NCBI GenBank assembly: GCA_947460245.1
Contig: CANHGL010000009.1
Span: 1 to 64,000 of the forward strand
Source of the DNA: Sphingobacteriales bacterium
GTDB lineage: Bacteria > Bacteroidota > Bacteroidia > Chitinophagales > JADIYW01
Direction of reading: 5' to 3'
DNA length: 64,000 bases
Positions within the stretch are counted from its first letter, which is position 1. The number at the start of each line of letters is the position of its first letter. Made by a program: the position numbers and the translations under genes. This document shows positions 1-64,000 of this stretch, one piece after another. Under the pieces are notes generated by a model, which saw only the letters and a list, made by a program, of their open reading frames with translations, ran no database searches and was not told the origin of the DNA.

Positions 1-9
1 GGCTAATTT

Positions 10-1314
10 TTATCTCTTAGCCATACCCATTCCTTGAAATTTTTTCATCATCACCTTCATTTGGTCAAATTGCTTGATGAATTGATTAACATCTTGTATG
101 GTGCTGCCTGAGCCTTTTGCTAATCGCTCTCTTCTTTTTCCATTCAATATATCAGGATTTCTTCTTTCTTCCACTGTCATAGAGAATATGATGGCTTCGA
201 TTTTCTTAAAAGCATTATCATCTATATCGATATCCTTAACTGCTTTTCCTACTCCAGGAATCATACCCAGCAAATCCTTAATGTTTCCCATTTTTCGGAT
301 TTGATTAATTTGCTGTAAGAAGTCTTCAAAATCGAATTGGTTCTTTGCAATTCTCTTCTGAAGTTTGGCAGCTTCTTTTTCGTCAAACTGCTCCTGAGCT
401 TTCTCCACGAATGAAACGATATCACCCATTCCAAGAATACGCTGTGACATACGTTCCGGATAAAAGATATCCAGTGTATCTAATTTCTCCCCACGGGAAA
501 CAAATTTTATCGGTTTATTGACTATATATTTTATAGACAACGCGGCACCACCACGAGTATCACCATCGAGCTTAGTTAATACAACGCCATCAAAGTTAAT
601 TCTGTCGTTGAAAGTTTTAGCGGTATTAACAGCATCTTGTCCTGTCATGGAATCCACCACGAATAAGGTCTCAGAAGGCTGAACAGCTTTTTTTACATTT
701 TCAATTTCGTTCATCATCTCCTCATCCACTGCCAATCGGCCCGCTGTATCTATGATGATAATATTTTGTCCTTTTTGCTTTGCGTAGGCAATGGCATTTT
801 GAGCAATGGCAATGGGGTTCTTGTTTTCTGTTTCCGCATAAACCTCCACACCAATTTGTTCCCCTAAAACTTTTAACTGATTGATGGCCGCCGGGCGATA
901 TACATCACAGGCTACCAGTAATGGTGTCTTATTTAACTTTGTTTTTACATAGTTTGCAAGTTTTCCGGAGAAGGTAGTTTTACCGGAACCTTGAAGGCCA
1001 GCTATGAGAATAATAGCCGGAGATCCCTGAATATTAATTTCACTGGCAGTGCCGCCCATTAATTGAGTGAGTTCGTCACTTACAATTTTGGTCATCAACT
1101 GTCCGGGAGATACTGCAGTCAGAACGTTTTGTCCTAAGGCTTTATCTTTTATCGTATCCGTAAATTCTTTTGCAATCTTATAGTTTACGTCTGCGTCTAC
1201 TAATGCTCTGCGGATCTCTTTTACAGTAGATGCTATATTTAATTCGGTAAGCTTGCCCTGGCCTTTTAAGTTCTTGAACGCACCTTCCAGTTTATCCTGT
1301 AAATTTTCAAACAT
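10..1314 (-). CDS. ffh: Signal recognition particle protein Ffh (SRP54 GTPase)
   Basis: Ffh binds signal sequences of nascent membrane and exported proteins and, with the 4.5S RNA, delivers ribosomes to the receptor FtsY at the inner membrane. The 434-aa product has the usual order: an N-terminal helical domain, a GTPase domain with P-loop GLQGSGKTT (residues 106-114), DTAGRL and TKLDGDTRGGA, and a C-terminal M domain from about residue 300 that ends in a methionine-rich tail (MKVMMKKFQGMGMAKR). The length is normal for the family. It follows the GAPDH gene on the same strand after 31 nt and has no clear promoter of its own, so cotranscription is likely. Its RNA partner lies at about 56.65 kb in this window. 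Confidence 0.98.
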   Translation of the reverse strand: MFENLQDKLEGAFKNLKGQGKLTELNIASTVKEIRRALVDADVNYKIAKEFTDTIKDKALGQNVLTAVSPGQLMTKIVSDELTQLMGGTASEINIQGSPAIILIAGLQGSGKTTFSGKLANYVKTKLNKTPLLVACDVYRPAAINQLKVLGEQIGVEVYAETENKNPIAIAQNAIAYAKQKGQNIIIIDTAGRLAVDEEMMNEIENVKKAVQPSETLFVVDSMTGQDAVNTAKTFNDRINFDGVVLTKLDGDTRGGAALSIKYIVNKPIKFVSRGEKLDTLDIFYPERMSQRILGMGDIVSFVEKAQEQFDEKEAAKLQKRIAKNQFDFEDFLQQINQIRKMGNIKDLLGMIPGVGKAVKDIDIDDNAFKKIEAIIFSMTVEERRNPDILNGKRRERLAKGSGSTIQDVNQFIKQFDQMKVMMKKFQGMGMAKR

Positions 1315-1345
1315 CGCTGATATAGTTAAGTGTTGTTTTTTTTAA

Positions 1346-2773
1346 TTAGTAATACGTTAGTCGTTGTACCTTTCCAATATATTTTGCCAAACGTATTACC
1401 TGACGAGTATAGCCATATTCATTATCGTACCAAACATAGAGTACCACACTTTTTCCACTCGGAGCTAATAATGTAGCATGTGAATCTACGATAGAGGCGT
1501 GAGGATTACCTATGCAGTCTGTGGAAACTAATTCCTGAGAAGTAGAGAAGTCGATCTGCTCAACTAATGATCCAAAAGAGCCAGCTTGTTTTAAAATGGC
1601 ATTTACTTCATCAATTGAAGTTATATTTTTCGACAAGTGCAAATTTAGGATAGCTAATGAAACATTTGGCGTTGGTACACGAACAGAATTCCCGGTGAAT
1701 TTCCCTGACATTTCTGGCATTACTTTCGTAATTGCACTGGCAGCACCAGTTTCAGTAATTACCATATTCATGGGTGCAGATCTTCCGCGTCTGTATTTTT
1801 TGTGATAGTTATCTAATAAGTTTTGGTCATTGGTGTAGGAGTGAACAGTTTCTACGTGTCCTGATTCAATGCCATAAACATCACTAATTACTTTAATAAT
1901 AGGGGAGATTGCATTGGTAGTACAAGATGCTGCCGTCCAGATATTTAAATCATCAGGATAGAAGTTTAAATGGTTTACACCATAAACGATATTAGGTAAG
2001 GTGCCTTTTCCGGGAGCTGTTAATACAACCTTGGAAATTCCTTTTGATTTTAAGTGATTGGATAGCTTTTCCTCGTCTCTCCAGATTCCTGAATTATCAA
2101 TAAGAATAGCATCTTTAATGCCATATTGTGTGTAATCTATGCCGGCAGGATCATCACTGGATATCATATGGATGATATTGCCATTAGCGATTAATGTTTT
2201 GTTGACAAGGTCTTCTGTGATTACTCCACGGAATTTCCCATGAACAGAGTCTTTTCTAAGCAAACTGGATCTCTTCTTGATCTCATCATCTGAATTACCT
2301 CTGGTCACGATGGCTCTTAATCTGAGTTGTTCGCCATTGCCATGTTGTTGTATCAACTCACGTGCAGCTAATCTTCCTATTCGGCCAAATCCAAAAAGTA
2401 CTACATCTTTGGGTTCAATTACACGTTTGTCTTTTCCAATATATTCTGCCAGTTTTTGAGCAACAAATTCATCCATTGAATTGAAGTCGTCTTTTTCTGT
2501 CAGCCATTCTTTTCCAAGTGTAACTAAGTCGAGTCTTGTAGGTGCAATGTTGAGATTATCAATAGATTTGGAGATCAGCACCAAGTCATTAATATCTAAA
2601 GAAAGATCAAGATACTTTGATGCATACTCAATATTGTTCAGTACTTCTGTATATCGAGCATCTGCGATATTTCTTCGAAATATAACAAGTTCTACATTCT
2701 TATCGAGCCAGAGTGTGCCGGCAATATTGATGAGTTCTAGGGCTTTTTTTTCTTTTTCTATCCAGTTGCTCAT
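1346..2773 (-). CDS. gap: Glyceraldehyde-3-phosphate dehydrogenase, long form with N-terminal extension
   Basis: This enzyme interconverts glyceraldehyde 3-phosphate and 1,3-bisphosphoglycerate with NAD(P). The Rossmann motif VVLFGFGRIGR starts only near residue 124, and the catalytic cysteine lies in ASCTTNAISP (C284), so about 120 helical residues precede a normal GAPDH core. Such about 475-480 aa forms are known from Bacteroidota, and the role of the extension is not clear to me. The C-terminal YDNEYGYTRQV motif is intact. The gene lies between rpoD (90 nt upstream) and ffh. Whether it serves glycolysis or gluconeogenesis and which cofactor it prefers cannot be read from the sequence. Confidence 0.95.
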   Translation of the reverse strand: MSNWIEKEKKALELINIAGTLWLDKNVELVIFRRNIADARYTEVLNNIEYASKYLDLSLDINDLVLISKSIDNLNIAPTRLDLVTLGKEWLTEKDDFNSMDEFVAQKLAEYIGKDKRVIEPKDVVLFGFGRIGRLAARELIQQHGNGEQLRLRAIVTRGNSDDEIKKRSSLLRKDSVHGKFRGVITEDLVNKTLIANGNIIHMISSDDPAGIDYTQYGIKDAILIDNSGIWRDEEKLSNHLKSKGISKVVLTAPGKGTLPNIVYGVNHLNFYPDDLNIWTAASCTTNAISPIIKVISDVYGIESGHVETVHSYTNDQNLLDNYHKKYRRGRSAPMNMVITETGAASAITKVMPEMSGKFTGNSVRVPTPNVSLAILNLHLSKNITSIDEVNAILKQAGSFGSLVEQIDFSTSQELVSTDCIGNPHASIVDSHATLLAPSGKSVVLYVWYDNEYGYTRQVIRLAKYIGKVQRLTYY

Positions 2774-2863
2774 GGTATGTAGATTATAAGGTTGTGATTA
2801 GTTTTTCAGGTAACTAATTTTTTCAGATTATAATTTCGATAAAATGATTCGAATAAATAAGTA

Positions 2864-3733
2864 TTAGTTTCCTAAGTAGTTTTTCAATAGCTTACTTCTG
2901 GAAGTTGCACGTAGTTTATTAATGGCTTTGTCTTTAATCTGACGAACACGTTCACGAGTTAAGCCAAATTTCTCTCCTATATCTTCTAAAGACATAGGAT
3001 GTTCAACGCCAATACCGAAGTAGTATTTTATTACATCCTTTTGTCTGTCCGTAAGCGTTGAAAGTGATCTTTCAATTTCTTTACGCAGAGATTCCAGATA
3101 TTCCAGTTGAAGATCTGTTCTTGGTGCGCTGGTATTTTCTAATACATCGAGTAATGAATTTTCTTCTCCTTCCTGGAATGGGGCATCTACAGATACGTGA
3201 CGAGCAGCAACACCTAATGTGGTTTCTACTTCTTCTCTGGTAATCTCGAGGACTTCAGCCAATTCATCTGCAGAAGGTTCACGTTCAAACTCTTGTTCCA
3301 GATTTGAAAATGCTTTATTGATTTTATTCAATGAGCCTACCTTGTTTAAAGGAAGACGAACGATACGAGATTGTTCTGCCAAAGCCTGTAAGATAGATTG
3401 ACGAATCCACCATACGGCATAGGAGATAAATTTAAAACCACGTGTTTCATCAAATCGCTGTGCTGCTTTGATGAGACCGAGGTTTCCTTCATTGATTAAG
3501 TCACTGAGTGTTAATCCCTGATTTTGGTATTGTTTAGCCACGGAAACTACGAATCGCAAGTTGGCTTTAGTAAGACGCTCCAGAGCTATCTGGTCACCTG
3601 CCTTGATGCGTTGAGCTAAGTCTACTTCTTCTTCGGGAGTTAAAAGGTCTACTTTTCCTATTTCCTGTAAGTATTTTTCAAGTGATTGGCTCTCACGGTT
3701 GGTAATCGACTTGGTAATCTTGAGTTGACGCAT
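2864..3733 (-). CDS. rpoD: Primary sigma factor RpoD/SigA, short Bacteroidota type
   Basis: This is the housekeeping sigma factor that directs RNA polymerase to promoters. At 289 aa it lacks region 1.1 and the large non-conserved insert. Region 1.2 is followed by region 2 ([47 protein letters not shown]), region 3 and a region 4 helix-turn-helix ([23 protein letters not shown]). This compact form is typical of Bacteroidota, whose housekeeping promoters read TTG-N19-21-TAnnTTTG. Several such promoters occur in this window and are listed below. Upstream, TATATTTTG is only a near match to the -7 box. The start is the sole plausible ATG. Confidence 0.98.
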
Positions 3734-3866
3734 AATGTATAGTGTTCTGAGGAATTTTAAAGGTTGCGAAAATACGCAAAATATATTTAGAAATCAACTG
3801 TTTAACTGTTGTTTATAGAGTTTCTTTGGCTTAAAATAGTTATTTTAGCCAAGGTAATTTCCAGTC

Positions 3867-5330
3867 ATGTTAAAAAGAGTTGATAAAGTGGTTTTAGGCA
3901 GTTTTATTGTGCCTCTATTAATCACCTTTGGACTTACTTCTTTTATCTTTATGATGCAATTTCTTTGGAAATACATCGATGATATAGTTGGTAAAGGTTT
4001 GGAAATGAGTTTATTGTTAAAGCTTATTGCACTCTTTACTTTAACTATTGTTCCCATGGCTCTTCCTTTAGCCATTTTGTTAGCCTCAACCATGGTGATT
4101 GGCACATTGGGAGAAAATAATGAACTCACAGCTTATAAGACAGGTGGCTTATCCTTATTGCGGATTATGCGCAGTCTCATAATTTTTACCATTTTTCTGG
4201 CTTTTGGAGCTTTTTATTTTTCCAATACTATTTTGCCGAATGTTCACCTCAAATTCTATTCGCTATTATTTGACATACGGAAGCAAAAACCAGCTCTAGA
4301 CATCAAGGAGGGTGTATTCTATAGAGGTATATCAGGGTTTGCCCTAAAAATTCAGCATAAGGATGATGATAATAAAACGTTATATGGTATCATGGTTTAT
4401 GATCATTCTCAAGGCAAGGGAAATGATAACGTAGTTTTGGCAGATAAAGGGGATGTAGCCTTGAGCAATACCGGTGACCATCTTATTCTCACCCTATATA
4501 ATGGTAAGCAGTATCAGGATGTGCAGCCCCGGGCATTTAGGTCTGATGGTGACAAAATGGAGCAGACGATTATGGAGTTTAAGCAATGGAGAAAGATATT
4601 CGACCTAAGAGAATTTAAACTCACCCGTTCCGACCAGTCATTGTTCAAGAGTAATTTTATCATGATGAATACCAGTCAGTTGATGTATGAGGCGGATTCA
4701 ACCCGGAAAGATATGGAGAAGAGGATATATGAGATACGACTAAATAATGCCACTTATTTTTCCGTATTGAAACCAACAGAGGATTCGGCTTCAAAGCAGT
4801 TTTTAGCTAGTACATCGTTTAATAATTTAAATATCAATGACGTTTTTAACAGGAATATCTCTCAGAGTTGTTTAGCGCTAAGTCGGTCTAATGTTCAGGG
4901 CTTGTTGAATTATGCCATTTCTACTCAAGGAGATTTGGAATTTCGCCAAAGCAATTATATAAATCTCTACTGTGAGTGGTATCGTAAGTTTAGTCTGTCT
5001 TTTGCATGTATTGTATTGCTATTTGTGGGTTGCGCTATGGGAGCTATTGTTCGAAAAGGAGGTTTTGGCATACCTATATTAATAGCGGTATTGTACTTTG
5101 TATTGTTTCATGTATTAAATGTTATAGGAGAAAAACTAGCGAAAGAAGCTGTAATTCCTGCCAGCATTGGAATGTGGTTGGCTTCTGCAGTATTGTTGCC
5201 ATTAGCATTATTTTTAACCTATAAGGCTAATAATGATTCTGTCCTGTTTAGGGGCGAATGGTATATCAACCTGTCGAATAGAGCACAATTATGGCTAAAA
5301 AATAAGATGGCTAAAAAATCATTCTCTTGA
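3867..5330 (+). CDS. lptF: LptF/LptG-family permease (YjgP/YjgQ), LPS export
   Basis: This is an inner-membrane component of the LptBFG transporter, which extracts lipopolysaccharide and passes it to the periplasmic bridge. Three hydrophobic segments lie in residues 1-115, followed by a long periplasmic region (about 130-375) rich in beta strands, and three more membrane segments near residues 385-460. The N-terminal VDKVVLGSFIVPLLITFGLTSFIFMMQFLWKYIDD pattern and the ELTAYKTGG motif are typical. At 487 aa it is longer than proteobacterial LptF because of the enlarged periplasmic part. The stop overlaps the TTG start of the next gene, so the two are probably translationally coupled. LptF versus LptG is not certain. 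Confidence 0.9.
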   Translation: MLKRVDKVVLGSFIVPLLITFGLTSFIFMMQFLWKYIDDIVGKGLEMSLLLKLIALFTLTIVPMALPLAILLASTMVIGTLGENNELTAYKTGGLSLLRIMRSLIIFTIFLAFGAFYFSNTILPNVHLKFYSLLFDIRKQKPALDIKEGVFYRGISGFALKIQHKDDDNKTLYGIMVYDHSQGKGNDNVVLADKGDVALSNTGDHLILTLYNGKQYQDVQPRAFRSDGDKMEQTIMEFKQWRKIFDLREFKLTRSDQSLFKSNFIMMNTSQLMYEADSTRKDMEKRIYEIRLNNATYFSVLKPTEDSASKQFLASTSFNNLNINDVFNRNISQSCLALSRSNVQGLLNYAISTQGDLEFRQSNYINLYCEWYRKFSLSFACIVLLFVGCAMGAIVRKGGFGIPILIAVLYFVLFHVLNVIGEKLAKEAVIPASIGMWLASAVLLPLALFLTYKANNDSVLFRGEWYINLSNRAQLWLKNKMAKKSFS

Positions 5331-6454
5331 TTGTAATTTTCTTCATATTACTTTTTCTTCTGGTATACACATTTTTGTTGTATCCTTTTTTGCTTCGTAA
5401 CTGGGCCCAGCACAACAAAATAATGTTTTCGTCTTATTCGGAAGACGATGATTTGCCTGAAGTTATAATTCTTATTCCTTTACAGAATGAAGAAAAAGTT
5501 ATTGAAGAAAAACTTAACAGTATTCTAAGCAGTAATTATCCCAGAGAAAAAATAAAAATCTATGTTGGTCTTGATGCTTGTACTGATAATACTCAATCCA
5601 TTATTGAATCAAAATTTAGTTCAGCAGACATCAGAATAATAGAGTTCTTAAATCGTTCCGGTAAACCAGAGGTATTAAATTCAATTTTACACAATAATAT
5701 TCCATCTGGAGATTCTATTCTAATCCTTACTGATGCCAATATCATCTTTTCAAAGGATACCATTTTTGAATTGGTGAAATATTTCAAAGATTCAAAAATT
5801 GGATTAGTCGATGCAAATATCCATTCTTTAAGAACATTAAATCATCAGGAAAGAGATTACTGGGACTATGAGTCGCATATAAAATATCATGAAAGCATAG
5901 TTTATGGTATTATCCCAGGTCCATCCGGTGGTTGTTATGCAATACGCAGAAACTTATTTACTGAGATCCCCAAAAACTTTCTGGTAGATGATTTTTTTAT
6001 TGGATTTTCAATTCTAACGCAATCCTATAAAGCTATTTTTAATAAAGATGCTATTTGTTATGAAGACGTGGTTACCTCGTGGAGAGAGGAGTTTAAGAGG
6101 AAGACGCGCATTGCAACGGGTAATTTTCAAAATCTATGGCATTTTAAGAAATATGTCTTTCGCTTCAATGCGTTGAGTTTTGTATTTATTTCTCATAAGG
6201 TACTCCGTTGGAAGACACCATTTATACTACTGATACTGTATTATATTCTATTGCTAAAGTATACATTGTTTATTCTAAGCGTAACCTTATTTTTACCGAT
6301 ATTTGACTTGTTTTTATATACTTTTGGTATTGAATTCAGAACATTCAGGCGGTTCAATTATTTTATAGTAATGAATATTGCTGTATTTCTGGGATTTATA
6401 AAATTTTTAAAAGGAGTAAAAAATAATGTCTGGCAACCCACATCAAGAAAATAA
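5327..6454 (+). CDS. Family 2 glycosyltransferase, membrane-anchored
   Basis: This is a processive-type GT2 enzyme that transfers sugar from a nucleotide-sugar donor, with an unknown acceptor. One N-terminal membrane helix (residues 1-22) is followed by the GT-A catalytic domain with [16 protein letters not shown] (the DxD equivalent), VDDFFIGF and the acceptor-side motif [15 protein letters not shown]. Two or three C-terminal membrane helices follow (about 290-365). Translation must begin at TTG, because the only upstream sequence is the end of lptF, which it overlaps by 4 nt (TTGA). The reading frame then overlaps ribBA by 29 nt. Its position between lptF and ribBA hints at an envelope polysaccharide role, but this is inference. 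Confidence 0.9.
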
Positions 6455-7670
6455 CCCACTGGATACTATTGAATCTGCTATAGAAGCCATCAAACAGGGT
6501 AAGTTAATTATTGTAGTCGATGATGAAGACCGTGAGAATGAGGGCGACTTTATTACAGCGGCTAGTAATGTTACTCCTGAAATAATCAACTTCATGGCTA
6601 CTCATGGAAGAGGTTTAATCTGTGCACCACTGATAGAAGATCGTTGCGAGGAATTGCAACTGGAGATGATGGTGAATGCCAATTCCTCTCATTTTGATAC
6701 ACCGTTCACTGTTTCCATAGATTTAATCGGTCATGGCTGTTCTACAGGTATTTCTGTTTCTGACAGAGCCAAGACTATAAAAGCGCTAATTGATCCCAAT
6801 ATTCAACCAAAAGAATTTGGTAAGCCAGGTCATATTTTCCCTCTTAAAGCAAAGAGGGAAGGTGTTTTACGCAGAACCGGTCATACGGAAGCTGCAATTG
6901 ATTTTGCTCGTTTAGCCGGATTTCCAGCTGCTGGAGTATTGGTTGAAATAATGAATGAAGATGGTACTATGGCACGAATGCCAGATTTGTTACTAATCGC
7001 CAAGAAGCATAATATGCCTATTGTATCTATTAAAGATTTAGTAGAATACAGGTTAAAACATGATCGATTGGTAGAGCGCGTTGTGGAGGTGAATATGCCT
7101 ACTAAATATGGCGATTTTAAATTAATAGCTTTTAAACAACTATTAACAGATGAAGAGCATTTTGCATTAGTTAAAGGAAGTTGGGAAAAGGATGAACCAG
7201 TCTTAGTTCGGGTACATTCTTCTTGTGTAACGGGAGATATCTTAGGGTCTTTGCGTTGTGATTGTGGAGATCAGCTACATAACGCTATGAAAATGGTAGA
7301 AAAGGAAGGTAAAGGAGTGATTCTATATATGATGCAAGAGGGAAGAGGAATAGGGTTTATGAATAAGCTAAAAGCCTATAAACTTCAGGAAGAGGGATTA
7401 GATACTGTAGATGCCAATCTTGCTTTGGGCTTCAAACCCGATCAACGCGATTTTGGTATTGGTGCCCAAATTTTAAGAGATTTAGAGGTCACTCAAATGA
7501 AACTAATTACTAATAATCCAAAGAAAAGAGCCGGTCTTAAAGGATATGGTTTAGAGATTGTTGAGAATATCCCTATTAACATTACTCCCAATGCATACAA
7601 TAAAGATTATTTGGAAACGAAACGTGAAAGAATGGGGCACGATCTGCTAAGTGGTAAGAGTAACGAGTAG
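6426..7670 (+). CDS. ribBA: Bifunctional 3,4-dihydroxy-2-butanone-4-phosphate synthase / GTP cyclohydrolase II
   Basis: Both committing steps of riboflavin synthesis are in one 414-aa chain. Residues about 10-210 form RibB ([37 protein letters not shown]), which makes the four-carbon unit from ribulose 5-phosphate. Residues about 215-405 form RibA with the zinc cysteines of [20 protein letters not shown] and EGRGIGF, which opens GTP. All catalytic motifs are intact. The gene starts inside the end of the glycosyltransferase gene. An AAGGAG lies 9 nt before the ATG, an unusually good Shine-Dalgarno-like site for this phylum, which may allow independent initiation. No terminator is visible before the convergent regulator. 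Confidence 0.98.
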
Positions 7671-7699
7671 TATCTATCTTATTCTTTTTTGCTTATGCT

Positions 7700-7936
7700 T
7701 TAATCCAAATCACTGAAAAATTCATTTAAGGTGATTTTGTGAATATCAAGTATTTTTAATAATGATAATAGGGTAATATTGCTTCCTTTTTCTATTCTCC
7801 AATACTGAACTCTGTTTATATCGTTATCCCAGGCAAATTGCTCATGACTGCTAAAACCTTTTTCTAGTCTAAGCTTCTTTATTTTTTCCGCAATTTTTGT
7901 GATTCTAGGGTCTATTAGCACTTCGTTATTCAGCAT
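7700..7936 (-). CDS. Small Xre-family helix-turn-helix regulator
   Basis: A 78-aa protein consisting of little more than one Cro/C1-type HTH (KIAEKIKKLRLEKGFSSHEQFAWDNDINRVQYWRIEKGSNITLLSLLKILDI). The recognition-helix residues NRVQYWRIEKG fit the family, although VQY replaces the more usual polar positions. It is a DNA-binding protein without a sensor domain. The upstream region contains a perfect 12-bp palindrome (AGCATATATGCT) and a nearby half repeat, which makes autoregulation plausible. It stands alone between ribBA (convergent, 29 nt) and the tamB-like gene. The target genes are unknown. Confidence 0.88.
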   Translation of the reverse strand: MLNNEVLIDPRITKIAEKIKKLRLEKGFSSHEQFAWDNDINRVQYWRIEKGSNITLLSLLKILDIHKITLNEFFSDLD

Positions 7937-7987
7937 GTATGTAAAATCTTAAATATACTGCTAAATATTTACCGCAAAGGTGTATAC

Positions 7988-7999
7988 AGCATATATGCT
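7988..7999. promoter_or_regulatory. Palindrome upstream of Xre regulator, possible operator
   Basis: AGCATATATGCT is a perfect 12-bp palindrome about 51 bp upstream of the regulator start, followed by a further ATGCT in TATTATGCTATA. On the minus strand it sits just upstream of CACCTTTG, a one-mismatch -7 box. Binding by the regulator's own product is inference. Confidence 0.4.
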
Positions 8000-8064
8000 T
8001 ATTATGCTATATTTAATTATTCAAATAATTTTTTGTTTTAGATAAAATCTGAACTAAACATGCG

Positions 8065-8097
8065 AATCACCTTTTAATCTTTAAAAGGTGATTTTTT
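8065..8097 (+). terminator. Intrinsic terminator-like hairpin
   Basis: AATCACCTTTTAA and its exact reverse complement are separated by TCT (13-bp stem) and followed on the plus strand by six T. The T tract is at the 3' side only for plus-strand transcription, although the nearest complete plus-strand gene is ribBA, beyond the regulator gene. On the minus strand it lies just after the tamB-like stop and could act there without a U tract. The structure is certain, but the direction of action is not. Confidence 0.6.
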
Positions 8098-11000
8098 ATT
8101 TCTTTTTCTTGGGCTTAAAAAGATCTTTCAGGCTATCAAACTCCTTTTGGAAGGAGATAGATCCACCGGTTCTGATTTTATCCTGGTTGATAATATCATA
8201 GTTAGCTGTTCGGGCATAGGTTTTAAGTCGTATTCTTCCATCCTGTGTTACCAGATACTCCAGTTGAAAGTCACCTGCAATAGCGGAGTTATTGGCAGGC
8301 TGTCCGGTTGTAGACACAATACTTGTGCTGGTATTGGTATTTCCGAAATTTACATTCCCACCAATAGTTAAAATAAGTCTATTACTAAATAATTCTTGTT
8401 TATAGCTAAATCCGAAGTTTCTGGATTCTTTAGATTCCAGGTCAGAGATCAATAAGTCTAATGATGCACCTGGGATAAGTTTACTTAAGCCCTTAGAAAA
8501 TAAACTCGACAACTGTGTGGATACTAATTGAGTAACGGTATTGGATGCTCCGGTAAAGCGCTGATTGCCAGAGCTGCTCGTGGTGCTTGTTGGGAAGAAG
8601 CTATTGAAAAGCAGTAGAGCTACGGCTTGATTATTGAGTTCATTTTCATTCTGGGAAATCTCATCTAGTTTTCTGTTAAGTTCATCAGATTGAGTAGATA
8701 TAGTTCCTAAAGTGGGCGAAATCTTGAAACCAATTTTTGGATTTTCTAGTGTACCGGTAATCAATAGATTAAGATCTATAGGGAAGGTTCTATTTTTTAT
8801 TGCAGATGTACTATCAACAATATTTCGTACAGATGCTGAGGGTACATTGTATAAGCCGGTAATATTCATTTCAGCTTTCAGAGGACTTCCATTGAAATTT
8901 ATGGAACTGCCAGGGCGGATATTAAAGGTTTTGTTTACAACGCCCTGAAAATTGAAATCATATTTACCATTTATCAGATTGTAATTGCCGTTTAGAGATA
9001 TTGTACCTGCTTTATTAAGTGTCAGATTGAGGTTGCCTTCTCCACGAGCAACAATTTTATCATTGGTATTCGGGTCTAATATAATATTGATTAGTCCGTC
9101 TTGTGTTGCGGTAATATTCATATTTAGATTGATACCGCTAACTCTAGATTTATATTCAATCACCTTTGTAGTATCTTTTGGATCTATAAACTTAATAAAC
9201 GAGTATCCTTTGTTGGATACCTGAGAGGTAACAGGTAAATTAAATTCAGAGTTTTTTAAGGTTTCTAATTGGTTAATATTGATATTGATGTTGTCAAAGT
9301 ATCCATCAATATCTACATCCCCCTTAGCAAATATTTTTCCATAGAAATCCTGATTTTCGGCATAAGTAGTATTCATGAAATTGTATCCAAGCGGTGCAGA
9401 TACATTTACTTTATCTGCTTTAAAATTCTTGAATCCATCGTGCTGTAATTTTCCGGATAGTTGTGCTGTATTACCATAATTGTCATATAAGGTTACCTCG
9501 CCAAAATCAAATCCTTTTGGAGTGAGTTTGATCACTTCATTAGCTAATTTAAAAGTAGTACCAAGGAATCGCATTTTTAATTCTGCGGTATCAATAACTT
9601 GTGCTTCTCCTGTTAGAACAGGTTTTTTTAGATCTCCGGATATCTTAACTTGTCCTTTAACAAAGGCATGTGGCACCAGAAGTTCTTTTTTTAGAATAGC
9701 TTCGAGGAAATTGAGATTAAGGCGTTCAATATCTGCCTCGGCTTCTAATTTTTCCTTTCCTTTGATTTGCATATCATAAATGCCATCAAATGAAAGTTGA
9801 TAATTTGGATCCTCAATGGTTCCACCTGCTTCCAATATATCTTTTCCAGCTCGTCCATATACAGCATCCAAACCTATATACTTTGCCTTGTAATCTAAAA
9901 TCTGAAGGTTGTTAATAGTGATATCAATATTTGCCTGAGGCTTCTTTAGGATATTCTTAAGATTTATTGATCCGTTTAATTTTCCATCTTTTACTATATG
10001 GGCAGAATCTATAAGTTGACCAATGTCCACCAGGTTAATATTTTCTATATTGATACGAGCATCTGAGAATGTATTTCGTCCGTTTTGCAGACTTATTTTC
10101 TGTTCTCCTTCCATCAGATAGAAGTTTTTAGCAATGAATATGCTGTCAATGATAGTCAATTCATTGCCTGTTTTCATCTGCCAAGTTTTATTATTAATTT
10201 TTAGTTTGGATTCTAAAATTTCGGTAATAATACTATCGCCATTAAAGTCAATAGAAGTTTGCAGTCGAACGGAATTGTCAGATGAGTCACTTGCAATATT
10301 TAAATTAGAAAGTAGTTTATCCAGTGAGCTATTTATAATAAGCTTCACGTCAGGTATGTTTGTTTTTTTATAGAGTATATTTTCTATTTGTGTATTTACT
10401 AATAAATTATCACCTTCTGTATTTCCATTGAGTTGAATATTGTTAATGCCAATATTATCATAATTGGTAGAGTCTATAGACGCATGTATACTCAGTATGT
10501 TATTTTTTGTATCTAGTTTTCCATTTAGTTGTAGCTCGCTGATATACCTAAGTTTAGGTGCAAATATTCTGAATAGGCCAATATCTGATTTTACTTTTAT
10601 ATCAGCTTCCAGTTGCTGTGGCCTTTCTAATTTGAAGTCATTCTTATCGGGTTTGATGAGTTTTGAATATTTACTTAGAAAAACTTTAACAGAAGGTACT
10701 ATAGAAAGTACGCTAAAGTTACCAGTAACTTTAGCATTGAATTGATCAGAGGCAACGTTGTAGTTTTTAATTTCGCCATCATTTTTAAGATCAATATCTA
10801 CATCCGATAGCGTGAGTATGTCTTTCTCATTTTGAATAAGAATCTGACTGAATTTTCCATTGCCAGTAATACTATCTATTTTGTTTCCCTGGAAATGCAA
10901 TTCACCATCTAATGATACGCTTAAAGTGTCTTTTACTAAATTGAGTTTATATAGATCTGCATTTTTGATACTCGTTTTGAAATCAAATTTTGGAATACGT

Positions 11001-12829
11001 TCATTGAAATCTGCTATACCATTGAAATCTATCAGAAAGCAACTATCATCAAAAAAAGCTTTTCCTTCAAATTTCTTTTTATCAATTATCCCGTCTACTT
11101 TAATTTCTTTGAAGACAAATCCATTTAAGTAAAAATTTTGTATACTACCTGTTATTTTAGACTGAAGTTCATTGGTGTTAAATCCTTTCCCATCTATACT
11201 TAAGTTAATATCTGCCTTGTCTAATAAAGTTGGATTACCAGTTAATTCAGATAAATTTAGTGCTGTTGCTTTTATAATACCGGAATAGTTGGGGGCCTTA
11301 TTTTTAGGAAAACTCATTCGAATATCTGTTGCCAGATCACCCAGGTTTTCTGTGTGTAATGCACCTTTTGCAACAAAGTCGTTATAGAACCCAAAATATG
11401 TTCCCTTAAAGGAAGTATTACCAGATTTGCTCAGTGCAGCCGGTAATTTTATATAGGGCACCAGTTTTTTAAAATCTTCCGGATTGGTCTGTAGTTTACT
11501 GACTTTTACATCAAATAATGTCTGACTGATATTTGGTAGTCCCTTAATATTTCCTGTTATATCGATTATGGTATTTCTGCCGCCTGAAATGTACAAGTCA
11601 TCTACTCTTAGGTTAGCAAGTTTTCCTTTTACAAGTCCCTTTATTTTTAATCCGTCAGGAATGTATTTTTGTGCTCTAGGTGCAAAAACAGCAACATCCT
11701 TGGATTTTACATAAGCATCCTTGATATCTGCTTTCATGGTTACTTTATTGGAGAAATCTGCAAAGGATCTCCATTCATCGCTGAATTTTATAGACAGATT
11801 AGCCTTTAAGTTGGATGTATTATATGCGATTTCTGTCTCGTCCATATATATACCATTGTTATCCAGTAAAGCTTTTGATTTTAATTTGTGGAGATGGAAA
11901 TTGTCATCTGCATTTACACTCACCTGATTAATATCGATGTGCATTCCGGTGGAGTCCCATCGGTAATCTTTGAAATCGCTTTGTATATCATGGATATACA
12001 TTTCACTGATCTTAAAAGTCCCTGCATTTATGGATCTATTTCTCATAGACATACCATATGTTCCATTGGAAATATTAAGTTGTTCAGCTGTGATATTTAA
12101 TAATTTTCCTAATCCTTGTACATCGAAACCGTTACTAGGTTTTTTTACAATATCCTCTTTTTTGTTGTAAAGGGTGAGGAGTACCTTAGGGTCTACCAAC
12201 TCAATTTCTTTAATATCTATTTTTAAAGGTTTGATGATAAAGTCATTCATATCCATAAATGCCTTGCTTACCTGGATATCAATCTTAATATCTTTGTAAT
12301 GATCATCAATAATAAGATGAGAGCGGGTGATATTTACTTTGTTAATTTTAAGAACTATCGGCCCTGATGGCTTTTTTGGGGTTTTAGTTGAACTAAATAA
12401 GGCCATAAAAAAATCATAGTTAAACAGACTGTCGTTTTCCGCACGAAACCCGTTAAATTGCATCCTGTCCAACGCTATATTGTCAATATAAATTTTCTTA
12501 TTTTTTATATGTTGTATCTGCTCCCAAAGTGTCCTTCCTAACATAAGATCTACATCCAGTTTTCCAACAAATAGAATGGTATCATTTTGGCTGGTTTTGG
12601 AGGAAATAAATGCATTTTGAATTTCGATTGTTCGGAAAAATTTGATATCTACAGCATCTACTTTTACGGTGTTGCCAAATTGTTTTGATAAATATTCGCT
12701 TACTTTGTGAATAAGATAGGTTTGTACCTTAGGTTGCTGTATAAGATATGAGGTCGTAAAAAAGCTAATTATCAGTAATAGAACTATCACTAAAAGCGTA
12801 CGAATCGTGTATTTTATTAGACTTTTCAA
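8096..12829 (-). CDS. tamB: TamB-like translocation/assembly module protein (DUF490)
   Basis: A 1577-aa AsmA/TamB-type protein. One N-terminal membrane anchor (residues about 8-30) is followed by a very long run of short amphipathic beta repeats of the lipid-bridge type, and the conserved TamB C-terminal domain occupies about the last 350 residues (ending FQKEFDSLKDLFKPKKKK). Members span the periplasm and take part in outer-membrane protein insertion or phospholipid transport. No TamA is visible nearby. The only start that keeps the anchor is TTG, since the next Met is near residue 84. A TAATTTTG box ends 7 nt before it, predicting an almost leaderless message. The gene is divergent from tsaD across 35 bp. 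Confidence 0.9.
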   Translation of the reverse strand: MKSLIKYTIRTLLVIVLLLIISFFTTSYLIQQPKVQTYLIHKVSEYLSKQFGNTVKVDAVDIKFFRTIEIQNAFISSKTSQNDTILFVGKLDVDLMLGRTLWEQIQHIKNKKIYIDNIALDRMQFNGFRAENDSLFNYDFFMALFSSTKTPKKPSGPIVLKINKVNITRSHLIIDDHYKDIKIDIQVSKAFMDMNDFIIKPLKIDIKEIELVDPKVLLTLYNKKEDIVKKPSNGFDVQGLGKLLNITAEQLNISNGTYGMSMRNRSINAGTFKISEMYIHDIQSDFKDYRWDSTGMHIDINQVSVNADDNFHLHKLKSKALLDNNGIYMDETEIAYNTSNLKANLSIKFSDEWRSFADFSNKVTMKADIKDAYVKSKDVAVFAPRAQKYIPDGLKIKGLVKGKLANLRVDDLYISGGRNTIIDITGNIKGLPNISQTLFDVKVSKLQTNPEDFKKLVPYIKLPAALSKSGNTSFKGTYFGFYNDFVAKGALHTENLGDLATDIRMSFPKNKAPNYSGIIKATALNLSELTGNPTLLDKADINLSIDGKGFNTNELQSKITGSIQNFYLNGFVFKEIKVDGIIDKKKFEGKAFFDDSCFLIDFNGIADFNERIPKFDFKTSIKNADLYKLNLVKDTLSVSLDGELHFQGNKIDSITGNGKFSQILIQNEKDILTLSDVDIDLKNDGEIKNYNVASDQFNAKVTGNFSVLSIVPSVKVFLSKYSKLIKPDKNDFKLERPQQLEADIKVKSDIGLFRIFAPKLRYISELQLNGKLDTKNNILSIHASIDSTNYDNIGINNIQLNGNTEGDNLLVNTQIENILYKKTNIPDVKLIINSSLDKLLSNLNIASDSSDNSVRLQTSIDFNGDSIITEILESKLKINNKTWQMKTGNELTIIDSIFIAKNFYLMEGEQKISLQNGRNTFSDARINIENINLVDIGQLIDSAHIVKDGKLNGSINLKNILKKPQANIDITINNLQILDYKAKYIGLDAVYGRAGKDILEAGGTIEDPNYQLSFDGIYDMQIKGKEKLEAEADIERLNLNFLEAILKKELLVPHAFVKGQVKISGDLKKPVLTGEAQVIDTAELKMRFLGTTFKLANEVIKLTPKGFDFGEVTLYDNYGNTAQLSGKLQHDGFKNFKADKVNVSAPLGYNFMNTTYAENQDFYGKIFAKGDVDIDGYFDNINININQLETLKNSEFNLPVTSQVSNKGYSFIKFIDPKDTTKVIEYKSRVSGINLNMNITATQDGLINIILDPNTNDKIVARGEGNLNLTLNKAGTISLNGNYNLINGKYDFNFQGVVNKTFNIRPGSSINFNGSPLKAEMNITGLYNVPSASVRNIVDSTSAIKNRTFPIDLNLLITGTLENPKIGFKISPTLGTISTQSDELNRKLDEISQNENELNNQAVALLLFNSFFPTSTTSSSGNQRFTGASNTVTQLVSTQLSSLFSKGLSKLIPGASLDLLISDLESKESRNFGFSYKQELFSNRLILTIGGNVNFGNTNTSTSIVSTTGQPANNSAIAGDFQLEYLVTQDGRIRLKTYARTANYDIINQDKIRTGGSISFQKEFDSLKDLFKPKKKK

Positions 12830-12836
12830 CCGAATA

Positions 12837-12844
12837 CAAAATTA
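12837..12844 (-). promoter_or_regulatory. -7 box for tamB-like gene
   Basis: TAATTTTG on the minus strand matches TAnnTTTG exactly and ends 7 nt before the TTG start. I see no TTG at the -33 distance. If functional, transcription starts within a few bases of the start codon. Confidence 0.45.
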
Positions 12845-12864
12845 AGGGAATTTGAGCAATAATT

Positions 12865-13872
12865 ATGTCTGAAATCATCATACTTGCCATAGAATCCTCC
12901 TGTGATGATACTTCTGCCGCCGTTTGTGTAAACGGTAAGATGTTGTCAAATGTTATGGCTAATCAAAAAATTCACGAACAATATGGTGGAGTTGTTCCGG
13001 AGTTGGCCAGTAGAGAGCATGTCAAGAATATAATTCCGGTTGTTTTTGAGGCAATGAAACGTTCCGGTATTGATAAGAAAGAACTATCTGCCGTTGCCTT
13101 TACCAGAGGTCCTGGACTTATGGGTTCATTATTGGCAGGTGGAATGTTTGCCAAGTCTTTCGCACAGGCATTGGATATTCCGTTAATCGATGTGCATCAC
13201 ATGCAGGCCCATGTCTTGGCCCATTTTATTGATGACCCTAAACCATCTTTTCCATTTCTTTGCCTTACCGTTTCCGGCGGACATACCCAAATTGTTTTGG
13301 TGAAAGGCTATTTAAATATGGAAGTCATTGGTCAGACATTAGATGATGCTGCCGGAGAAGCTTTTGATAAAACAGCAAAATTATTGAATTTACCATATCC
13401 AGGTGGTCCGCTGATAGATAAGTTTGCCCGGGAAGGAAATCCTAATGCTTTTAAGTTTTCAGAACCTCAAATTGATCATCTGAATTTTTCTTTTAGTGGT
13501 TTAAAGACTAATATTCTGTATTTTCTACAAAAAGAAATTAAATCTAACCCGGATTTTATTCAAGCGCATCTAAACGACATCTGCGCTTCTGTTCAAAATA
13601 GTATCGTATCTATTCTAATGAAAAAATTAAAAAGAGCTACTGAGGAGACGGGGATTAAGCAGGTTGCTATATCTGGAGGCGTAAGTGCAAATTCTGAACT
13701 TAGAAAACAGTTATTGATTTATGGTGAAAAGCATGGGTGGGAAACATATATTCCTGAATTCCAATATTGTACAGATAATGCCGGAATGATTGCTATAACT
13801 GCTTATTTTAAATATCTGGCTAATGATTTTTGTCCTATAGAGATTCCGATTCAGGCCAGAATGGAAATGTAA
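12865..13872 (+). CDS. tsaD: tRNA N6-adenosine threonylcarbamoyltransferase TsaD
   Basis: TsaD transfers the threonylcarbamoyl group to A37 of tRNAs that read ANN codons, acting with TsaB and TsaE. The 335-aa protein has the ASKHA fold, the metal-binding HMQAHVLAH motif (near residues 112-120), SGGHTQIV, AGEAFDKTAKLL, FSGLKTN and the nucleotide-binding ISGGVSANSELR. Length and motifs are complete. TsaE is encoded at about 40.1 kb, while TsaB and TsaC are not in the window. The gene is divergent from the tamB-like gene, and no exact -7 box is seen before it. Confidence 0.98.
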   Translation: MSEIIILAIESSCDDTSAAVCVNGKMLSNVMANQKIHEQYGGVVPELASREHVKNIIPVVFEAMKRSGIDKKELSAVAFTRGPGLMGSLLAGGMFAKSFAQALDIPLIDVHHMQAHVLAHFIDDPKPSFPFLCLTVSGGHTQIVLVKGYLNMEVIGQTLDDAAGEAFDKTAKLLNLPYPGGPLIDKFAREGNPNAFKFSEPQIDHLNFSFSGLKTNILYFLQKEIKSNPDFIQAHLNDICASVQNSIVSILMKKLKRATEETGIKQVAISGGVSANSELRKQLLIYGEKHGWETYIPEFQYCTDNAGMIAITAYFKYLANDFCPIEIPIQARMEM

Positions 13873-13926
13873 TTACATATTAGTATATTTTATAACTTTA
13901 TAGTTAAACATATTAAGTCCAATCCT

Positions 13927-15123
13927 ATGAAGAAAATTTTATTTTTTTATTTTTTGTGTTTAGGGTATTCTGTTTTTGCTCAGTACCAGATTGGAAATAC
14001 AAAAATCACTTTTAAAGATAACACCAGAGGCAACCGCAACATACTTACTTTTATCTATTATCCTGCAAGTACTGGTGGTACGGACGTTCCTATTGCTCCT
14101 GATGCTGCTAAATTTCCGGTAATTTCTTTTGGTCATGGATTTGTGATGTCGTCTTTGGCCTATCAATGGATTGCAGAAGCATTGGTGCCTTATGGATATA
14201 TTATTGGTTTTCCATCAACAGAAGAAGGTGTGCCGCCCAATCACAGCGACTTTGGAAAGGATGAAGCCTTTGTTGCTAGAAGCCTCAGGAATCTGGGAGA
14301 TTCTGTCAATTCTTTTTTATACAACAGAACAAATGGTTATTCTGCAATAGGAGGGCATTCTATGGGTGGTGGTGCAACATTTTTGGGTATGCAGAATGTG
14401 ACGGACATTACTACTTTTTTTAATTTTTCAGCTGCTGAAACCTTCTTAACAGAGTCTGCCGTTCAGACTGCAAAATTATGTTCCCAACCGGCTTTGGTAT
14501 TTACGGGTACAAAAGACTGTGTAGCGCCACCGGCAGGAAATAGCCGTTTTATGTATAATAATCTTATTTCATCCTATAAGTTCTTTGCTAATATCCACGA
14601 TGCTTCTCATTGTCAGTTTGGTGATCCTAATAAAACTCCATGTGAAGTTGGTGAGGCGGCAGCTTGTTCCGGAAGGGTTTACATTTCAGCAGCAGAGCAA
14701 CAACGCCGTGTACTTTTATTACTTAAGCCCTGGCTGGATTTTTGGATAAAACGAGATTGTGCCGCGCTTTCTACTTTCTACAGTAATATTTCCGGAGCTA
14801 TAAATGATATAGACACGCTACAGTCCAAGATCATGGATTGCACTGCCATCGATATTCCTAATGCCCTTCAACAGCATAAAACTATTAAAGCTTTAATTTT
14901 TCCTAATCCTTCCAAAGGCAGATTTAGTATGCAAATTTCTGAGATATATTCAGAAGCAGTGGTAACCTTATTGGATGTAAAAGGTAGTATTATCAATTGT
15001 AAAATAATTAAAGGTCAAAAAAATATCCCCCTAGATTACTCTAATCTGCCGGGTGGTGCTTATCAAATAGTTGTAGATACAGATCGAGGAAGTTTTACCT
15101 CAACAATTGTAATCTCTCAGTAA
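13927..15123 (+). CDS. Secreted alpha/beta hydrolase with type IX sorting domain (chlorophyllase/PETase-like fold)
   Basis: A 398-aa exported ester hydrolase. Signal peptide residues 1-19 end in VFAQ. The hydrolase core carries the nucleophile elbow GGHSMGGG (S145), the acid in TGTKDC (D197) and the histidine in DASHCQFGD (H228). GHGF near residue 69 fits the oxyanion region. Several cysteines suggest disulfides. Residues about 320-398 form a Por/type IX secretion C-terminal domain (FPNPSKGRFSM..., ending TSTIVISQ), so the enzyme should be exported to the cell surface or medium. The order of motifs resembles chlorophyllase and cutinase/PETase-like hydrolases. The substrate is unknown. Confidence 0.88.
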   Translation: MKKILFFYFLCLGYSVFAQYQIGNTKITFKDNTRGNRNILTFIYYPASTGGTDVPIAPDAAKFPVISFGHGFVMSSLAYQWIAEALVPYGYIIGFPSTEEGVPPNHSDFGKDEAFVARSLRNLGDSVNSFLYNRTNGYSAIGGHSMGGGATFLGMQNVTDITTFFNFSAAETFLTESAVQTAKLCSQPALVFTGTKDCVAPPAGNSRFMYNNLISSYKFFANIHDASHCQFGDPNKTPCEVGEAAACSGRVYISAAEQQRRVLLLLKPWLDFWIKRDCAALSTFYSNISGAINDIDTLQSKIMDCTAIDIPNALQQHKTIKALIFPNPSKGRFSMQISEIYSEAVVTLLDVKGSIINCKIIKGQKNIPLDYSNLPGGAYQIVVDTDRGSFTSTIVISQ

Positions 15124-15187
15124 TTATAATTGGGTATGTTTTTCATTTTTTAGTTGGCCTATCTGATTCGTAGTTAAATTACTATTA

Positions 15188-15216
15188 TATCTGATTTTTT
15201 TTAAAAAAATTAGATA
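15188..15216. repeat. AT-rich inverted repeat between hydrolase and glpD
   Basis: TATCTGA followed by eight T, seven A and TTAGATA forms a near-perfect palindrome (one G-T wobble) in the 190-bp gap. It may be a weak bidirectional terminator or a protein-binding site. It lacks a GC stem, so the role is uncertain. Confidence 0.3.
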
Positions 15217-15313
15217 AAGTAAAATCAAGAAAATATATCTTTATAAGGAAGAACAGTAACTGCTATTGTTTCTCTTTATTTGAAATTGGAAACTCTATAA
15301 TACCTATCCTCAG

Positions 15314-16942
15314 ATGTCATTTTCTGCCCGGAACAGATCCATATATATTGAAAAAATGCAAGAGGATTCATTTGATCTCTTGGTCGTTGGTGGTGGTATT
15401 ACAGGTGCAGGAATAGCCTTGGATGCGGTATCTCGCGGGTTAAATGTTTGTCTGATTGAGAAATCAGATTTTGCTTCCGGGACTAGTAGTCGTTCCACAA
15501 AATTAATTCATGGTGGACTTCGTTATCTTAAGCAATTGGAATTTGGTATCGTTCGTGAAGTAGGAATGGAGCGGACTATTTTACATAAAAACGCTCCACA
15601 TATTGTTGTGCCTGAGCGTATGCTGTTACCAATTGTTAAGGGTGGATCGCTTGGAAAGAGAAGTACTTCTCTAGGATTGTATGTTTATGATAGACTAGCA
15701 GGCGTAGAAAAAGAAGAGCGCAGAAATATGCTTACCAAAGAGGCTACCTTAGAGAAAGAACCCTTATTGAACAAAGATATTCTTTTAGGAGGCGGTATGT
15801 ATGTGGAATACAGAAGTGATGATGCTCGTTTGGTTATTGAAGTGCTTAAGTCTGCTACAGAACGTGGTGCTTTATGTGTTAATTATATCCATTGTGATAC
15901 ATTCACTCACAATGAAAAGCAAAAAATTAATGGCGCAACATGTACAGATATATTTAGCGGAAAAAGGTTTCAAATTCGTGCCAAAAAAGTAATTAACGCC
16001 TGTGGCCCTTGGGTTGATTTCCTTCGTAAGGAGGACAATTCACTAAAAGGGAAACGTTTGCACCTAACTAAGGGAATACATTTAGTAGTAAGAAATGATA
16101 GATTACCTATACGTCAGGCAGTATATTTTGACGTTAAAGATGGTCGCATGGTATTTGCTATTCCCAGAGGAGAAAAAGTATATATAGGTACTACAGATAC
16201 CAACTACACTCAAACTATAGACTATCCTTTTGCCGACAGTAAAGATATAGCGTATGTATTAGAAGCTGCCAATCATATGTTTCCTGGTATTAATTTAGTG
16301 CCGGATGACGTAGAATCTACCTGGGCGGGTTTACGTCCGCTTATTCATGAAGATGGGAAGGCGCCATCTGATCTCTCCAGAAAAGATGAGATTTTTATTT
16401 CAGATTCTAATTTGATTTCTATGGCAGGCGGTAAACTTACTGGTTTCCGTAAAATGGCAGAACGTGCTGTTAATGTAGTTTGTAAACAGTTAAAACTGGA
16501 AGAAGGTAGAAGTTTTCCTAAATGTTCTACAGCCGCAATAACCTTGAGTGGTGGCCAGTTAACTATATCGCCAACTGAATATGCGAAAAATCTACAACAG
16601 GATTTTACTCAGTTTTCATTAATCGATGTGACGGATTTAGTCTTAAAATATGGCAGTAATACGGATTATATCTTATCCAGCGCTCATTCAACGTATAATA
16701 ATCAACTTTTATTAGCAGAAGCTAACTATAGTTTGGAACATGAAATGGCAAATAATACAGCTGATTTTATTGTTCGCAGAACGGGTAGGCTATATTTTGA
16801 TCGTCCAAAATTAAATGGGGATATTGAGATCTTGGATGATTTTTTTAATACTCAGTTGTCTTATACTCCAGAAATTACTGCTAAAAATTCCCTTGAATAC
16901 GATAGGGAGTACAAAGGAGTTATAGCCTTTAGAGAGCTATAA
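15314..16942 (+). CDS. glpD: Aerobic-type glycerol-3-phosphate dehydrogenase/oxidase (FAD)
   Basis: This enzyme oxidises sn-glycerol 3-phosphate to dihydroxyacetone phosphate at the inner membrane and passes electrons to quinone (or oxygen). The FAD-binding dinucleotide fold DLLVVGGGITGAGIALDAVSRG is near residue 23, followed by SSRSTKLIHGGLRYL, the substrate-side LRPLIHEDGK and SMAGGKLTGFRKMAE, with a C-terminal DAO_C domain. The 542-aa length is normal. No glpK or glpF is adjacent. A 190-bp leader region contains an AT-rich palindrome but no exact -7 box. Confidence 0.95.
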   Translation: MSFSARNRSIYIEKMQEDSFDLLVVGGGITGAGIALDAVSRGLNVCLIEKSDFASGTSSRSTKLIHGGLRYLKQLEFGIVREVGMERTILHKNAPHIVVPERMLLPIVKGGSLGKRSTSLGLYVYDRLAGVEKEERRNMLTKEATLEKEPLLNKDILLGGGMYVEYRSDDARLVIEVLKSATERGALCVNYIHCDTFTHNEKQKINGATCTDIFSGKRFQIRAKKVINACGPWVDFLRKEDNSLKGKRLHLTKGIHLVVRNDRLPIRQAVYFDVKDGRMVFAIPRGEKVYIGTTDTNYTQTIDYPFADSKDIAYVLEAANHMFPGINLVPDDVESTWAGLRPLIHEDGKAPSDLSRKDEIFISDSNLISMAGGKLTGFRKMAERAVNVVCKQLKLEEGRSFPKCSTAAITLSGGQLTISPTEYAKNLQQDFTQFSLIDVTDLVLKYGSNTDYILSSAHSTYNNQLLLAEANYSLEHEMANNTADFIVRRTGRLYFDRPKLNGDIEILDDFFNTQLSYTPEITAKNSLEYDREYKGVIAFREL

Positions 16943-16945
16943 AGG

Positions 16946-16976
16946 TTGTTGTAGCAACTAAATTTTCTTAAATTTG
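16946..16976 (+). promoter_or_regulatory. Promoter of pruA (TTG-N20-TAAATTTG)
   Basis: TTG at 16946-16948 and TAAATTTG at 16969-16976 are separated by 20 nt, a full match to the Bacteroidota housekeeping consensus. The predicted transcription start is near 16982, giving a leader of about 48 nt. Confidence 0.7.
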
Positions 16977-17030
16977 TTTTCTTAAAATGCTCTTGAGTAG
17001 TTTCTATTTGTAATTGTTAAAATGTAGTTT

Positions 17031-18668
17031 ATGCCAAATAAGATTGTTTCCATCGTTATACCTGAGAATGAACCTATAAAGGATTATCTTCCCGGAAGTT
17101 CAGAGCGTAAAGCACTAAAAGAAGAACTAAAAAGAAGGAAGTCTGTAGTGTATGATATTCCTATGTTCATCAATGGTAAGGAAGTGAGAACTGATGAAAC
17201 AATAGATTTATACCCTCCGCATGAGCTCTCTCATAAAATTGGTTATTACCACAAAGGCAAAAAGGAACATGTTCATCAAGCTATTGATGCAGCACTTTCC
17301 GCCAGAGCACAATGGGCAAATATGCATTGGGAAGACCGTGCCAATATATTTCTTAAAGCTGCAGATTTAATTTCAGGTCCTTATAGAGCATCTATTAATG
17401 CAGCTACTATGTTAGCGCAATCTAAGAACGTATATCAGGCAGAGATAGATGCAGTTTGTGAGTTTGCTGATTTTTTACGTTTTAATGTGCACTTTGCTTC
17501 GGAGATTTATAGAGAACAGCCGATTTCTGTTCCCAATATTAGAAATACCATGGAGTATCGTCCTTTGGAAGGATTTGTATATGCCATTACGCCATTTAAC
17601 TTTACGGCAATTGCCGGTAATCTTCCTTTAGCGCCTGCTTTAATGGGTAATGTTGTAGTATGGAAGCCTTCCTTTACTCAGTTGTATTCCGCTTGGACGG
17701 TAATGGAAATATTAAGAGAAGCAGGATTGCCTGATGGTATTATTAATATGGTATTTACGGATCCTATAGAAACTTCCGCTATTATCTTATCTCATCCTGA
17801 GTTTTCGGGGGTGCATTTTACAGGTTCAACAGGCGTGTTCAATTCTTTGTGGAAGATGATAGGTGAAAATCTGGATAAATACAGAAGTTATCCTAGAATA
17901 GTAGGCGAAACCGGTGGCAAAGATTATATCCTCGCGCACAAGAGCGCTGACATAGATGTTTTGTCTACGGCAATTCTTCGTGGAGCCTTTGAATATCAGG
18001 GGCAGAAATGTAGTGCCTGCTCAAGGGCCTATATTCCTAAATCAATCTGGGATAAAACATGGGAAAAGATGTATGCGGCACTGAAAACTTTTAAAGTAGG
18101 TAATGTAGAAGATTTCTCTGTTATTATGGGGGCTGTTATTTCAGAGGATTCTTATAAACGTATCGGTAACTATATCGCCCATGCTAAAGAAAATCCGAAT
18201 AATATCATTATGTATGGCGGTGGATACGATAAGAAGATAGGCTACTTTGTGGAGCCTACAGTTATCTTAACTAAAGATCCCAAGTCAGTAACGATGACAG
18301 AAGAAATTTTTGGGCCTGTATTAACTATTTATGTTTACGATGATGAGGTAGAAAGCTTAGATAGTATCGTTGAGCTGATAGATAATACATCTGCTTATGC
18401 TTTAACAGGAGCAATTATAGCCCATGATACCTACGTAATTGAGAAGCTGAAATTAGGATTAACGAATACTTCAGGTAATTTTTATATTAATGATAAATGC
18501 ACAGGGGCAGTAGTTGGTCAGCAGCCTTTCGGAGGTGCTCGTAAAAGCGGAACAAATGATAAGGCAGGCAGTAAGTGGAATCTTTTACGTTGGGTATCTC
18601 CAAGGACTGTGAAAGAGAACTTTACTCCGCCAAAGTATTATACCTATCCCTATATGAGTGAGGAGTAA
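17031..18668 (+). CDS. pruA: L-glutamate gamma-semialdehyde dehydrogenase (P5C dehydrogenase)
   Basis: This performs the second step of proline catabolism, oxidising glutamate semialdehyde to glutamate with NAD. The 545-aa protein is the single-domain form without a PutA proline dehydrogenase part. It shows the aldehyde dehydrogenase core with the general base in GETGGKDYI, the catalytic cysteine in YQGQKCSACSRAY and the C-terminal NDKCTGAVVGQQPFGGARKSGTNDKAG signature typical of this subfamily. It has its own strong promoter. No proline dehydrogenase lies in the window. Confidence 0.95.
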   Translation: MPNKIVSIVIPENEPIKDYLPGSSERKALKEELKRRKSVVYDIPMFINGKEVRTDETIDLYPPHELSHKIGYYHKGKKEHVHQAIDAALSARAQWANMHWEDRANIFLKAADLISGPYRASINAATMLAQSKNVYQAEIDAVCEFADFLRFNVHFASEIYREQPISVPNIRNTMEYRPLEGFVYAITPFNFTAIAGNLPLAPALMGNVVVWKPSFTQLYSAWTVMEILREAGLPDGIINMVFTDPIETSAIILSHPEFSGVHFTGSTGVFNSLWKMIGENLDKYRSYPRIVGETGGKDYILAHKSADIDVLSTAILRGAFEYQGQKCSACSRAYIPKSIWDKTWEKMYAALKTFKVGNVEDFSVIMGAVISEDSYKRIGNYIAHAKENPNNIIMYGGGYDKKIGYFVEPTVILTKDPKSVTMTEEIFGPVLTIYVYDDEVESLDSIVELIDNTSAYALTGAIIAHDTYVIEKLKLGLTNTSGNFYINDKCTGAVVGQQPFGGARKSGTNDKAGSKWNLLRWVSPRTVKENFTPPKYYTYPYMSEE

Positions 18669-18751
18669 TTTGCTCTTTTTGTTTTTCTTATTTTTTCTAC
18701 TTGCTTTGATATCCCTAAAAACAGTGATATCTTCATTTTTAAATAATCCTA

Positions 18752-20056
18752 ATGAAAAAAATAATTTCTTCTCTATTGTTATTATTAGCAATACATCTTT
18801 ACTCTGTGGCTGATAATTTTTTAGTAAGCTATGAGTTGGTTAATGCGCACTCTAAAGCAGATCTTAATGCATTATGGAAAAAAAATAAGATTCCAAAGGT
18901 TATGTTGCCAGTTCATTATGGTGTGGATGTTTATGAAGTGGTGTATAATGCAAAGTGGATAGATGGAAGTTTTAGAAAGGCCTCTGGTATTGTTTTTGTT
19001 CCTAAAGTTAAAAAAGGAAAATCGGTGCCAACGGTGATGTATGGTCATGGTACAGCAATCCATAAAAGCAGAGAAATTTCAACGTCAGATGCGCAGCAGG
19101 GGATATGCATTGGATTTGCTACTGATGGATATTTAGCGCTATATCCGGACTATTTTGGAATAGGCAAGGGGGAAGGTAATCACTTGTATCAGCATGCAGA
19201 AAGTGAAGCTAATGCATATATTTATTTATTATATGCTGTAGAAGAATTGAAAGATAAATTACAGATAAATTCTAACGGACAGCTTTTTTTAACTGGCTAT
19301 TCACAAGGAGGACATTCTAGTTTTGCTGCTCAAAAATATATTGAAGCGCTTAATGATCCACGCTTTAAGGTTACTGCTTCTTCTCCGATGAGTGGTGCTT
19401 ATGATATGACTGGAGAACAAGAGAAATATATGTTCCAGGAATATCCCCGTCCATTCTATTTGCCATACTTGTTGGTTTCCTATCAGGAGGCTTATCATGT
19501 TTTGGATATTGATAATATTTATAAGATTTTTAAATCTCCTTTTGATACATTATTACCTAAGTATTACACTAATAATTTTGATAAGACATTAGATGATTTA
19601 GATAAGATTATGCCTAAGGTTCCAAAGGATGTTGTAATAGATTCTTTGGTGGAAGTATATAAGAAAGATCCTAATTTTCTATTTACTGTAAAGCTTAAAG
19701 AAAACAATCTGACTTCGTGGAAGCCCATAGCTCCGGTACAACTATGTTATTGTAAGGGTGACAGGGAGGTGAATTATAAAAACTCTGAAGTTGCTTATTA
19801 TACGATGAAATCTTTAGGGGTAAATTCGATTAAGCTAAAAAATTTAAGCGACCAATTAGATCATAATACTTGTGCCTTGTTCGCTGTTCTATCTACCAAA
19901 TACTTTTTTGACAGATATAGAAAACATGGCAGCAATCCAAAGATGAAGGACGTACCTCGTTTTAAGAATGCGCTTGCAAATATTGTAAAAAAGAAAGAGG
20001 AGCAGAAATATTTGAACTCTCATCAGGATGTAAGTTATGTTCAAGGAAAAAAATAA
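18752..20056 (+). CDS. Exported alpha/beta hydrolase (secretory lipase / prolyl-peptidase-like)
   Basis: A 434-aa exported hydrolase. The N-terminus MKKIISSLLLLLAIHLYSVADN looks like a signal peptide. VMYGHGTAIHK resembles an oxyanion-hole segment, LTGYSQGGHSS is the nucleophile elbow, an acidic residue occurs in CYCKGDREV, and the histidine is probably in QLDHNTCALFA. This arrangement fits fungal-type secretory lipases (LIP family) and related esterases. There is no type IX sorting domain at the C-terminus, so it probably stays in the periplasm or envelope. It is followed after 6 nt by a crotonase gene, suggesting an operon. The substrate is unknown. Confidence 0.8.
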   Translation: MKKIISSLLLLLAIHLYSVADNFLVSYELVNAHSKADLNALWKKNKIPKVMLPVHYGVDVYEVVYNAKWIDGSFRKASGIVFVPKVKKGKSVPTVMYGHGTAIHKSREISTSDAQQGICIGFATDGYLALYPDYFGIGKGEGNHLYQHAESEANAYIYLLYAVEELKDKLQINSNGQLFLTGYSQGGHSSFAAQKYIEALNDPRFKVTASSPMSGAYDMTGEQEKYMFQEYPRPFYLPYLLVSYQEAYHVLDIDNIYKIFKSPFDTLLPKYYTNNFDKTLDDLDKIMPKVPKDVVIDSLVEVYKKDPNFLFTVKLKENNLTSWKPIAPVQLCYCKGDREVNYKNSEVAYYTMKSLGVNSIKLKNLSDQLDHNTCALFAVLSTKYFFDRYRKHGSNPKMKDVPRFKNALANIVKKKEEQKYLNSHQDVSYVQGKK

Positions 20057-20062
20057 ATAGTT

Positions 20063-20824
20063 ATGGCTTTTATTCATCTGATTAAGAAAGAAAATTATGC
20101 TATTATCCAAATGGATAGAGAAAAGGCTAATCCAATCAATCAGTCTTTTGTTTCTGAGTTAAGAGATGTATTAAAAGAATGTCTTTCAGATGATCAAATC
20201 AAAGGTGCAATTATAAATGGAAAAGAAAATTTCTTTTCAGCAGGTTTGGATCTGCCTGAATTATATAACTATAATGAACAAGAGTTTTCTGTTTTCTGGA
20301 AAGACTTTATGGGACTTGTATCTGATTTAGTATCTTTTAATAAGCCTCTGGTAGCTTCTATAACTGGTCACGCTCCAGCAGGTGGTTGTATTATTGCTAT
20401 TTGCTGCGACTATCGAGTTATGGCAGAAGGGAATTATAAGATTGGATTAAACGAAATTCCCGTGGGTATAATAGTTCCAAGAGGCATTTTTGATATCTAC
20501 AGCTTTTGGATAGGTCAGCGCAGAGCTTTTAATTATCTAATGGAAGGCAAGTTGTATTCTCCTCAGCATGCTATGGAAATTGGATTGGTTGATGAAGTTG
20601 TGTCACCGGTAGATGTATTAGCAACATCTGAAAATAAGTTAAAAAAATATCTCCAATTTGAACAAACAGGCTGGAGAATGACAAAGCGCCAGTTGAAGCA
20701 TAATCAGCTTGTCGCTATGAGTTCTATTTCAACAGCAGAAATGGATATGTTTTTACAACAATGGTGGAGTGAGCCGGTAAGAGCCATTATTGGTAATTTT
20801 GTTCAACAGTTGAAGAAGAAGTAA
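20063..20824 (+). CDS. Enoyl-CoA hydratase/isomerase family protein (crotonase)
   Basis: A 253-aa crotonase-fold enzyme acting on acyl-CoA thioesters. Oxyanion-hole segments are FSAGLDLPEL and GHAPAGGCIIAICCDYRVM. At the position of one usual hydratase glutamate it reads LNEIPVGI, so the precise reaction (hydratase, isomerase or other) cannot be assigned. It lacks an HAD domain, unlike FadJ at about 34 kb. It lies 6 nt after the exported hydrolase and its stop abuts the TTG start of the methyltransferase, so the three genes look cotranscribed. Confidence 0.88.
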   Translation: MAFIHLIKKENYAIIQMDREKANPINQSFVSELRDVLKECLSDDQIKGAIINGKENFFSAGLDLPELYNYNEQEFSVFWKDFMGLVSDLVSFNKPLVASITGHAPAGGCIIAICCDYRVMAEGNYKIGLNEIPVGIIVPRGIFDIYSFWIGQRRAFNYLMEGKLYSPQHAMEIGLVDEVVSPVDVLATSENKLKKYLQFEQTGWRMTKRQLKHNQLVAMSSISTAEMDMFLQQWWSEPVRAIIGNFVQQLKKK

Positions 20825-21766
20825 TTGCAGGATAAATTCCAGAGTTTTGAAAATAGATTATCCAAGGTGTATAAACACTTGGGTAAAATCGCACGTAAGC
20901 AGCATATTTCTTGTTTTCGTGTTTATAATGTAGACTTACCCGAGTTTCCTTTTATCATAGATGTATATAAGGATTTAATTTACATAGCGGAATATAAAAG
21001 CAAGCATAAGTTATCTGATGAAGAGTATATAGAATGGCTTCAACAATCTATGTTGATTGTACAAAAAATATTTTCTGTAGATGCTGAACATATATACCTT
21101 AAGCGTCGTGAACGTCAAAGAGGAGAAAAGCAGTATGCTAAACTGACACAAGAGAAAAAAGAATTGATTGTAGATGAAAATGGATTAAGTTTTATAGTCA
21201 ATCTATCGGATTATCTGGATACAGGTTTGTTTTTGGATCATCGTATTACCCGTCAATTGATTAGAGATCTGTCAGAAAACAAAAGTATACTAAATCTTTT
21301 TTCATATACTGGAAGTTTCAGTGTATACGCTGCTGCTGGTAATGCTAGTAAGGTGACTACTGTAGATTTATCAAAAACATATATTCATTGGGCTAAGCGC
21401 AATATGCAGTACAATAAGTTGTATAATCCGGATAAGCACGAGTTTGTTCAGGAGGATGTATTATTGTACTTAAAGACTATTCCACCTGATTCTTATGATA
21501 TAATCATATTAGATCCACCTACATTTTCCAATAGCAAAAGAATGGAAGGCGTCTTCGAAATACAAAGAGATCATGATGACATAATTAATCAGTGTCTGGA
21601 TATTTTATCCCCTAATGGCATGTTGATTTTTAGCACTAATTACCGTGATTTTGAATTGAACTATTCTACTATACATACAGGAAGCATCAAAGACATAACT
21701 AATCAAACCATCCCTTTTGATTTTGAAGGAAAGTTAAAAAGGAAATGTTTTAGAATTGAAAAATAA
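20825..21766 (+). CDS. rlmK: Stand-alone RlmK-like 23S rRNA (guanine-N7) methyltransferase
   Basis: A class I SAM-dependent RNA methyltransferase of 313 aa. The N-terminal FENRLSKVYKHLGKIARKQHISCFRVYNVDLPEF, then YLKRRERQRGEKQY, NLSDYLDTGLFLDHRITR, LNLFSYTGSFSVYAA (SAM motif I) and LDPPTFSNSKRM (motif IV) match the C-terminal RlmK half of gammaproteobacterial RlmKL, which makes m7G2069. Here it is a separate protein with no RlmL half. The start is TTG immediately after the crotonase stop. The end converges on an exported-protein gene 5 nt away. Family recognition is firm; the exact target base is inferred. Confidence 0.85.
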   Translation: MQDKFQSFENRLSKVYKHLGKIARKQHISCFRVYNVDLPEFPFIIDVYKDLIYIAEYKSKHKLSDEEYIEWLQQSMLIVQKIFSVDAEHIYLKRRERQRGEKQYAKLTQEKKELIVDENGLSFIVNLSDYLDTGLFLDHRITRQLIRDLSENKSILNLFSYTGSFSVYAAAGNASKVTTVDLSKTYIHWAKRNMQYNKLYNPDKHEFVQEDVLLYLKTIPPDSYDIIILDPPTFSNSKRMEGVFEIQRDHDDIINQCLDILSPNGMLIFSTNYRDFELNYSTIHTGSIKDITNQTIPFDFEGKLKRKCFRIEK

Positions 21767-21771
21767 GCTAC

Positions 21772-22236
21772 CTATTCCGGCTTAACGCCATATTTTCTAA
21801 TGAAATTTTCTTCAGCAGCATTATAAGCGATGTCAAATGGTTTTTCTTTGATGCTTATATCTTTGAATAGAGCCTGTATTTTTGATTTATATTCCTTATT
21901 GTCAAGGCTTGGATCTTCAACATAATTTAATAGTTGTTTGTATTGATTTTCAGATACACTTAAGAAGTAGGAGAATAAATTTACAGTAGCTTTTTTATAA
22001 TATTCTTCTTGGTTATAGGCAGGAGTACTGTCTAAAATGGCGATACTTTTTTTTATCTGAAAGTTCAGTATCCTGAGATTTAAATCAGAAACACTCGTTT
22101 TATAAACATATATTTCTTGTCCAATTTTAGCTTGCTCTTCTTTTATGGTTTTATAATACGCTGTTGCTTCAAAATTTCTTTGCCCATAGGTTAGTCCCGA
22201 AATATTTAAGAGCAATAAGAGTAGTGACCATTTCAT
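21772..22236 (-). CDS. Exported protein of unknown function
   Basis: A 154-aa protein with signal peptide MKWSLLLLLLNISGLTYGQ, then an all-helical, charged mature part without cysteines or a recognisable catalytic motif. The layout (two long helices, conserved aromatic positions) resembles small surface proteins of the LIC11966 type, but this is a weak guess. The box TATCTTTA ends exactly 4 nt before the ATG, so the message may be leaderless. It lies 42 nt downstream of a lipase gene on the same strand. Confidence 0.75.
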   Translation of the reverse strand: MKWSLLLLLLNISGLTYGQRNFEATAYYKTIKEEQAKIGQEIYVYKTSVSDLNLRILNFQIKKSIAILDSTPAYNQEEYYKKATVNLFSYFLSVSENQYKQLLNYVEDPSLDNKEYKSKIQALFKDISIKEKPFDIAYNAAEENFIRKYGVKPE

Positions 22237-22240
22237 AGAG

Positions 22241-22248
22241 TAAAGATA
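22241..22248 (-). promoter_or_regulatory. -7-like box 4 nt before ATG
   Basis: TATCTTTA (one mismatch to TAnnTTTG) is followed by CTCT and the ATG of the exported-protein gene. Spacing is identical to the boxes before the genes at 24912, 31439, 31521, 50842 and 56535. Confidence 0.4.
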
Positions 22249-22278
22249 TTAATTAAATTTAAAAATGGATTGTAGGGC

Positions 22279-23100
22279 TTAGTGCTTATTCTCTTTTAAG
22301 TCGTGTATTATATCTGCTATGAATTTTTTTGCGTCAAACTTTGGATTTCCAAAGAATTGTGTTAATCCTACCATATCAGCATGACTAACGGAACTTGCCT
22401 CATCGGATTGTATTAATCCTTTGTAATTTCCCCATTTACTGGATTCGATTCCTACCATACCGTCATTTTTTCCTTCATAGGGTCTAATCACATAGGCAAT
22501 CGTTCTCCATAATATATTTGGGTATTCTTTGTTTATATGACTGGCATAACTTTGATAATAGATTTGTTTGGAGTCTATTACTTCTTCATTGAATATTTTC
22601 ATAGCCTCTGTGGTAACTTGAAATACGGCCTTTAGGCTATCAGGTCTCTTATCGCCCATTATAGTTGCATATAGATTTACCAATCTTGCTGTAGCAAACT
22701 TAGGTAAGGGTAGCCGTCCTAAAATGATATCGGCAAGGTGAGTACCCCGATGCGGTGAACCCAATGTTGTAATACTTGAGATATGCTCCTCCATATCTAA
22801 TTTGCTTGCCATATATCTGGCTTCCAATCCACCTTTTGAATGACCTATAATGTTAATCTTTTCTTTCTTTGTTTTCTCAAGGATGTCTAATATCCTGTAT
22901 TTTAATTTGATTGCATTATCTGGTATAGAAATAAATGCTTCCTGATTTGCTGTATATACATCACAACCATGTTGTTTCAAATAATCAGGAATATTGGTCC
23001 AGTAATTCATTAATCGGTTCTGATCATGAAATCCTAATCCACTTACAAGAATTACAGGATATTTGGTATTACAATAGGATAGTGAAGTTGTGATATTCAT
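22279..23100 (-). CDS. Lipase family alpha/beta hydrolase
   Basis: A 273-aa triacylglycerol-lipase-like protein. PVILVSGLGFHDQNRLMNYW provides the oxyanion loop, IIGHSKGGLEARYM the nucleophile elbow (S88), TTLGSPHRGTHLAD is the conserved strand-turn after it, NDGMVGIESSKWG carries the acid, and SHADMVG the histidine. This matches bacterial family I lipases. No signal peptide is visible at the ATG start (MNITTSLSYCNTKYPVI), so it may be cytoplasmic or exported by another route. A small exported-protein gene follows. The 229-bp upstream gap, shared with the DAHP synthase gene, shows no clear -7 box for this gene. Confidence 0.85.
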   Translation of the reverse strand: MNITTSLSYCNTKYPVILVSGLGFHDQNRLMNYWTNIPDYLKQHGCDVYTANQEAFISIPDNAIKLKYRILDILEKTKKEKINIIGHSKGGLEARYMASKLDMEEHISSITTLGSPHRGTHLADIILGRLPLPKFATARLVNLYATIMGDKRPDSLKAVFQVTTEAMKIFNEEVIDSKQIYYQSYASHINKEYPNILWRTIAYVIRPYEGKNDGMVGIESSKWGNYKGLIQSDEASSVSHADMVGLTQFFGNPKFDAKKFIADIIHDLKENKH

Positions 23101-23296
23101 TTGCGTATTGATCTATTTTGCATTTAAATGAAAAATAGGTACTGCAATTTTAACATATGTAATTTAAAAAACAAATGATTTAGGGATATGTTAATGAATT
23201 AACTATCTATTAATGTGTATATTCTTTTCTATTGTATGATAAGATATATTATTAGATAAGTCAATACAGTATTAAAACTTTCATGCGGTTATTTTG

Positions 23297-23304
23297 TATT
23301 TTTG
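23297..23304 (+). promoter_or_regulatory. -7 box of DAHP synthase gene
   Basis: TATTTTTG is an exact TAnnTTTG match ending 25 nt before the ATG. No TTG is seen at the expected -33 distance. Confidence 0.45.
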
Positions 23305-23329
23305 ATTATATATTAGTTCTTATTAAAAA

Positions 23330-24421
23330 ATGAATAGTTTACAGATACTTCCTCTTCAAGACTGGGGTTTCAATTTTACCCGTCCCTTATTTATTTCTGG
23401 TCCATGCTCCTGTGAGTCTGAAGATCAGATGATGGAAACAGCGCTTCGTTTATCGGATAAAGGTATTCATTTATTACGGGCAGGTATTTGGAAGCCAAGA
23501 ACACGTCCTGGTATGTTTGAAGGTATAGGTAAAGATGGGTTATCTTGGCTCGTGAATGCCGGTAAACAAACTAATAAACCCACTTGCGTAGAGGTCGCTA
23601 CCGTTCAACATGTAGAGGATGCACTGGAAGCAGGAATAGATATTTTATGGATTGGTGCACGTACTACTGTAAATCCATTCTTTGTACAAGAAATTGCCTC
23701 AGCTCTTAAAGGTGTAGATATACCTGTTCTAGTAAAGAATCCTATTAACCCTGATTTGCAACTTTGGTTAGGCAGTATGGAGCGATTAAATGCAGCAGGA
23801 ATAACCAAACTAGGGGCAATCCATAGGGGGTTCTCTGTATATGAGAAATCGAGCTACAGGAATCTACCAATGTGGGAAATTCCCATTGAACTTCGTAGGC
23901 TTTATCCTCAGATGCCAATTATAGTAGATCCTTCTCATATATGTGGTTCCAGAGATTTAATTTATTCTGTTTCTCAAAAAGCGTTAGATCTTGATTTTGA
24001 TGGTTTGATGATCGAGTCACACAGAGATCCGGATAATGCTTGGAGTGATTCTGATCAACAGCTTACACCGGAACAACTAGGAGAAATCATCGCTTCTTTA
24101 GTTGTGAGAAGTAGTGCTGTGGATACCATGTTTGGAAATGAACTGGATATATGGAGGGCACAAATTGACCGCATCGATAATTATATGCTAGAGATAATGG
24201 CAGATCGTATGGGTATAGCCAGAAAGATTGGGGCGTTCAAACGCGATAATGGTATAACTATTTTGCAAACTAATCGTTGGGATGAAATCTTCAGAGATAG
24301 GATAAGCAAAGCAACAGAAAAAGAGCTTACCGTCGACTTCATCCGTGAACTTATGGAGGCAATTCATCAGGAATCTATTCGTCATCAGACAAAAATTATG
24401 AACAATATTTTAGCTGATTAG
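23330..24421 (+). CDS. aroG: Bifunctional DAHP synthase / chorismate mutase (type II)
   Basis: This joins the first step of the shikimate pathway and the branch to prephenate. Residues about 1-265 form a DAHP synthase of the AroF/KdsA-like class (SGPCSCESEDQ, KPRTRPGMFEG, CVEVATVQHVEDA, VDPSHICGSRDL, IESHRDPDNAWSDSDQQL). Residues about 270-363 are an AroQ-type chorismate mutase (IDRIDNYMLEIMADRMGIARKIGAFKRDNG). This domain order is common in Bacteroidota, where the mutase domain provides feedback control by prephenate. The gene stands alone with a -7 box upstream and a terminator-like hairpin downstream. Confidence 0.95.
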   Translation: MNSLQILPLQDWGFNFTRPLFISGPCSCESEDQMMETALRLSDKGIHLLRAGIWKPRTRPGMFEGIGKDGLSWLVNAGKQTNKPTCVEVATVQHVEDALEAGIDILWIGARTTVNPFFVQEIASALKGVDIPVLVKNPINPDLQLWLGSMERLNAAGITKLGAIHRGFSVYEKSSYRNLPMWEIPIELRRLYPQMPIIVDPSHICGSRDLIYSVSQKALDLDFDGLMIESHRDPDNAWSDSDQQLTPEQLGEIIASLVVRSSAVDTMFGNELDIWRAQIDRIDNYMLEIMADRMGIARKIGAFKRDNGITILQTNRWDEIFRDRISKATEKELTVDFIRELMEAIHQESIRHQTKIMNNILAD

Positions 24422-24440
24422 GACTTAATTTATTCAAATA

Positions 24441-24487
24441 GCTAATAATCAACACTTTGAAAATTTATTAAGTTGTTAGCTTTTTTT
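24441..24487 (+). terminator. Probable intrinsic terminator after DAHP synthase gene
   Basis: GCTAA...CAAC and GTTG/TTAGC can pair around an AT-rich loop, followed by seven T. The stem has a bulge, so it is imperfect, but it lies 20 nt after the stop codon in the right orientation. Confidence 0.6.
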
Positions 24488-24540
24488 ATATTTTCACGTG
24501 GGTCATTGGGAAAATATAGGCTTTTTACGGTATTGTTTAC

Positions 24541-24548
24541 TAAATTTG
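24541..24548 (+). promoter_or_regulatory. -7 box of the 68-aa protein gene
   Basis: TAAATTTG matches TAnnTTTG exactly and lies 34 nt before the ATG. No TTG is seen at the usual -33 spacing. Confidence 0.5.
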
Positions 24549-24582
24549 GTCTATTAGTATTTAATCATAAAAAACAATTAAA

Positions 24583-24789
24583 ATGGACAAAGCAAAAATG
24601 ATCAAGGCATACTGCCTTAAGACCAAGGAGAAAGATGTACCTATGCACGATGCGGTGATCACTAAAACTGCTAGAGGCGGTTATATGGCTACTGGAAATG
24701 ATGGTAAAGGAAATAAGATGGCAGCTATTATGGGTGAAGCTAAAGCTTTGCAAGCTATCGCTGATGGAGTAGCTAAGAAAGGATTCTAA
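24583..24789 (+). CDS. Small conserved-looking protein, unknown function (DUF5679-like?)
   Basis: A 68-aa soluble, lysine-rich protein (MDKAKMIKAYCLKTKEKDVPM..., ending AIADGVAKKGF). It forms a monocistronic unit with its own -7 box and a perfect terminator, which supports a real and probably well expressed gene. The start of the protein (KAYCLKTKEKDVPMHDAVITKTARGGYMATG) recalls the zinc-ribbon family DUF5679 (AYCxxCxxKxxMxDA...), but the second cysteine of each CxxC pair is missing and the C-terminal knuckle is replaced by GNDGKGNKMAAIMG. It would thus be a metal-free relative or an unrelated protein. No function is assigned. Confidence 0.8.
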   Translation: MDKAKMIKAYCLKTKEKDVPMHDAVITKTARGGYMATGNDGKGNKMAAIMGEAKALQAIADGVAKKGF

Positions 24790-24810
24790 TCTTATTTTTT
24801 TAGAAAGTAT

Positions 24811-24838
24811 AAGGTCAGCATGTTGCTGACCTTTTTTT
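24811..24838 (+). terminator. Intrinsic terminator after the 68-aa gene
   Basis: AAGGTCAGCA, loop TGT and TGCTGACCTT form a perfect 10-bp stem followed by T residues, 21 nt after the stop codon. This is a textbook Rho-independent terminator. Confidence 0.92.
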
Positions 24839-24899
24839 ATGAATTAACATTACTTTTTTACGAGATTGGCATTTTTTAATTCATTATGTCATGTTTTTC

Positions 24900-24907
24900 T
24901 ATTTTTG
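24900..24907 (+). promoter_or_regulatory. -7 box 4 nt before ATG of LprI-like gene
   Basis: TATTTTTG is an exact TAnnTTTG match, followed by TCTG and ATG at 24912. If used, the mRNA would be leaderless, and the upstream in-frame ATG at 24891 would not be transcribed. Confidence 0.45.
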
Positions 24908-24911
24908 TCTG

Positions 24912-25325
24912 ATGAAACAGATGTTTGTCTTAAGCTTTTTTTTATTATGCTTTATTTCATGCTTTGCGCAGGATGAGGATGATATTGTTACTGCTGTTCA
25001 GACTAACTTTAAAAGTTGTCAGCGTTTAAAAAAAGATTCTATTCCTTGTTTTAGATTCTATTATAATACATTAGACAGTCTGTTGCTATCGGTTTTCAGT
25101 AAGGTGAGTATTCAATTACCCGCAGGGGAAAAGGTAGCGCTCTTAAAAGATCAGATAAGCTGGAATGTTAAAAGAGAGATATACTTTAAAAAACAAGATG
25201 AAAATTTTGTTTATAATTTAAAAGAGGGTACCTGGGCTAAGGATATGATACGATTTGTGTATGAGGATAAAGCAGATTTTATTTTAAAGAGAATTCAGTC
25301 GTTGCAAAAACGGCTTAAACCTTAA
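24912..25325 (+). CDS. Exported protein, LprI-like (lysozyme-inhibitor fold)?
   Basis: The mature protein is about 117 aa after a signal peptide MKQMFVLSFFLLCFISCFAQ. I start at 24912 rather than at the track's 24891, because MKQ... gives a normal signal peptide and a -7 box overlaps the upstream region. The pattern of two cysteines early, then YYNTLDSLLLSVF and LKDQISWNVKREIYF, recalls LprI/DUF1311 proteins (AQRxWxxYRDxxC), some of which inhibit lysozyme, but the final cysteine is absent. The assignment is tentative. The gene lies between two monocistronic units. Confidence 0.7.
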   Translation: MKQMFVLSFFLLCFISCFAQDEDDIVTAVQTNFKSCQRLKKDSIPCFRFYYNTLDSLLLSVFSKVSIQLPAGEKVALLKDQISWNVKREIYFKKQDENFVYNLKEGTWAKDMIRFVYEDKADFILKRIQSLQKRLKP

Positions 25326-25379
25326 TAACCTTGATTATTTTTATTTTTATAGGTATTATTATAACAATCCAGTACTTAA

Positions 25380-25410
25380 TTTGTAATTAAGGTATCATTT
25401 TCTAACTTTG
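25380..25410 (+). promoter_or_regulatory. Promoter of ferredoxin gene (TTTG-N19-TAACTTTG)
   Basis: TTTG at 25380-25383 and TAACTTTG at 25403-25410 are 19 nt apart, a complete match to the consensus. The predicted start is near 25416, about 11 nt before the ATG. Confidence 0.78.
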
Positions 25411-25426
25411 ACTAATAATCGTTTAT

Positions 25427-25708
25427 ATGGGATACTCAGTTAAAATTATATTAGATGGCAACAGTCATGAGATAACTGTAAATGAAGGGGAAACTATTCT
25501 TGAGGCGGCTATTAATGCTGAGTTAGATCCTCCTTACGCTTGTAGAGTGGCTGCTTGTTGTAGTTGTAAAGCGAAGTTATTAGAAGGTAAAGTAAATATG
25601 GATGATGATGAGCCGCTTACGGAAGAGGAGATAGAAGAAGGATTTATTTTAACTTGTCAGTCCCACCCAGTAACAGAGCATTGTGTAATTAGTTACGATG
25701 AAGGCTAA
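25427..25708 (+). CDS. 2Fe-2S ferredoxin
   Basis: A 93-aa plant-type [2Fe-2S] ferredoxin. The cluster cysteines are in PPYACRVAACCSCKAKLLEG, with the fourth in FILTCQSHP. The beta-grasp fold is preceded by EGETILEAAINAELDPPYAC. It resembles the ferredoxin domain at the C-terminus of phenylacetyl-CoA epoxidase reductase (PaaE), but here it stands alone. Its redox partner is not in the neighbourhood. It has a consensus promoter with a very short leader. Its last 20 bp overlap the convergent metallo-hydrolase gene. Confidence 0.93.
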   Translation: MGYSVKIILDGNSHEITVNEGETILEAAINAELDPPYACRVAACCSCKAKLLEGKVNMDDDEPLTEEEIEEGFILTCQSHPVTEHCVISYDEG

Positions 25709-26684
25709 ATTGCTCACCTACCTTAAGTATTCTTAGGTCGCCCTTAATAATCTCTTCTTTTTTGAATTGTTCCAATAATCGTATTGGTTCTGACGCTGGT
25801 TCATCACTAAGATCAAAAGTTCCGTAGTGCATTGGAATAAAAATCTTACCATTTAGCTCATGAAATCCTTGTATTGCTTCTTCAGGGGAGATATGCGCCC
25901 ACTCCATTACATATCTTGGTTTATAGGCGCCAACAGGCATTAGGCAAATATCAAATTGAGAGAAGTGTGTATTTATTTCTTTAAAATGAGTACTCATTCC
26001 TGTATCACCAGCAAAATAGATACTATGTTCTTTTCCTATTATTGAAAAGCTTCCCCAAAGTGTTCTGTTATAATCTGTCAATAATCTTCTATTCCAGTGT
26101 TTGGCAGGTAGGAATGTTATAGATAAATCTTTTGTCTTAAATTCTTGCCACCATGCGGCCTCTTGTATATTATTAAATCCAATTGACTGTAACATAGATT
26201 CAAATCCAAGTGGACATAGTATCTCCACGTTTGGATTCTTTCTACGTAATTTCTTTAAGGTTGGAACATCAAAATGATCTCTGTGTCCATGGGATAATAG
26301 GATGTAATCTATAGACTCAAATTCGTGAATTGCACAAGGTAGCTGATGCTTTCTTCTCAAAAATGGAGTAAGGTCATGAAAGACCGGATCTGTGAGGATT
26401 CTTTTTCCATCGATTTGTGCAAAGAATGAAGAATGCCCCAGCCAAACTAAAATATCTTTCTTTGAATTTAAAAAGTCACTATTGTAAATCACTTCGGGTG
26501 TAAACCTGTCATTTCTTTTTTCGCTACGCTGCGGATTAGAGCTTGTCATCCACTTAATCAATCGTGTATAAGGTAGCCTGTCTTTTTCTGTATTGAACAC
26601 AAACTCTTCATCTATACATAGATTTCCCTGTATATCTTTTTTTATAAAGGGTAAGTTTGAATTGTATTTGTATTCTCTATTCAT
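25689..26684 (-). CDS. MBL-fold metallo-hydrolase (UlaG/NAPE-PLD-like)
   Basis: A 331-aa metallo-beta-lactamase-fold protein with the metal site LLSHGHRDHFD (HxHxDH), AKHWNRR, FAGDTGMSTHF and the final MHYGTFDLSDEP. Together with VWLGHSSFFAQIDGKRILTDPVF this fits the group that includes N-acyl-phosphatidylethanolamine phospholipase D and UlaG. The substrate is unknown, with a phospholipid-type ester possible. No signal peptide is seen. The ATG follows directly after the T tract of the terminator that ends the OmpA gene, so how this gene is transcribed is unclear. Confidence 0.88.
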   Translation of the reverse strand: MNREYKYNSNLPFIKKDIQGNLCIDEEFVFNTEKDRLPYTRLIKWMTSSNPQRSEKRNDRFTPEVIYNSDFLNSKKDILVWLGHSSFFAQIDGKRILTDPVFHDLTPFLRRKHQLPCAIHEFESIDYILLSHGHRDHFDVPTLKKLRRKNPNVEILCPLGFESMLQSIGFNNIQEAAWWQEFKTKDLSITFLPAKHWNRRLLTDYNRTLWGSFSIIGKEHSIYFAGDTGMSTHFKEINTHFSQFDICLMPVGAYKPRYVMEWAHISPEEAIQGFHELNGKIFIPMHYGTFDLSDEPASEPIRLLEQFKKEEIIKGDLRILKVGEQFSLHRN

Positions 26685-26717
26685 AAAAAAAAGCCTGTTA
26701 GAATCTAACAGGCTTTT
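26685..26717 (-). terminator. Intrinsic terminator after OmpA gene, abutting next start codon
   Basis: On the minus strand AAAAGCCTGTTAGA and TCTAACAGGCTTTT form a long perfect stem with a minimal loop followed by a run of T, 20 nt after the OmpA stop. The T run is directly followed by the ATG of the MBL gene. Confidence 0.9.
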
Positions 26718-26736
26718 GAAGTATTAGTTCAGTAAA

Positions 26737-28335
26737 TTATTTAGCAGGGTAGAAGTCAACACGTCTGTTAGCGTTGTGTAGTTCTTCAGTACTAGCATCT
26801 TTCACTAACTGATCAGATTTACCCATAGGTAATTTGATAAATCGGTCAGCAGAAATATTATAGTTTTTGTTTAAGTATTGGATAGCAGCATCAACACGTT
26901 TTTCAGAAAGTTTCTGATTATATTCATCAGATGCTCTAGAATCGCAGCTACCTTTAACATTAACCTTCAAATCTGGATTAGTTGTCATAAGTAGACCAAT
27001 TCTCTTTAACTCAGCAGTTGCTGTAGGTGTGATAGTAGATTTGTCTATAGCAAAGTAAACAGAAGTTAATTTCCAAAGATTGTCTTCCACTTTCTGAATT
27101 CTCTTTATTAGAGCTTCCGGATCGAAAGGTGGAGTCTTCTTGCTATCTGCAACCTCTGCAACAGCTGGAGGTGGTATTACGTTTTTACAATCCTTGATTG
27201 GATAATTTGGTGAAGAAAATGGTTCAGCATCTTTAGAATCAGGGCAACCGTCTTTGTCACTGTCTAAAGTAATACCATGAGAATCAACCATATACCCTTC
27301 AAGAGTTTTTGGTTCTTTATCAAGTATATCCAATACACCGTCATTATCTGTATCCTTTAGATCAGGTATTTTGTTGTAAACATAAGCGAGTGGATCAACC
27401 CATTCAACATGTTGTTTTTGTGAGCCTATTCGTCCAAACTTAAAGTTGAAGTTTATATTAAAATAAGCATATGCATCTCTGGTTAACTTAGATCTTGAAT
27501 TGATTGTTGTTCCTGTATTAGGATCAATTCTGGATACGAAATTGAATGCATCTAATTTATCAGAGTTAGTGAAAACAAATGTTCCTTCAGTACCAATATC
27601 AAATAAAGAATTTACTCTGAATTTCAAGCCCATTGTCATTGGGAAAACAACTTCTGTAAACTTATTTGTAAATCCTCTTAGGTATTGATTATTTGTAATT
27701 GGCTTATCATCTTTTGAATTATATATCTGAGAAGATAAACGTATTAATCCTACACCAACCTTAGAGTATAATGCAACTCTTCTTACTTTCATAGGTTTTC
27801 CTGAAACCTCAGAACGTATATACTTGTTAATATTGGTTCCTAAGCTTAACCAGTCAACATATAAGTTTAGTGTAACCTGGTGGAAGATGCTTGTTTTGAA
27901 ATATACCGGACCATCCTCAGCTGTTCTTTCCGGGAATAGTTGTTTCCAGTAAGATCTACCTTCTGCAAATCCACCACGTTCAAGCGTGCGACCGGATATT
28001 TTACCTAAAGTATAGTCTACATTGAATCCAAATGCATTATTAATCATTTTTGTCATACCTACTCCTGCACCCCACTGAAGTTCGCTTGGTTTTTTGGTTT
28101 GTCTTGCCCAGTCATAACTTCTAATATCGGTAAAAGGGCTTGTTCCCCCACCATGAATGGTTATAAACCAGTCTTTTAGAAATTTTTTACTGTCTACAGC
28201 ATCATTACATTTTTTATCTGATTTTTTTGATGTTGTAGTAGATTTCTCTGTTTTACTGCTTTTCTGTGCATAAACAGGGGCTACCAACATAAAAAACAGT
28301 GTTGTAAGTGCCAAAAGGTTTAATTTGCTTTTCAT
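26737..28335 (-). CDS. OmpA-family outer-membrane protein with thrombospondin type 3 repeats
   Basis: A 532-aa envelope protein. I start at 28335, since the track's upstream 19 residues would spoil the signal peptide MKSKLNLLALTTLFFMLVAPVYAQ. After a lysine/serine-rich linker come a beta-barrel-like N-terminal domain (about 60-320), calcium-binding type 3 repeats (DTDNDGVLDILDKEP, DSDKDGCPDSKDAEP) and a C-terminal OmpA peptidoglycan-binding domain (VKGSCDSRASDEYNQKLSEKRVDAAIQYLN). It should tether the outer membrane to the wall. It has a promoter with both boxes and a strong terminator, so it is probably abundant and monocistronic. Confidence 0.93.
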   Translation of the reverse strand: MKSKLNLLALTTLFFMLVAPVYAQKSSKTEKSTTTSKKSDKKCNDAVDSKKFLKDWFITIHGGGTSPFTDIRSYDWARQTKKPSELQWGAGVGMTKMINNAFGFNVDYTLGKISGRTLERGGFAEGRSYWKQLFPERTAEDGPVYFKTSIFHQVTLNLYVDWLSLGTNINKYIRSEVSGKPMKVRRVALYSKVGVGLIRLSSQIYNSKDDKPITNNQYLRGFTNKFTEVVFPMTMGLKFRVNSLFDIGTEGTFVFTNSDKLDAFNFVSRIDPNTGTTINSRSKLTRDAYAYFNINFNFKFGRIGSQKQHVEWVDPLAYVYNKIPDLKDTDNDGVLDILDKEPKTLEGYMVDSHGITLDSDKDGCPDSKDAEPFSSPNYPIKDCKNVIPPPAVAEVADSKKTPPFDPEALIKRIQKVEDNLWKLTSVYFAIDKSTITPTATAELKRIGLLMTTNPDLKVNVKGSCDSRASDEYNQKLSEKRVDAAIQYLNKNYNISADRFIKLPMGKSDQLVKDASTEELHNANRRVDFYPAK

Positions 28336-28353
28336 TCGGTTTTTGATTTGCGG

Positions 28354-28384
28354 TAAAAGTACAAAATGTTGATTAAATAACCAA
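28354..28384 (-). promoter_or_regulatory. Promoter of OmpA-family gene
   Basis: On the minus strand TTG (28384-28382), 20 nt, then TACTTTTA (28361-28354), one mismatch from TAnnTTTG. The box ends 18 nt before the chosen ATG, which supports that start over the longer reading frame. Confidence 0.65.
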
Positions 28385-28404
28385 TAATACATGAAAATTA
28401 ATGA

Positions 28405-29640
28405 TTATTCAATATAATTGAGGTCTTTGCCAAAGGTTTCCTCCAGTTGAGTCCACGCTAATAATGCCAAACTTATACAGATAGTTCCGACCATCAGATT
28501 TGCTGAAAGTGTTGAAAATCCAAAGTTGGTTTTTAAGGTTACATATAAGAGGTTGATTCCGATAATTGATCCCCTCACAAAGTTTGGGGCGGTATTGGTC
28601 ACAGTAGATCTTATATTAATACCAAATGATTCGGCTGCAGTCATCATAAATACTGCCCAATAGCCGATACCAATCCCTAACATGAATATCATACCATAGA
28701 AAAAGGTCATATTGATACTTCCAATTATCCAAAAAAGAGCTATAAACGTAATTAGTAGGATCAAATAGATGAGAATTGCCTTCTTTCGGCTTTTTAGGTA
28801 ATTGGACAATAGTCCGCAACTGAGATCTCCCAATGTCAATCCTGAGTAAATAGCCATTATGGAGTAGATGGCTACTTCTTTCATGTCAGGATATTTCAAC
28901 CCTAGTGCATCAGCCAACTCTGGCGAGTACTTTGCGTAAAGCTGCACTACATACCAAATTGGTATGGCTAGTGCTATAATAGAGCAGTAACGGATGAATT
29001 TTTTTCTGTCTTTAAACAGTATAGAGAAATTACCCAGGTTTTGTGTTTTCTCTTTTACAGACAAATACATACCTGATTCATAGACACTTATACGTAAAAT
29101 TAATAGAGCAAAACCCATACCGCCTCCGATTAAATAGCACATCCTCCAATCTTTAATCCAAAGTACCAGTAAACAGCCAAACACAGCTCCTAAAACCCCA
29201 AAACCCGCTATGAAGGCAGTTGCAATACCTCTTTTTTCTTTACTCAAGCTTTCATTAACTAAGGTTACTCCGGCACCTAATTCCCCGGCAAGGCCGAATC
29301 CGGCTACAAAGCGCAATAATTCATATTGAGGAATCGTATGTATAAAAGCATTTAGTGAATTCGCGATGGAATAGGTAACGATGGAACCAAACAATACGGA
29401 CAGTCTGCCTTTTTTATCTCCAAGAATACCCCAAAATATCCCCCCGATTATCATTCCTGCCATTTGGTAATTGTCTAAGCGAAGACCAATTTTCTCTAGC
29501 ATACCCTCTTCTACGCCAAGTCCTCTTAGGCTGCCTACCCGAACCATGCCAAATAGTAATAGGTCGAAAACATCAACGAAATAGCCTAAAGCGGCTACAA
29601 TAATGAGCAGGGTAATACCTTTTTTTTGAACAGTATTCAT
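28405..29640 (-). CDS. MFS transporter (metabolite:H+ symporter-like)
   Basis: A 411-aa major facilitator protein with twelve predicted membrane segments. GYFVDVFDLLLFG in the first helix, the loop 2-3 motif GGIFWGILGDKKGRLSVLFGS and FVAGFGLAGELGAGVTLVNESLSKEKRG are typical of the sugar/aromatic acid/metabolite symporter subgroup. The substrate is not predictable. Upstream, near-consensus -7 boxes (TTATTTTGTATTTTGG) are directly followed by a perfect inverted repeat TTTGGAT-N6-ATCCAAA, a likely operator. No substrate-linked enzymes are adjacent. Confidence 0.9.
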   Translation of the reverse strand: MNTVQKKGITLLIIVAALGYFVDVFDLLLFGMVRVGSLRGLGVEEGMLEKIGLRLDNYQMAGMIIGGIFWGILGDKKGRLSVLFGSIVTYSIANSLNAFIHTIPQYELLRFVAGFGLAGELGAGVTLVNESLSKEKRGIATAFIAGFGVLGAVFGCLLVLWIKDWRMCYLIGGGMGFALLILRISVYESGMYLSVKEKTQNLGNFSILFKDRKKFIRYCSIIALAIPIWYVVQLYAKYSPELADALGLKYPDMKEVAIYSIMAIYSGLTLGDLSCGLLSNYLKSRKKAILIYLILLITFIALFWIIGSINMTFFYGMIFMLGIGIGYWAVFMMTAAESFGINIRSTVTNTAPNFVRGSIIGINLLYVTLKTNFGFSTLSANLMVGTICISLALLAWTQLEETFGKDLNYIE

Positions 29641-29666
29641 GATTTGAGTTTAAATAAAACAGTTCG

Positions 29667-29686
29667 TTTGGATTCGTCCATCCAAA
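29667..29686. promoter_or_regulatory. Inverted repeat at MFS gene start region, possible operator
   Basis: TTTGGAT and ATCCAAA are perfect inverted 7-mers separated by 6 nt, 27-46 bp before the MFS ATG and immediately downstream of TATTTTGG on the minus strand. The position at or just after the predicted transcription start fits a repressor site. Confidence 0.45.
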
Positions 29687-29735
29687 ATACAAAATAAAGC
29701 GTGATTACCTTATTTTATGGCTAGCGCATGAAGTA

Positions 29736-30761
29736 TCATCGGGATTTAATGGCCATTCTTACCACTTCAAAATAATTTCTTTTAAGCAAACCAAACTTGT
29801 AAAACCCTCTTTCTTTTAGCATTTTGTGCATTTCCGGGGCGTTATAGGAGGGCATATTTTGAAGAAAGTGATGTTCTAAATGATAGTTTACATGCAAAGG
29901 AGCAAACAATAGACGTTCAATCAAATTAGCATAGGTAGTTCTCGTATTTTTATAGGGGTCATTGGTGTCTTCTACCACGCTGTGTTCTGCAATAGATCGT
30001 ATTCTGAGGCTAAAGTTAAAAGTGCTTAAATGAGCCCCAATCCATAGCAGGTATAAATAGGGGTGACCAATAAAGTTTAAGATTAGAATCATTGATGCAT
30101 TTACCAGAACAGGCCCTCTAAGGTTATAGAATGCATTCCTTAAAATAATTCTCCAGGGACGTTCTTCTTTAGGAATTTTTATAATCATATTTCCAAGATT
30201 ATACCGTATGATACCCGAATGCATGGCTAATAAACCTGTATCTGCTTTAATACCCGTTATTCCCAATAGGTCACGTATTAATTTACGAACCATGCCAGCC
30301 AACTTTGCAGGATATCCAATAACGAGATTGATATCCGGATCATCTGTAGTTCCTGTAGCAATATGGTGTTGAAAATGATAAGGACGATATTGCTCAACAT
30401 TATTAAAGATGGGATATGCTCCAAAAATATTACCGATAATAGTATTGAGTTTTTTAGATTTAAAAAGCGAGTAATGTGCTGTATCATGCATGATGATAGC
30501 ACAGCCAAGTTGTTTTCCTCCAAGTATAAACAAGGCAATAATTATGGTAAAGGGATTAGGGAAATACGCAACTAATGCAAAAGCTCCGATAATCCAACTC
30601 CAAATAGTAAGCACCTCCAATACTCCTTTCCAGTTTGATTTTTCGTGTAGTTTTTTGATTTCGTTTCTGCTAAGGTACTCTTGAATAATTTGCTTGTATT
30701 TCAACACCTGATGATTTTCAGGGTTAATATTGAATTCAAATTTATTATATGTCTTAGGCAT
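29736..30761 (-). CDS. Membrane fatty acid desaturase family protein
   Basis: A 341-aa membrane di-iron enzyme. The three histidine boxes are HDTAHYSLF, HFQHH and HYHLEHHFLQ, the last two in the HxxHH form of acyl-lipid desaturases and carotenoid-type hydroxylases/ketolases. Four to five membrane segments surround them. It introduces a double bond or hydroxyl group into a lipid substrate; position and substrate cannot be inferred. The gene follows an alpha/beta hydrolase by 12 nt and is probably cotranscribed with it. Confidence 0.9.
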   Translation of the reverse strand: MPKTYNKFEFNINPENHQVLKYKQIIQEYLSRNEIKKLHEKSNWKGVLEVLTIWSWIIGAFALVAYFPNPFTIIIALFILGGKQLGCAIIMHDTAHYSLFKSKKLNTIIGNIFGAYPIFNNVEQYRPYHFQHHIATGTTDDPDINLVIGYPAKLAGMVRKLIRDLLGITGIKADTGLLAMHSGIIRYNLGNMIIKIPKEERPWRIILRNAFYNLRGPVLVNASMILILNFIGHPYLYLLWIGAHLSTFNFSLRIRSIAEHSVVEDTNDPYKNTRTTYANLIERLLFAPLHVNYHLEHHFLQNMPSYNAPEMHKMLKERGFYKFGLLKRNYFEVVRMAIKSR

Positions 30762-30773
30762 TTGATAAAATCA

Positions 30774-31439
30774 TTAATTCAGGAAATCTTGCATAGCCAT
30801 GTAAGTTTCTTCTGCATGTAAATTTAAGCAAAAATGTCCGCCATTTATTTGGATATAATGCTGGTCGGGTGCTGCTACTACTCTGTCTTTTTTATCATGT
30901 ATTCTTAGAGGGTTAGGTAGGTCAGAGTGAATATAATCTTCCATATTCATTTCCATCATTAACCCTAGCTGGATATTAGAAAAATTTTTGAAATTATCCA
31001 TTACAGCCATCTGAATATTTTTATAGTTTTCATCTTTTATTTTATTCAACAAGAAATTTTTAAGAAAATTTGTTTTTAGCATACCACTGAGTGCAGCAAT
31101 TTGAGTAGCTCTTGGGAATTGTGGTAGAATATGAATGAGTTTTCCGGGATCGCTGAAGGAGGCAATCATACAAATCTCAGAACCTATTATTTCCCTAATT
31201 TGAAAAGAGAAATAACCACCCATTGAGTGGCCTATTAATTTATCGTTTTCCTGAATATTATAGTGTGTAATTAACTGTCTGCAAAATTGATTACGGGAGA
31301 TGAAAGGAAATGAAAATTTATGGAGAACAGGTCTGTAGTCGACGGTTATCAATTCGTAGTTTTTTAAGTATTGGGTGAGTTCCCTGAAACAAAAAGAATC
31401 TTCTCCAAAACCGGGTAACAAAAATAGTTTCTTTCTCAT
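30774..31439 (-). CDS. Alpha/beta hydrolase (small, esterase/thioesterase-like)
   Basis: A 221-aa minimal alpha/beta hydrolase. The N-terminus KKLFLLPGFGEDSFCF gives the oxyanion loop, LIGHSMGGYFSF the nucleophile elbow (S72), RIHDKKDRVVAAPD the acid, and INGGHFCLNL the histidine. No signal peptide is present. It heads a two-gene unit with the fatty acid desaturase, suggesting a role in handling an acyl ester, which is inference. TAATTTTG ends 4 nt before the ATG, predicting a leaderless message. It is divergent from the agmatine deiminase gene over 81 bp. Confidence 0.85.
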   Translation of the reverse strand: MRKKLFLLPGFGEDSFCFRELTQYLKNYELITVDYRPVLHKFSFPFISRNQFCRQLITHYNIQENDKLIGHSMGGYFSFQIREIIGSEICMIASFSDPGKLIHILPQFPRATQIAALSGMLKTNFLKNFLLNKIKDENYKNIQMAVMDNFKNFSNIQLGLMMEMNMEDYIHSDLPNPLRIHDKKDRVVAAPDQHYIQINGGHFCLNLHAEETYMAMQDFLN

Positions 31440-31443
31440 TTTT

Positions 31444-31451
31444 CAAAATTA
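31444..31451 (-). promoter_or_regulatory. -7 box 4 nt before ATG of hydrolase gene
   Basis: TAATTTTG on the minus strand (exact TAnnTTTG) is followed by AAAA and ATG. No clear TTG is present at -33. Confidence 0.45.
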
Positions 31452-31508
31452 GCAGACTTTTATGGTTTTTGTTACTTAAAACATAGTTTTAATCTGTATC
31501 AAATACTT

Positions 31509-31516
31509 TACTTTTG
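31509..31516 (+). promoter_or_regulatory. -7 box 4 nt before ATG of agmatine deiminase
   Basis: TACTTTTG is an exact TAnnTTTG match followed by C, as in the extended consensus. After CACT comes the ATG. The -33 element is not obvious. Predicted transcription starts at the start codon. Confidence 0.5.
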
Positions 31517-31520
31517 CACT

Positions 31521-32588
31521 ATGAAGGACATACATTTACCGGCAGAATGGGCACCGCAAGATTTAATACAAGTTGCATTTCCCAGTATGGATTCAGATTG
31601 GAAGAACTATTGGGATCAGGTAATACCTTGTTATGTAAATATCTTAAAGGTTATAGCTTCTTATCAGCCTGTTTTGGTAGTATGTAATGATGCGGATGCA
31701 GTTCGTTACTATCTGAAGGATATAAACTCTTCAGCTATTTTTTTGGTAGAAGTTCCAATCAATGATACATGGACGAGAGACTATGGTGCTATTACTATTC
31801 AAACTAAAGAGGGTTTCAGGATTTCAGATTTCATATTCAATGGATGGGGGAATAAGTTTGTAGCTGATAAAGACGATAAAGTAAGTAGTTTTCTTTTTGA
31901 TCTAGGCATTTTCAATACTTCAGATTATAAGCAGATAGATTTGGTTTTGGAAGGAGGAAGTATAGAAAGTGATGGTCGCGGCACTTTGCTTACCACTACT
32001 AATTGTTTGCTCACAACTACCCGTAATCCTCACTTAAGCCAACAGCAGATAGAGGAGAAACTAAAAAATACTTTTGGTTTAGATAGCGTTTTGTGGTTGG
32101 AGAATGGTCATCTGGAAGGCGACGATACAGATGCACATGTTGACACTTTAGCTCGTTTCTGCGATGCAGATTCTATTGCATACGTTCAATGTGCAGATGT
32201 TAACGATGCTCATTACATAGGTTTGAAAAAGATGGAAGAGGAGTTGAAACAATTTAAAACATTGTCAGGTCAGTTCTATCGTTTAATTCCCCTGCCAATG
32301 GCAGAACCTGTTTTTGCCCCAGATGATGGACGCAGATTGCCTGCTACTTATGCCAATTTTTTAATCATGAATGAAGTGGTTTTATTGCCTGTATACAATT
32401 GTTCTTCTGATATATTGGCGCTTCAGCAAGTTCAAAAAGCATTTCCTAATAAAAAAATAGAATCTGTAGATTGCAGTGCATTGATTTTACAGCACGGTTC
32501 TTTGCATTGTATGACGATGCAATTTCCTAAAGGAAGTATTAACTGGGATGTACTGCGTAAATTTTCATTAGATTCATATTTACCTTAG
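31521..32588 (+). CDS. aguA: Agmatine deiminase
   Basis: This hydrolyses agmatine to N-carbamoylputrescine and ammonia. The 355-aa protein has the guanidino-modifying fold: NDTWTRDYGAI near residue 87, VLEGGSIESDGRGTLLTT, the catalytic ENGHLEGDDTDAHVDTLARF and the nucleophile cysteine in QHGSLHCMTMQ close to the C-terminus. The gene directly precedes the amidase for the next step, 36 nt apart, so the pair forms a putrescine operon. Agmatine supply (arginine decarboxylase) is not encoded here. The start region suggests a leaderless transcript. Confidence 0.95.
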   Translation: MKDIHLPAEWAPQDLIQVAFPSMDSDWKNYWDQVIPCYVNILKVIASYQPVLVVCNDADAVRYYLKDINSSAIFLVEVPINDTWTRDYGAITIQTKEGFRISDFIFNGWGNKFVADKDDKVSSFLFDLGIFNTSDYKQIDLVLEGGSIESDGRGTLLTTTNCLLTTTRNPHLSQQQIEEKLKNTFGLDSVLWLENGHLEGDDTDAHVDTLARFCDADSIAYVQCADVNDAHYIGLKKMEEELKQFKTLSGQFYRLIPLPMAEPVFAPDDGRRLPATYANFLIMNEVVLLPVYNCSSDILALQQVQKAFPNKKIESVDCSALILQHGSLHCMTMQFPKGSINWDVLRKFSLDSYLP

Positions 32589-32624
32589 ATTTTTTTTATA
32601 AAGTATAAATAGAAAACAATTAAT

Positions 32625-33500
32625 ATGAAAATCGGGATAGTGCAACAGTCTAATGGTATAGACAAGCATGCAAATATTAAGAAGTCGTTGGAGGCTATTA
32701 AAGCATGTAAACAAAACGGGGCTCAGCTGGTAGTACTACAAGAGCTTCATTGTGGTATTTACTTTTGTCAGGCAGAAGATACTACCATGTTTGATATGGC
32801 GGAAACATTTCCCGGAGAGTCTTTCGAAGTTTTTGGAAATGCTGCAAAAGAGCATGATATAGTATTAGTGACTTCACTCTTTGAGAAAAGAGCTCCGGGT
32901 ATTTATCACAATACTGCAGTTGTTTTTGAGCGGGATGGATCTGTTGCTGGTAAATACAGAAAAATGCATATACCCGATGATCCAGCTTACTACGAAAAAT
33001 TTTATTTTACACCCGGAGATCTTGGATTTAAGCCTATTCAGACTTCATTGGGTAAGTTGGGCGTATTAGTTTGTTGGGATCAATGGTATCCGGAGGCGGC
33101 ACGTCTAATGGCTTTAAATGGTGCTGAACTTCTTATTTATCCAACTGCAATTGGCTGGGAATCATCTGACCTACAGGAAGAAAAAGATAGACAGTTTGAT
33201 GCGTGGCAAACTGTACAGCGCGGACATGCCGTAGCTAATGGTTTGCCTGTTATTGCGGTGAACAGGGTAGGCCATGAGGCAGATTGGACTGGTGTTACCG
33301 GAGGTATAGAGTTCTGGGGACAGAGTTTTGTTGCCGGCCCTCAGGGTGAATTATTATATGTTGCCCCAAAAGATAAAGAAGTCAATCAGGTAATTGATAT
33401 CGATTCTAAACGCACAGAAGATGTTCGACGTATATGGCCGTTCTTACGTGATCGCAGAATAGATGCTTATAGTGATATTCTTAAGCGGTATGTCGACTAA
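32625..33500 (+). CDS. aguB: N-carbamoylputrescine amidase
   Basis: A 291-aa nitrilase-superfamily amidase that converts N-carbamoylputrescine to putrescine, carbon dioxide and ammonia. The Glu-Lys-Cys triad is in LVVLQELHCG, KYRKMHIPDDP and LVCWDQWYPEAARL (cysteine near residue 147). Motifs such as EADWTGVTGGIEFWGQSFVAGPQGE and the C-terminal RRIWPFLRDRRIDAYSDI are characteristic of this subfamily rather than of general omega-amidases. Adjacent aguA confirms the pathway. The stop codon overlaps that of the convergent fadJ gene by 4 bp. Confidence 0.95.
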   Translation: MKIGIVQQSNGIDKHANIKKSLEAIKACKQNGAQLVVLQELHCGIYFCQAEDTTMFDMAETFPGESFEVFGNAAKEHDIVLVTSLFEKRAPGIYHNTAVVFERDGSVAGKYRKMHIPDDPAYYEKFYFTPGDLGFKPIQTSLGKLGVLVCWDQWYPEAARLMALNGAELLIYPTAIGWESSDLQEEKDRQFDAWQTVQRGHAVANGLPVIAVNRVGHEADWTGVTGGIEFWGQSFVAGPQGELLYVAPKDKEVNQVIDIDSKRTEDVRRIWPFLRDRRIDAYSDILKRYVD

Positions 33501-35662
33501 TCCTTATAGAATTTTTTCTGTTGATTGGCATGGTCAATTATAATTTGTGCGGGTTTAAATCGAGCTCCAAATTTATCTTCCAGTGATTTTAAAGTATCAA
33601 CAGTTTTCTGTGCACCTAGTGTATCCATATATCGGAACGGTCCGCCTCTGAAAGGAGGGAAGCCTAATCCAAAGATTGCGCCAATATCTCCATCTAATGG
33701 GTTTTCAATAATATTCTCTTGTAGACATAGTGCAGCTTCATTGACCATCATCATTCCACATCGCATCTGGATTTCTTCTGCATCAATTTTCTTTCTGGAT
33801 TTTCCTCCATAGAAATTATAAATATTATCGTCTACTTGTCCGTGTACCTTCTTTCCTTTTTCATCGTACTTATAGAACCCTTTATTATTTTTTCTTCCTT
33901 TGTAGCCGGCTTTGGAGATTTCCAATAAAGTCTTACTTACTTTAAAATCAGGTCTTGTCTTCAGTAGGTCCTCCATCAATTCACCACTCATAATATGTGC
34001 ACCCACATCGATACCCACTTCATCAGATAAGGTGATTGGTCCGACAGGATATCCAAAGAGATTCATTTCTCTGTCTATTTGTAATATATCGCCTCCTTCT
34101 TCCAATAATAGTTGTGCTTCATTCATCAATGGTGCAAGGATGCGGGTAGTATAAAATCCTGGACCATCATGCACTACGATACAAATTTTTCCTTGACGCA
34201 CGCCTACATCATAACAGGTAGAGACAACCCAATCTGCAGTTTTATCTGTTTTTATAATTTCTAACAATGGCATTTTTGTAACAGGAGAGAAGTAATGCAT
34301 ACCAATTACCAACTCTGGATGTTTGGCGTTTGCAGCAATAGCACTGATTGGCAAAGCTGAGGTGTTGCTTGCAAAAATAGTATCTGGTTTTGCATTTGCT
34401 TCTACGTCAGCCAGTATCCTTCTTTTTAGTTGTAAATCTTCAAATACAGCTTCTATAATGATTTCTTGTTTATTTAAATCTTTGTAATCTAAACTCCCTG
34501 AAAGCATCGCCATTTTTTCTTCTAATTCTATTCTGCTTAATGCCTTCTTTTTTACTTTTTTACTATAATCCTTGTAAATAGATTGATAAGCAGAAGATAC
34601 CATCTCTTGATTAATATCTTTTAATAGTACCTGCATTCCTCCATCAATGGATACTTCTGCAATACCTGCACCCATAAATCCTGCACCTATCATCCCCATT
34701 CGTTGAACAGGTTTCACTTTATCCTTACCATATGGATTTTTCTTCTTTTCTGTCATCGCAAAGAAGATGTTAATTAATTGTCTGGATACAGGAGAGAGAA
34801 TTAACTCTTCGAATTTTTCAACTTCTGCCTGTAAGCCTTTCTCGAAACCATTATTCCAACCCGCTTTAACACATTCTATAATTTTGTAGGGAGCTGGGTA
34901 ATTACCATGTGCTTGTTTATCGACCATTTTTTTTGCCTGGTCAAAAACAATATTATTTACGAAGGGTGCTTCTAAAAGTATATTCGTAACTGATTTTTGT
35001 AGCCTCCCAAAACTTATTGGATTTCTTTTTCTTTCAATAGGTTGTTTTATTAATTCCAGTGCCATTTTTTGAGCTGCATTTTGTAAGGAAGAAACATGAA
35101 CAACTTTATCTACTAATCCCAATTTTAATGCAGGATATGGGAAAACATTCTTTCCTGTAAGCATCATATCTAATGCGCTCTGTAGGCCTACCAAACGAGG
35201 CAATCGTTGTGTGCCACCACCGCCGGGAAGTAAGCCAAGCTTTACCTCAGGAAGGGCTAGTTTGGTAGATTTATCATTGCTGCAAATACGTGCCTGACAA
35301 GCCATAGCAATCTCTAATCCTGCACCTAAACAATTGCCGTGTATTGCAGCGACAATTGGTTTTTTAGAGGATTCTATATTGTTTAAAATCTGATGCCCTT
35401 TTTCCGCAATAGGTTTCCAGTCACCCGGCTTTTGTATTTTCTGAAAAGCTTCTATATCTGCGCCGGCAATAAAATCTTTTTTCTTGCTGGTTAAGATAAA
35501 TGCTTTTATGCTGTCATCTTTATCCAGTTCGCTGAATACTTCTTCAAACAATCCAATTAAATCAGGTCCGATTTTATTAATCTTTTCGTTTTTCTGATCC
35601 ATCCAGATAGTGCAAATACCATTTGCATTTCTTTCGATAGAGATATAGTCTTCTCTTTTCAT
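33497..35662 (-). CDS. fadJ: Fatty acid oxidation enzyme: enoyl-CoA hydratase / 3-hydroxyacyl-CoA dehydrogenase
   Basis: A 721-aa bifunctional beta-oxidation subunit. Residues 1-200 form the crotonase domain (FIAGADIEAF, ALPEVKLGLLPGGGGTQRLPRL, with both catalytic glutamates plausible). From about 325 the NAD-binding domain begins (MGMIGAGFMGAGIAEVS), and C-terminal HAD domains follow (GMHYFSPVTKMPLLEIIKT, HDGPGFYTTRILAPLMNEA). Length and domain order match FadJ and mitochondrial trifunctional alpha. The thiolase gene lies 37 nt upstream on the same strand, forming the operon fadI-fadJ. Confidence 0.93.
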   Translation of the reverse strand: MKREDYISIERNANGICTIWMDQKNEKINKIGPDLIGLFEEVFSELDKDDSIKAFILTSKKKDFIAGADIEAFQKIQKPGDWKPIAEKGHQILNNIESSKKPIVAAIHGNCLGAGLEIAMACQARICSNDKSTKLALPEVKLGLLPGGGGTQRLPRLVGLQSALDMMLTGKNVFPYPALKLGLVDKVVHVSSLQNAAQKMALELIKQPIERKRNPISFGRLQKSVTNILLEAPFVNNIVFDQAKKMVDKQAHGNYPAPYKIIECVKAGWNNGFEKGLQAEVEKFEELILSPVSRQLINIFFAMTEKKKNPYGKDKVKPVQRMGMIGAGFMGAGIAEVSIDGGMQVLLKDINQEMVSSAYQSIYKDYSKKVKKKALSRIELEEKMAMLSGSLDYKDLNKQEIIIEAVFEDLQLKRRILADVEANAKPDTIFASNTSALPISAIAANAKHPELVIGMHYFSPVTKMPLLEIIKTDKTADWVVSTCYDVGVRQGKICIVVHDGPGFYTTRILAPLMNEAQLLLEEGGDILQIDREMNLFGYPVGPITLSDEVGIDVGAHIMSGELMEDLLKTRPDFKVSKTLLEISKAGYKGRKNNKGFYKYDEKGKKVHGQVDDNIYNFYGGKSRKKIDAEEIQMRCGMMMVNEAALCLQENIIENPLDGDIGAIFGLGFPPFRGGPFRYMDTLGAQKTVDTLKSLEDKFGARFKPAQIIIDHANQQKKFYKD

Positions 35663-35699
35663 AGTCTGAGTTTAAATTCTTGGCTCTGGCCTGAAATTA

Positions 35700-36980
35700 T
35701 TATACGTTGTAGTTTTTGATAATCATGGCATGTCCGTGTGCACCTGCAGCACAGGCAGCTAATAAGGCGTATTTTTTGCCATCATGTTGTAATCTGTTAG
35801 CAGCCATGGTTAGCAACCTGCCACCTGTAGCACCGAATGGATGACCTATAGATAAGCTGCCACCCCACTGATTGATTTTTTCCATGGGGATTCTCCCAAC
35901 AGCCTTTTCTAAACCTAATTGTTTTTTGCACCATTCGTCTGAAGCAAGTGCATTAAGATTAGCTAATACCTGGCCGGCAAATGCTTCATGGATTTCAAAT
36001 ACATCGATGTCTTCTAATTTAAGTCCTGTTCTTTTTAAAACATCAGCAATTGCATATGCCGGACCCAATAATAATTCTTCATATAGATCTGCTCCGGTAA
36101 ATGAGTAGTCTACAATTTCAGCCTTAGGCTTTAATCCCAGTGCTTTAGCTTTATCTTCTGAGGTTAATAGTACTGCAGTTGCTCCATCCGTTAAGAAGGA
36201 TGCATTTGCAGCTGTTATTGTCCCAACATATTTGTCGAATGCAGGCTTTAAATTAGCCATTTTTTCAACAGTTGAATCACCACGAACGCCATTGTCTTTG
36301 GTAATACTTGTAAACTTAGGTGGCAGCATAACAGGAATAATATCGTACATTAATCCAGCTTCAAATGCTTTTGCAGCATTCTGATGAGATGCAGCAGCAA
36401 ATTCGTCTTGTTCTTGTCGCTTTACTCCAAATTTTTGTGCGAGTATTTCACAATCCTGCCCCATAGTTCTACCTGTGATAAATTCAGAAACAGATGGTCT
36501 GTCTGGTAAGAAGTCCCCAGGTCTTAATGTAGTTGCAAATTTTACAAATTCCAGAGGAGTACTTAATTTCTGTGCCATAAAGAGTTTCTTACGCATCTGC
36601 TTGGTATATCCTATAGGTGTATCTGAAGTATTTTCGGTACCGCCAGATACAATAACATCTGCTCTGCCCAACTGAATACTGTCTACTGCATTTGCAATAG
36701 CCTGGTTGGCAGAAATACAAGCTTGCTTTACGGTATTTGCCGGCGCTTTTACTGGTATGCCGGCAGTTACAGCAGCTTCTCTCGCTACGTTTTCTGTACG
36801 TACATTAGAAATAACATTTCCAAGAATAACCCGATCTATTTCTTTTGGATCTATGCCTGTCTTATCTAAAAGTCCTTTTATTGCAAACTGCCCAAGCTGA
36901 TAGGACATTAAGTCCATGTAATCGGTTCCCGATTTAAGAAATGGCGTTCTGACGCCATCGATAAAAACTACTTTTTTCAT
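35700..36980 (-). CDS. fadI: Acetyl-CoA C-acyltransferase (3-ketoacyl-CoA thiolase)
   Basis: A 426-aa thiolase that cleaves 3-ketoacyl-CoA with CoA in the last step of beta-oxidation. The nucleophile cysteine is in KQACISANQA (C88). The histidine motifs are IHEAFAGQ and GHPFGATGGR, and the second cysteine lies in LAACAAGAHGHAM. The length favours the FadI type that pairs with FadJ, which is encoded next. Upstream lies an exact -7 box TATCTTTG with a leader of roughly 44 nt, and a 10-bp palindrome GCATGCATGC further upstream that may be an operator for fatty acid control. Confidence 0.94.
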   Translation of the reverse strand: MKKVVFIDGVRTPFLKSGTDYMDLMSYQLGQFAIKGLLDKTGIDPKEIDRVILGNVISNVRTENVAREAAVTAGIPVKAPANTVKQACISANQAIANAVDSIQLGRADVIVSGGTENTSDTPIGYTKQMRKKLFMAQKLSTPLEFVKFATTLRPGDFLPDRPSVSEFITGRTMGQDCEILAQKFGVKRQEQDEFAAASHQNAAKAFEAGLMYDIIPVMLPPKFTSITKDNGVRGDSTVEKMANLKPAFDKYVGTITAANASFLTDGATAVLLTSEDKAKALGLKPKAEIVDYSFTGADLYEELLLGPAYAIADVLKRTGLKLEDIDVFEIHEAFAGQVLANLNALASDEWCKKQLGLEKAVGRIPMEKINQWGGSLSIGHPFGATGGRLLTMAANRLQHDGKKYALLAACAAGAHGHAMIIKNYNV

Positions 36981-37029
36981 ATTCTGTTTTTTTGAACAAT
37001 GCAGCTAATAATATAGCTATATCTGCTAC

Positions 37030-37037
37030 CAAAGATA
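37030..37037 (-). promoter_or_regulatory. -7 box of fadI-fadJ operon
   Basis: TATCTTTG on the minus strand matches TAnnTTTG exactly, 49 nt before the ATG. No TTG is found at -33. Confidence 0.5.
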
Positions 37038-37046
37038 GGAACTATA

Positions 37047-37056
37047 GCATGCATGC
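37047..37056. promoter_or_regulatory. Palindrome GCATGCATGC, possible operator
   Basis: A perfect 10-bp palindrome lies 9 bp upstream of the fadI -7 box, where the spacer or -33 element would be. Regulation by an acyl-CoA-responsive repressor is conceivable but not shown. Confidence 0.3.
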
Positions 37057-37124
37057 ATTGTAAATTATTTGTTACTAATCAAATTTAGGTAAATTTATTA
37101 GCTTATGAAAAGAAGAATATTTGA

Positions 37125-37132
37125 TAGGTTTG
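37125..37132 (+). promoter_or_regulatory. -7 box of SDR gene
   Basis: TAGGTTTG matches TAnnTTTG, 21 nt before the ATG at 37154. It overlaps the TTG start offered by the ORF track, which argues against that start. Confidence 0.45.
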
Positions 37133-37153
37133 TGGTTCATTAAAAATAGAGAT

Positions 37154-37972
37154 ATGATTTATAAGGATAAAACCGTTTTTATTTCAGGAGGAACTCGCGG
37201 AATTGGACATGCAATAGGTTTAAAGCTGGCTAGTGAAGGTGCTAATGTTGTCATTGCTGCTAAGACTACAGAGCCACATCCAAAACTACCGGGTACTATC
37301 TATAGTGCAGCAGAAGATATGGATAGAGCAGGTGGAAAGGGTCTGGCGGTGAAGTGTGATATTCGAAATGAAGAAGAGGTAGACGCTGCTGTAAAGAAGG
37401 CCGTTGATACGTTTGGAGGAATTGATATCCTTATTAATAATGCTTCTGCTATAAATCTTTCTCCTACCTTACAATTGGAGATGAAACGATATGATTTGAT
37501 GCAAGGAATAAATACACGCGGTACATTTCTTTGCGCTCAGAAGTGTATTCCTTTTTTATTAAAATCGGAGAATCCTCATATATTGATGCTCTCGCCTCCA
37601 TTGTCTTCAATTCAAGAACGCTGGTTTGCACCGCATTTGGGATATTCTATTGCAAAGTTTGGAATGAGTCTTTGTGTATTGGGTCTTACAGGAGAATATC
37701 GTGGAAAAATTGCTGTCAATGCTTTATGGCCAAGAACTACCATTGCGACGGCGGCAGTTCAAAATCTTTTAGGTGGAGATAGTATTATGAATACTTCCCG
37801 TAAGCCTGAGATTATGGCAGATGCAGCTTATTTCATATTAAAACGTGATGCTCGCAGCAATACAGGTAATTTCTTTATTGATGATGAAGTATTGAATAAT
37901 GAGGGTATTTTAGATTTGGAGATATATTCAGTAAAACCAGGCCAACAGCTTACACCTGATTTCTTTGTGTAA
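37154..37972 (+). CDS. SDR-family oxidoreductase (HSDL2-like)
   Basis: A 272-aa NAD(P)-dependent short-chain dehydrogenase. I use the ATG at 37154 (MIYKDKTVFISGGTRGIGHAI) because it puts the TGxxxGIG-type glycine motif (SGGTRGIG) at the normal place and a -7 box overlaps the longer version. NNASAINL, the serine of MLSPPLSS and YSIAKFGMSL (Y-x3-K) complete the active site. Over its whole length it resembles the dehydrogenase part of human HSDL2 without the SCP2 domain, a group linked to lipid metabolism. The neighbouring fad genes fit this. The substrate is unknown. Confidence 0.9.
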   Translation: MIYKDKTVFISGGTRGIGHAIGLKLASEGANVVIAAKTTEPHPKLPGTIYSAAEDMDRAGGKGLAVKCDIRNEEEVDAAVKKAVDTFGGIDILINNASAINLSPTLQLEMKRYDLMQGINTRGTFLCAQKCIPFLLKSENPHILMLSPPLSSIQERWFAPHLGYSIAKFGMSLCVLGLTGEYRGKIAVNALWPRTTIATAAVQNLLGGDSIMNTSRKPEIMADAAYFILKRDARSNTGNFFIDDEVLNNEGILDLEIYSVKPGQQLTPDFFV

Positions 37973-38007
37973 TAAGGTTTTTTCATTTTTCTATAGGGTA
38001 TCGATTT

Positions 38008-38826
38008 ATGGCTGTTCGGAAATTTAATTATGAATTTGACGGCGTAAGCTATTATAGGTTTAGTATTTACCGTTTAGGAAATAATATTCAAACGGTTTAT
38101 GCTTTTATTTTGGACGACTTGTTAATTGATACGGCCCAAAGGTTTAACAGAGAGAATATACTTCAGGTTGCTAAAGAAAAGGCTGTACAAAAGATTTTAC
38201 TCACTCATCATCATGAAGATCATTCCGGAAATATTTCTTTTTTAATGAAAGAACTGGGTGCTAATGCATATGGCCATCCTTTAGCTGTTTCAATTCTGAA
38301 AGAGGGATATAAAATGTCTCCACTTGGGAAATTAATAAACGGAGAGGTAGAAAGCGCAGTACTTATTCCATTACAGGAGTTTGAAGTTGTGGAGACAGTA
38401 AATTACAGGTTAAAACCCGTTTTTACACCTGGACATACAGACGATCATTATTGTTATTATGAGCAGGATAAAGGTTGGTTGTTTTCCGGTGATTTGTATG
38501 TTGCCGATAAAATAAAATATTTTTCAATCGGTGAGCGTCTATTTGATCAGATGGAATCCTTGAGAAAATTATTGCTTTTAGATTTTGATGTTTTGTTTTG
38601 CTCGCATAATCCTAAAGTTGAAAATGGCAAGCAACGATTGCAAAATAAACTTCAATTTTTTGAAGATTTTTCCGGACAGGCGATTAAGTTTCATCAGCAA
38701 GGAAATACGCCACAACAGATATTTAATCTAATGGGAATGCGGGAACATCATTTCAATAAAGCCATCACATTAGGTAATTTCTCTGCTGAGAATATGCTGC
38801 TTTCGGTATTGAGAGAATTAGGATAA
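38008..38826 (+). CDS. MBL-fold metallo-hydrolase
   Basis: A 272-aa metallo-beta-lactamase-fold protein with the metal-binding LLTHHHEDHSGN (HxHxDH), FTPGHTDDHYCYY and LFSGDLYVADKI, followed by a C-terminal helical region as in LACTB2/glyoxalase II-like enzymes. It follows the SDR gene after 35 nt and probably shares its transcript. The function may be hydrolysis of a thioester or phosphoester; nothing in the sequence settles this. Its stop is 1 nt from that of the convergent alanine dehydrogenase gene. Confidence 0.88.
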   Translation: MAVRKFNYEFDGVSYYRFSIYRLGNNIQTVYAFILDDLLIDTAQRFNRENILQVAKEKAVQKILLTHHHEDHSGNISFLMKELGANAYGHPLAVSILKEGYKMSPLGKLINGEVESAVLIPLQEFEVVETVNYRLKPVFTPGHTDDHYCYYEQDKGWLFSGDLYVADKIKYFSIGERLFDQMESLRKLLLLDFDVLFCSHNPKVENGKQRLQNKLQFFEDFSGQAIKFHQQGNTPQQIFNLMGMREHHFNKAITLGNFSAENMLLSVLRELG

Positions 38827-38827
38827 G

Positions 38828-40039
38828 TTAGAAGTCTGCGCTTAGCAGTAATTCCAAGTCAGTAAACTTAAGATCAAATTTTTTTGCAATAAACTCCTTT
38901 GTTAGTGCACCTTTATATAAATAGGTTCCATGCAGAATCCCCATATCTTGTTTTAATAATACTTCTATACCTCCTAAGTCTGCAGCGCCCTTTAAAATGG
39001 GGGTCAACACATTACTTAGTGAATAGCTGGCTGTTCTGGAGACATTTGAGGCTATATTAGGAACACAATAATGAATAACATCATGCTTGGTGTATATGGG
39101 CTGATCGTGATTGGTTACTTTTGAAGTTTCAAAGCAACCTCCATGATCTATGGCAACGTCAATAATTACGGCCCCTTTTTTCATTGAGCGAACCATGTCT
39201 TCTGTTATGACACATGGAGTCTTACCATTTTTAGGTTTTAATGCTCCAATAACAACATGAGCCCGAGAAATATTTTTCATAATATTTATAGGATCCAATA
39301 CAGAGGTATAAATTTTACTCCCAACATCACTTTGTAATTTGGAAAGTCGGAATAAATTATCGTCAAAAACCTGAACAGACGCGCCCAGGGCTATAGCTGC
39401 TCTTGCGGCGGTTTCTCCTACTGTTCCTGCGCCTAGTATCATTACTTTAGCAGGTGGTTGACCAGCTATGCCACCCAGAAGTATACCTTTTCCATACTCA
39501 TTACTCAAATACTTTGCTGCAGTAAGTATTGCATAGCTACCTGCAATTTCACTCATACTGCGCACAAATGGATAGCTATTGTAAGGGCCTTTCACATATT
39601 CGTAAGCAATGGCGGTAATTCTCTTCTCCATCATGCTCTTTATCATATGTTTGGTCTGATTGGGCAATAGGATTGGAGAGATTATAATCTGGTTAGAGTG
39701 CAACAAAGAAATCTCGCCTGAATTTATGGGGCCTGATTTTAATATAGCATCTGCCTTAAAGACATCTTCTTTAGTGAAAACAATATCTGCACCTGCTTCC
39801 AAATATTGCTCATTGGTAAAGCTGGATTGTTCCCCAGCATCTTTTTCAATGGCAATCCGGAAACCATAGTTTACTAATGCAGCTACTGAGTTTGGCGTTA
39901 GTGGTACTCTTTTTTCCTGATAATCAGTTTCTTTGGGAATGCCAATAAATAATGATTTTTTATTGGATTTGATATCTGCCAGAACCTCTTTGGTATACAA
40001 GGCGTAATCTGATTTTATTTTTCCGATGATAGACTCCAT
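38828..40039 (-). CDS. ald: Alanine dehydrogenase
   Basis: A 403-aa enzyme of the alanine dehydrogenase/transhydrogenase family, which interconverts alanine and pyruvate plus ammonia with NAD. KETDYQEKRVPLTPNSV carries the substrate-binding arginine, KSGPINSGEISLL covers the loop region, and VMILGAGTVGETAARAAIALGASVQVFD is the NAD fold. DVAIDHGGCFETS is the family signature. It has about 30 extra N-terminal residues relative to the Bacillus enzyme, as is usual in this phylum. It is the last gene of porX-tsaE-ald. A hairpin with a GGTGCT/AGCACC stem directly abuts its ATG. Confidence 0.93.
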   Translation of the reverse strand: MESIIGKIKSDYALYTKEVLADIKSNKKSLFIGIPKETDYQEKRVPLTPNSVAALVNYGFRIAIEKDAGEQSSFTNEQYLEAGADIVFTKEDVFKADAILKSGPINSGEISLLHSNQIIISPILLPNQTKHMIKSMMEKRITAIAYEYVKGPYNSYPFVRSMSEIAGSYAILTAAKYLSNEYGKGILLGGIAGQPPAKVMILGAGTVGETAARAAIALGASVQVFDDNLFRLSKLQSDVGSKIYTSVLDPINIMKNISRAHVVIGALKPKNGKTPCVITEDMVRSMKKGAVIIDVAIDHGGCFETSKVTNHDQPIYTKHDVIHYCVPNIASNVSRTASYSLSNVLTPILKGAADLGGIEVLLKQDMGILHGTYLYKGALTKEFIAKKFDLKFTDLELLLSADF

Positions 40040-40066
40040 GGTGCTTAATTTTTTAAAGCGAGCACC
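40040..40066 (-). promoter_or_regulatory. Hairpin abutting the ald start codon
   Basis: In the ald leader GGTGCT (40066-40061) pairs with AGCACC (40045-40040), with further A-T pairing inside. The ATG follows with no gap. There is no T tract, so a translational effect is more likely than termination. Confidence 0.4.
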
Positions 40067-40073
40067 CTATAGA

Positions 40074-40490
40074 TTAATGGTTGCTGACTATTTCAATTCG
40101 CCTGAGCTCATCAAATTTAGTAATTTTTATCTTAATATGTTCTTTAGGCAGCATGGATTCAAAATTATCAGGCCATTCTATAAAACAAAGAGAAGAGGAG
40201 AAAAGGTATTCTTCCAATCCAATGTCCAGGGCTTCTTCAATAGATTTTAGGCGATATAAATCGATATGGTAAAGGGGTTTTCCATCAAAATGATATTCAT
40301 TTATAATGGGGTAGGTGGGGCTGGATATGCTTTCAGATAGTGCTAGTTTTTCTCCTATATGTTTGATTAAAGTTGTTTTTCCAGCAGCAAGGTCACCATA
40401 AAAGCAAAAGACAGAATGTTTTTCTGTAAGTAAAATAATTTCATCAGCAATGGCAGGTAGTTCTCTAAGTCCGATATCCTCAAAAATCAT
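40074..40490 (-). CDS. tsaE: tRNA threonylcarbamoyladenosine biosynthesis ATPase TsaE
   Basis: A 138-aa P-loop ATPase that drives the TsaBDE cycle in t6A synthesis. Walker A is GDLAAGKTTLIKHIG near residue 35, followed by SPTYPIINEY, HIDLYRL and the C-terminal LCFIEWPDNFESMLP, all typical. Length is normal. It lies 6 nt after porX and 34 nt before ald. The order porX-tsaE-ald recurs in Bacteroidota as far as I recall. TsaD is encoded at 12.9 kb. Confidence 0.95.
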   Translation of the reverse strand: MIFEDIGLRELPAIADEIILLTEKHSVFCFYGDLAAGKTTLIKHIGEKLALSESISSPTYPIINEYHFDGKPLYHIDLYRLKSIEEALDIGLEEYLFSSSLCFIEWPDNFESMLPKEHIKIKITKFDELRRIEIVSNH

Positions 40491-40496
40491 GTTTGC

Positions 40497-42053
40497 TTAT
40501 TTTGATTCAAATATAGCAATAGGTACTATCATTTCTTCAATGGAAACGCCTCCGTGTTGAAAAGTATTTCTGTAATAATTTACAAAGTAATTGTAGTTAT
40601 TGGGATAGCAAAAGTAGTAGTCTTCTTTAGCGAAGATATAAGACGAACTTAGGTTGGATTTAGGCAAATACGCTTCTTCCGGATTCTTAATAAAAAAGAC
40701 TTCCTTTTCATTATAATTAAGATTTCTTCCTGATTTATATCTTAAGTTGGTAGTCGTATTTTTATCTCCTACTACCTTAGATGGATTTTGAACGCGTATA
40801 GTTCCATGGTCAGAGGTAATAATAATCCTTACTTTTTTTTCTTTTAATTTCTGTAATGCGTTAAATAATGGTGAATGATCAAACCAAGACATAGTGAGTG
40901 ATCGGTATGCAGCCTCATCGCTGGCCAGTTCTTTTAATACTTCCATTTCTGTTCTTGCATGTGAGAGCATATCTACAAAATTATATACTATCACGTTGAA
41001 TTGGTTATTGAGTAAGTTAAGGATGTTATCTTCTAAAGCCTTTCCTGCCTGATGATTGGTTATCTTGGTATAGCTTGTTTTAAGATTCAGATTAAGTCGT
41101 TTAAACTGCTCTGTGAGAAAGAATTCCTCATTCAGATTCTTCCCAGCATTCTCATCGTCATAAAACCATTTATCTGGATATTTTTTATCGATTTCGGATG
41201 GCATCAGACCGGAAAATATTGCATTCCTGGAGTATTGTGTTGTGGTCGGTAAAATACTGTAGAAACAATCTTCACTTACTTTCCTGAAATCTTCTTTGAT
41301 TAATGTTTCAATCATCTTAAAATGATCATAACGCAAATTATCAACCAATATAAAAAAGGTAACAGCATCATTACTAATATTTGGTATTACTTTGTCTCGG
41401 AATAAAGTATGTGATAGCGTAGGCTTTTCTTTTTTATTGGTATCTTTTAACCATTCTATATAATTTTTTTGTATAAACTTGAAGAATTCTTTATTGGCCT
41501 CGCTTTTCTGCATATCCAATATTTGCTTCATGTCTGTATTATTGGAGTTGTCAAGTTCCAGTTCCCAATAGATTAGTTTTTTATAGAGTTCCTTCCAGGC
41601 TTCAGCATCATTTACTTGGTTCAATTCCATAGAGATGGTTTGAAACTCTTGTCTATATGAGGTCGCTGTTTTTTCAGAAACTAATTTTTTATTTTCAGTA
41701 ATTCTTTTAATGGATAATAAAATCTGATTCGGCTTTACAGGTTTGATCAGGTAGTCTGCAATCTGAGAGCCTATGGCTTCTTCCATAATATTTTCTTCCT
41801 CATTTTTTGTAATCATCACAATGGGAAGATCTTTGTTTATCGCTTTTATTCTTGATAGTGTTTCCAGCCCAGAAATTCCCGGCATATGCTCGTCTAGAAA
41901 AACTAAGTCATAATGGTTGTTTTTACATTTATCTAAAGCATCATGGCCGTTACTTACCGGATCAACAGCATATCCTTTTTGTTCCAGAAATATGATCTGA
42001 GGTTTTAGTAGGTCAATTTCATCATCGGCCCAAAGGATTTTTACGGTTTGCAT
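40497..42053 (-). CDS. porX: PorX: response regulator with PglZ phosphatase-like domain (type IX secretion)
   Basis: PorX works with the sensor PorY and the sigma factor SigP and is required for type IX secretion and gliding in Bacteroidota. The 518-aa protein has an N-terminal receiver domain (acidic pocket D10/D11, phospho-acceptor D54 in FLDEHMPG, lysine in LIKPVKPN) and a C-terminal alkaline-phosphatase-superfamily PglZ domain with FFILVDNLRYDHF (about 236-248) and IITSDHG (near 418), reported to cleave oligonucleotides. Its presence agrees with the type IX sorting domain on the hydrolase at 13.9 kb. PorY is not in the window. Confidence 0.95.
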   Translation of the reverse strand: MQTVKILWADDEIDLLKPQIIFLEQKGYAVDPVSNGHDALDKCKNNHYDLVFLDEHMPGISGLETLSRIKAINKDLPIVMITKNEEENIMEEAIGSQIADYLIKPVKPNQILLSIKRITENKKLVSEKTATSYRQEFQTISMELNQVNDAEAWKELYKKLIYWELELDNSNNTDMKQILDMQKSEANKEFFKFIQKNYIEWLKDTNKKEKPTLSHTLFRDKVIPNISNDAVTFFILVDNLRYDHFKMIETLIKEDFRKVSEDCFYSILPTTTQYSRNAIFSGLMPSEIDKKYPDKWFYDDENAGKNLNEEFFLTEQFKRLNLNLKTSYTKITNHQAGKALEDNILNLLNNQFNVIVYNFVDMLSHARTEMEVLKELASDEAAYRSLTMSWFDHSPLFNALQKLKEKKVRIIITSDHGTIRVQNPSKVVGDKNTTTNLRYKSGRNLNYNEKEVFFIKNPEEAYLPKSNLSSSYIFAKEDYYFCYPNNYNYFVNYYRNTFQHGGVSIEEMIVPIAIFESK

Positions 42054-42080
42054 AGATATAGATTATATTCAGGGTTATTA

Positions 42081-42088
42081 CAAATATA
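42081..42088 (-). promoter_or_regulatory. -7 box of porX-tsaE-ald
   Basis: TATATTTG on the minus strand is an exact TAnnTTTG match, 27 nt before the porX ATG. No TTG at -33 is evident. Confidence 0.5.
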
Positions 42089-42192
42089 GACCATGTAAAT
42101 CTTAATTTTTGTTATCTTTTATTGCATCTTTAGCAGCCTTCAGTATTAATAAAACGCCTATTTTTAGTATTATTGTGGTATAATTATTTGGA

Positions 42193-43380
42193 TTGCTAAA
42201 GCGAAAAATTTTCAATGACCCAGTTTACGGATTTATCTCTATTCCGTATGATATTGTTTTTGATGTTATTGAGCATCCTTATTTTCAACGATTAAGACGC
42301 ATTCAGCAATTGGGTTTAAGTTCCTTGGTTTATCCCGGAGCTACACACTCGAGATTCCATCATTCCTTAGGTGCCATGCATTTAATGTATAGAAGCCTTG
42401 AAGTTTTAAAATCAAAAGGTCATGAGATTACTGAAGACGAATCACAGGCTGCGGTATTGGCGATATTAATGCACGACTTAGGGCATGGTCCTTTTTCACA
42501 TTCTCTGGAAGGTGTTTTATTGGATGGTGTTCATCATGAACATATTTCTATGTCTCTGATGAGCAGCCTACAGGATATTTTTGGTGCACCTATAACAAAG
42601 GCAATTTCAATTTTTACCAATCAATATCCTAAAAAATTCCTACACCAGCTTGTTAGTGGCCAGTTAGATATGGATAGATTGGATTATTTGAACAGAGATT
42701 CATTCTATACTGGTGTTAGTGAGGGGGTAATTGGTTACGATCGTATCATTAATATGTTGGATGTTTATGATGGTAATATTGTTGTGGAAGAAAAAGGTAT
42801 TTATTCAATAGAGAAATTTATTGTTGCTAGAAGGCTGATGTATTGGCAGGTATATTTACATAAAACAGGTCTTGTTGCAGATTTGATGTTGAAGAATGCT
42901 ATTCTGCGTGCTAAAACACTGGATGCAAAATTTCATATAGGAGTTTCAGAGCCCTTGCAATACTTCTTGTTGAATAATATCTCTTCTGATGATTTTACTG
43001 ATAGTCTTAATATTTTTACCATGTTAGATGATCATGACATCATGCAAGCCTTGAAAATATGGATGAGGAGTGAAGATTCTATTTTAAAGACGCTTTCTAC
43101 TGCTATCATTAACAGGAATTTATTTAAGATGGAATTTCTCACAGAACAACAGGTATTAGAAAAATATAAGTTGATGGAAGATAAATATAATAGTGTTGAG
43201 CTTCAGTTTCTCGTTTTGAAAGGTGTTGCCCAGAATAATGCCTATAATCCGGAGAAGGATAATATCTATATCAGATTTAAGGATGGCAGTATAAAAGAGA
43301 TTACAGATATCACTGAGCAGTGGAATATCCGCTCACTTACTAATCCGGTAATCAGGCATTATATTGCTTACCAAAAATAG
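42193..43380 (+). CDS. HD-superfamily phosphohydrolase (dNTPase-like)
   Basis: A 395-aa HD-domain protein. HSRFHHSLGAMHLM and ILMHDLGHGPFSHSLEG supply the metal-binding histidines and the HD pair, and DMDRLDYLNRDSFYTG the downstream aspartate, as in SAMHD1-like dNTP triphosphohydrolases and related YdhJ-type proteins. The substrate is unproved. Translation must start at TTG (MLKRKIFNDPVYGFISIP), which matches the conserved start of homologues; no ATG lies upstream in frame near it. It precedes lpxD by 9 nt and thus leads the lipid A operon. Confidence 0.88.
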   Translation: MLKRKIFNDPVYGFISIPYDIVFDVIEHPYFQRLRRIQQLGLSSLVYPGATHSRFHHSLGAMHLMYRSLEVLKSKGHEITEDESQAAVLAILMHDLGHGPFSHSLEGVLLDGVHHEHISMSLMSSLQDIFGAPITKAISIFTNQYPKKFLHQLVSGQLDMDRLDYLNRDSFYTGVSEGVIGYDRIINMLDVYDGNIVVEEKGIYSIEKFIVARRLMYWQVYLHKTGLVADLMLKNAILRAKTLDAKFHIGVSEPLQYFLLNNISSDDFTDSLNIFTMLDDHDIMQALKIWMRSEDSILKTLSTAIINRNLFKMEFLTEQQVLEKYKLMEDKYNSVELQFLVLKGVAQNNAYNPEKDNIYIRFKDGSIKEITDITEQWNIRSLTNPVIRHYIAYQK

Positions 43381-43389
43381 TTTTAGGAA

Positions 43390-44355
43390 ATGACTCTTAA
43401 AGAAATAGCAGATAAAATTCATGGTAAGATTGTGGGTGATGAATTCCATAATGTGATTTTTCCTGCAAAAATTGAAGAGGCTAATCAGGATAACATTACA
43501 TTTCTTAGTAATGAAAAATATATCCCTTTTTTAAATCAAACACAGGCTGGTGCCATAGTAATTTCAGATAATTTATATCTATCGCTTTCCGGTAAATATA
43601 ATTTTAATTGGCTGGTGGTTGATGATGCGTATTCAGCATTTTCAATAGTATTATCCCTATTTCAACTTCAACATAACGATACATCTACAGCCCCAAATTA
43701 TACTATTGGTTTTAATACTAAAATATATCCCAATGTTTATATTGGGGATAAAGTTAGTTTAGGTAATAATTGTATTATTTACCCTAATGTTACCATCTAT
43801 AACGATTGTATAATTGGAAATAATTGCATCCTGCATTCAGGCGCAGTCATCGGATCTGATGGCTTTGGCTTTGCACCGGATAAAGACGGAACTTTTAAGA
43901 AAATCCCTCAGTTAGGCAATGTTATTATTGAGGATGATTGCGAGATTGGTGCCAATACGTGCATTGATCGTGCTACTTTGGGTTCTACTATAATTCGTAA
44001 GGGTGTTAAATTGGATAATCTAATACAGGTTGCTCATAATGTTGAAATTGGTGAGCATACGGTTATAGCTGCTCAAACCGGTATATCGGGTAGTACAAAA
44101 ATAGGGCATCATAATATGATTGGGGGACAGGTAGGCTTTGTTGGTCATATAGCTGTTGCGCCATTTACCAAAATTAATGCTCAAAGTGCCGTTGCTCAAC
44201 ATGTAAAGAAGGAAGGTTTAGTGTTATCAGGTACGCCTGCTATTGATATAAAACAGCATTTTAAGGCTACTGTTGTTTATAAGCATCTTCCTGAATTAGA
44301 GCAGAGAATCAGAGACTTAGAGCAGGCTTTAAATAATCTCAGAAATGGTGCATAG
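43390..44355 (+). CDS. lpxD: UDP-3-O-(3-hydroxyacyl)glucosamine N-acyltransferase
   Basis: LpxD adds the N-linked hydroxyacyl chain in the third step of lipid A synthesis. The 321-aa protein has an N-terminal uridine-binding domain (about 1-95), a left-handed beta-helix of hexapeptide repeats ([25 protein letters not shown]...) with the catalytic histidine in [11 protein letters not shown], the segment [24 protein letters not shown], and a C-terminal helix. It is slightly shorter than the usual 340 aa. Genes for the neighbouring steps follow directly. Confidence 0.95.
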
Positions 44356-44379
44356 CTACCAAATCCTTCAATATTTGAT

Positions 44380-44387
44380 TATCTTTG
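44380..44387 (+). promoter_or_regulatory. -7 box of lpxC-fabZ, internal to the lpx cluster
   Basis: TATCTTTG matches TAnnTTTG and is followed by C. It lies 25 nt after the lpxD stop and 40 nt before the TTG start of lpxC-fabZ. The surrounding TTGATTATCTTTG resembles the SRP RNA promoter. -33 is not clear. Confidence 0.5.
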
Positions 44388-44427
44388 CAAGGCTATAAAT
44401 ATTTTTTTTATTTTTTAATTTGATCTA

Positions 44428-45816
44428 TTGCCTTTCCAACAGACCATAGCTAAACCAATCAGTATTTCTGGCAAAGGGTTGCATACCGGCTTGCAGTGTA
44501 TAGTTACACTAAAACCTTCAATAGAAAATACAGGTATTGTTTTTAAACGTATGGATTTGGAGGGACACCCTGAAATTCCTGCAGATTGTGATTTAGTAGT
44601 GGATGTACAGAGAGGAACTTCTATAGAAAGGTATGGCCTAAGAGTGTCTACCGTTGAGCATCTCATGGCTGCACTTGCAGGTTGCGAAATAGATAATCTT
44701 ATTGTTGAGTTAGATACACAGGAAATTCCGATACTCGATGGTAGTGCATTTCCATTTGTACAACTTATTGAGCAGGCAGGTATAGTTCAACAATCAGTTA
44801 AGCGTGCATATTTTCATTTAGAGGAGACGGTACGTTTTTATGATGATGAAAAAGATGCAGAATATCTTGCTGTTCCTTATGACAAGTTTTCGGTAACTAC
44901 ACTTATTGATTTCAATTCTGAGGTTATTGGCAAGCAATACGCTGAACTTAAAGAAATAAAGGATTTTGTAGCTGAACTTTCTACATCCAGAACTTTCTGC
45001 TTCTTACATGAAGTGGAGCAGTTGTATAATCATGGTTTGATCAAAGGTGGAGATTTAAATAATGCCATCGTAATCGCTGAAAAACAGATCAATGAAGAAA
45101 GTGCAAAGACTATCGCAGAAATTTTTCAGCAAGATGTTACTACTATCCCGAAAAGAGGTATTGTTAATAATATACAGCTTCGGTATCCCAATGAAATGGC
45201 AAGGCATAAATTATTGGATATAGTAGGTGATTTGGCTCTGATTGGTATTCCACTCAAAGCTAAAATTTTCGCAACTAAACCGGGGCATGCCTCCAATGTT
45301 GCATTTGCCAAGCTTTTAAAGCAACGTGTTATTGAGTTTAAAAAAATTAAAGAGATTCCTAAGCCGGAAGATTATGCATCTGTAGTTTATGAATTGAACG
45401 ATATTAAAAAAATTCTACCCCATCGTGAGCCTTTCCTTTTCTTGGATAAGGTGCTTGAGATTACTTCTACATCTGTTACAGGATTAAAAAATGTGACTTC
45501 TAATGAAGATTATTTTAAAGGACATTTTCCTAATAATCCTATTATGCCGGGTGTGTTACAGATAGAAACTATGGCACAAACAGGAGGTATTCTGGCTTTG
45601 CATAATTTAGAACATCCAGAGCAATATCTTACTTATTTCTCAAAAATTGATAATGCCAAATTTTATCATCCTGTTGTTCCGGGGGATTCTATGGTGATAA
45701 AAATGTGTTTGAATCATCCTATTAAATTAGGTGTCGTCTCCATGCATGGAGTTATCTATGTTCGTAATCAAATGGTTTGCGAAGCTGATCTAACTGCTAA
45801 AATAATTCAATCTTGA
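44428..45816 (+). CDS. lpxC-fabZ: Bifunctional UDP-3-O-acyl-GlcNAc deacetylase / 3-hydroxyacyl-ACP dehydratase
   Basis: A 462-aa fusion of two envelope lipid enzymes. Residues about 1-300 are LpxC, the zinc deacetylase that commits to lipid A (STVEHLMAALAG, ILDGSAFPF, EMARHKLLDIVGDLALIG, KPGHASNVAFAK). Residues about 315-462 are FabZ, the fatty acid synthesis dehydratase (LPHREPFLFLDKV, GHFPNNPIMPGVLQIETMAQ). Both active sites are complete. The fusion is a known Bacteroidota trait that ties the two users of hydroxyacyl-ACP. The start is TTG, positioned as expected from the LpxC N-terminus. A -7 box upstream may give it independent expression. Confidence 0.96.
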   Translation: MPFQQTIAKPISISGKGLHTGLQCIVTLKPSIENTGIVFKRMDLEGHPEIPADCDLVVDVQRGTSIERYGLRVSTVEHLMAALAGCEIDNLIVELDTQEIPILDGSAFPFVQLIEQAGIVQQSVKRAYFHLEETVRFYDDEKDAEYLAVPYDKFSVTTLIDFNSEVIGKQYAELKEIKDFVAELSTSRTFCFLHEVEQLYNHGLIKGGDLNNAIVIAEKQINEESAKTIAEIFQQDVTTIPKRGIVNNIQLRYPNEMARHKLLDIVGDLALIGIPLKAKIFATKPGHASNVAFAKLLKQRVIEFKKIKEIPKPEDYASVVYELNDIKKILPHREPFLFLDKVLEITSTSVTGLKNVTSNEDYFKGHFPNNPIMPGVLQIETMAQTGGILALHNLEHPEQYLTYFSKIDNAKFYHPVVPGDSMVIKMCLNHPIKLGVVSMHGVIYVRNQMVCEADLTAKIIQS

Positions 45817-46583
45817 ATAATTTCATTCATCCCAATGCACAACTTGGTAACCATGTAATAGTAGAACATTTCACTACTATTTATGATGATGTAATCATTG
45901 GTAATAATACATGGATAGGTCCAAACGTCACTATATTTCCAGGTTCTCGTATAGGTAGCGATTGTAAGGTTTTTCCGGGAGCAGTAATAGGTGCTATTCC
46001 TCAGGATTTAAAATTTATAGGAGAATATTCTACAGTAGAAATTGGAGACCGCGTATTGATACGTGAGTGTGCTACTATTAACAGAGGCACCTCAGTTTCC
46101 GGTACAACCCGTGTCGGCAATGATACTATGTTGATGGCTTATGTTCACGTTGCGCATGATTGTATTATTGGTCAACATTGTATACTCGCTAATTCCACTA
46201 ATCTCGCCGGTCATGTTACCATAGAAGATTACGCATACTTTGGAGGCATGAGTGGTGCGCACCAATTTACAAAAATTGGAAAGCACTCCTTTATCTCTGG
46301 TGGAAGTATGATAGGGAAGGATGTGCCTCCTTTTTGTTTGGTGATGCGAAATCCTGCTCAGTATGCAGGTATCAATTCAGTAGGATTAAAGCGTAATAAT
46401 TTTACTTTAGAAGAAATACATATGATTCAGGATATCTATCGTTTGATATTCGGAAATAATGGATTGAATACTTCTCAGGCATTGAAGAAGATTGAAGAAG
46501 AGATTTCAACATCACCACTAAGAGATTATATACTTGACTTCGTGAAATCATCAGAGCGCGGAATTATTAAAGGCATTGATTAA
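45813..46583 (+). CDS. lpxA: Acyl-ACP--UDP-N-acetylglucosamine O-acyltransferase
   Basis: LpxA performs the first step of lipid A synthesis in the cytoplasm. The 256-aa protein is a hexapeptide beta-helix (FIHPNAQLGNHVIVEHFTTI..., IGAIPQDLKFIGEYSTVEIGDRVLIREC, catalytic histidine in MAYVHVAHDCIIG, FGGMSGAHQFTKIGKHSFI) with a C-terminal helical domain. The start is TTG, whose last two bases share the TGA stop of lpxC-fabZ, so coupling is likely. The order lpxD-lpxC/fabZ-lpxA without lpxB is usual in this phylum. Confidence 0.96.
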   Translation: MNNFIHPNAQLGNHVIVEHFTTIYDDVIIGNNTWIGPNVTIFPGSRIGSDCKVFPGAVIGAIPQDLKFIGEYSTVEIGDRVLIRECATINRGTSVSGTTRVGNDTMLMAYVHVAHDCIIGQHCILANSTNLAGHVTIEDYAYFGGMSGAHQFTKIGKHSFISGGSMIGKDVPPFCLVMRNPAQYAGINSVGLKRNNFTLEEIHMIQDIYRLIFGNNGLNTSQALKKIEEEISTSPLRDYILDFVKSSERGIIKGID

Positions 46584-46607
46584 GCGGCTTACTTTAAAAT
46601 TCTATCA

Positions 46608-47228
46608 TTGGTTATTAAGCTTGAAAATATAAGTAAACGTTATGGGTTCGAATGGATCTTTAAACAAGTAAACTATCAGTTTGAAGGTGGTGAAAAGTAT
46701 GCCATTGTTGGTCCTAATGGAAGTGGGAAATCTACCCTGTTAAAGGTTATATCAGGTGGCTTAATGCCCACTTCAGGCAATATAAAGTATGGTGTTTTAC
46801 ATAAGCGAGATATAGATGCAATTGATGTTGCAGAATATATTTCTTTTGCCGCGCCATACATTTCGCTAATAGAAGAGTTCACTTTAGAGGAATTTTATGA
46901 CTTTCATGCCTCTTTTAAAAAAATGATGATTCCAACAAGAGAGGATTTCTTATCAATTGCCCAATTGTTGCCACATCGCAAAAAATACATAAAAAATTTC
47001 TCCTCAGGAATGCGTCAGCGACTTAAATTATCTGTGGCTATATTGACAGCCTCTGATGTTCTGTTATTGGATGAGCCTACTTCTAATTTTGACTCCTCGG
47101 CTATTGATTGGTATTTAAATATGGTAGAGGAATATACCAAAGACAAATTGGTGATTATTGGCTCTAACCAGGAACATGAGTATGGCTTTATACAAAAGAG
47201 GCTATCTGTAGCTGACTATAAAAGTTAG
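46608..47228 (+). CDS. ABC transporter ATP-binding protein (orphan)
   Basis: A 206-aa ABC ATPase with Walker A GPNGSGKST, Q-loop region, signature FSSGMRQRLKLSVAI and Walker B VLLLDEPTSNFD followed by an H-loop replaced by GSNQEHE. The short length resembles CcmA-type heme exporter ATPases and YhbG-like proteins, but there is no permease next to it. It begins with TTG 24 nt after lpxA and ends the lpx cluster, 4 nt from the convergent valS stop. Export of an envelope component is possible but only inferred. Confidence 0.85.
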   Translation: MVIKLENISKRYGFEWIFKQVNYQFEGGEKYAIVGPNGSGKSTLLKVISGGLMPTSGNIKYGVLHKRDIDAIDVAEYISFAAPYISLIEEFTLEEFYDFHASFKKMMIPTREDFLSIAQLLPHRKKYIKNFSSGMRQRLKLSVAILTASDVLLLDEPTSNFDSSAIDWYLNMVEEYTKDKLVIIGSNQEHEYGFIQKRLSVADYKS

Positions 47229-47232
47229 TATT

Positions 47233-49869
47233 CTAAAGTTTACTTAAAGAATGCTGTAGCGTGTTCAATTTTGATTGACCATCTGCAAGTTTTTTGCGTT
47301 CATTTGCTATAATTTCAGGCTTTGCATTTTGTGCAAATCTTTCATTATTTAATTTTTTCTCTACGCTTTCTATAAAACCTTTGTAATATTCTATTTCTTC
47401 TAATATCTTATTCTTTTCAGTATCTATATCTACTTGAATACCGGTTTCGATATAGAGCTGGTCGGTTTGAATTAGAATACTTGTAGCATCATTTATATCC
47501 TTATCTGTATATTCTAAAGCATGTGTATTTGCCATTTTTTGTATAGCGATTGCAAACTTATGGTAGATAGAAGGATTCTTAGTTTGTATGTATACTTTTA
47601 ATGTCTGTTTAGGGGAAAGACCGTTTTTATTTCTTGTGTCTCTAATAGCAGAAATGACTGCTTTAATTTTTTCTCCTTCTTCAATGATTTCAGAATTATA
47701 AAGAGCTGTCTCAGGATATGCTGATATGCAGATGTCGGTATTTTCATCCCTTTCTTTTAATTGATGAAAGATCTCTTCTGATATAAAGGGCATAAATGGG
47801 TGAAGCAACTTTAGTAGCTCTTCAAAATAGCTTATCGTTTTTTGATATGTTTGCTTATCAATCGGATCACCATACGGTGGTTTTACAAACTCGAGATACC
47901 AAGAGCAATAATCATCCCAAATAAACTTATAGATATCCATCAAAGCCTCAGACAAGCGATATTCCTTGTAAGATTTCTCGAGGTTTTCTTTTAATAATTC
48001 CAGTTTATTTTCAAACCAGATAAATATTACTTCATTATTGTTTTCTCCTTCAGCGGTTATTTCCCAACCTTTAATCAATCGTAATGCATTCCATATCTTA
48101 TTGGTGAAGTTTCTACCTTGCTCACATAGTTTTTCGTCAAACAATAAATCATTACCGGCTGGAGAAGAGAATAACATTCCTGTTCTCACGCCATCAGCAG
48201 AATACTTCGCAATTAGGTCGAGTGGATCTGGAGAGTTGCCTAAAGATTTAGACATCTTACGACCTTGCTTGTCACGAACAATTCCGGTTAGGTATACATT
48301 GGAAAATGGTTTCTCCTTTCTGTATTCATATCCGGCTATTATCATTCTTGCCACCCAGAAGAATAATATTTCTGGTGCAGTTATAAGATCGTTGGTAGGG
48401 TAGTAGTAGTTTATATCTTTTCCATCAGGCTCTTTAAATCCGTCAAATACCGCAATCGGCCATAACCAGGAAGAGAACCAAGTATCCAAAACATCTTCAT
48501 CTTGTTTTAAAGTAGATAAGCTGGCAGAAAGATTTGGAAATTTTTCTTGATAGACAGTCAATGCTTCTTCTCGTGTTTTAGCTACGACTACATTGCCTTT
48601 TTCATCATACCATGCAGGAATACGATGTCCCCACCATAGCTGTCTGGAAATACACCAATCGTGTACATTCTCCATCCAGTGTCGGTATGTGTTTTTGAAT
48701 TTATCCGGAATGAGACGGATATTATCATTCATTACATTTTGCAAGGCTGGTTTGGATAGTTCATCCATTTTCAAGAACCATTGCATCGAGAGTTTAGGTT
48801 CAATAACTGCATCTGTACGTTCAGAGTAGCCAACCTTGTTTTTAATCTCTTCTACCTTTATCAGATTTCCTTTCTCTTCCAGCTCTAGTGCAATTTTTTT
48901 TCTAACAGTAAACCTGTCTTCGCCAATATATAATAGTGCTTTTTCGTTTAATGTACCGTCATCATTCAGAATATCTATAACTTCCAGATTATGCTTGATG
49001 CCAAGATGATAGTCATTGATATCGTGGGCAGGAGTAACTTTTAATGCCCCTGTTCCAAATTCCTTATCTACGTATTCGTCAAAAATAATTGGGATTACGC
49101 GATTAATTAATGGAACTATTGCGTGTTTGCCTTTTAGATGGGCATATCTTTCATCTTCCGGATGCACACAAATTGCAGTATCACCCAGAATAGTTTCTGG
49201 GCGTGTTGTAGATATCGTTATAAAGTCTTCTGCAGTAGATGTTGCGCTATCGGCAATATTATACTGAACATAGTATAATTTAGAGTTAACTTCTTTATGA
49301 ATAACTTCTTCATCAGAGACAGCGGTTAATCCTTTAGGATCCCAGTTGACCATTCGTACGCCCCGATAAATTTTACCTTTTTTATACAGGTCTATAAATA
49401 CTTCGATTACAGCAGCACTGAGGTCTTCTTCCATTGTAAAACGCGTTCTATCCCAATCACACGAAGCACCCAATTTCTCGAGTTGTTTTAGAATGATACC
49501 ACCGTATTTCTCTTTCCATTCCCAGGCATATTTTAGAAATTCCTCTCTGCTGAGGTCTTTTTTATTAATTCCTCTTTCCTTCAATAGATTAACCACCTTT
49601 GCTTCAGTAGCTATTGATGCGTGATCTGTTCCAGGCACCCAGCATGCATTTTTACCCTGCATTCTCGCCTTTCTGATTAATACATCCTGGATGGTGTTAT
49701 TGAGCATATGCCCCATATGTAATACGCCGGTAACGTTCGGCGGTGGAATAACGATAGTATAGGGTTCCCGTTCATCCGGAGTAGATTTGAAATATTTTTT
49801 GTCAAGCCAATGCTTGTACCATTTCTCTTCAATAGTAATATGATCTAAAATCTTTGGAAGTTCTGCCAT
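47233..49869 (-). CDS. valS: Valine--tRNA ligase
   Basis: A class I aminoacyl-tRNA synthetase of 878 aa that charges tRNA-Val. PPPNVTGVLHMGHML contains the HIGH-type motif, the CP1 editing domain follows (TTRPETILGDTAICVHPED, GTGALKVTPAHDINDYHLG), then WCISRQLWWGHRIPAWY, KQGRKMSKSLGNSPDP (KMSKS) and a C-terminal anticodon-binding domain with the valyl-specific coiled coil at the end (IEYYKGFIESVEKKLNNERF). Complete and of normal length. Upstream only near matches to a -7 box are seen. Confidence 0.98.
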   Translation of the reverse strand: MAELPKILDHITIEEKWYKHWLDKKYFKSTPDEREPYTIVIPPPNVTGVLHMGHMLNNTIQDVLIRKARMQGKNACWVPGTDHASIATEAKVVNLLKERGINKKDLSREEFLKYAWEWKEKYGGIILKQLEKLGASCDWDRTRFTMEEDLSAAVIEVFIDLYKKGKIYRGVRMVNWDPKGLTAVSDEEVIHKEVNSKLYYVQYNIADSATSTAEDFITISTTRPETILGDTAICVHPEDERYAHLKGKHAIVPLINRVIPIIFDEYVDKEFGTGALKVTPAHDINDYHLGIKHNLEVIDILNDDGTLNEKALLYIGEDRFTVRKKIALELEEKGNLIKVEEIKNKVGYSERTDAVIEPKLSMQWFLKMDELSKPALQNVMNDNIRLIPDKFKNTYRHWMENVHDWCISRQLWWGHRIPAWYDEKGNVVVAKTREEALTVYQEKFPNLSASLSTLKQDEDVLDTWFSSWLWPIAVFDGFKEPDGKDINYYYPTNDLITAPEILFFWVARMIIAGYEYRKEKPFSNVYLTGIVRDKQGRKMSKSLGNSPDPLDLIAKYSADGVRTGMLFSSPAGNDLLFDEKLCEQGRNFTNKIWNALRLIKGWEITAEGENNNEVIFIWFENKLELLKENLEKSYKEYRLSEALMDIYKFIWDDYCSWYLEFVKPPYGDPIDKQTYQKTISYFEELLKLLHPFMPFISEEIFHQLKERDENTDICISAYPETALYNSEIIEEGEKIKAVISAIRDTRNKNGLSPKQTLKVYIQTKNPSIYHKFAIAIQKMANTHALEYTDKDINDATSILIQTDQLYIETGIQVDIDTEKNKILEEIEYYKGFIESVEKKLNNERFAQNAKPEIIANERKKLADGQSKLNTLQHSLSKL

Positions 49870-49936
49870 AATTCAGCGTTATCTGTTTTGTACAGCTTGC
49901 TAAAATACAAAATACAAGACGATTTATTGTTAATTA

Positions 49937-50842
49937 TCAATTATCAATGGATATTGGCTCGACGGTATAACCCTCTTTTCTGAGGAGTTGTATAAGCCCA
50001 TCTTTACCTCCCAGGTGTCCGGCTCCAACAGCGATAAAACATGTCTTACTATTTATTAATGCCTTAACCTTAGGAATCCAATTGGTATTTCTGTTTTTGA
50101 TAAGATTATCTGTCTGAGTTATATCTTCCTCGTCTTCAAATGATTTCATCAATGCATTTAGATCCTGGTTTCTATAATCTTTAATAAGTTGATCTAATTT
50201 TTGAGTTTCGGAAGTATAATTTTTAATAGTTTCCACCATGCTTTTTAGCTGACTTTCTATTGGTATTCCTTCCAGGAATTTTAGCTGCTCTTCAAAAGTT
50301 TCTAATCCAACTATAGAGATGGTATTGTTTTGTGCAATTTTAGTAAGGTTTTCTTCATAGGATTCCTTGGCATCATGCATGTAACGAAAAAAGATAAGCT
50401 GTTCCAGGTAAAATGGTTTAAGCTTGCAATAGGCTATATCAAAGGTGTAAGGTTTTATGCCAATAGAATCAACCATAAATGTTCTTAGAATTACAAAGTC
50501 ACTATCGCTCATGAAATCTTTTACTGATTTACTGGAGTCCAGTAAGCTGAGTTTAGTTACAGCTGATACATCAATATTATTGATATCCATTTCCATCACC
50601 AATGCCTTGGATTTTTCGAGTTTTTTTTGAGTATTCTTTCCCAGGTGATAGCTGTCTGCATTGATGATGTGTATGGTTCCAAAAAGATAAGATGGTTGTG
50701 CCAGGTCGTTTCCTGAAATTTGCCAAAGTAATGAGTTCTCTGTTTTTAAGGGAGTATCTAACACTATTTGATTTTCAGTATTTTTAGGCGGTCTGAAACC
50801 AAAAAATAGACAGAGTACTGTAGTATAAAGTATATATTTCAT
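49937..50842 (-). CDS. TraB/GumN family exported protein
   Basis: A 301-aa protein of the TraB/PrgY/GumN family, thought to be a metal-dependent protease-like fold; the cellular role in bacteria is unclear. I start at 50842 (MKYILYTTVLCLFFGF, signal peptide) instead of 20 codons upstream, which lie inside a terminator hairpin. The motifs are WQISGNDLAQPSYLFGTIHI (first GxxH), the central E/R region and ACFIAVGAGHLGGKDGLIQLLRKEGYTVEPI at the end. The start codon follows a terminator and a TATTTTTA box 4 nt away. Confidence 0.88.
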   Translation of the reverse strand: MKYILYTTVLCLFFGFRPPKNTENQIVLDTPLKTENSLLWQISGNDLAQPSYLFGTIHIINADSYHLGKNTQKKLEKSKALVMEMDINNIDVSAVTKLSLLDSSKSVKDFMSDSDFVILRTFMVDSIGIKPYTFDIAYCKLKPFYLEQLIFFRYMHDAKESYEENLTKIAQNNTISIVGLETFEEQLKFLEGIPIESQLKSMVETIKNYTSETQKLDQLIKDYRNQDLNALMKSFEDEEDITQTDNLIKNRNTNWIPKVKALINSKTCFIAVGAGHLGGKDGLIQLLRKEGYTVEPISIDN

Positions 50843-50846
50843 GCTA

Positions 50847-50854
50847 TAAAAATA
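50847..50854 (-). promoter_or_regulatory. -7-like box 4 nt before ATG of TraB/GumN gene
   Basis: TATTTTTA (one mismatch to TAnnTTTG) is followed by TAGC and ATG. It lies in the T-rich tail of the preceding terminator. Confidence 0.4.
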
Positions 50855-50884
50855 AAAAGAGTTGTATGGAATACAACTCTTTTT
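50847..50884 (-). terminator. Intrinsic terminator after the thioredoxin pair
   Basis: AAAAAGAGTTGTAT and ATACAACTCTTTTT form a perfect 14-bp stem around a 3-nt loop, and on the minus strand they are followed by TTTTTATTTTTA. It lies 23 nt after the stop of the second thioredoxin gene. Confidence 0.9.
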
Positions 50885-50907
50885 ATTGATTTTTAGTAGC
50901 ATTTGTA

Positions 50908-51501
50908 TTATTCAGGTGCTATCCATGGAGTAGCTCTGCCTGATTTATAGCTTTGTTTATACGCTTCAAAGTTTTTACCCTTAGATGGCATCCAGAAATC
51001 CTGTGCAACATAAGTTATGACAGGTTCAAATTGCGGAGGGGAAAGATAGCCCTTCAGCGGAGTAATCAATTCATATTTTGGGGAGAGAATACACATTGTA
51101 GGATAGGAGAGTTCATTCTGCATGAAATAAGCAGCTAATTGATGATAACCACTTCTGCCACCTGGAACAAAGGTCCATGTTCTACCTTGAAATTCTATAT
51201 TGTCTTTTCGCTCTGCATCAAATTTTACACAATAGAAATCTTTGCTCATTAATTCACCTACATAATCATCGCCAAATGTATTTCTATCCATCACTTTACA
51301 CCAGCCACACCAGGAGGTATAGAAATCTATAAATATTTTTTTTGGAGTAACTTCATTTAGCTTAACCATTTCTTCCCAGCTCAACCATTTTATTTTACCT
51401 TCTTTCTCTATATCTGATTCAATAGGAGGGCCTGCTTTTAACATCATAAAAGGGCTTAGAACCAGTAATAGTGAAAGAATATATTTCGTATAAGATTTCA
51501 T
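50908..51501 (-). CDS. Exported thioredoxin-family protein, copy 2
   Basis: A 197-aa exported thioredoxin-fold protein. I start at 51501 (MKSYTKYILSLLLVLSPFMMLKA, a signal peptide); the track's longer version overlaps the preceding gene. The active site is FYTSWCGWCKVMDRNTF, the DUF255/thioredoxin_7-like CGWC form found in periplasmic thiol proteins. YPTMCILSPKYE provides the cis-proline. It is 10 nt downstream of a homologue with the same layout (50-60 residues before CGWC, GxR...HQLA motif), so the two are a tandem duplication that has diverged. Partners are unknown. Confidence 0.88.
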   Translation of the reverse strand: MKSYTKYILSLLLVLSPFMMLKAGPPIESDIEKEGKIKWLSWEEMVKLNEVTPKKIFIDFYTSWCGWCKVMDRNTFGDDYVGELMSKDFYCVKFDAERKDNIEFQGRTWTFVPGGRSGYHQLAAYFMQNELSYPTMCILSPKYELITPLKGYLSPPQFEPVITYVAQDFWMPSKGKNFEAYKQSYKSGRATPWIAPE

Positions 51502-51511
51502 AGTTACTCTT

Positions 51512-52066
51512 TTATTGACCAGATTCATATTGTTGAAAATCCATATTTTTATAGCTTCCAGTCTGAAAATATTTTAAAATAGCAGTCATAGTTTCTACAT
51601 CTTTATATCCCGGAAAAGTTTCTAATTTATTTCCGTTGGCATCCAAAACAACAAGTGTCGGATAGCCTAATTTACCGCCAATACCGCCTAATTCTAGTGC
51701 TAATTGGTGGGTACCTCTAGGGCCCGATTTCAAAAATGAATAACTCTTGCCATTAAAAACTATGGGATTTTGTTGTTCGGCATTAAATTTTACGGCAGTA
51801 AAATTGGCATTTATCAAGCTCACTATGCTAGCTTCTGTATAAGTGCCTTCATCCATTTTTTTACACCACCCACACCAATCAGTGTATAAGTCAACTAAAA
51901 TGAATTTTTTGTTCGAAGACTTTGTTTCAGCGATAGACTGATCTATGTTTACCCAGTTGATCTGACCTTCCGGAACGTTACTCAGTTGGGTAGCAGCAGT
52001 AATTGTATTATTACTAATCGAAAGAATAATTACAAACAATAAAAATAGAGTATGAATTCTGGTCAT
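51512..52066 (-). CDS. Exported thioredoxin-family protein, copy 1
   Basis: A 184-aa thioredoxin-fold protein with a signal peptide (MTRIHTLFLLFVIILSISNNTITAA). The redox motif is LYTDWCGWCKKMDEGTY, the cis-proline lies in KLGYPTLVVLDANG, and SGPRGTHQLALELGG parallels GGRSGYHQLAAYF in the next gene. It probably acts as a periplasmic disulfide reductase or chaperone for cysteine proteins, but no client can be named. It leads the pair and has a full promoter with an approximately 52-nt leader. Confidence 0.88.
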   Translation of the reverse strand: MTRIHTLFLLFVIILSISNNTITAATQLSNVPEGQINWVNIDQSIAETKSSNKKFILVDLYTDWCGWCKKMDEGTYTEASIVSLINANFTAVKFNAEQQNPIVFNGKSYSFLKSGPRGTHQLALELGGIGGKLGYPTLVVLDANGNKLETFPGYKDVETMTAILKYFQTGSYKNMDFQQYESGQ

Positions 52067-52123
52067 GGTCAGTTTTTTATATTAGGGCATAACTTTATAA
52101 CAGCAAAGTTGTTAGTATAATAT

Positions 52124-52153
52124 CAAATTTAATACCAATTGTAAATTTAGCAA
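52124..52153 (-). promoter_or_regulatory. Promoter of the thioredoxin pair (TTG-N19-TAAATTTG)
   Basis: On the minus strand TTG (52153-52151), 19 nt, then TAAATTTG (52131-52124): a perfect consensus match. The predicted start is near 52118. Confidence 0.75.
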
Positions 52154-52241
52154 TTATGATTAACTTTATCCTTATTATAATTTATTGATTTACTTTGCTT
52201 TATATTTATAACGCTATATTTTTTTAAAATTTTAAGATTGC

Positions 52242-52805
52242 ATGAAAAGGAAAATTATTGTTTCAATTACAGGTGCCAGTGGTGCTGTTTATGCAAAAGT
52301 ATTGTTAGATAAGTTGTTGAAGGTAAAAGATCAACTGGATAGTGTTGGTGTTGTAATGTCTGATAATGCCAAAGATGTCTGGAAATATGAGTTAGGGAAT
52401 GAGGATTATACTAATTATCCATTTCAGACATATTCTAAGAATGATTTTTTTGCCCCCTTTGCTTCCGGTAGTGCCAAATACGATACCATGATCATTTGTC
52501 CTTGTTCTATGGGTACATTGGGTAGGATTGCATCTGGTATTTCCAATGATCTTACTACGAGAGCTGCGGATGTAATTTTGAAAGAAAGAAGAAAATTAGT
52601 ACTAGTAGTTAGAGATACTCCCTACAATCTTATTCATATTAACAATATGAAACTCATTACTGAAGCCGGAGGTATTATATGTCCAGCATCTCCAAGCTTT
52701 TATAGTAAACCTCAGACCTTTGAACAAATTGCTTCAACAGTAATTGACAGGGTTATTGATTTATGTGGATTAGATCACAGTGATACGTATAGATGGAGCG
52801 AGTAA
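52242..52805 (+). CDS. ubiX: UbiX-family flavin prenyltransferase
   Basis: A 187-aa flavoprotein that makes the prenylated FMN cofactor for UbiD-type decarboxylases. SITGASGAVYAKVLLDKLL binds FMN, and ICPCSMGTLGRIASGISNDLTTRAADVILKERRKLVLVVRDTPYN is the family signature. Length is normal. No ubiD lies beside it, so its client is elsewhere. Divergent from the thioredoxin pair over 175 bp and convergent with the next gene with 1 nt between stops. Confidence 0.95.
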   Translation: MKRKIIVSITGASGAVYAKVLLDKLLKVKDQLDSVGVVMSDNAKDVWKYELGNEDYTNYPFQTYSKNDFFAPFASGSAKYDTMIICPCSMGTLGRIASGISNDLTTRAADVILKERRKLVLVVRDTPYNLIHINNMKLITEAGGIICPASPSFYSKPQTFEQIASTVIDRVIDLCGLDHSDTYRWSE

Positions 52806-52806
52806 T

Positions 52807-54384
52807 TCAGGGTGTCTTATAGACATCAAAATACTGACTTTCTTTATCTTTTTTATAGTGTTTCTTTACGTATTGTAAAATCAGGTAATTCATTCCTCCG
52901 TTTTCTAATGGCTTAAATCCATCTTTCAATAATGCAGTTTGATATTTAGGCACAGCAATCCTTACATCTTTCAATTGTATTAATTTATTGATTACTTTAT
53001 TTAATATTGGTTCAGTTGGAATCTCTGCTCCGTTATGCCATTCTGTTAGTAATGGACCATCTTGATTGTGTAAGATATTGGATGCTGTAAAATCGGGTAA
53101 TACAACCAGTGCTGGATTGATTTCCTTTAAGGAGTCCAGTTCTATTAAAACATCATATGTATTTTTATTGGTATAAATTCCATTTGCACCTTGTACTACT
53201 CCATCTAATTTATAAGTAAGTTTTTGGATAGGTGCGTCTCTATAGATGTGTTGTGTTCGTGCATAAAATGATGCAGTGATAATTAGTAAGCATCCAGCCA
53301 ACCAAAACTTTGTTTTTATAGATTCATCTAATATTTTAATTATTATCATTAGACTAAAATAAGAGCCTAGGAATAAAGCTGGTGTGTTATAGCCTACAGA
53401 GATTGAAACTGACCACATTAAGATGAGACATACCCATAACGTTTGTGTTGGTCTTTTTTTAGTTTGTATAAATTCACTAATTAATAGTCCGACAAATAAA
53501 AAGCTCATAGAGCCGTGGTAATGTTCAGTTATTAAAAGTGCTACTAAAAGTGCGAGTATAAATCCGATGTATAGTATTGAGTTTATTTTTAGTCTATTGC
53601 AAAGTACTCCCAATGCTATACCAGGTAAGAAGAAGCTATGTAGTAAGTATTCCTTTATGCCAACTTCAAATAATTCATGATGACTGCTAAGCTGTAAACT
53701 TAAATCTGTCCATCCACCATAGTAGCTTATAATAGCAACATAGATTGCTATTGGTAGTATGCCCATGAAACTATTTAGGATATAGTTTTTTTGCTTAATT
53801 AATAGTAAGGTTGCGGGAATTAGTATTACGTAGTTTTGTTTACACAATGCGGCATATCCAATAAATAGAAATCCAAGAGATGAATATTTTTTCTTTGATG
53901 TTATTAGGTTTAAGCCTAACATTATAAAAAGTAATCCATCTATTGTATGCAATACAGAGCATGGGAAATAGTGAATGTTTAACAGAAATGTACAGAAAAC
54001 CAGACCGTAAAAAAAACTCCATTTAAGTTTGCCATCTATGAATACTGCACTATCATTTTTTAGAGGGATGGTCATGCGCTCTAACCATCTAACCCATAAG
54101 TAAGCGATACATAAGTTTTCCAACCAAAAAACAAATCTGGAGATTAAGAAAAAATAGTCTTTCGAGAGGAGTAGTTCGGGGATATGTATAAATGCATATC
54201 CTAAAGGTCTTAAAGAAGAAAAATCAAGATGAGGAATTTGCCCATGCAGGAGTCTGTTGGAGGAGGATAATACAAAACCTTCATCCGTAGGATTAAATCC
54301 ATATTTCGAAAGTAGTACATGGCAAAGCATAGAGGAGAGCAGCAGAAACAGGATATCCGTTAGTACCGTTCTTTTTAGTTGCAT
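52807..54384 (-). CDS. Polytopic membrane protein, probable GT-C glycosyltransferase
   Basis: A 525-aa protein with about ten membrane helices and a C-terminal soluble part (from about 400). The first external loop reads NPTDEGFVLSSSNRLLHGQIPHLDFSS, which matches the D-E...G.xPHxDF pattern of GT-C enzymes (PMT/ArnT-like) that use polyprenyl-phosphate sugars. No closer family can be named and the substrate is unknown. Codon usage looks like that of the neighbours. It follows the FKBP gene after 10 nt. Confidence 0.75.
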   Translation of the reverse strand: MQLKRTVLTDILFLLLSSMLCHVLLSKYGFNPTDEGFVLSSSNRLLHGQIPHLDFSSLRPLGYAFIHIPELLLSKDYFFLISRFVFWLENLCIAYLWVRWLERMTIPLKNDSAVFIDGKLKWSFFYGLVFCTFLLNIHYFPCSVLHTIDGLLFIMLGLNLITSKKKYSSLGFLFIGYAALCKQNYVILIPATLLLIKQKNYILNSFMGILPIAIYVAIISYYGGWTDLSLQLSSHHELFEVGIKEYLLHSFFLPGIALGVLCNRLKINSILYIGFILALLVALLITEHYHGSMSFLFVGLLISEFIQTKKRPTQTLWVCLILMWSVSISVGYNTPALFLGSYFSLMIIIKILDESIKTKFWLAGCLLIITASFYARTQHIYRDAPIQKLTYKLDGVVQGANGIYTNKNTYDVLIELDSLKEINPALVVLPDFTASNILHNQDGPLLTEWHNGAEIPTEPILNKVINKLIQLKDVRIAVPKYQTALLKDGFKPLENGGMNYLILQYVKKHYKKDKESQYFDVYKTP

Positions 54385-54394
54385 AGGTAGAATG

Positions 54395-54865
54395 CTATTG
54401 GAAGTTTACCAGTTCCACATCAAATATCAATACCGTATTTCCAGGAACGGAAGCAAATCCATTAGCTCCATAGCCCAATGCAGATGGAATAAGTAATGTG
54501 ATTTTACCGCCTTTTTTGATCAGTGGTATACCTTCTTTCCAGCCTTGTATAACATTCTTTAGTAAAAAGCTGGCTGTTGTACCAGATGTTTGATCGAACA
54601 CTACGCCATTGGTATAAAATCCTTTATAATAAACAGTTACAAATGAATTTACATTAGGTGCATTTCCGATGCCAGAGTCCGTTATTACATAATAGAGCCC
54701 GGAAGCTGAAGAGTCTGCTGTTAGCCCTTTATCGCGAATATATTGTTGTATAATTTCCTTGTCAATTTTAGCTTGGTCGACTGTACTTGTTTTTTTACAA
54801 GAGAGTATAGTAGCTGTAATTATTAGTAGTAGGCTTATTAGTTTTATTAATCTTTTTTTATGCAT
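54395..54865 (-). CDS. FKBP-type peptidyl-prolyl isomerase lipoprotein
   Basis: A 156-aa lipoprotein with a type II signal (lipobox TILSC, lipidated C23) and a single FKBP domain from about residue 60 (VTVYYKGFYTNGVVFDQT, VIQGWKEGIPLIKKGGKITLLIPSALGYGANGF, LIFDVELVNF). It accelerates proline isomerisation during folding of envelope proteins. The hydrophobic pocket residues appear intact. It is cotranscribed with the following membrane protein gene and lies 41 nt after the acyl-CoA carboxylase gene. Confidence 0.93.
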   Translation of the reverse strand: MHKKRLIKLISLLLIITATILSCKKTSTVDQAKIDKEIIQQYIRDKGLTADSSASGLYYVITDSGIGNAPNVNSFVTVYYKGFYTNGVVFDQTSGTTASFLLKNVIQGWKEGIPLIKKGGKITLLIPSALGYGANGFASVPGNTVLIFDVELVNFQ

Positions 54866-54906
54866 TTTATTTTATTAGTTCGGTAAGTAATTTAGTATGT
54901 AGTAAG

Positions 54907-56535
54907 TTAAGTTTGTAAAACACCAACATTAAACTTTTCAATCGGGGCATTGTTTGCAGCTTCAATACCCAATGATATCCATTTTCTTGTTTCCAATGGA
55001 TCTATAACAGCATCTACCCACAAGCGAGCAGCTGCATAATATGGGGTAGTAGTTTTAAAATAACTATCTCTGATATCTTTTAATATTTTCTCTTTCTCTT
55101 CTTCTGTGATTTGTTTGCCTTTAGCTTCCAAAGCACCTACTTGTATTTGTAAGATAGTGCTGGCTGCCTGATCTCCACCCATCACGGCCATTTTAGCCCC
55201 CGGCCATGCGATAATGAGTCTTGGGTCGTATGCTTTTCCACACATAGCATAATTTCCTGCACCATAGGAATTTCCTGTTATGACTGTGAATTTTGGAACA
55301 GTTGAATTAGATACTGCATTCACTAGTTTTGCTCCGTCTTTAATGATTCCATTGTTTTCAGATCTACTGCCTACCATGAATCCAGTTACATCCTGCAGAA
55401 ATAATAGAGGTATTTTTTTCTGATTACAAAGCATGACGAAGCGTGCCGCTTTATCGGCACTATCTGAGTATATAACGCCACCTATTTGTACTTCACCTTT
55501 TTTATTTTTCACTACAGAACGTTGGTTGGCAACAATACCTACACTCCATCCGTCAAGGCGAGCATAAGCACACACAATAGTCTGACCATAATCTTCTTTA
55601 TATTCTGTGAATTCAGAATCATCTACCAAGCGTTTAATAATTTCACGAACATCATAAGGTTTTGCAGTTGCCATGGTATAGATACCGTAGATATCTTTAT
55701 CGGCTGACTTAGGCTTTTTAGATTTAATTCTGTCAAAGCCGGCTTGTTCATTTTTTCCGTACTTATTCATCAACTGCTTGATGGTGTCAAGTGCTTCTTT
55801 ATCGTCTTTCACTTTATAGTCGCATACACCACTAAGCGCAGTTTGCGTTTCAGCACCACCCAGCGTTTCTTTATCTACATTTTCACCGATAGCAGCTTTT
55901 ACCAGATAGGGGCCTGCTAAAAATATACTTCCTGTTCCTTCTACAATAATGCTTTCATCACTCATAATAGGAAGATATGCTCCACCTGCTACACAACTTC
56001 CCATAATGGCAGCAATTTGTGGGATACCCATAGAAGACATCTTTGCATTATTTCTAAAAATACGTCCAAAGTTTTCTTTGTCTGGAAAAATTTCATCTTG
56101 CATAGGCAGAAAAACGCCTGCACTATCAACAAGGTAGATTACAGGCAACCGATTTTCCATAGCAATTTCCTGTGCCCGTAAATTTTTCTTTCCAGTGATT
56201 GGGAACCATGCACCAGCTTTTACAGTGGCATCATTTGCAACAATTACACATTGACGTCCGGATACATACCCTATAACGACAACCACACCACCACTCGGAC
56301 AACCTCCTTGCTCTTTATACATTTCATCGCCTGTCAGTGCACCTATTTCTATAAAGTTGGTATTTTTATCTAATAGATAGTCGATGCGTTCTCTTGCAGT
56401 AAGTTTACCCTTTTTGTGTTCGGAATCGATTTTTTTCTGTCCGCCACCCAGGTAAACATTTTCTAATTTGGCCTTAAGTACATCTACAGCAAGGCGCATT
56501 TTATCTTCATTGAGGTTGAAATCAATATCTGTCAT
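54907..56535 (-). CDS. Acyl-CoA carboxylase beta subunit (carboxyltransferase; methylcrotonyl/propionyl-CoA type)
   Basis: A 542-aa biotin-dependent carboxyltransferase subunit. The two carboxyltransferase halves carry VYLVDSAGVFLPMQDEIFPD, AIMGSCVAGGAYLPIMSDE, FLAGPYLVKAAIGENV and then LFLQDVTGFMVGSRSENNGIIKDGAKLV, ITGNSYGAGNYAMCGKAYDPRLIIAWPGAKMAVMGG. The GSCxAGGAYxP motif points to 3-methylcrotonyl-CoA carboxylase beta rather than acetyl-CoA carboxylase. No biotin carboxylase or biotin carrier gene is adjacent. TACTTTTA ends 4 nt before the ATG. Confidence 0.92.
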   Translation of the reverse strand: MTDIDFNLNEDKMRLAVDVLKAKLENVYLGGGQKKIDSEHKKGKLTARERIDYLLDKNTNFIEIGALTGDEMYKEQGGCPSGGVVVVIGYVSGRQCVIVANDATVKAGAWFPITGKKNLRAQEIAMENRLPVIYLVDSAGVFLPMQDEIFPDKENFGRIFRNNAKMSSMGIPQIAAIMGSCVAGGAYLPIMSDESIIVEGTGSIFLAGPYLVKAAIGENVDKETLGGAETQTALSGVCDYKVKDDKEALDTIKQLMNKYGKNEQAGFDRIKSKKPKSADKDIYGIYTMATAKPYDVREIIKRLVDDSEFTEYKEDYGQTIVCAYARLDGWSVGIVANQRSVVKNKKGEVQIGGVIYSDSADKAARFVMLCNQKKIPLLFLQDVTGFMVGSRSENNGIIKDGAKLVNAVSNSTVPKFTVITGNSYGAGNYAMCGKAYDPRLIIAWPGAKMAVMGGDQAASTILQIQVGALEAKGKQITEEEKEKILKDIRDSYFKTTTPYYAAARLWVDAVIDPLETRKWISLGIEAANNAPIEKFNVGVLQT

Positions 56536-56539
56536 GGTA

Positions 56540-56547
56540 TAAAAGTA
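56540..56547 (-). promoter_or_regulatory. -7-like box 4 nt before ATG of acyl-CoA carboxylase gene
   Basis: TACTTTTA (one mismatch to TAnnTTTG) then TACC and ATG on the minus strand. It is divergent from the SRP RNA promoter, about 70 bp away. Confidence 0.4.
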
Positions 56548-56614
56548 AGAAGAAAAAATTAAACACTTGCTTGACTGCTTTTAATCGTTTGAGCTTATTT
56601 AACCTTAAGTTTAA

Positions 56615-56644
56615 TTGCGAATCCTGAATATTTGACTATCTTTG
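56615..56644 (+). promoter_or_regulatory. Promoter of SRP RNA (TTG-N19-TATCTTTG)
   Basis: TTG at 56615-56617, 19 nt, then TATCTTTG at 56637-56644. The RNA's first paired base (G56650) follows the box after 5 nt, so this site calibrates the -7 to start distance for this genome. Confidence 0.85.
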
Positions 56645-56649
56645 AAGTC

Positions 56650-56751
56650 GGGCAAGTCTTATACGACCAGCTCCTGACAAATCCTCCAGGGCCGGAAGGC
56701 AGCAAAGGTAGTTGGTTGAGCGGTGCGCTGTAAGTAACTTGCCTTTTTTTT
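56650..56751 (+). ncRNA. ffs: Signal recognition particle 4.5S RNA (small bacterial type)
   Basis: About 94 nt fold into one long hairpin. The terminal helix is GGGCAAG with CTTGCC(T), and the conserved apical region contains CAGGGCCGGAAGGCAGCAA, which forms the GGAA-type tetraloop and the symmetric internal loop bound by Ffh. It is the short form without an Alu domain. A run of eight T right after the closing helix serves as terminator. The gene sits on the plus strand between two minus-strand genes and has a full consensus promoter. Ffh is encoded at the start of this window. Confidence 0.96.
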
Positions 56752-56800
56752 ATGCCCATTGGTGAGCCAAGCCTACAACGATTACATCTTCAAAAATAAT

Positions 56801-56986
56801 TTATTGTTCCAATAAAGCTGAGCAGATAAGCAGTATAGCTATGGCGGCAATGAAAATATAACTGAGTGGATTGGCAAAATTAAGCGTAAAACCCATCCAC
56901 CAGATGCGTTTTGGAACAAATAGTCGGGTGTCTTCTTTGTTATAATAAAATAAGCCCCATAAATACCATTGCTCTGTACCCGACAT
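56801..56986 (-). CDS. Small DUF5808-type membrane protein
   Basis: A 61-aa protein. WYLWGLFYYNKEDTRLFVPKRIWWMGFTLNFANP matches the DUF5808 pattern (YxNxxDxRxFVPKR...GxTxNFxNP) and is followed by one hydrophobic helix (SYIFIAAIAILLICSALL). The function is unknown; in other bacteria the domain is found fused to larger membrane proteins. It lies 3 nt downstream of the aldolase gene and is presumably cotranslated with it. Confidence 0.85.
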   Translation of the reverse strand: MSGTEQWYLWGLFYYNKEDTRLFVPKRIWWMGFTLNFANPLSYIFIAAIAILLICSALLEQ

Positions 56987-56989
56987 TAC

Positions 56990-58045
56990 TTATGCTATAC
57001 TTATGTCCTTATCGAGATAAACATCTTGAATAGCATTCAACAGTTCAATACCCACTTTCATGTCTTTTTGGAATGCCTTACGTCCACTGATTAGTCCCAT
57101 ACCACCAGCACGTTTATTAATGATAGCAGTATCTACGGCTTCAATCAAATCAGTCTGGCCTTTGCTTTCACCCCCAGAATTGATTAAACCTGAACGACCC
57201 ATGTAGCAGTTGGCTACTTGATAGCGGGTTAAATCAATTGGGTGGTCTGTGGTGAGTTCAGAATAAATTTTTGCATGCGTTTTACCAAACTTTAAGGCGT
57301 TATATCCGCCGTTATTGGTAGGTAGTTTTTGTTTGATGATATCTGCCTGAATTGTCACTCCTAAATGGTTTGCCTGAGAGGACAAGTCGGTGGAAGTGTG
57401 ATAGTCTATTCCATCTTTTTTGAAGTCATTATTGCGCAGGTAGCACCAAAGTATAGTAGCCATACCTAATTCATGTGCATATTCAAAAGCCTTAGCCACT
57501 TCTACTATTTGCCTTCTGGATTCTGGTGATCCAAAATAAATAGTAGCACCTACAGCGACAGCACCCATATTCCAGGCATCTTTAATAGTGCCAAACATGA
57601 TTTGGTCAAAAGAATTTGGATAGGATAAAAATTCGTTATGATTTATTTTTACGATAAATGGAATTCTATGCGCGTATTTACGAGCTACAGAACCTAAAAC
57701 CCCATAAGTGGATGCAACGGCATTACAGCCACCTTCCAAGGCAAGTTTTACAATATTTTCTGAATCAAAATAGATAGGGTTTGGAGCAAAGCTGGCTCCA
57801 GCAGAGTGCTCTATACCTTGATCTACTGGTAAAATAGATACATAGCCTGTATTAGCCAATCTTCCAGTATTATAGATTTGCTGTAAACTCCTAAGAACCT
57901 GAGGATTACGATTGCTTTGAATCCAGGTTTTTTCAATAAAATCTGAGGAGGGTAGGTGTAAAAGTGATTTATCTATGGTTTTACACTGATGTTCTAACAG
58001 GTAGTTTGCTCTTTGTTCTCCGAGCAGGGATGCAATTTTGCTCAT
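56990..58045 (-). CDS. fbaB: Class I fructose-bisphosphate aldolase (FbaB/DhnA type)
   Basis: A 351-aa Schiff-base aldolase that interconverts fructose 1,6-bisphosphate with two triose phosphates. It belongs to the archaeal/E. coli FbaB group rather than the class II metal enzymes: [46 protein letters not shown] and [18 protein letters not shown] are conserved. Together with GAPDH and glpD it touches triose phosphate metabolism. It has a full promoter (TTTTG-N21-TATCTTTG). Confidence 0.93.
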
Positions 58046-58067
58046 TATATATTTTTTAGCCTTAAAA

Positions 58068-58099
58068 CAAAGATAAGTAATTGTACTTAATTACGTCAA
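58068..58099 (-). promoter_or_regulatory. Promoter of fbaB (TTG-N21-TATCTTTG)
   Basis: On the minus strand TTG (58099-58097), 21 nt, then TATCTTTG (58075-58068), ending 22 nt before the ATG. Confidence 0.72.
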
Positions 58100-58126
58100 A
58101 AGATTGCAAAGGTGAAGGCTAAAATA

Positions 58127-58534
58127 TCATTTAAACTTAAAAAAATAGCTAACAATGAAGTAGGAAAGCAATGCAACGCTACCCGTTAGGAGAGTACCCC
58201 ATAAGATATCAACCCATACAACCTTAAATGGCCATTGTTTAATAGTGGCTAAATTAGTCAAATCATAGGTGGCATAGCAAAGCAATCCAAGTATGGAGCC
58301 ATTAATACATACCAATTTCCAATTACCAGATAAAAGTCCAGGATAAACAGCGAAATAGAGTATACCTAAGACATAGATAGCATAGAATACTAATGCTGCT
58401 GTCCAATTAACCTCACCGGTAAAAATAAAACTAAGTTTTTGCCTGTAAAAATTTTTGGCAACTACGCCCAGCCAAATCATGTCTAACGTTAAGAAGACAG
58501 TTAAGGTGATAAGGAATAATGCAATATATTTCAT
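58127..58534 (-). CDS. DUF2177 family membrane protein
   Basis: A 135-aa protein with four membrane helices. LDMIWLGVVAKNFYRQKLSFIF after the first helix, then FYAIYVLGILYFAVYPGL, GLLCYATYDLTNLATIKQWP and VDILWGTLLTGSVAL are the hallmarks of DUF2177. No biochemical function is known. I prefer the ATG at 58534; the track's start is a GTG two codons earlier. It overlaps no gene but lies 17 nt after the metal-receptor gene, likely in one operon. Confidence 0.9.
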   Translation of the reverse strand: MKYIALFLITLTVFLTLDMIWLGVVAKNFYRQKLSFIFTGEVNWTAALVFYAIYVLGILYFAVYPGLLSGNWKLVCINGSILGLLCYATYDLTNLATIKQWPFKVVWVDILWGTLLTGSVALLSYFIVSYFFKFK

Positions 58535-58551
58535 ATTCACCTAACAATAGA

Positions 58552-59307
58552 TTAGTCAATTTGTTGTAATAATTTTTCAAAATATTCCGGAGATTCCATA
58601 ATTCTGCTACCGTACCAAGAGAAGTATTCGCCATCAACTAAAAGAATTTTAGCTGCGGGGAGTTGTATTCTAATTTCTGCGATATGATTTTCTTTAAAAG
58701 GATAAGGCTCTGAGGAAAGTAATACTAACTGGATATCCATGTCTTTAACTAGGGATAAGTTATCTATTACAGGGTAACGTATAGAATTTCCAAATACATT
58801 TTCTAGTCCTATTGATTCCATCATAGAGTGAATAAAAGTATCACTTCCAATTGTCATATAAGGTTTTCTCCAGATAAGATAGAGCGCTCTTTTGTTTGTT
58901 ACTGGTTTGTTGCTGATTTCCTTTAGTTTTTTGAAATTATCTTTTGTCTTTAGTATGATTGCGTCTGCTCTTGTTTCCGTATGCGTTAGTTTTCCAATAT
59001 CTGAAATCATGTTATAGTTATCTTCCAAATTGCAGACGTCTTTGATATAAATATTAAACTGATTTTGTAATTCTTCTACTTGTGCTTTTTCATTTTCTTC
59101 TTTGGTAGCAAATATTAGGTCTGGGTTTAGTGCTATTATTTTCTTTAAGTCTAAATTTTTAGTACCACCTATCGTTGGAATATTTTTTATTTTATCGGCA
59201 GGGTGAATACAAAATTTTGTTCTGCCAACAATCTGTTCTTGTAGACCCAGATCAAACAGTAATTGGGTTATAGATGGGACAAGAGATATGATTTTTTGAG
59301 GTTGCAT
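58552..59307 (-). CDS. ABC-type substrate-binding protein (BtuF/helical-backbone metal receptor), no signal peptide
   Basis: A 251-aa class III binding protein of the cobalamin/iron-siderophore group (KIISLVPSITQLLFDLGLQEQIVGRTKFC, IGGTKNLDLKKIIALNPDLIFA, YLIWRKPYMTIGSDTFIHSMMESIGLENVFG). It starts directly with the first strand of the domain, with neither signal peptide nor lipobox, and no ATG upstream adds one. It may thus be cytoplasmic, or an exported form is encoded differently. No permease or ATPase adjoins. The ligand is unknown. Confidence 0.87.
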   Translation of the reverse strand: MQPQKIISLVPSITQLLFDLGLQEQIVGRTKFCIHPADKIKNIPTIGGTKNLDLKKIIALNPDLIFATKEENEKAQVEELQNQFNIYIKDVCNLEDNYNMISDIGKLTHTETRADAIILKTKDNFKKLKEISNKPVTNKRALYLIWRKPYMTIGSDTFIHSMMESIGLENVFGNSIRYPVIDNLSLVKDMDIQLVLLSSEPYPFKENHIAEIRIQLPAAKILLVDGEYFSWYGSRIMESPEYFEKLLQQID

Positions 59308-59430
59308 ATTAATTGTAATAATAATGTTAAAATTATTTTATCAACATAGGTAGAAGGTTTTATTTTTTTTAAATGCGTATTTAACAGATTAAGTTGTATT
59401 TTTAGAGTCGCGTAAACGACAGTATTTTAT

Positions 59431-60453
59431 ATGTTAAGTAAAAATGTTTCCCTCCTTACTTTGGGTGTTTCAGTTATTTTAACTGCATTCATCTCATTCT
59501 CTATATTCACTTATATTTGTAAATATAAAAATCCTATTGCTGTTTCTAATGAATCAGTCCAGCATGAGGATGATTTTAATTATAATTTAGCAAGACTTGA
59601 TGGTTATGAGTTCATTAAGCCCTTATTATATGCAGAGCCAAATTTTCAGTCAAATACTTTAGTGTTTATCAAGCCAAAAATTGAGCAAATTATTACTTCA
59701 AATATAAATGAAGGCTCAATAACTTCAGCTTCTGTTTATTTAAGAGAGTTTACTAAAGGCAATTGGATTTCCATAGGGGATAGTAAAAAATACTATCCAG
59801 GATCTTTATTAAAGGTTCCTGAACTAATTGCTATTATGCGTATGAATGAAATTTCACCAGGATTTCTTTATAAAAAAATACAATATAATAAAACGTTTAT
59901 TACAGATAGGAATCCGATTTATTTATCTAATTGCATAAAATTAGGTAATACTTACACAGTTAAAGAGCTACTCAAGTATATGATTGTATACTCGGATAAC
60001 CAAGCTACACTTTTATTGGGTGAGTTAATAAATCCTAATGTATTTAATAAAGTTTTTACAGATTTAGGTTTAGGTAAACCAGATCTTAGTAAGGGACAAT
60101 ATCCAATATCTGCTAAAGATTATTCTCAATTCATGAAGGTGCTTTACAATGCATCTTATTTAAGTATAGAAGACTCAGAATATTGTACAAAATTATTAAG
60201 CACCTCTGATTTTACAAAAGGTATTTTAGCAGGAATTCCTGTTGGCTGCAAGGTGATACATAAATTTGGTGAGGGCGGATTTACTGATAATCAGAATTTA
60301 AGTGAATCTGCAATTATATTTTTAAATAACAGTGCTTATCTGCTTACGGTTATGGCAGATGGAAAAGATTTAAAGAAAATACCTTCTGTAATTAGTGAAA
60401 TATCCAGAGTAGTATATCAAGATATGTGTAATGTAAACTTTGCAAATCTGTAA
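59431..60453 (+). CDS. Serine hydrolase, class A beta-lactamase-like
   Basis: A 340-aa protein with an N-terminal membrane anchor or signal (residues about 8-30) and a penicillin-recognising fold. The nucleophile motif is PGSLLKVPE (S125-x-x-K128), the second motif SDN (188-190), and the third reads KFG (278-280) in place of KTG. The usual Glu166 loop is not obvious. It is more likely a peptidase or cell-wall enzyme of the beta-lactamase superfamily than a true beta-lactamase. The leader contains a small hairpin (GTCG/CGAC). It stands alone. Confidence 0.82.
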   Translation: MLSKNVSLLTLGVSVILTAFISFSIFTYICKYKNPIAVSNESVQHEDDFNYNLARLDGYEFIKPLLYAEPNFQSNTLVFIKPKIEQIITSNINEGSITSASVYLREFTKGNWISIGDSKKYYPGSLLKVPELIAIMRMNEISPGFLYKKIQYNKTFITDRNPIYLSNCIKLGNTYTVKELLKYMIVYSDNQATLLLGELINPNVFNKVFTDLGLGKPDLSKGQYPISAKDYSQFMKVLYNASYLSIEDSEYCTKLLSTSDFTKGILAGIPVGCKVIHKFGEGGFTDNQNLSESAIIFLNNSAYLLTVMADGKDLKKIPSVISEISRVVYQDMCNVNFANL

Positions 60454-60474
60454 AAAGCATTACAGTTGTTTCAT

Positions 60475-61458
60475 CTATAAATAACCCTTCTCCCTCATCC
60501 AGTCGTCATTAAAGAATTTGCCTACATAGCGGGAGCCATGGTCATGAAGTATAATTACCACCAGGTCTTCTTTTTGTAGAGGAAATTTTTCGTGTAGTTG
60601 TATGAGTCCTTGTATTGCAGACCCAGCTGAATTTCCAGCAAATATACCTTCTTCTTTCGCAAGTCTTCGCTGCATTAATGCAGCTTCTTTATCGGTGACT
60701 TTTTCTATAAAGTCTATTAGAGAGAAGTCGTAATTCTCAGGTATGAAGTCTTCACCTATACCTTCTGTGACATAAGAGTGAATGTCATTTGGATCAAAGG
60801 TGCCTGTCTCTTTGTATTGTTTTAGTATAGAGCCATAGGAATCAATACCCCAGCTTTTAATAGCAGGATTATTTTCTTTTAAAAATTTTGATGTTCCTGT
60901 TATTGTGCCACCTGTTCCGATACCTACTACGAAATGTGTAATTTTTCCATCTGTTTGATTCCAGATTTCCGGCCCTGTACTTTCATAGTGCGCTTGTCTG
61001 TTGGAAAGATTATCATACTGGTTCATCCATACAGAGTTAGGGATCTCTTTAGATAATCTTCTGGCTACAGAATAATAAGATCTTTCATCTTCCGGTTCTA
61101 CATTAGTGGGACACACAATAACTTCTGCTCCTAATGCGCGGAGGATATCAAATTTTTCTTTAGATTGTTTGTCGGTAGATGTAAAGATGCACTTGTAGCC
61201 TTTTATGCAGGCTGCCATAGCTAAACCCATGCCTGTGTTTCCACTGGTACACTCAATGATAGTACCACCAGGTTGTAGTCGACCATCTATTTCAGCATCC
61301 AGAATCATTTTTACCGCCATTCTATCTTTTATGGAATTACCCGGATTAAAAGACTCAATTTTTACACAAACTGTTGCAGGTATATGACTGGTTAATTTGT
61401 TTAACCGAACTATAGGCGTATTTCCAATAGTTTCTAGTATGTTGTTAAATATGCGCAT
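60475..61458 (-). CDS. PLP-dependent cysteine synthase family protein (CysK/CBS-like)
   Basis: A 327-aa fold-type II PLP enzyme. The Schiff-base lysine is K44 in NSIKDRMAVKM, the substrate loop TSGNTGMGLA, the phosphate cup GIGTGGTITG, and the C-terminal serine NSAGSA. EGIGEDFIPENYD is closer to cystathionine beta-synthase and its relatives than to E. coli CysK. It may make cysteine from O-acetylserine or cystathionine from serine; no CBS regulatory domains are present. TACCTTTG ends 5 nt before the ATG. Confidence 0.9.
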   Translation of the reverse strand: MRIFNNILETIGNTPIVRLNKLTSHIPATVCVKIESFNPGNSIKDRMAVKMILDAEIDGRLQPGGTIIECTSGNTGMGLAMAACIKGYKCIFTSTDKQSKEKFDILRALGAEVIVCPTNVEPEDERSYYSVARRLSKEIPNSVWMNQYDNLSNRQAHYESTGPEIWNQTDGKITHFVVGIGTGGTITGTSKFLKENNPAIKSWGIDSYGSILKQYKETGTFDPNDIHSYVTEGIGEDFIPENYDFSLIDFIEKVTDKEAALMQRRLAKEEGIFAGNSAGSAIQGLIQLHEKFPLQKEDLVVIILHDHGSRYVGKFFNDDWMREKGYL

Positions 61459-61463
61459 CTGTA

Positions 61464-61471
61464 CAAAGGTA
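61464..61471 (-). promoter_or_regulatory. -7 box 5 nt before ATG of cysteine synthase gene
   Basis: TACCTTTG on the minus strand (exact TAnnTTTG) then TACAG and ATG. No TTG at -33. Confidence 0.42.
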
Positions 61472-61544
61472 TTGAAAATTATTTAATGTGGACTGCCCGC
61501 AAACGATACGGGTTATTTTGAGATAGTTATAAACATAACAAGTT

Positions 61545-62303
61545 TTATTTTCCAAAAAACTCCTTAATGAATAAAATGAATATATATAGGTCATCCCAAA
61601 AGTACCTCTTGAAGGTTCTTTTAGGTTCACTTAGAAACCTATGTAGCCATTCCAATCCTGTCTGTTGCATCCATTGAGGTGCTCTTTTTTTACTGCCGGT
61701 ATAGAATTCGAAAGAAGCACCGAGGTTAAAGAATAGGGGCATTTCTATTGATGCTTCTTTTATTTTTTTATGTAGGTTTATTACTATCAATTCTTGTTTT
61801 GGAAAACGTAGTCCAATGAATACAAAATCCGGTTTTTGTTCAAAGATTAGAGAGTATATTTTCTCAGATTCTATTCCTATATTTTCCGCACTTGCTTCAA
61901 AAAATGGAGGAATATAAAACATTGCGGTAGGGTATTCCGACTCTAGTTTTTTTTGTATAGAATGATTTGGGATAATTAACAATACTTTCTTATTGTGCTG
62001 TATACTTGCTTTCCAAATCAATGGAAACAAGTCGCTGCCTGCCAATCTTTTCTTCAGTGGCTTATTTAATAGTTTACTAAAAATTATTATGGGAAATCCA
62101 TCTGGCAAAATGAATCTTGCATTTTTATAGCTATTCAGTAAATTTTTATTTTTATTGAGATGTACAGTAAGGTCCACATTCGGTGTAATTACTGCAGGAA
62201 AAGCATCTGTAGGTGTAGGATTCTTGATAATATCTTTAATAATAGTATCAAAGTTATTTGCAGCTATAAAATCAAGGTTAAAAAGATGCTGTTTACTAAA
62301 CAT
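61545..62303 (-). CDS. WecG/TagA/CpsF family glycosyltransferase
   Basis: A 252-aa GT26 enzyme that adds an N-acetylhexosamine(uronic) unit to a lipid-linked intermediate at the inner membrane. AVITPNVDLTVHL, LPDGFPIIIFSKLLNKPLKKRLAGSDLF, FVFIGLRFPKQE, NLGASFEFYTGSKKRAPQWMQQTGLEWLHRFLSEPKRTFKRYFWDD are diagnostic. It follows a sulfotransferase gene after 11 nt, so a surface polysaccharide role for the pair is plausible. No further polysaccharide genes are in the window. Confidence 0.93.
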   Translation of the reverse strand: MFSKQHLFNLDFIAANNFDTIIKDIIKNPTPTDAFPAVITPNVDLTVHLNKNKNLLNSYKNARFILPDGFPIIIFSKLLNKPLKKRLAGSDLFPLIWKASIQHNKKVLLIIPNHSIQKKLESEYPTAMFYIPPFFEASAENIGIESEKIYSLIFEQKPDFVFIGLRFPKQELIVINLHKKIKEASIEMPLFFNLGASFEFYTGSKKRAPQWMQQTGLEWLHRFLSEPKRTFKRYFWDDLYIFILFIKEFFGK

Positions 62304-62314
62304 GGTTTATACTT

Positions 62315-63334
62315 TTATTGCAATCTTCTTTTTAATGTTCCTATTACATTTTTCATTCTATTTAGATTTAGTAGTAATGCAAAAGCAATTTTTACTGGAA
62401 AGCTAATGTAGTAAAAACATAACAATGCTATATTCGGACGAATAGAATCGAGGGTGTAATTATAGTATGTCATATATTGTCTGCATTGTTGCTGACAAAT
62501 CCATTGTTCAGTTGTATTAAGTCCACCCAACTTCCAGTTACTGGCTCTTTCTTTTTTGAAGCCAATCTCAGTGCTGTCTTTTTCATTAGAGGAGCTTTCT
62601 TGTGTGATATTCATCATATTCGTATCAAAAGTCACTCCAATATGGTGGCATATATTTCTTATAGTATTTTCAGGCGATTCTAACAGATCCTCAAATCTTA
62701 CGGTATATACTCTGTTGTCTTCTTTGAATTGGAGTGCTGCGCGTATAGCTGCATTCCAGAGATTGCTTAATGTTATTGGGTGGTAATTAACTCTGAGGCG
62801 AAAGGCTTCTTTTAGTGTCATGTAACTACCTCCAAGATTCCTTCTGTTCCATTTATTCTTTTGAGATAATAATATAGCCCTTGGGTCTCTCACCATATTA
62901 ATTACTCTTGCATTTGGATAGAGCTCAAATATTTCTTTGAGATAAAAAACATTTTGTGGTGTTTTCTCACAGATGATACTTTTGCCATTAAGGATTACTT
63001 CCTGATGAATAAAGGCATGGAATATGTTTTCAGATGTAAGCTTAATTTTTGGAATTGTATTTATCAGATCAGATGCTTCATTATAGAATTTTTTATAATT
63101 CTGGTCATGTGTCATATACCCAACACGTTGTGTTAAAAGCAATTTTGAGGCTAATTCTACAGCCTTATTAATTTCTAAGATTTTATTTTTTTCTTGTGGA
63201 TCCCAAAGTTGCTCAAAGAAATGAAGTTCGTTGAGTACCATAAGCTGTGGATGCTTGTTGAGTATTCTCAACATCATAGTAGTGCCACTTCTGGAATTAC
63301 CTACAATAAATATTATTTTATCAGAAAACGACAA
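62315..63334 (-). CDS. Sulfotransferase family protein
   Basis: A 339-aa PAPS-dependent sulfotransferase. IIFIVGNSRSGTTMMLRIL is the 5'-phosphosulfate loop, VRDPRAILLSQKNKW the 3'-phosphate site and RFEDLLESPENTIRNICHHIGV the conserved C-terminal motif. The start must be TTG, since there is no in-frame ATG upstream before a stop and the next Met would remove the P-loop. It precedes the WecG-type gene by 11 nt, which suggests sulfation of a surface glycan or glycolipid (inference). Confidence 0.88.
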   Translation of the reverse strand: MSFSDKIIFIVGNSRSGTTMMLRILNKHPQLMVLNELHFFEQLWDPQEKNKILEINKAVELASKLLLTQRVGYMTHDQNYKKFYNEASDLINTIPKIKLTSENIFHAFIHQEVILNGKSIICEKTPQNVFYLKEIFELYPNARVINMVRDPRAILLSQKNKWNRRNLGGSYMTLKEAFRLRVNYHPITLSNLWNAAIRAALQFKEDNRVYTVRFEDLLESPENTIRNICHHIGVTFDTNMMNITQESSSNEKDSTEIGFKKERASNWKLGGLNTTEQWICQQQCRQYMTYYNYTLDSIRPNIALLCFYYISFPVKIAFALLLNLNRMKNVIGTLKRRLQ

Positions 63335-63430
63335 TTCAATATTTTTTGTAAAAGTAGGAAAACTAAGGTGAATTTATTTCATTCAGCTTAAGCCCATTTG
63401 AAAGTCTATCAGAATAAAGCTCAATTAATG

Positions 63431-64000
63431 CTAAGCATAGTTCTTTCCCTTGAGTAATTCTTCTGCCAAATGGTAATTGTCTATCTGATCCGGATGGAAG
63501 TCTTTTTTGAAATATTGCCAGAATTGCTCAGTAATCGTTCCTCCAAATGACTTATTGAAATTGGTCAAAAAGCTAACTAAATGTTTAGGTATATCCTTTC
63601 TTTTTATGTCTTCGTCCTGATGTGTAAGCACTACTGTTCCTGCAGCTAAGTAAAACCATAGACCCCAAGTAGCTACTGCCATACCTCCAACACGAAGCGC
63701 ATAGCTGTCATCAACTTTTTTTAAGACATCAAATGGGATTGCTTTATGCTCTATCTCTTCAGCAGCATGCCACATAAAAAGATCTTTCATTTCTTCAGGC
63801 ATATTTTTTGTAATGTCCTTGTTTAATATCCCACTTTCTGCCAGCATAGCTGTATAGTGTTCTAGTCCAACAGTAACGCTTAGTGCAAGTTTATCACCTA
63901 ATCTATTTTTTTTTAAGGATTTCCTTACAAAGCTTTCTAACCCATTCCATGCCGTTGCTCTGAAGAAATCTACAAATTTCATAGGCTTTAGGTCTTGAGA
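63431..64000 (-). CDS. Metal-dependent hydrolase (COG3687/PF10118), 5' part cut by window edge
   Basis: The frame is open upstream of the listed ATG to the window end (SQDLKP before MKFVDF), and family members are about 280 aa, so roughly 90-100 N-terminal residues are missing. Visible motifs are VGLEHYTAMLAESG and MWHAAEEIEHKAIPFDVLK, where the paired E/H residues resemble a di-iron site. Function in bacteria is unknown. It is the last gene on this edge and lies 96 nt upstream of the sulfotransferase start. Confidence 0.85.
   Translation of the reverse strand, partial: SQDLKPMKFVDFFRATAWNGLESFVRKSLKKNRLGDKLALSVTVGLEHYTAMLAESGILNKDITKNMPEEMKDLFMWHAAEEIEHKAIPFDVLKKVDDSYALRVGGMAVATWGLWFYLAAGTVVLTHQDEDIKRKDIPKHLVSFLTNFNKSFGGTITEQFWQYFKKDFHPDQIDNYHLAEELLKGKNYA

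Follow-up and report, generated by a model that had tools for sequence, protein, structure and literature searches.

A Predicted Type IX-Exported Ester Hydrolase of Bacteroidota Related to PET Hydrolases and Provided with a Different Pocket

The gene at positions 13927–15123 (+ strand) of the window, i.e., the whole 64,000-nucleotide stretch of Sphingobacteriales DNA analysed here, is likely to encode (with a probability of roughly two in three) a type IX-exported serine carboxylester hydrolase acting on an ester that is non-aromatic, smaller, or more polar, and not on PET. The protein is predicted to share its fold with PET hydrolases and belongs to a clade of its own, in which the aromatic residue that helps those enzymes to clamp PET is replaced. 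Both esterase activity and substrate class are inferred.

Gene and Domain Organization

The gene (13927–15123, +) is an intact open reading frame of 398 aa with an ATG start and without internal stop codons, and the opposite strand is closed by many stops; all the features described below lie on the + strand. Promoter and terminator signals of the region showed no excess over shuffled sequences. A predicted Sec signal peptide, recognized by eye and by conservation, covers residues 1–18 (13927–13980) and reads MKKILFFYFLCLGYSVFA followed by Q, with a hydrophobic N-terminus ending in A-Q and a presumed cleavage before Q19; since A18 and Q19 are each kept in 28 of 30 relatives from the order, the signal peptide proposed in an earlier note on this DNA is borne out.

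The alpha/beta-hydrolase catalytic domain follows at residues 19–285 (13981–14781), as indicated by homolog alignments and by PF12740 ("PETase"), the best Pfam match (residues 43–237, 41.1 bits against a cut-off of 28, E = 1.8e-10). This E value, together with a 65% identical ortholog in the corresponding position of another genome, indicates that the hydrolase match is not due to chance. Two other profiles remain below their gathering scores in the window protein. The first is Chlorophyllase, PF07224 (24.0 bits against 26), a weak match due to general alpha/beta-hydrolase similarity, in which only part of the domain is aligned (residues 59–153). An enzyme that is chlorophyllase-like or phospholipase-like (PAF acetylhydrolase II), cleaving acyl or phytyl residues off lipids or pigments, would agree with the finding that PF07224 matches 15/15 and 27/27 scanned homologs (best 1.3e-11) and PF03403 8/15 and 11/27 of them; however, PF12740 matches far better (to 2.4e-25) and such matches are expected anyway between related members of the superfamily, which makes this assignment improbable. 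The second profile is PF12146, "serine aminopeptidase S33" (24.7 against 27), which weakly matches all the scanned homologs and could point to a peptide-cutting (S33-like aminopeptidase) or acyl-transferring enzyme instead of an ester hydrolase; besides the low score, the breadth of PF12146, a family also holding monoacylglycerol-lipase-like enzymes, speaks against this possibility, which is very remote.

Type IX Secretion

The C-terminal type IX sorting domain suggested earlier was recovered at residues 324–396 (14896–15114) by two profiles, PF18962 (Por_Secre_tail, matched over all 75 profile positions with 35.7 bits, cut-off 27) and the NCBIfam model TIGR04183 (27.0 against 23). The same genome, of 2.2 Mb in 85 contigs, codes for SprA (2419 bits), the sortase PorU (1275 bits), and three proteins of the PorV family (the best with 386 bits), and it has about 40 sorting-domain matches over the cut-off; on these grounds the window protein is a well-founded predicted cargo of type IX secretion, type A. 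The sorting domain is also found in 13/15 order homologs and 21/27 class homologs scanned.

The enzyme would be made with a Sec signal peptide and fold in the periplasm with disulfide bonds; the type IX system would then carry it across the outer membrane, where the PorU sortase would remove the C-terminal domain and the enzyme would be either released or fixed to the surface.

Polyester hydrolases of Bacteroidota with this kind of sorting domain do exist, as the earlier note had stated: PET27 from Aequorivita and PET30 from Kaistella jeonii are PET-active esterases carrying it (PMC8767016). In particular, PET30 (PDB 7PZJ) and PET27 share with the window protein the signal peptide, a PETase-superfamily hydrolase with GxSMGG, the Por sorting domain, and the bacterial phylum (PMC8767016). 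In contrast, PET30 has only 20% core identity to the window protein and shows PGF, TN, GWSMGG, and a clamp Tyr in place of HGF, TE, GHSMGG, and Ala.

Relationship to PET Hydrolases

The comparison of a 15-member family profile with the PDB gave, among the top matches listed, nearly all PET hydrolases (best E = 9.8e-26), with an alignment that starts ahead of the oxyanion loop and reaches the catalytic His, and hhalign of the family against five PET hydrolases reached 99.2% (2.6e-19). On the basis of these profile matches, common ancestry and a common predicted fold with PET hydrolases can be considered secure. The distance is nevertheless considerable: over 187 core columns, the window protein is 19–27% identical to solved PET hydrolases, and the mean core identity amounts to 50% among family members, 45% among the PET hydrolases compared, and 26% from one group to the other.

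Phylogenetic placement, which had been recommended as a check, put the protein outside the PET hydrolase clade and not with PET30. In a tree without an external root, based on 187 alignment columns and including partial PDB sequences, the 57 family members, which come from the order and the class, form one clade (ultrafast bootstrap 97, stem 0.72) that is separate from IsPETase, from cutinases, and from type IX PET hydrolases of the PET30 type. PET30 groups in another clade (bootstrap 100) with L050, L051, and L052, PET30-like PET hydrolase candidates in other Bacteroidia genomes that score 150–177 bits to PF12740 and have GWSMGG and P and W at the key positions.

About one in four of the 399 genomes searched in the order contain the catalytic domain, according to our own count of long matches; relatives in the order are mostly 32–49% identical to the window protein, the closest being the 65% identical ortholog. 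In a sample of 295 genomes from the class, PF12740 matches bearing this signature are frequent, and a few more distant members were found in other classes of the phylum, where the search with a full-length profile was swamped by sorting domains and the count of catalytic domains is consequently too low. A scan of genome contigs found one relative, and none was found in the viral contigs searched. Family members vary in length, some of them having SprB repeats or Ig-like, PKD, fn3, or P-proprotein domains, and all show the same N-terminal layout. Neither the PDB nor the literature searched yielded a characterised member, and the family is apparently a large, unstudied Bacteroidota side branch of the PETase family.

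Active Site and Substrate Pocket

The GHSMGG nucleophile with matching Asp and His described in the earlier note is confirmed at the level of alignment: S145 in the nucleophile elbow GHSMGGG (G143–HSMGGG149, 14353–14373), D197 (with C198 at 14515–14520), and H228 (with C229 at 14608–14613) align with the PETase triad by HMMER and hhalign, and a triad geometry can be inferred for them. These residues belong to a set that is invariant in 57/57 family members: H70, G71, F72, H106, H144, S145, M146, G147, A170, T172, D197, H228, C229, and C239. An AlphaFold2 model obtained from a two-sequence alignment (window protein and L036) had a pLDDT of 38.

The surroundings of the triad are characteristic of the family. 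The oxyanion-hole motif is H70-G71-F72 (14134–14142), at the place of PG[F/Y] in PET hydrolases; a T98-E99...H106...D112 loop (14218–14262), a family signature, occupies the place of the PETase subsite loop, with T98, E99, and D112 present in all 57 members except one; and A170-E171-T172 (14434–14442) is located where PET hydrolases carry the clamp Trp or Tyr. In contrast, position 70 is P in each of the 13 PET hydrolase sequences, position 99 is N or I, and position 170 is W or Y; at the site of IsPETase W185, 57/57 family members carry Ala. The one exception in the loop, L068:1423-2619, is the earliest-branching member of the family; it keeps HGF, H106, and H-C and has V98, Q99, and Q at 112, the last being typical also of most PET hydrolases.

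The likeness to IsPETase, the type I/II PET hydrolases, and cutinases is restricted to triad order, the Met following the catalytic Ser, and the aromatic oxyanion residue F72, the only clamp aromatic in common; the GHSMGG motif of the window protein is likewise type I-like. In IsPETase-type enzymes, subsite I is instead formed by an aromatic pair, Y/F and W (PMC5785972, PMC12442448); the window protein has the first partner, F72, and A170 in place of the Trp, and the subsite loop is changed as well. It is mainly because the second clamp partner is Ala that PET is doubtful, and on sequence grounds unlikely, as the substrate. The earlier interpretation is partly supported: type IX export and an alpha/beta serine hydrolase belonging to the PETase/chlorophyllase superfamily agree with the data, and a PETase-like active site does not, given Ala at the W185 position, HGF, and E99/H106/D112.

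The lack of W185 is no proof of missing polyesterase activity, since type III PETases hydrolyse PET without the two-aromatic clamp (PMC12442448). HaloPETase1 (type III, PDB 9HL5; phmmer E = 1.2e-5 to the window protein) is active on PET in spite of lacking the usual clamp; its nucleophile motif is GHSQG, and its oxyanion and W185 positions are taken by Thr and Tyr, respectively (PMC12442448); in the window family the arrangement is reversed, with Phe and Ala, and the disulfides are at other places. A true polyester hydrolase, of the PET27/PET30 type or similar to type III, could thus use a different clamp on natural polyesters (e.g., cutin) or PET. Besides HaloPETase1 and the type IX-exported PET27 and PET30 (PMC8767016), this explanation can rely on the closest solved relatives, which are PET hydrolases, and on F72 and M146, two of the three subsite I residues. 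However, it is unlikely, as the family forms its own clade with a long stem and low core identity, the Trp/Tyr clamp is uniformly Ala, and the charged E99/H106/D112 replace the subsite loop.

Cysteine Residues and Putative Disulfides

The several cysteines mentioned in the earlier note amount to eight in the mature protein: C185, C198, C229, C239, C247, C278, C305, and C358. Raw counts of co-occurrence over 55 sequences, uncorrected for kinship, suggest the disulfide pairs 229–239, 198–246/247, and 217–305. C229 and C239 (14641–14643) are present in all 55 sequences. C198 occurs in 42/55 and is accompanied in 40 of these 42 by C246 or C247 (C247 at 14665–14667 in the window protein), which are found in just 1 of the 13 sequences without C198. 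C217 occurs in 46/55 sequences, always with C305, and six of the nine lacking C217 also lack C305. The three exceptions, having C305 and no C217, include the window protein, with C305 at 14839–14841, and its closest ortholog; C185 (14479–14481) occurs only in these two, in which the partner of C305 may have been replaced to give 185–305. C278 (14758–14760) is kept in 93%. A C198–C217 pair was also considered and rejected because the two residues do not co-occur. The Cys203–Cys239 pair is missing at the IsPETase positions; the window family instead has the invariant Cys next to the catalytic His (His+1), with another presumed partner.

Genomic Context

The gene is placed between TsaD and a GlpD-like FAD enzyme, with a long ORF, which we read as putatively TamB-like, before TsaD, and L-glutamate gamma-semialdehyde dehydrogenase and a second alpha/beta hydrolase after the GlpD-like gene; the closest ortholog has the same surroundings in its genome. 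TsaD was found in six genomes of the same genus; in four of them (L082–L085), the hydrolase gene (window 13873–15300 compared) is missing and the GlpD-like gene comes next after TsaD. Since the TsaD-GlpD order holds in these sister genomes with no homolog between, the gene is accessory, gained or lost at a stable place. For the same reason, an operon with GlpD, using glycerol released by a lipase, was discarded. No recurrent functional neighbour was found among the homologs, housekeeping neighbours being common to close relatives only, and the gene surroundings thus give no clue to a substrate.

The second alpha/beta hydrolase, three genes downstream (18752–20056, +), is a secreted protein of 434 aa with GYSQGG; its Pfam matches (PF03583, secretory lipase) all remain sub-threshold, and it has none in NCBIfam. 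A LIC11966-family surface protein (21772–23100, −) adjoins a further lipase-like alpha/beta hydrolase.

Proposed Function

In the proposed mechanism, H228 and D197 would activate S145 for its attack on the ester carbonyl, and the backbone of F72 and M146 would provide the oxyanion hole, in a pocket unlike that of PET hydrolases. Since this pocket lacks the Trp clamp and has a Glu/His/Asp loop, the substrate may be a lipid, an acyl sugar, or an aliphatic ester. As for the clade as a whole, it seems reasonable, with somewhat less confidence than for the single protein, to regard it as a separate, Bacteroidota-wide group of type IX-exported ester hydrolases of common descent with PET hydrolases and with a natural extracellular ester as substrate, having its own pocket (HGF, the TE...H...D loop, and Ala for Trp) and its own set of disulfides around the catalytic Asp and His.

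Because of the Pfam name "PET hydrolase-like", screens for plastic-degrading enzymes will catch such proteins; the signature consisting of HGF, T-E, H-C at the catalytic His, and Ala at the Trp position tells this family from enzymes of the PET27/PET30 type. Once tested, these exported esterases, a widespread group in Bacteroidota, would have a substrate assigned to them.

Follow-up and report, generated by a model that had tools for sequence, protein, structure and literature searches.

Leaderless mRNAs are already known in Bacteroidota, and the gene starts described here are of a known kind. The mapped promoters of Flavobacterium johnsoniae carry TAHHTTTG, with no G at the nn positions, and the RNA starts 4 or 5 nt past the box; the -33 element is weak, and 87% of the predicted transcripts have leaders longer than 10 nt (PMC6847099). 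5' UTRs under 10 nt accounted for 3.7% in Bacteroides thetaiotaomicron, where the leaderless examples named were transposases, sensor kinases and transporters (PMC7366714), and leaderless or near-leaderless mRNAs accounted for 5.5% in Flavobacterium psychrophilum (PMC9723704). Leaderless mRNAs were reported as rare in this phylum, and surveys of Pribnow-like motifs nearly missed such genes. TA-led genes were found in 1 of 37 Bacteroidetes/Chlorobi genomes by Zheng et al. (2011), whose analysis could detect only Pribnow-like boxes and who warned of underestimation (PMC3160421). Nakagawa et al. proposed that either leaderless mRNA or S1 lies behind the upstream biases of Bacteroidetes, and the two were not separable there (PMC5397173), and gene-start programs class the group with AT-rich non-canonical ribosome binding sites (PMC9581028). 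A fixed box exactly 4 nt before the start codon across the class was not reported in the literature searched.

The locus studied here was a window (the whole stretch of 64,000 nt analysed) on contig C9 of a 2.21 Mb genome of 85 contigs (G000) from an uncultured Bacteroidota bacterium. In its initial annotation, a -7-like box, TAnnTTT(G/A), had been noticed 4 nt before the ATG of six genes, and leaderless mRNAs had been predicted from it. As judged from sequence, the enrichment of this arrangement in the genus, its conservation, and a peak at the same distance in most of the Bacteroidia genomes surveyed are new.

Distance between the box and the start codon

Gene-level counts were obtained from 40 stretches (800 kb, 36% of G000) together with the window, which gave 864 kb and 716 usable genes. 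Gene starts were our own calls from coding potential, with the upstream sequence left out of the calling. The gap was the number of nucleotides between the end of the 8-nt box and the start codon, and the null for the gap counts was given by dinucleotide shuffles of the upstream regions in 200 runs. The count by distance that the initial annotation had suggested gave a sharp peak at gap 4. TAnnTTT(G/A) was located exactly 4 nt 5' of the ATG in 39 of the 716 genes (40 with one more gene), with 32 of these lying beyond the window, whereas 2.4 ± 1.5 such genes were expected from the shuffles, with a maximum of 8, and 4.4 from a null that kept the base frequencies at each position. The gap-4 pattern is real, chance is excluded, and the sequence rule holds for about one gene per 15–20 in the G000 sample. 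The peak was unchanged when the first ATG was used in place of the best-scoring ATG. Moreover, a model-free count over the whole of G000 gave 176 occurrences of TAHHTTTR-N4-ATG and 79 of the N10 version. Within the window, the earlier estimate that far fewer than one such gene would arise by chance was correct (~0.19 genes expected among 55; Poisson P ~5e-8, post hoc), and the base composition assumed for it, 0.36 each for A and T, has to be corrected to 0.30 for A and 0.35 for T.

Only 9 genes had the box at gap 3 and 9 at gap 5, against 39 at gap 4. Gaps 3, 5 and 6 were likewise enriched in the G000 sample, and a broad second hump at gaps 15–23 corresponded to the normal leadered class. Gaps 7–14, for which leaders of ~3–10 nt would be predicted, were near background in this sample. 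The genes of G000 thus look, from the box positions, to be either leaderless or provided with leaders of at least ~11 nt.

Conservation was evaluated in eight genomes of the genus (G000–G007). For 181 reciprocal-best pairs between G000 and G005, a box at gap 3–6 was kept in 10 of 13 genes (~1.4 expected, P 3e-9), and the position of the box was retained in orthologues despite diverged flanks. Net of background, a box at gap 3–6 was present in ~7.7% of genes in G000, 6.3% and 9.2% in two congeners, 3.3% in a sister genus, 0–2.3% in three other families of the order and 1.6% across 77 loci of diverse named Bacteroidota; these percentages are motif counts, and the samples of the relatives were small, with 133–173 genes each. 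The 77 loci also had a sharp gap-4 peak (22 vs 4.3). Among first genes, gap 3–6 accounted for ~20–26% of the box-like promoters recognisable within 60 nt, a rough estimate resting on the subtraction of reverse-strand counts. In the model-free count, gap 4 exceeded gap 10 in 61 of 62 genomes of the same order or class, and by more than 2 SD in 51; the excess per Mb placed G000 second among the 62. By motif counts, this arrangement occurs widely in the class, is strong in this genus and is not unique to it. The ratio of gap 4 to gap 10 was higher still, 3.3–4.9, in other Bacteroidota (G079, G153, G083, G072, G216 and family f44).

Sites in the window and their orthologues

The boxes and gaps named for the window were all found where they had been placed, and are listed in Table 1. 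The list of six gap-4 genes held and was incomplete, as a further match before 43390 had been missed. This match is probably due to chance, because it has a G at an n position and the same-strand upstream gene is only 9 nt away.

Table 1. Positions of the -7-like boxes in the window and the genes that follow them.
Box	Position	Strand	Gap (nt)	ATG	Gene or product	Span
TATCTTTA	22241..22248	-	4	22236	LIC11966-like surface protein	21772-22236
TATTTTTG	24900..24907	+	4	24912	137-aa protein, no family	24912-25325
TAATTTTG	31444..31451	-	4	31439	alpha/beta-hydrolase-like protein	30774-31439
TACTTTTG	31509..31516	+	4	31521	PAD_porph/agmatine-deiminase-like protein	31521-32588
TAGTTTTA	43378..43385	+	4	43390	extra match
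TATTTTTA	50847..50854	-	4	50842	TraB/PrgY/gumN protein	49937-50842
TACTTTTA	56540..56547	-	4	56535	acyl-CoA carboxyltransferase subunit	54907-56535
TATCTTTG	56637..56644	+			SRP RNA promoter box (calibration)	Rfam RF04183 match 56643-56748
TACCTTTG	61464..61471	-	5	61458	PLP-dependent cysteine/cysteate-synthase-like protein	60475-61458

Comparison with relatives gave good support to five predicted leaderless genes: 31439, 31521, 24912 and 56535 at gap 4, and 61458 at gap 5. For 31521, the exact box was at gap 3–4 in six of seven congeners, with proteins ~60–64% identical and dissimilar flanks; the orthologue in another genus of the family was leadered, with the box at gap 16. The exact box of 31439 was at gap 3–4 in four of seven congeners, and a one-mismatch box was at gap 4 in the other three. 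The gene at 56535 had gap 4 in five of six congeners and gap 5 in the sixth, with ~25 nt in another genus, and the sole clear orthologue of 24912 (in G006) had TATTTTTG at gap 3. Gap 5 was found for 61458 in seven of the eight genus genomes and gap 6 in the remaining one, although the flanks had diverged. The pair 31439/31521 is divergent, and in the common 81-bp intergenic region (31440–31520) each gene has a box of its own that faces outwards and ends 4 nt before the ATG. Within the genus, the two boxes are for the most part conserved.

The other genes named in the initial annotation fared less well. The gene at 22236 looks leaderless in this species only, since its promoter was kept in relatives but 13–14 nt before the ATG. 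The weakest of the six was 50842, which is ambiguous: gap 4 was found in two of seven congeners (G001 and G006), and the box was missing in the other five. The tamB-like gene, which begins with TTG and had been offered as a further leaderless case, was dropped, because TTG codons carry the box at background rate only (1/280).

That some of the named sites are not promoters at all, with 50842 being a terminator tail and 43390 a coincidence, is close to an even question and leans slightly towards the negative. The preceding gene has a terminator-like hairpin (fold -20 kcal/mol) whose U-tract overlaps the box of 50842, and the absence of this box from five of seven congeners points the same way, as do the G and the operon-internal position of 43390. 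However, a gene that follows a terminator needs its own promoter, and the gap of 4 nt recurs at the 50842 orthologue in two congeners. A terminator-like T-run held the -7 box in 3 of the 39 gap-4 genes (window 50847–50900, minus strand; C3 near 42153, plus strand; C6 near 51686, plus strand). In these three genes the terminator tail and the next promoter appear to be fused, as the box lies inside the T-run of the preceding gene.

Probable promoter and predicted start of transcription

The TAHHTTTR sites are very probably -7 elements of the housekeeping sigma factor that give leaderless mRNA from the ATG. According to the proposed mechanism, the Bacteroidota housekeeping sigma factor would bind TAHHTTTR as its -7 element, the RNA would begin on the A of the ATG or within one base of it, giving an mRNA with no leader, and the 5'-terminal AUG would be read directly by ribosomes charged with fMet-tRNA (70S, or 30S with IF2). 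This translation route is inferred. Peak, base preferences, operon position, use of ATG only and conservation in the genus agreed with the leaderless reading of the initial annotation, for which the 5' ends are predicted.

The alternative raised there was a T-rich element that enhances translation in leadered mRNA, for example by binding S1 or by reducing structure. AT-rich upstream signals of this kind have been described for Bacteroidota genes. Such an element should need neither the TA nor the terminal G/A, should leave G as frequent as elsewhere at the nn positions, should be used equally inside operons, should tolerate changes in the flanking bases and should keep a constant distance from the ATG in orthologues; none of this was seen. 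Altering any of the six fixed positions, the TA and terminal G/A included, or the inner spacing abolished the gap-4 peak in the 864-kb sample. The last base was G in 16 and A in 23 of the 39 gap-4 sites, and G occurred at 1 of 78 nn positions (P 0.0007). T/A-rich, G-poor blocks near -16 and -28 were common to the gap-4 and leadered promoters of G000. The site was rare inside operons (4/193 internal genes vs 30/421 first genes, P 0.012), and its distance from the ATG shifted in orthologues. Furthermore, the box replaced an upstream box and did not accompany one: a second box within ~70 nt upstream was found for 5 of 30 gap-4 genes vs 175 of 391 others (P 0.003), a difference partly due to the context mix of the genes. 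The box preceded 41 of 850 ATG codons, 2 of 94 GTG codons, 1 of 280 TTG codons and 44 of 15325 for all other codons. These base preferences, upstream blocks, avoidance of operon interiors, lack of a second box and restriction to ATG argue for a promoter, and a T-rich ribosome element is very improbable. For one class of genes, promoter and translation-signal readings are now, on sequence features, told apart. Leaderless genes were no different from the rest in RNA structure over the first 40 nt, and a clear TTG peak of the -33 TTTG element was absent upstream of both leaderless and leadered boxes in the G000 sample.

The SRP RNA gene of the window served as calibration. Its core, GGGCAAG, starts 5 nt after the box, and not 6 nt as had been thought; the core was 4–5 nt after the box in nine genomes where it was readable. 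The start of the Rfam match falls inside the box, so 56643 is not a mapped 5' end and the gene is weakened as an exact ruler of the start site. If the RNA is unprocessed there, the spacing of 4–5 nt is an upper bound. The Rfam family, Bacteroidales_small_SRP, matched strongly in this apparently non-Bacteroidales genus and in 13 of 13 genomes searched, and its name is therefore too narrow. A membership in Bacteroidales, hinted at by that name, was unsupported; the nearest named genomes were MAGs labelled Chitinophagales or Bacteroidota/Bacteroidetes. Together with the spacing of 4–5 nt in Flavobacterium, from which we also infer the exact 5' end, the SRP spacing puts +1 on the A of the ATG at gap 4. 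Transcription of the gap-4 genes should hence start at this A or within one base of it, and some messages may be longer by a single base or begin a base further on.

Some points weigh against the leaderless promoter reading. The spacing varies by one base, and with the box at gap 4 a spacing of 5 nt would cost the message the A of its AUG. The published consensus ends in G, unlike the more frequent A here. The -33 element was not evident, although it was weak in F. johnsoniae as well, and the gene starts are our own calls. The variable spacing leads to a further reading, in which the promoter is true and the start lies a few bases off, giving near-leaderless, mixed starts with 1–3 nt leaders or some 5'-truncated AUG. 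The published choice of 4 or 5 nt, the enrichment at neighbouring gaps and the fixed gap 5 of 61458 speak for it, but the sharp excess at gap 4 indicates that one spacing dominates, and such mixed starts are unlikely, though well short of negligible.

Many of the gap-4 genes have housekeeping functions. By Pfam match the set includes Fur, DivIC, FtsK, RecF/SMC-like, LptC, PheS and GltX, as well as GTP cyclohydrolase I, methylmalonyl-CoA mutase and aromatic amino acid lyase. We suggest, with somewhat less than even confidence, that Bacteroidota use leaderless initiation as a major mode, conserved and tuned by lineage, which would cover perhaps a quarter of the sigma-A-type promoters of the genus, essential genes included (FtsK, PheS, GltX, RecF, LptC), and that the -7 box makes up part of what has been described as the AT-rich ribosome binding site in this phylum. 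The sequestered anti-Shine-Dalgarno sequence of Bacteroidota ribosomes may have eased the use of leaderless mRNA. The 16S rRNA, sought for this sequence, gave no RF00177 match in G000 and nine relatives and is probably missing from the MAGs. Since the gap-4 peak is sharp and conserved, it provides a sequence rule that predicts leaderless genes in any Bacteroidota genome and corrects start-codon annotation. The leaderless share differs between lineages, and whether ribosomes with hidden anti-Shine-Dalgarno sequences lean more on leaderless initiation is now testable.

Comparison with described promoters and leaderless genes

The closest described system is the Sigma-ABfr promoter (-7 TAnnTTTG/TAHHTTTG, weak -33). 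The gap-4 sites share its box, with TA, TTT, fixed inner spacing and nn free of G, as well as AT-rich upstream blocks; terminal A was accepted besides G and used about as often. The RNA of Sigma-ABfr promoters starts 4–5 nt past the box, and the same spacing is assumed here, whereas the box in the present genes is placed for a start at the ATG.

The leaderless mRNAs of B. thetaiotaomicron and F. psychrophilum belong to the same phylum and promoter type and were measured by TSS mapping. Those described here are predicted only, are conserved in the genus and make up roughly 20–26% of box promoters near first genes. Moreover, the gap-4 set includes many housekeeping genes, unlike the examples named in B. 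thetaiotaomicron. Zheng et al. (2011) described TA-led leaderless genes in Actinobacteria and Deinococcus-Thermus, in which a promoter box likewise stands at a fixed, short distance before the start codon, but that box is Pribnow-like and lies further from the start than the box described here.
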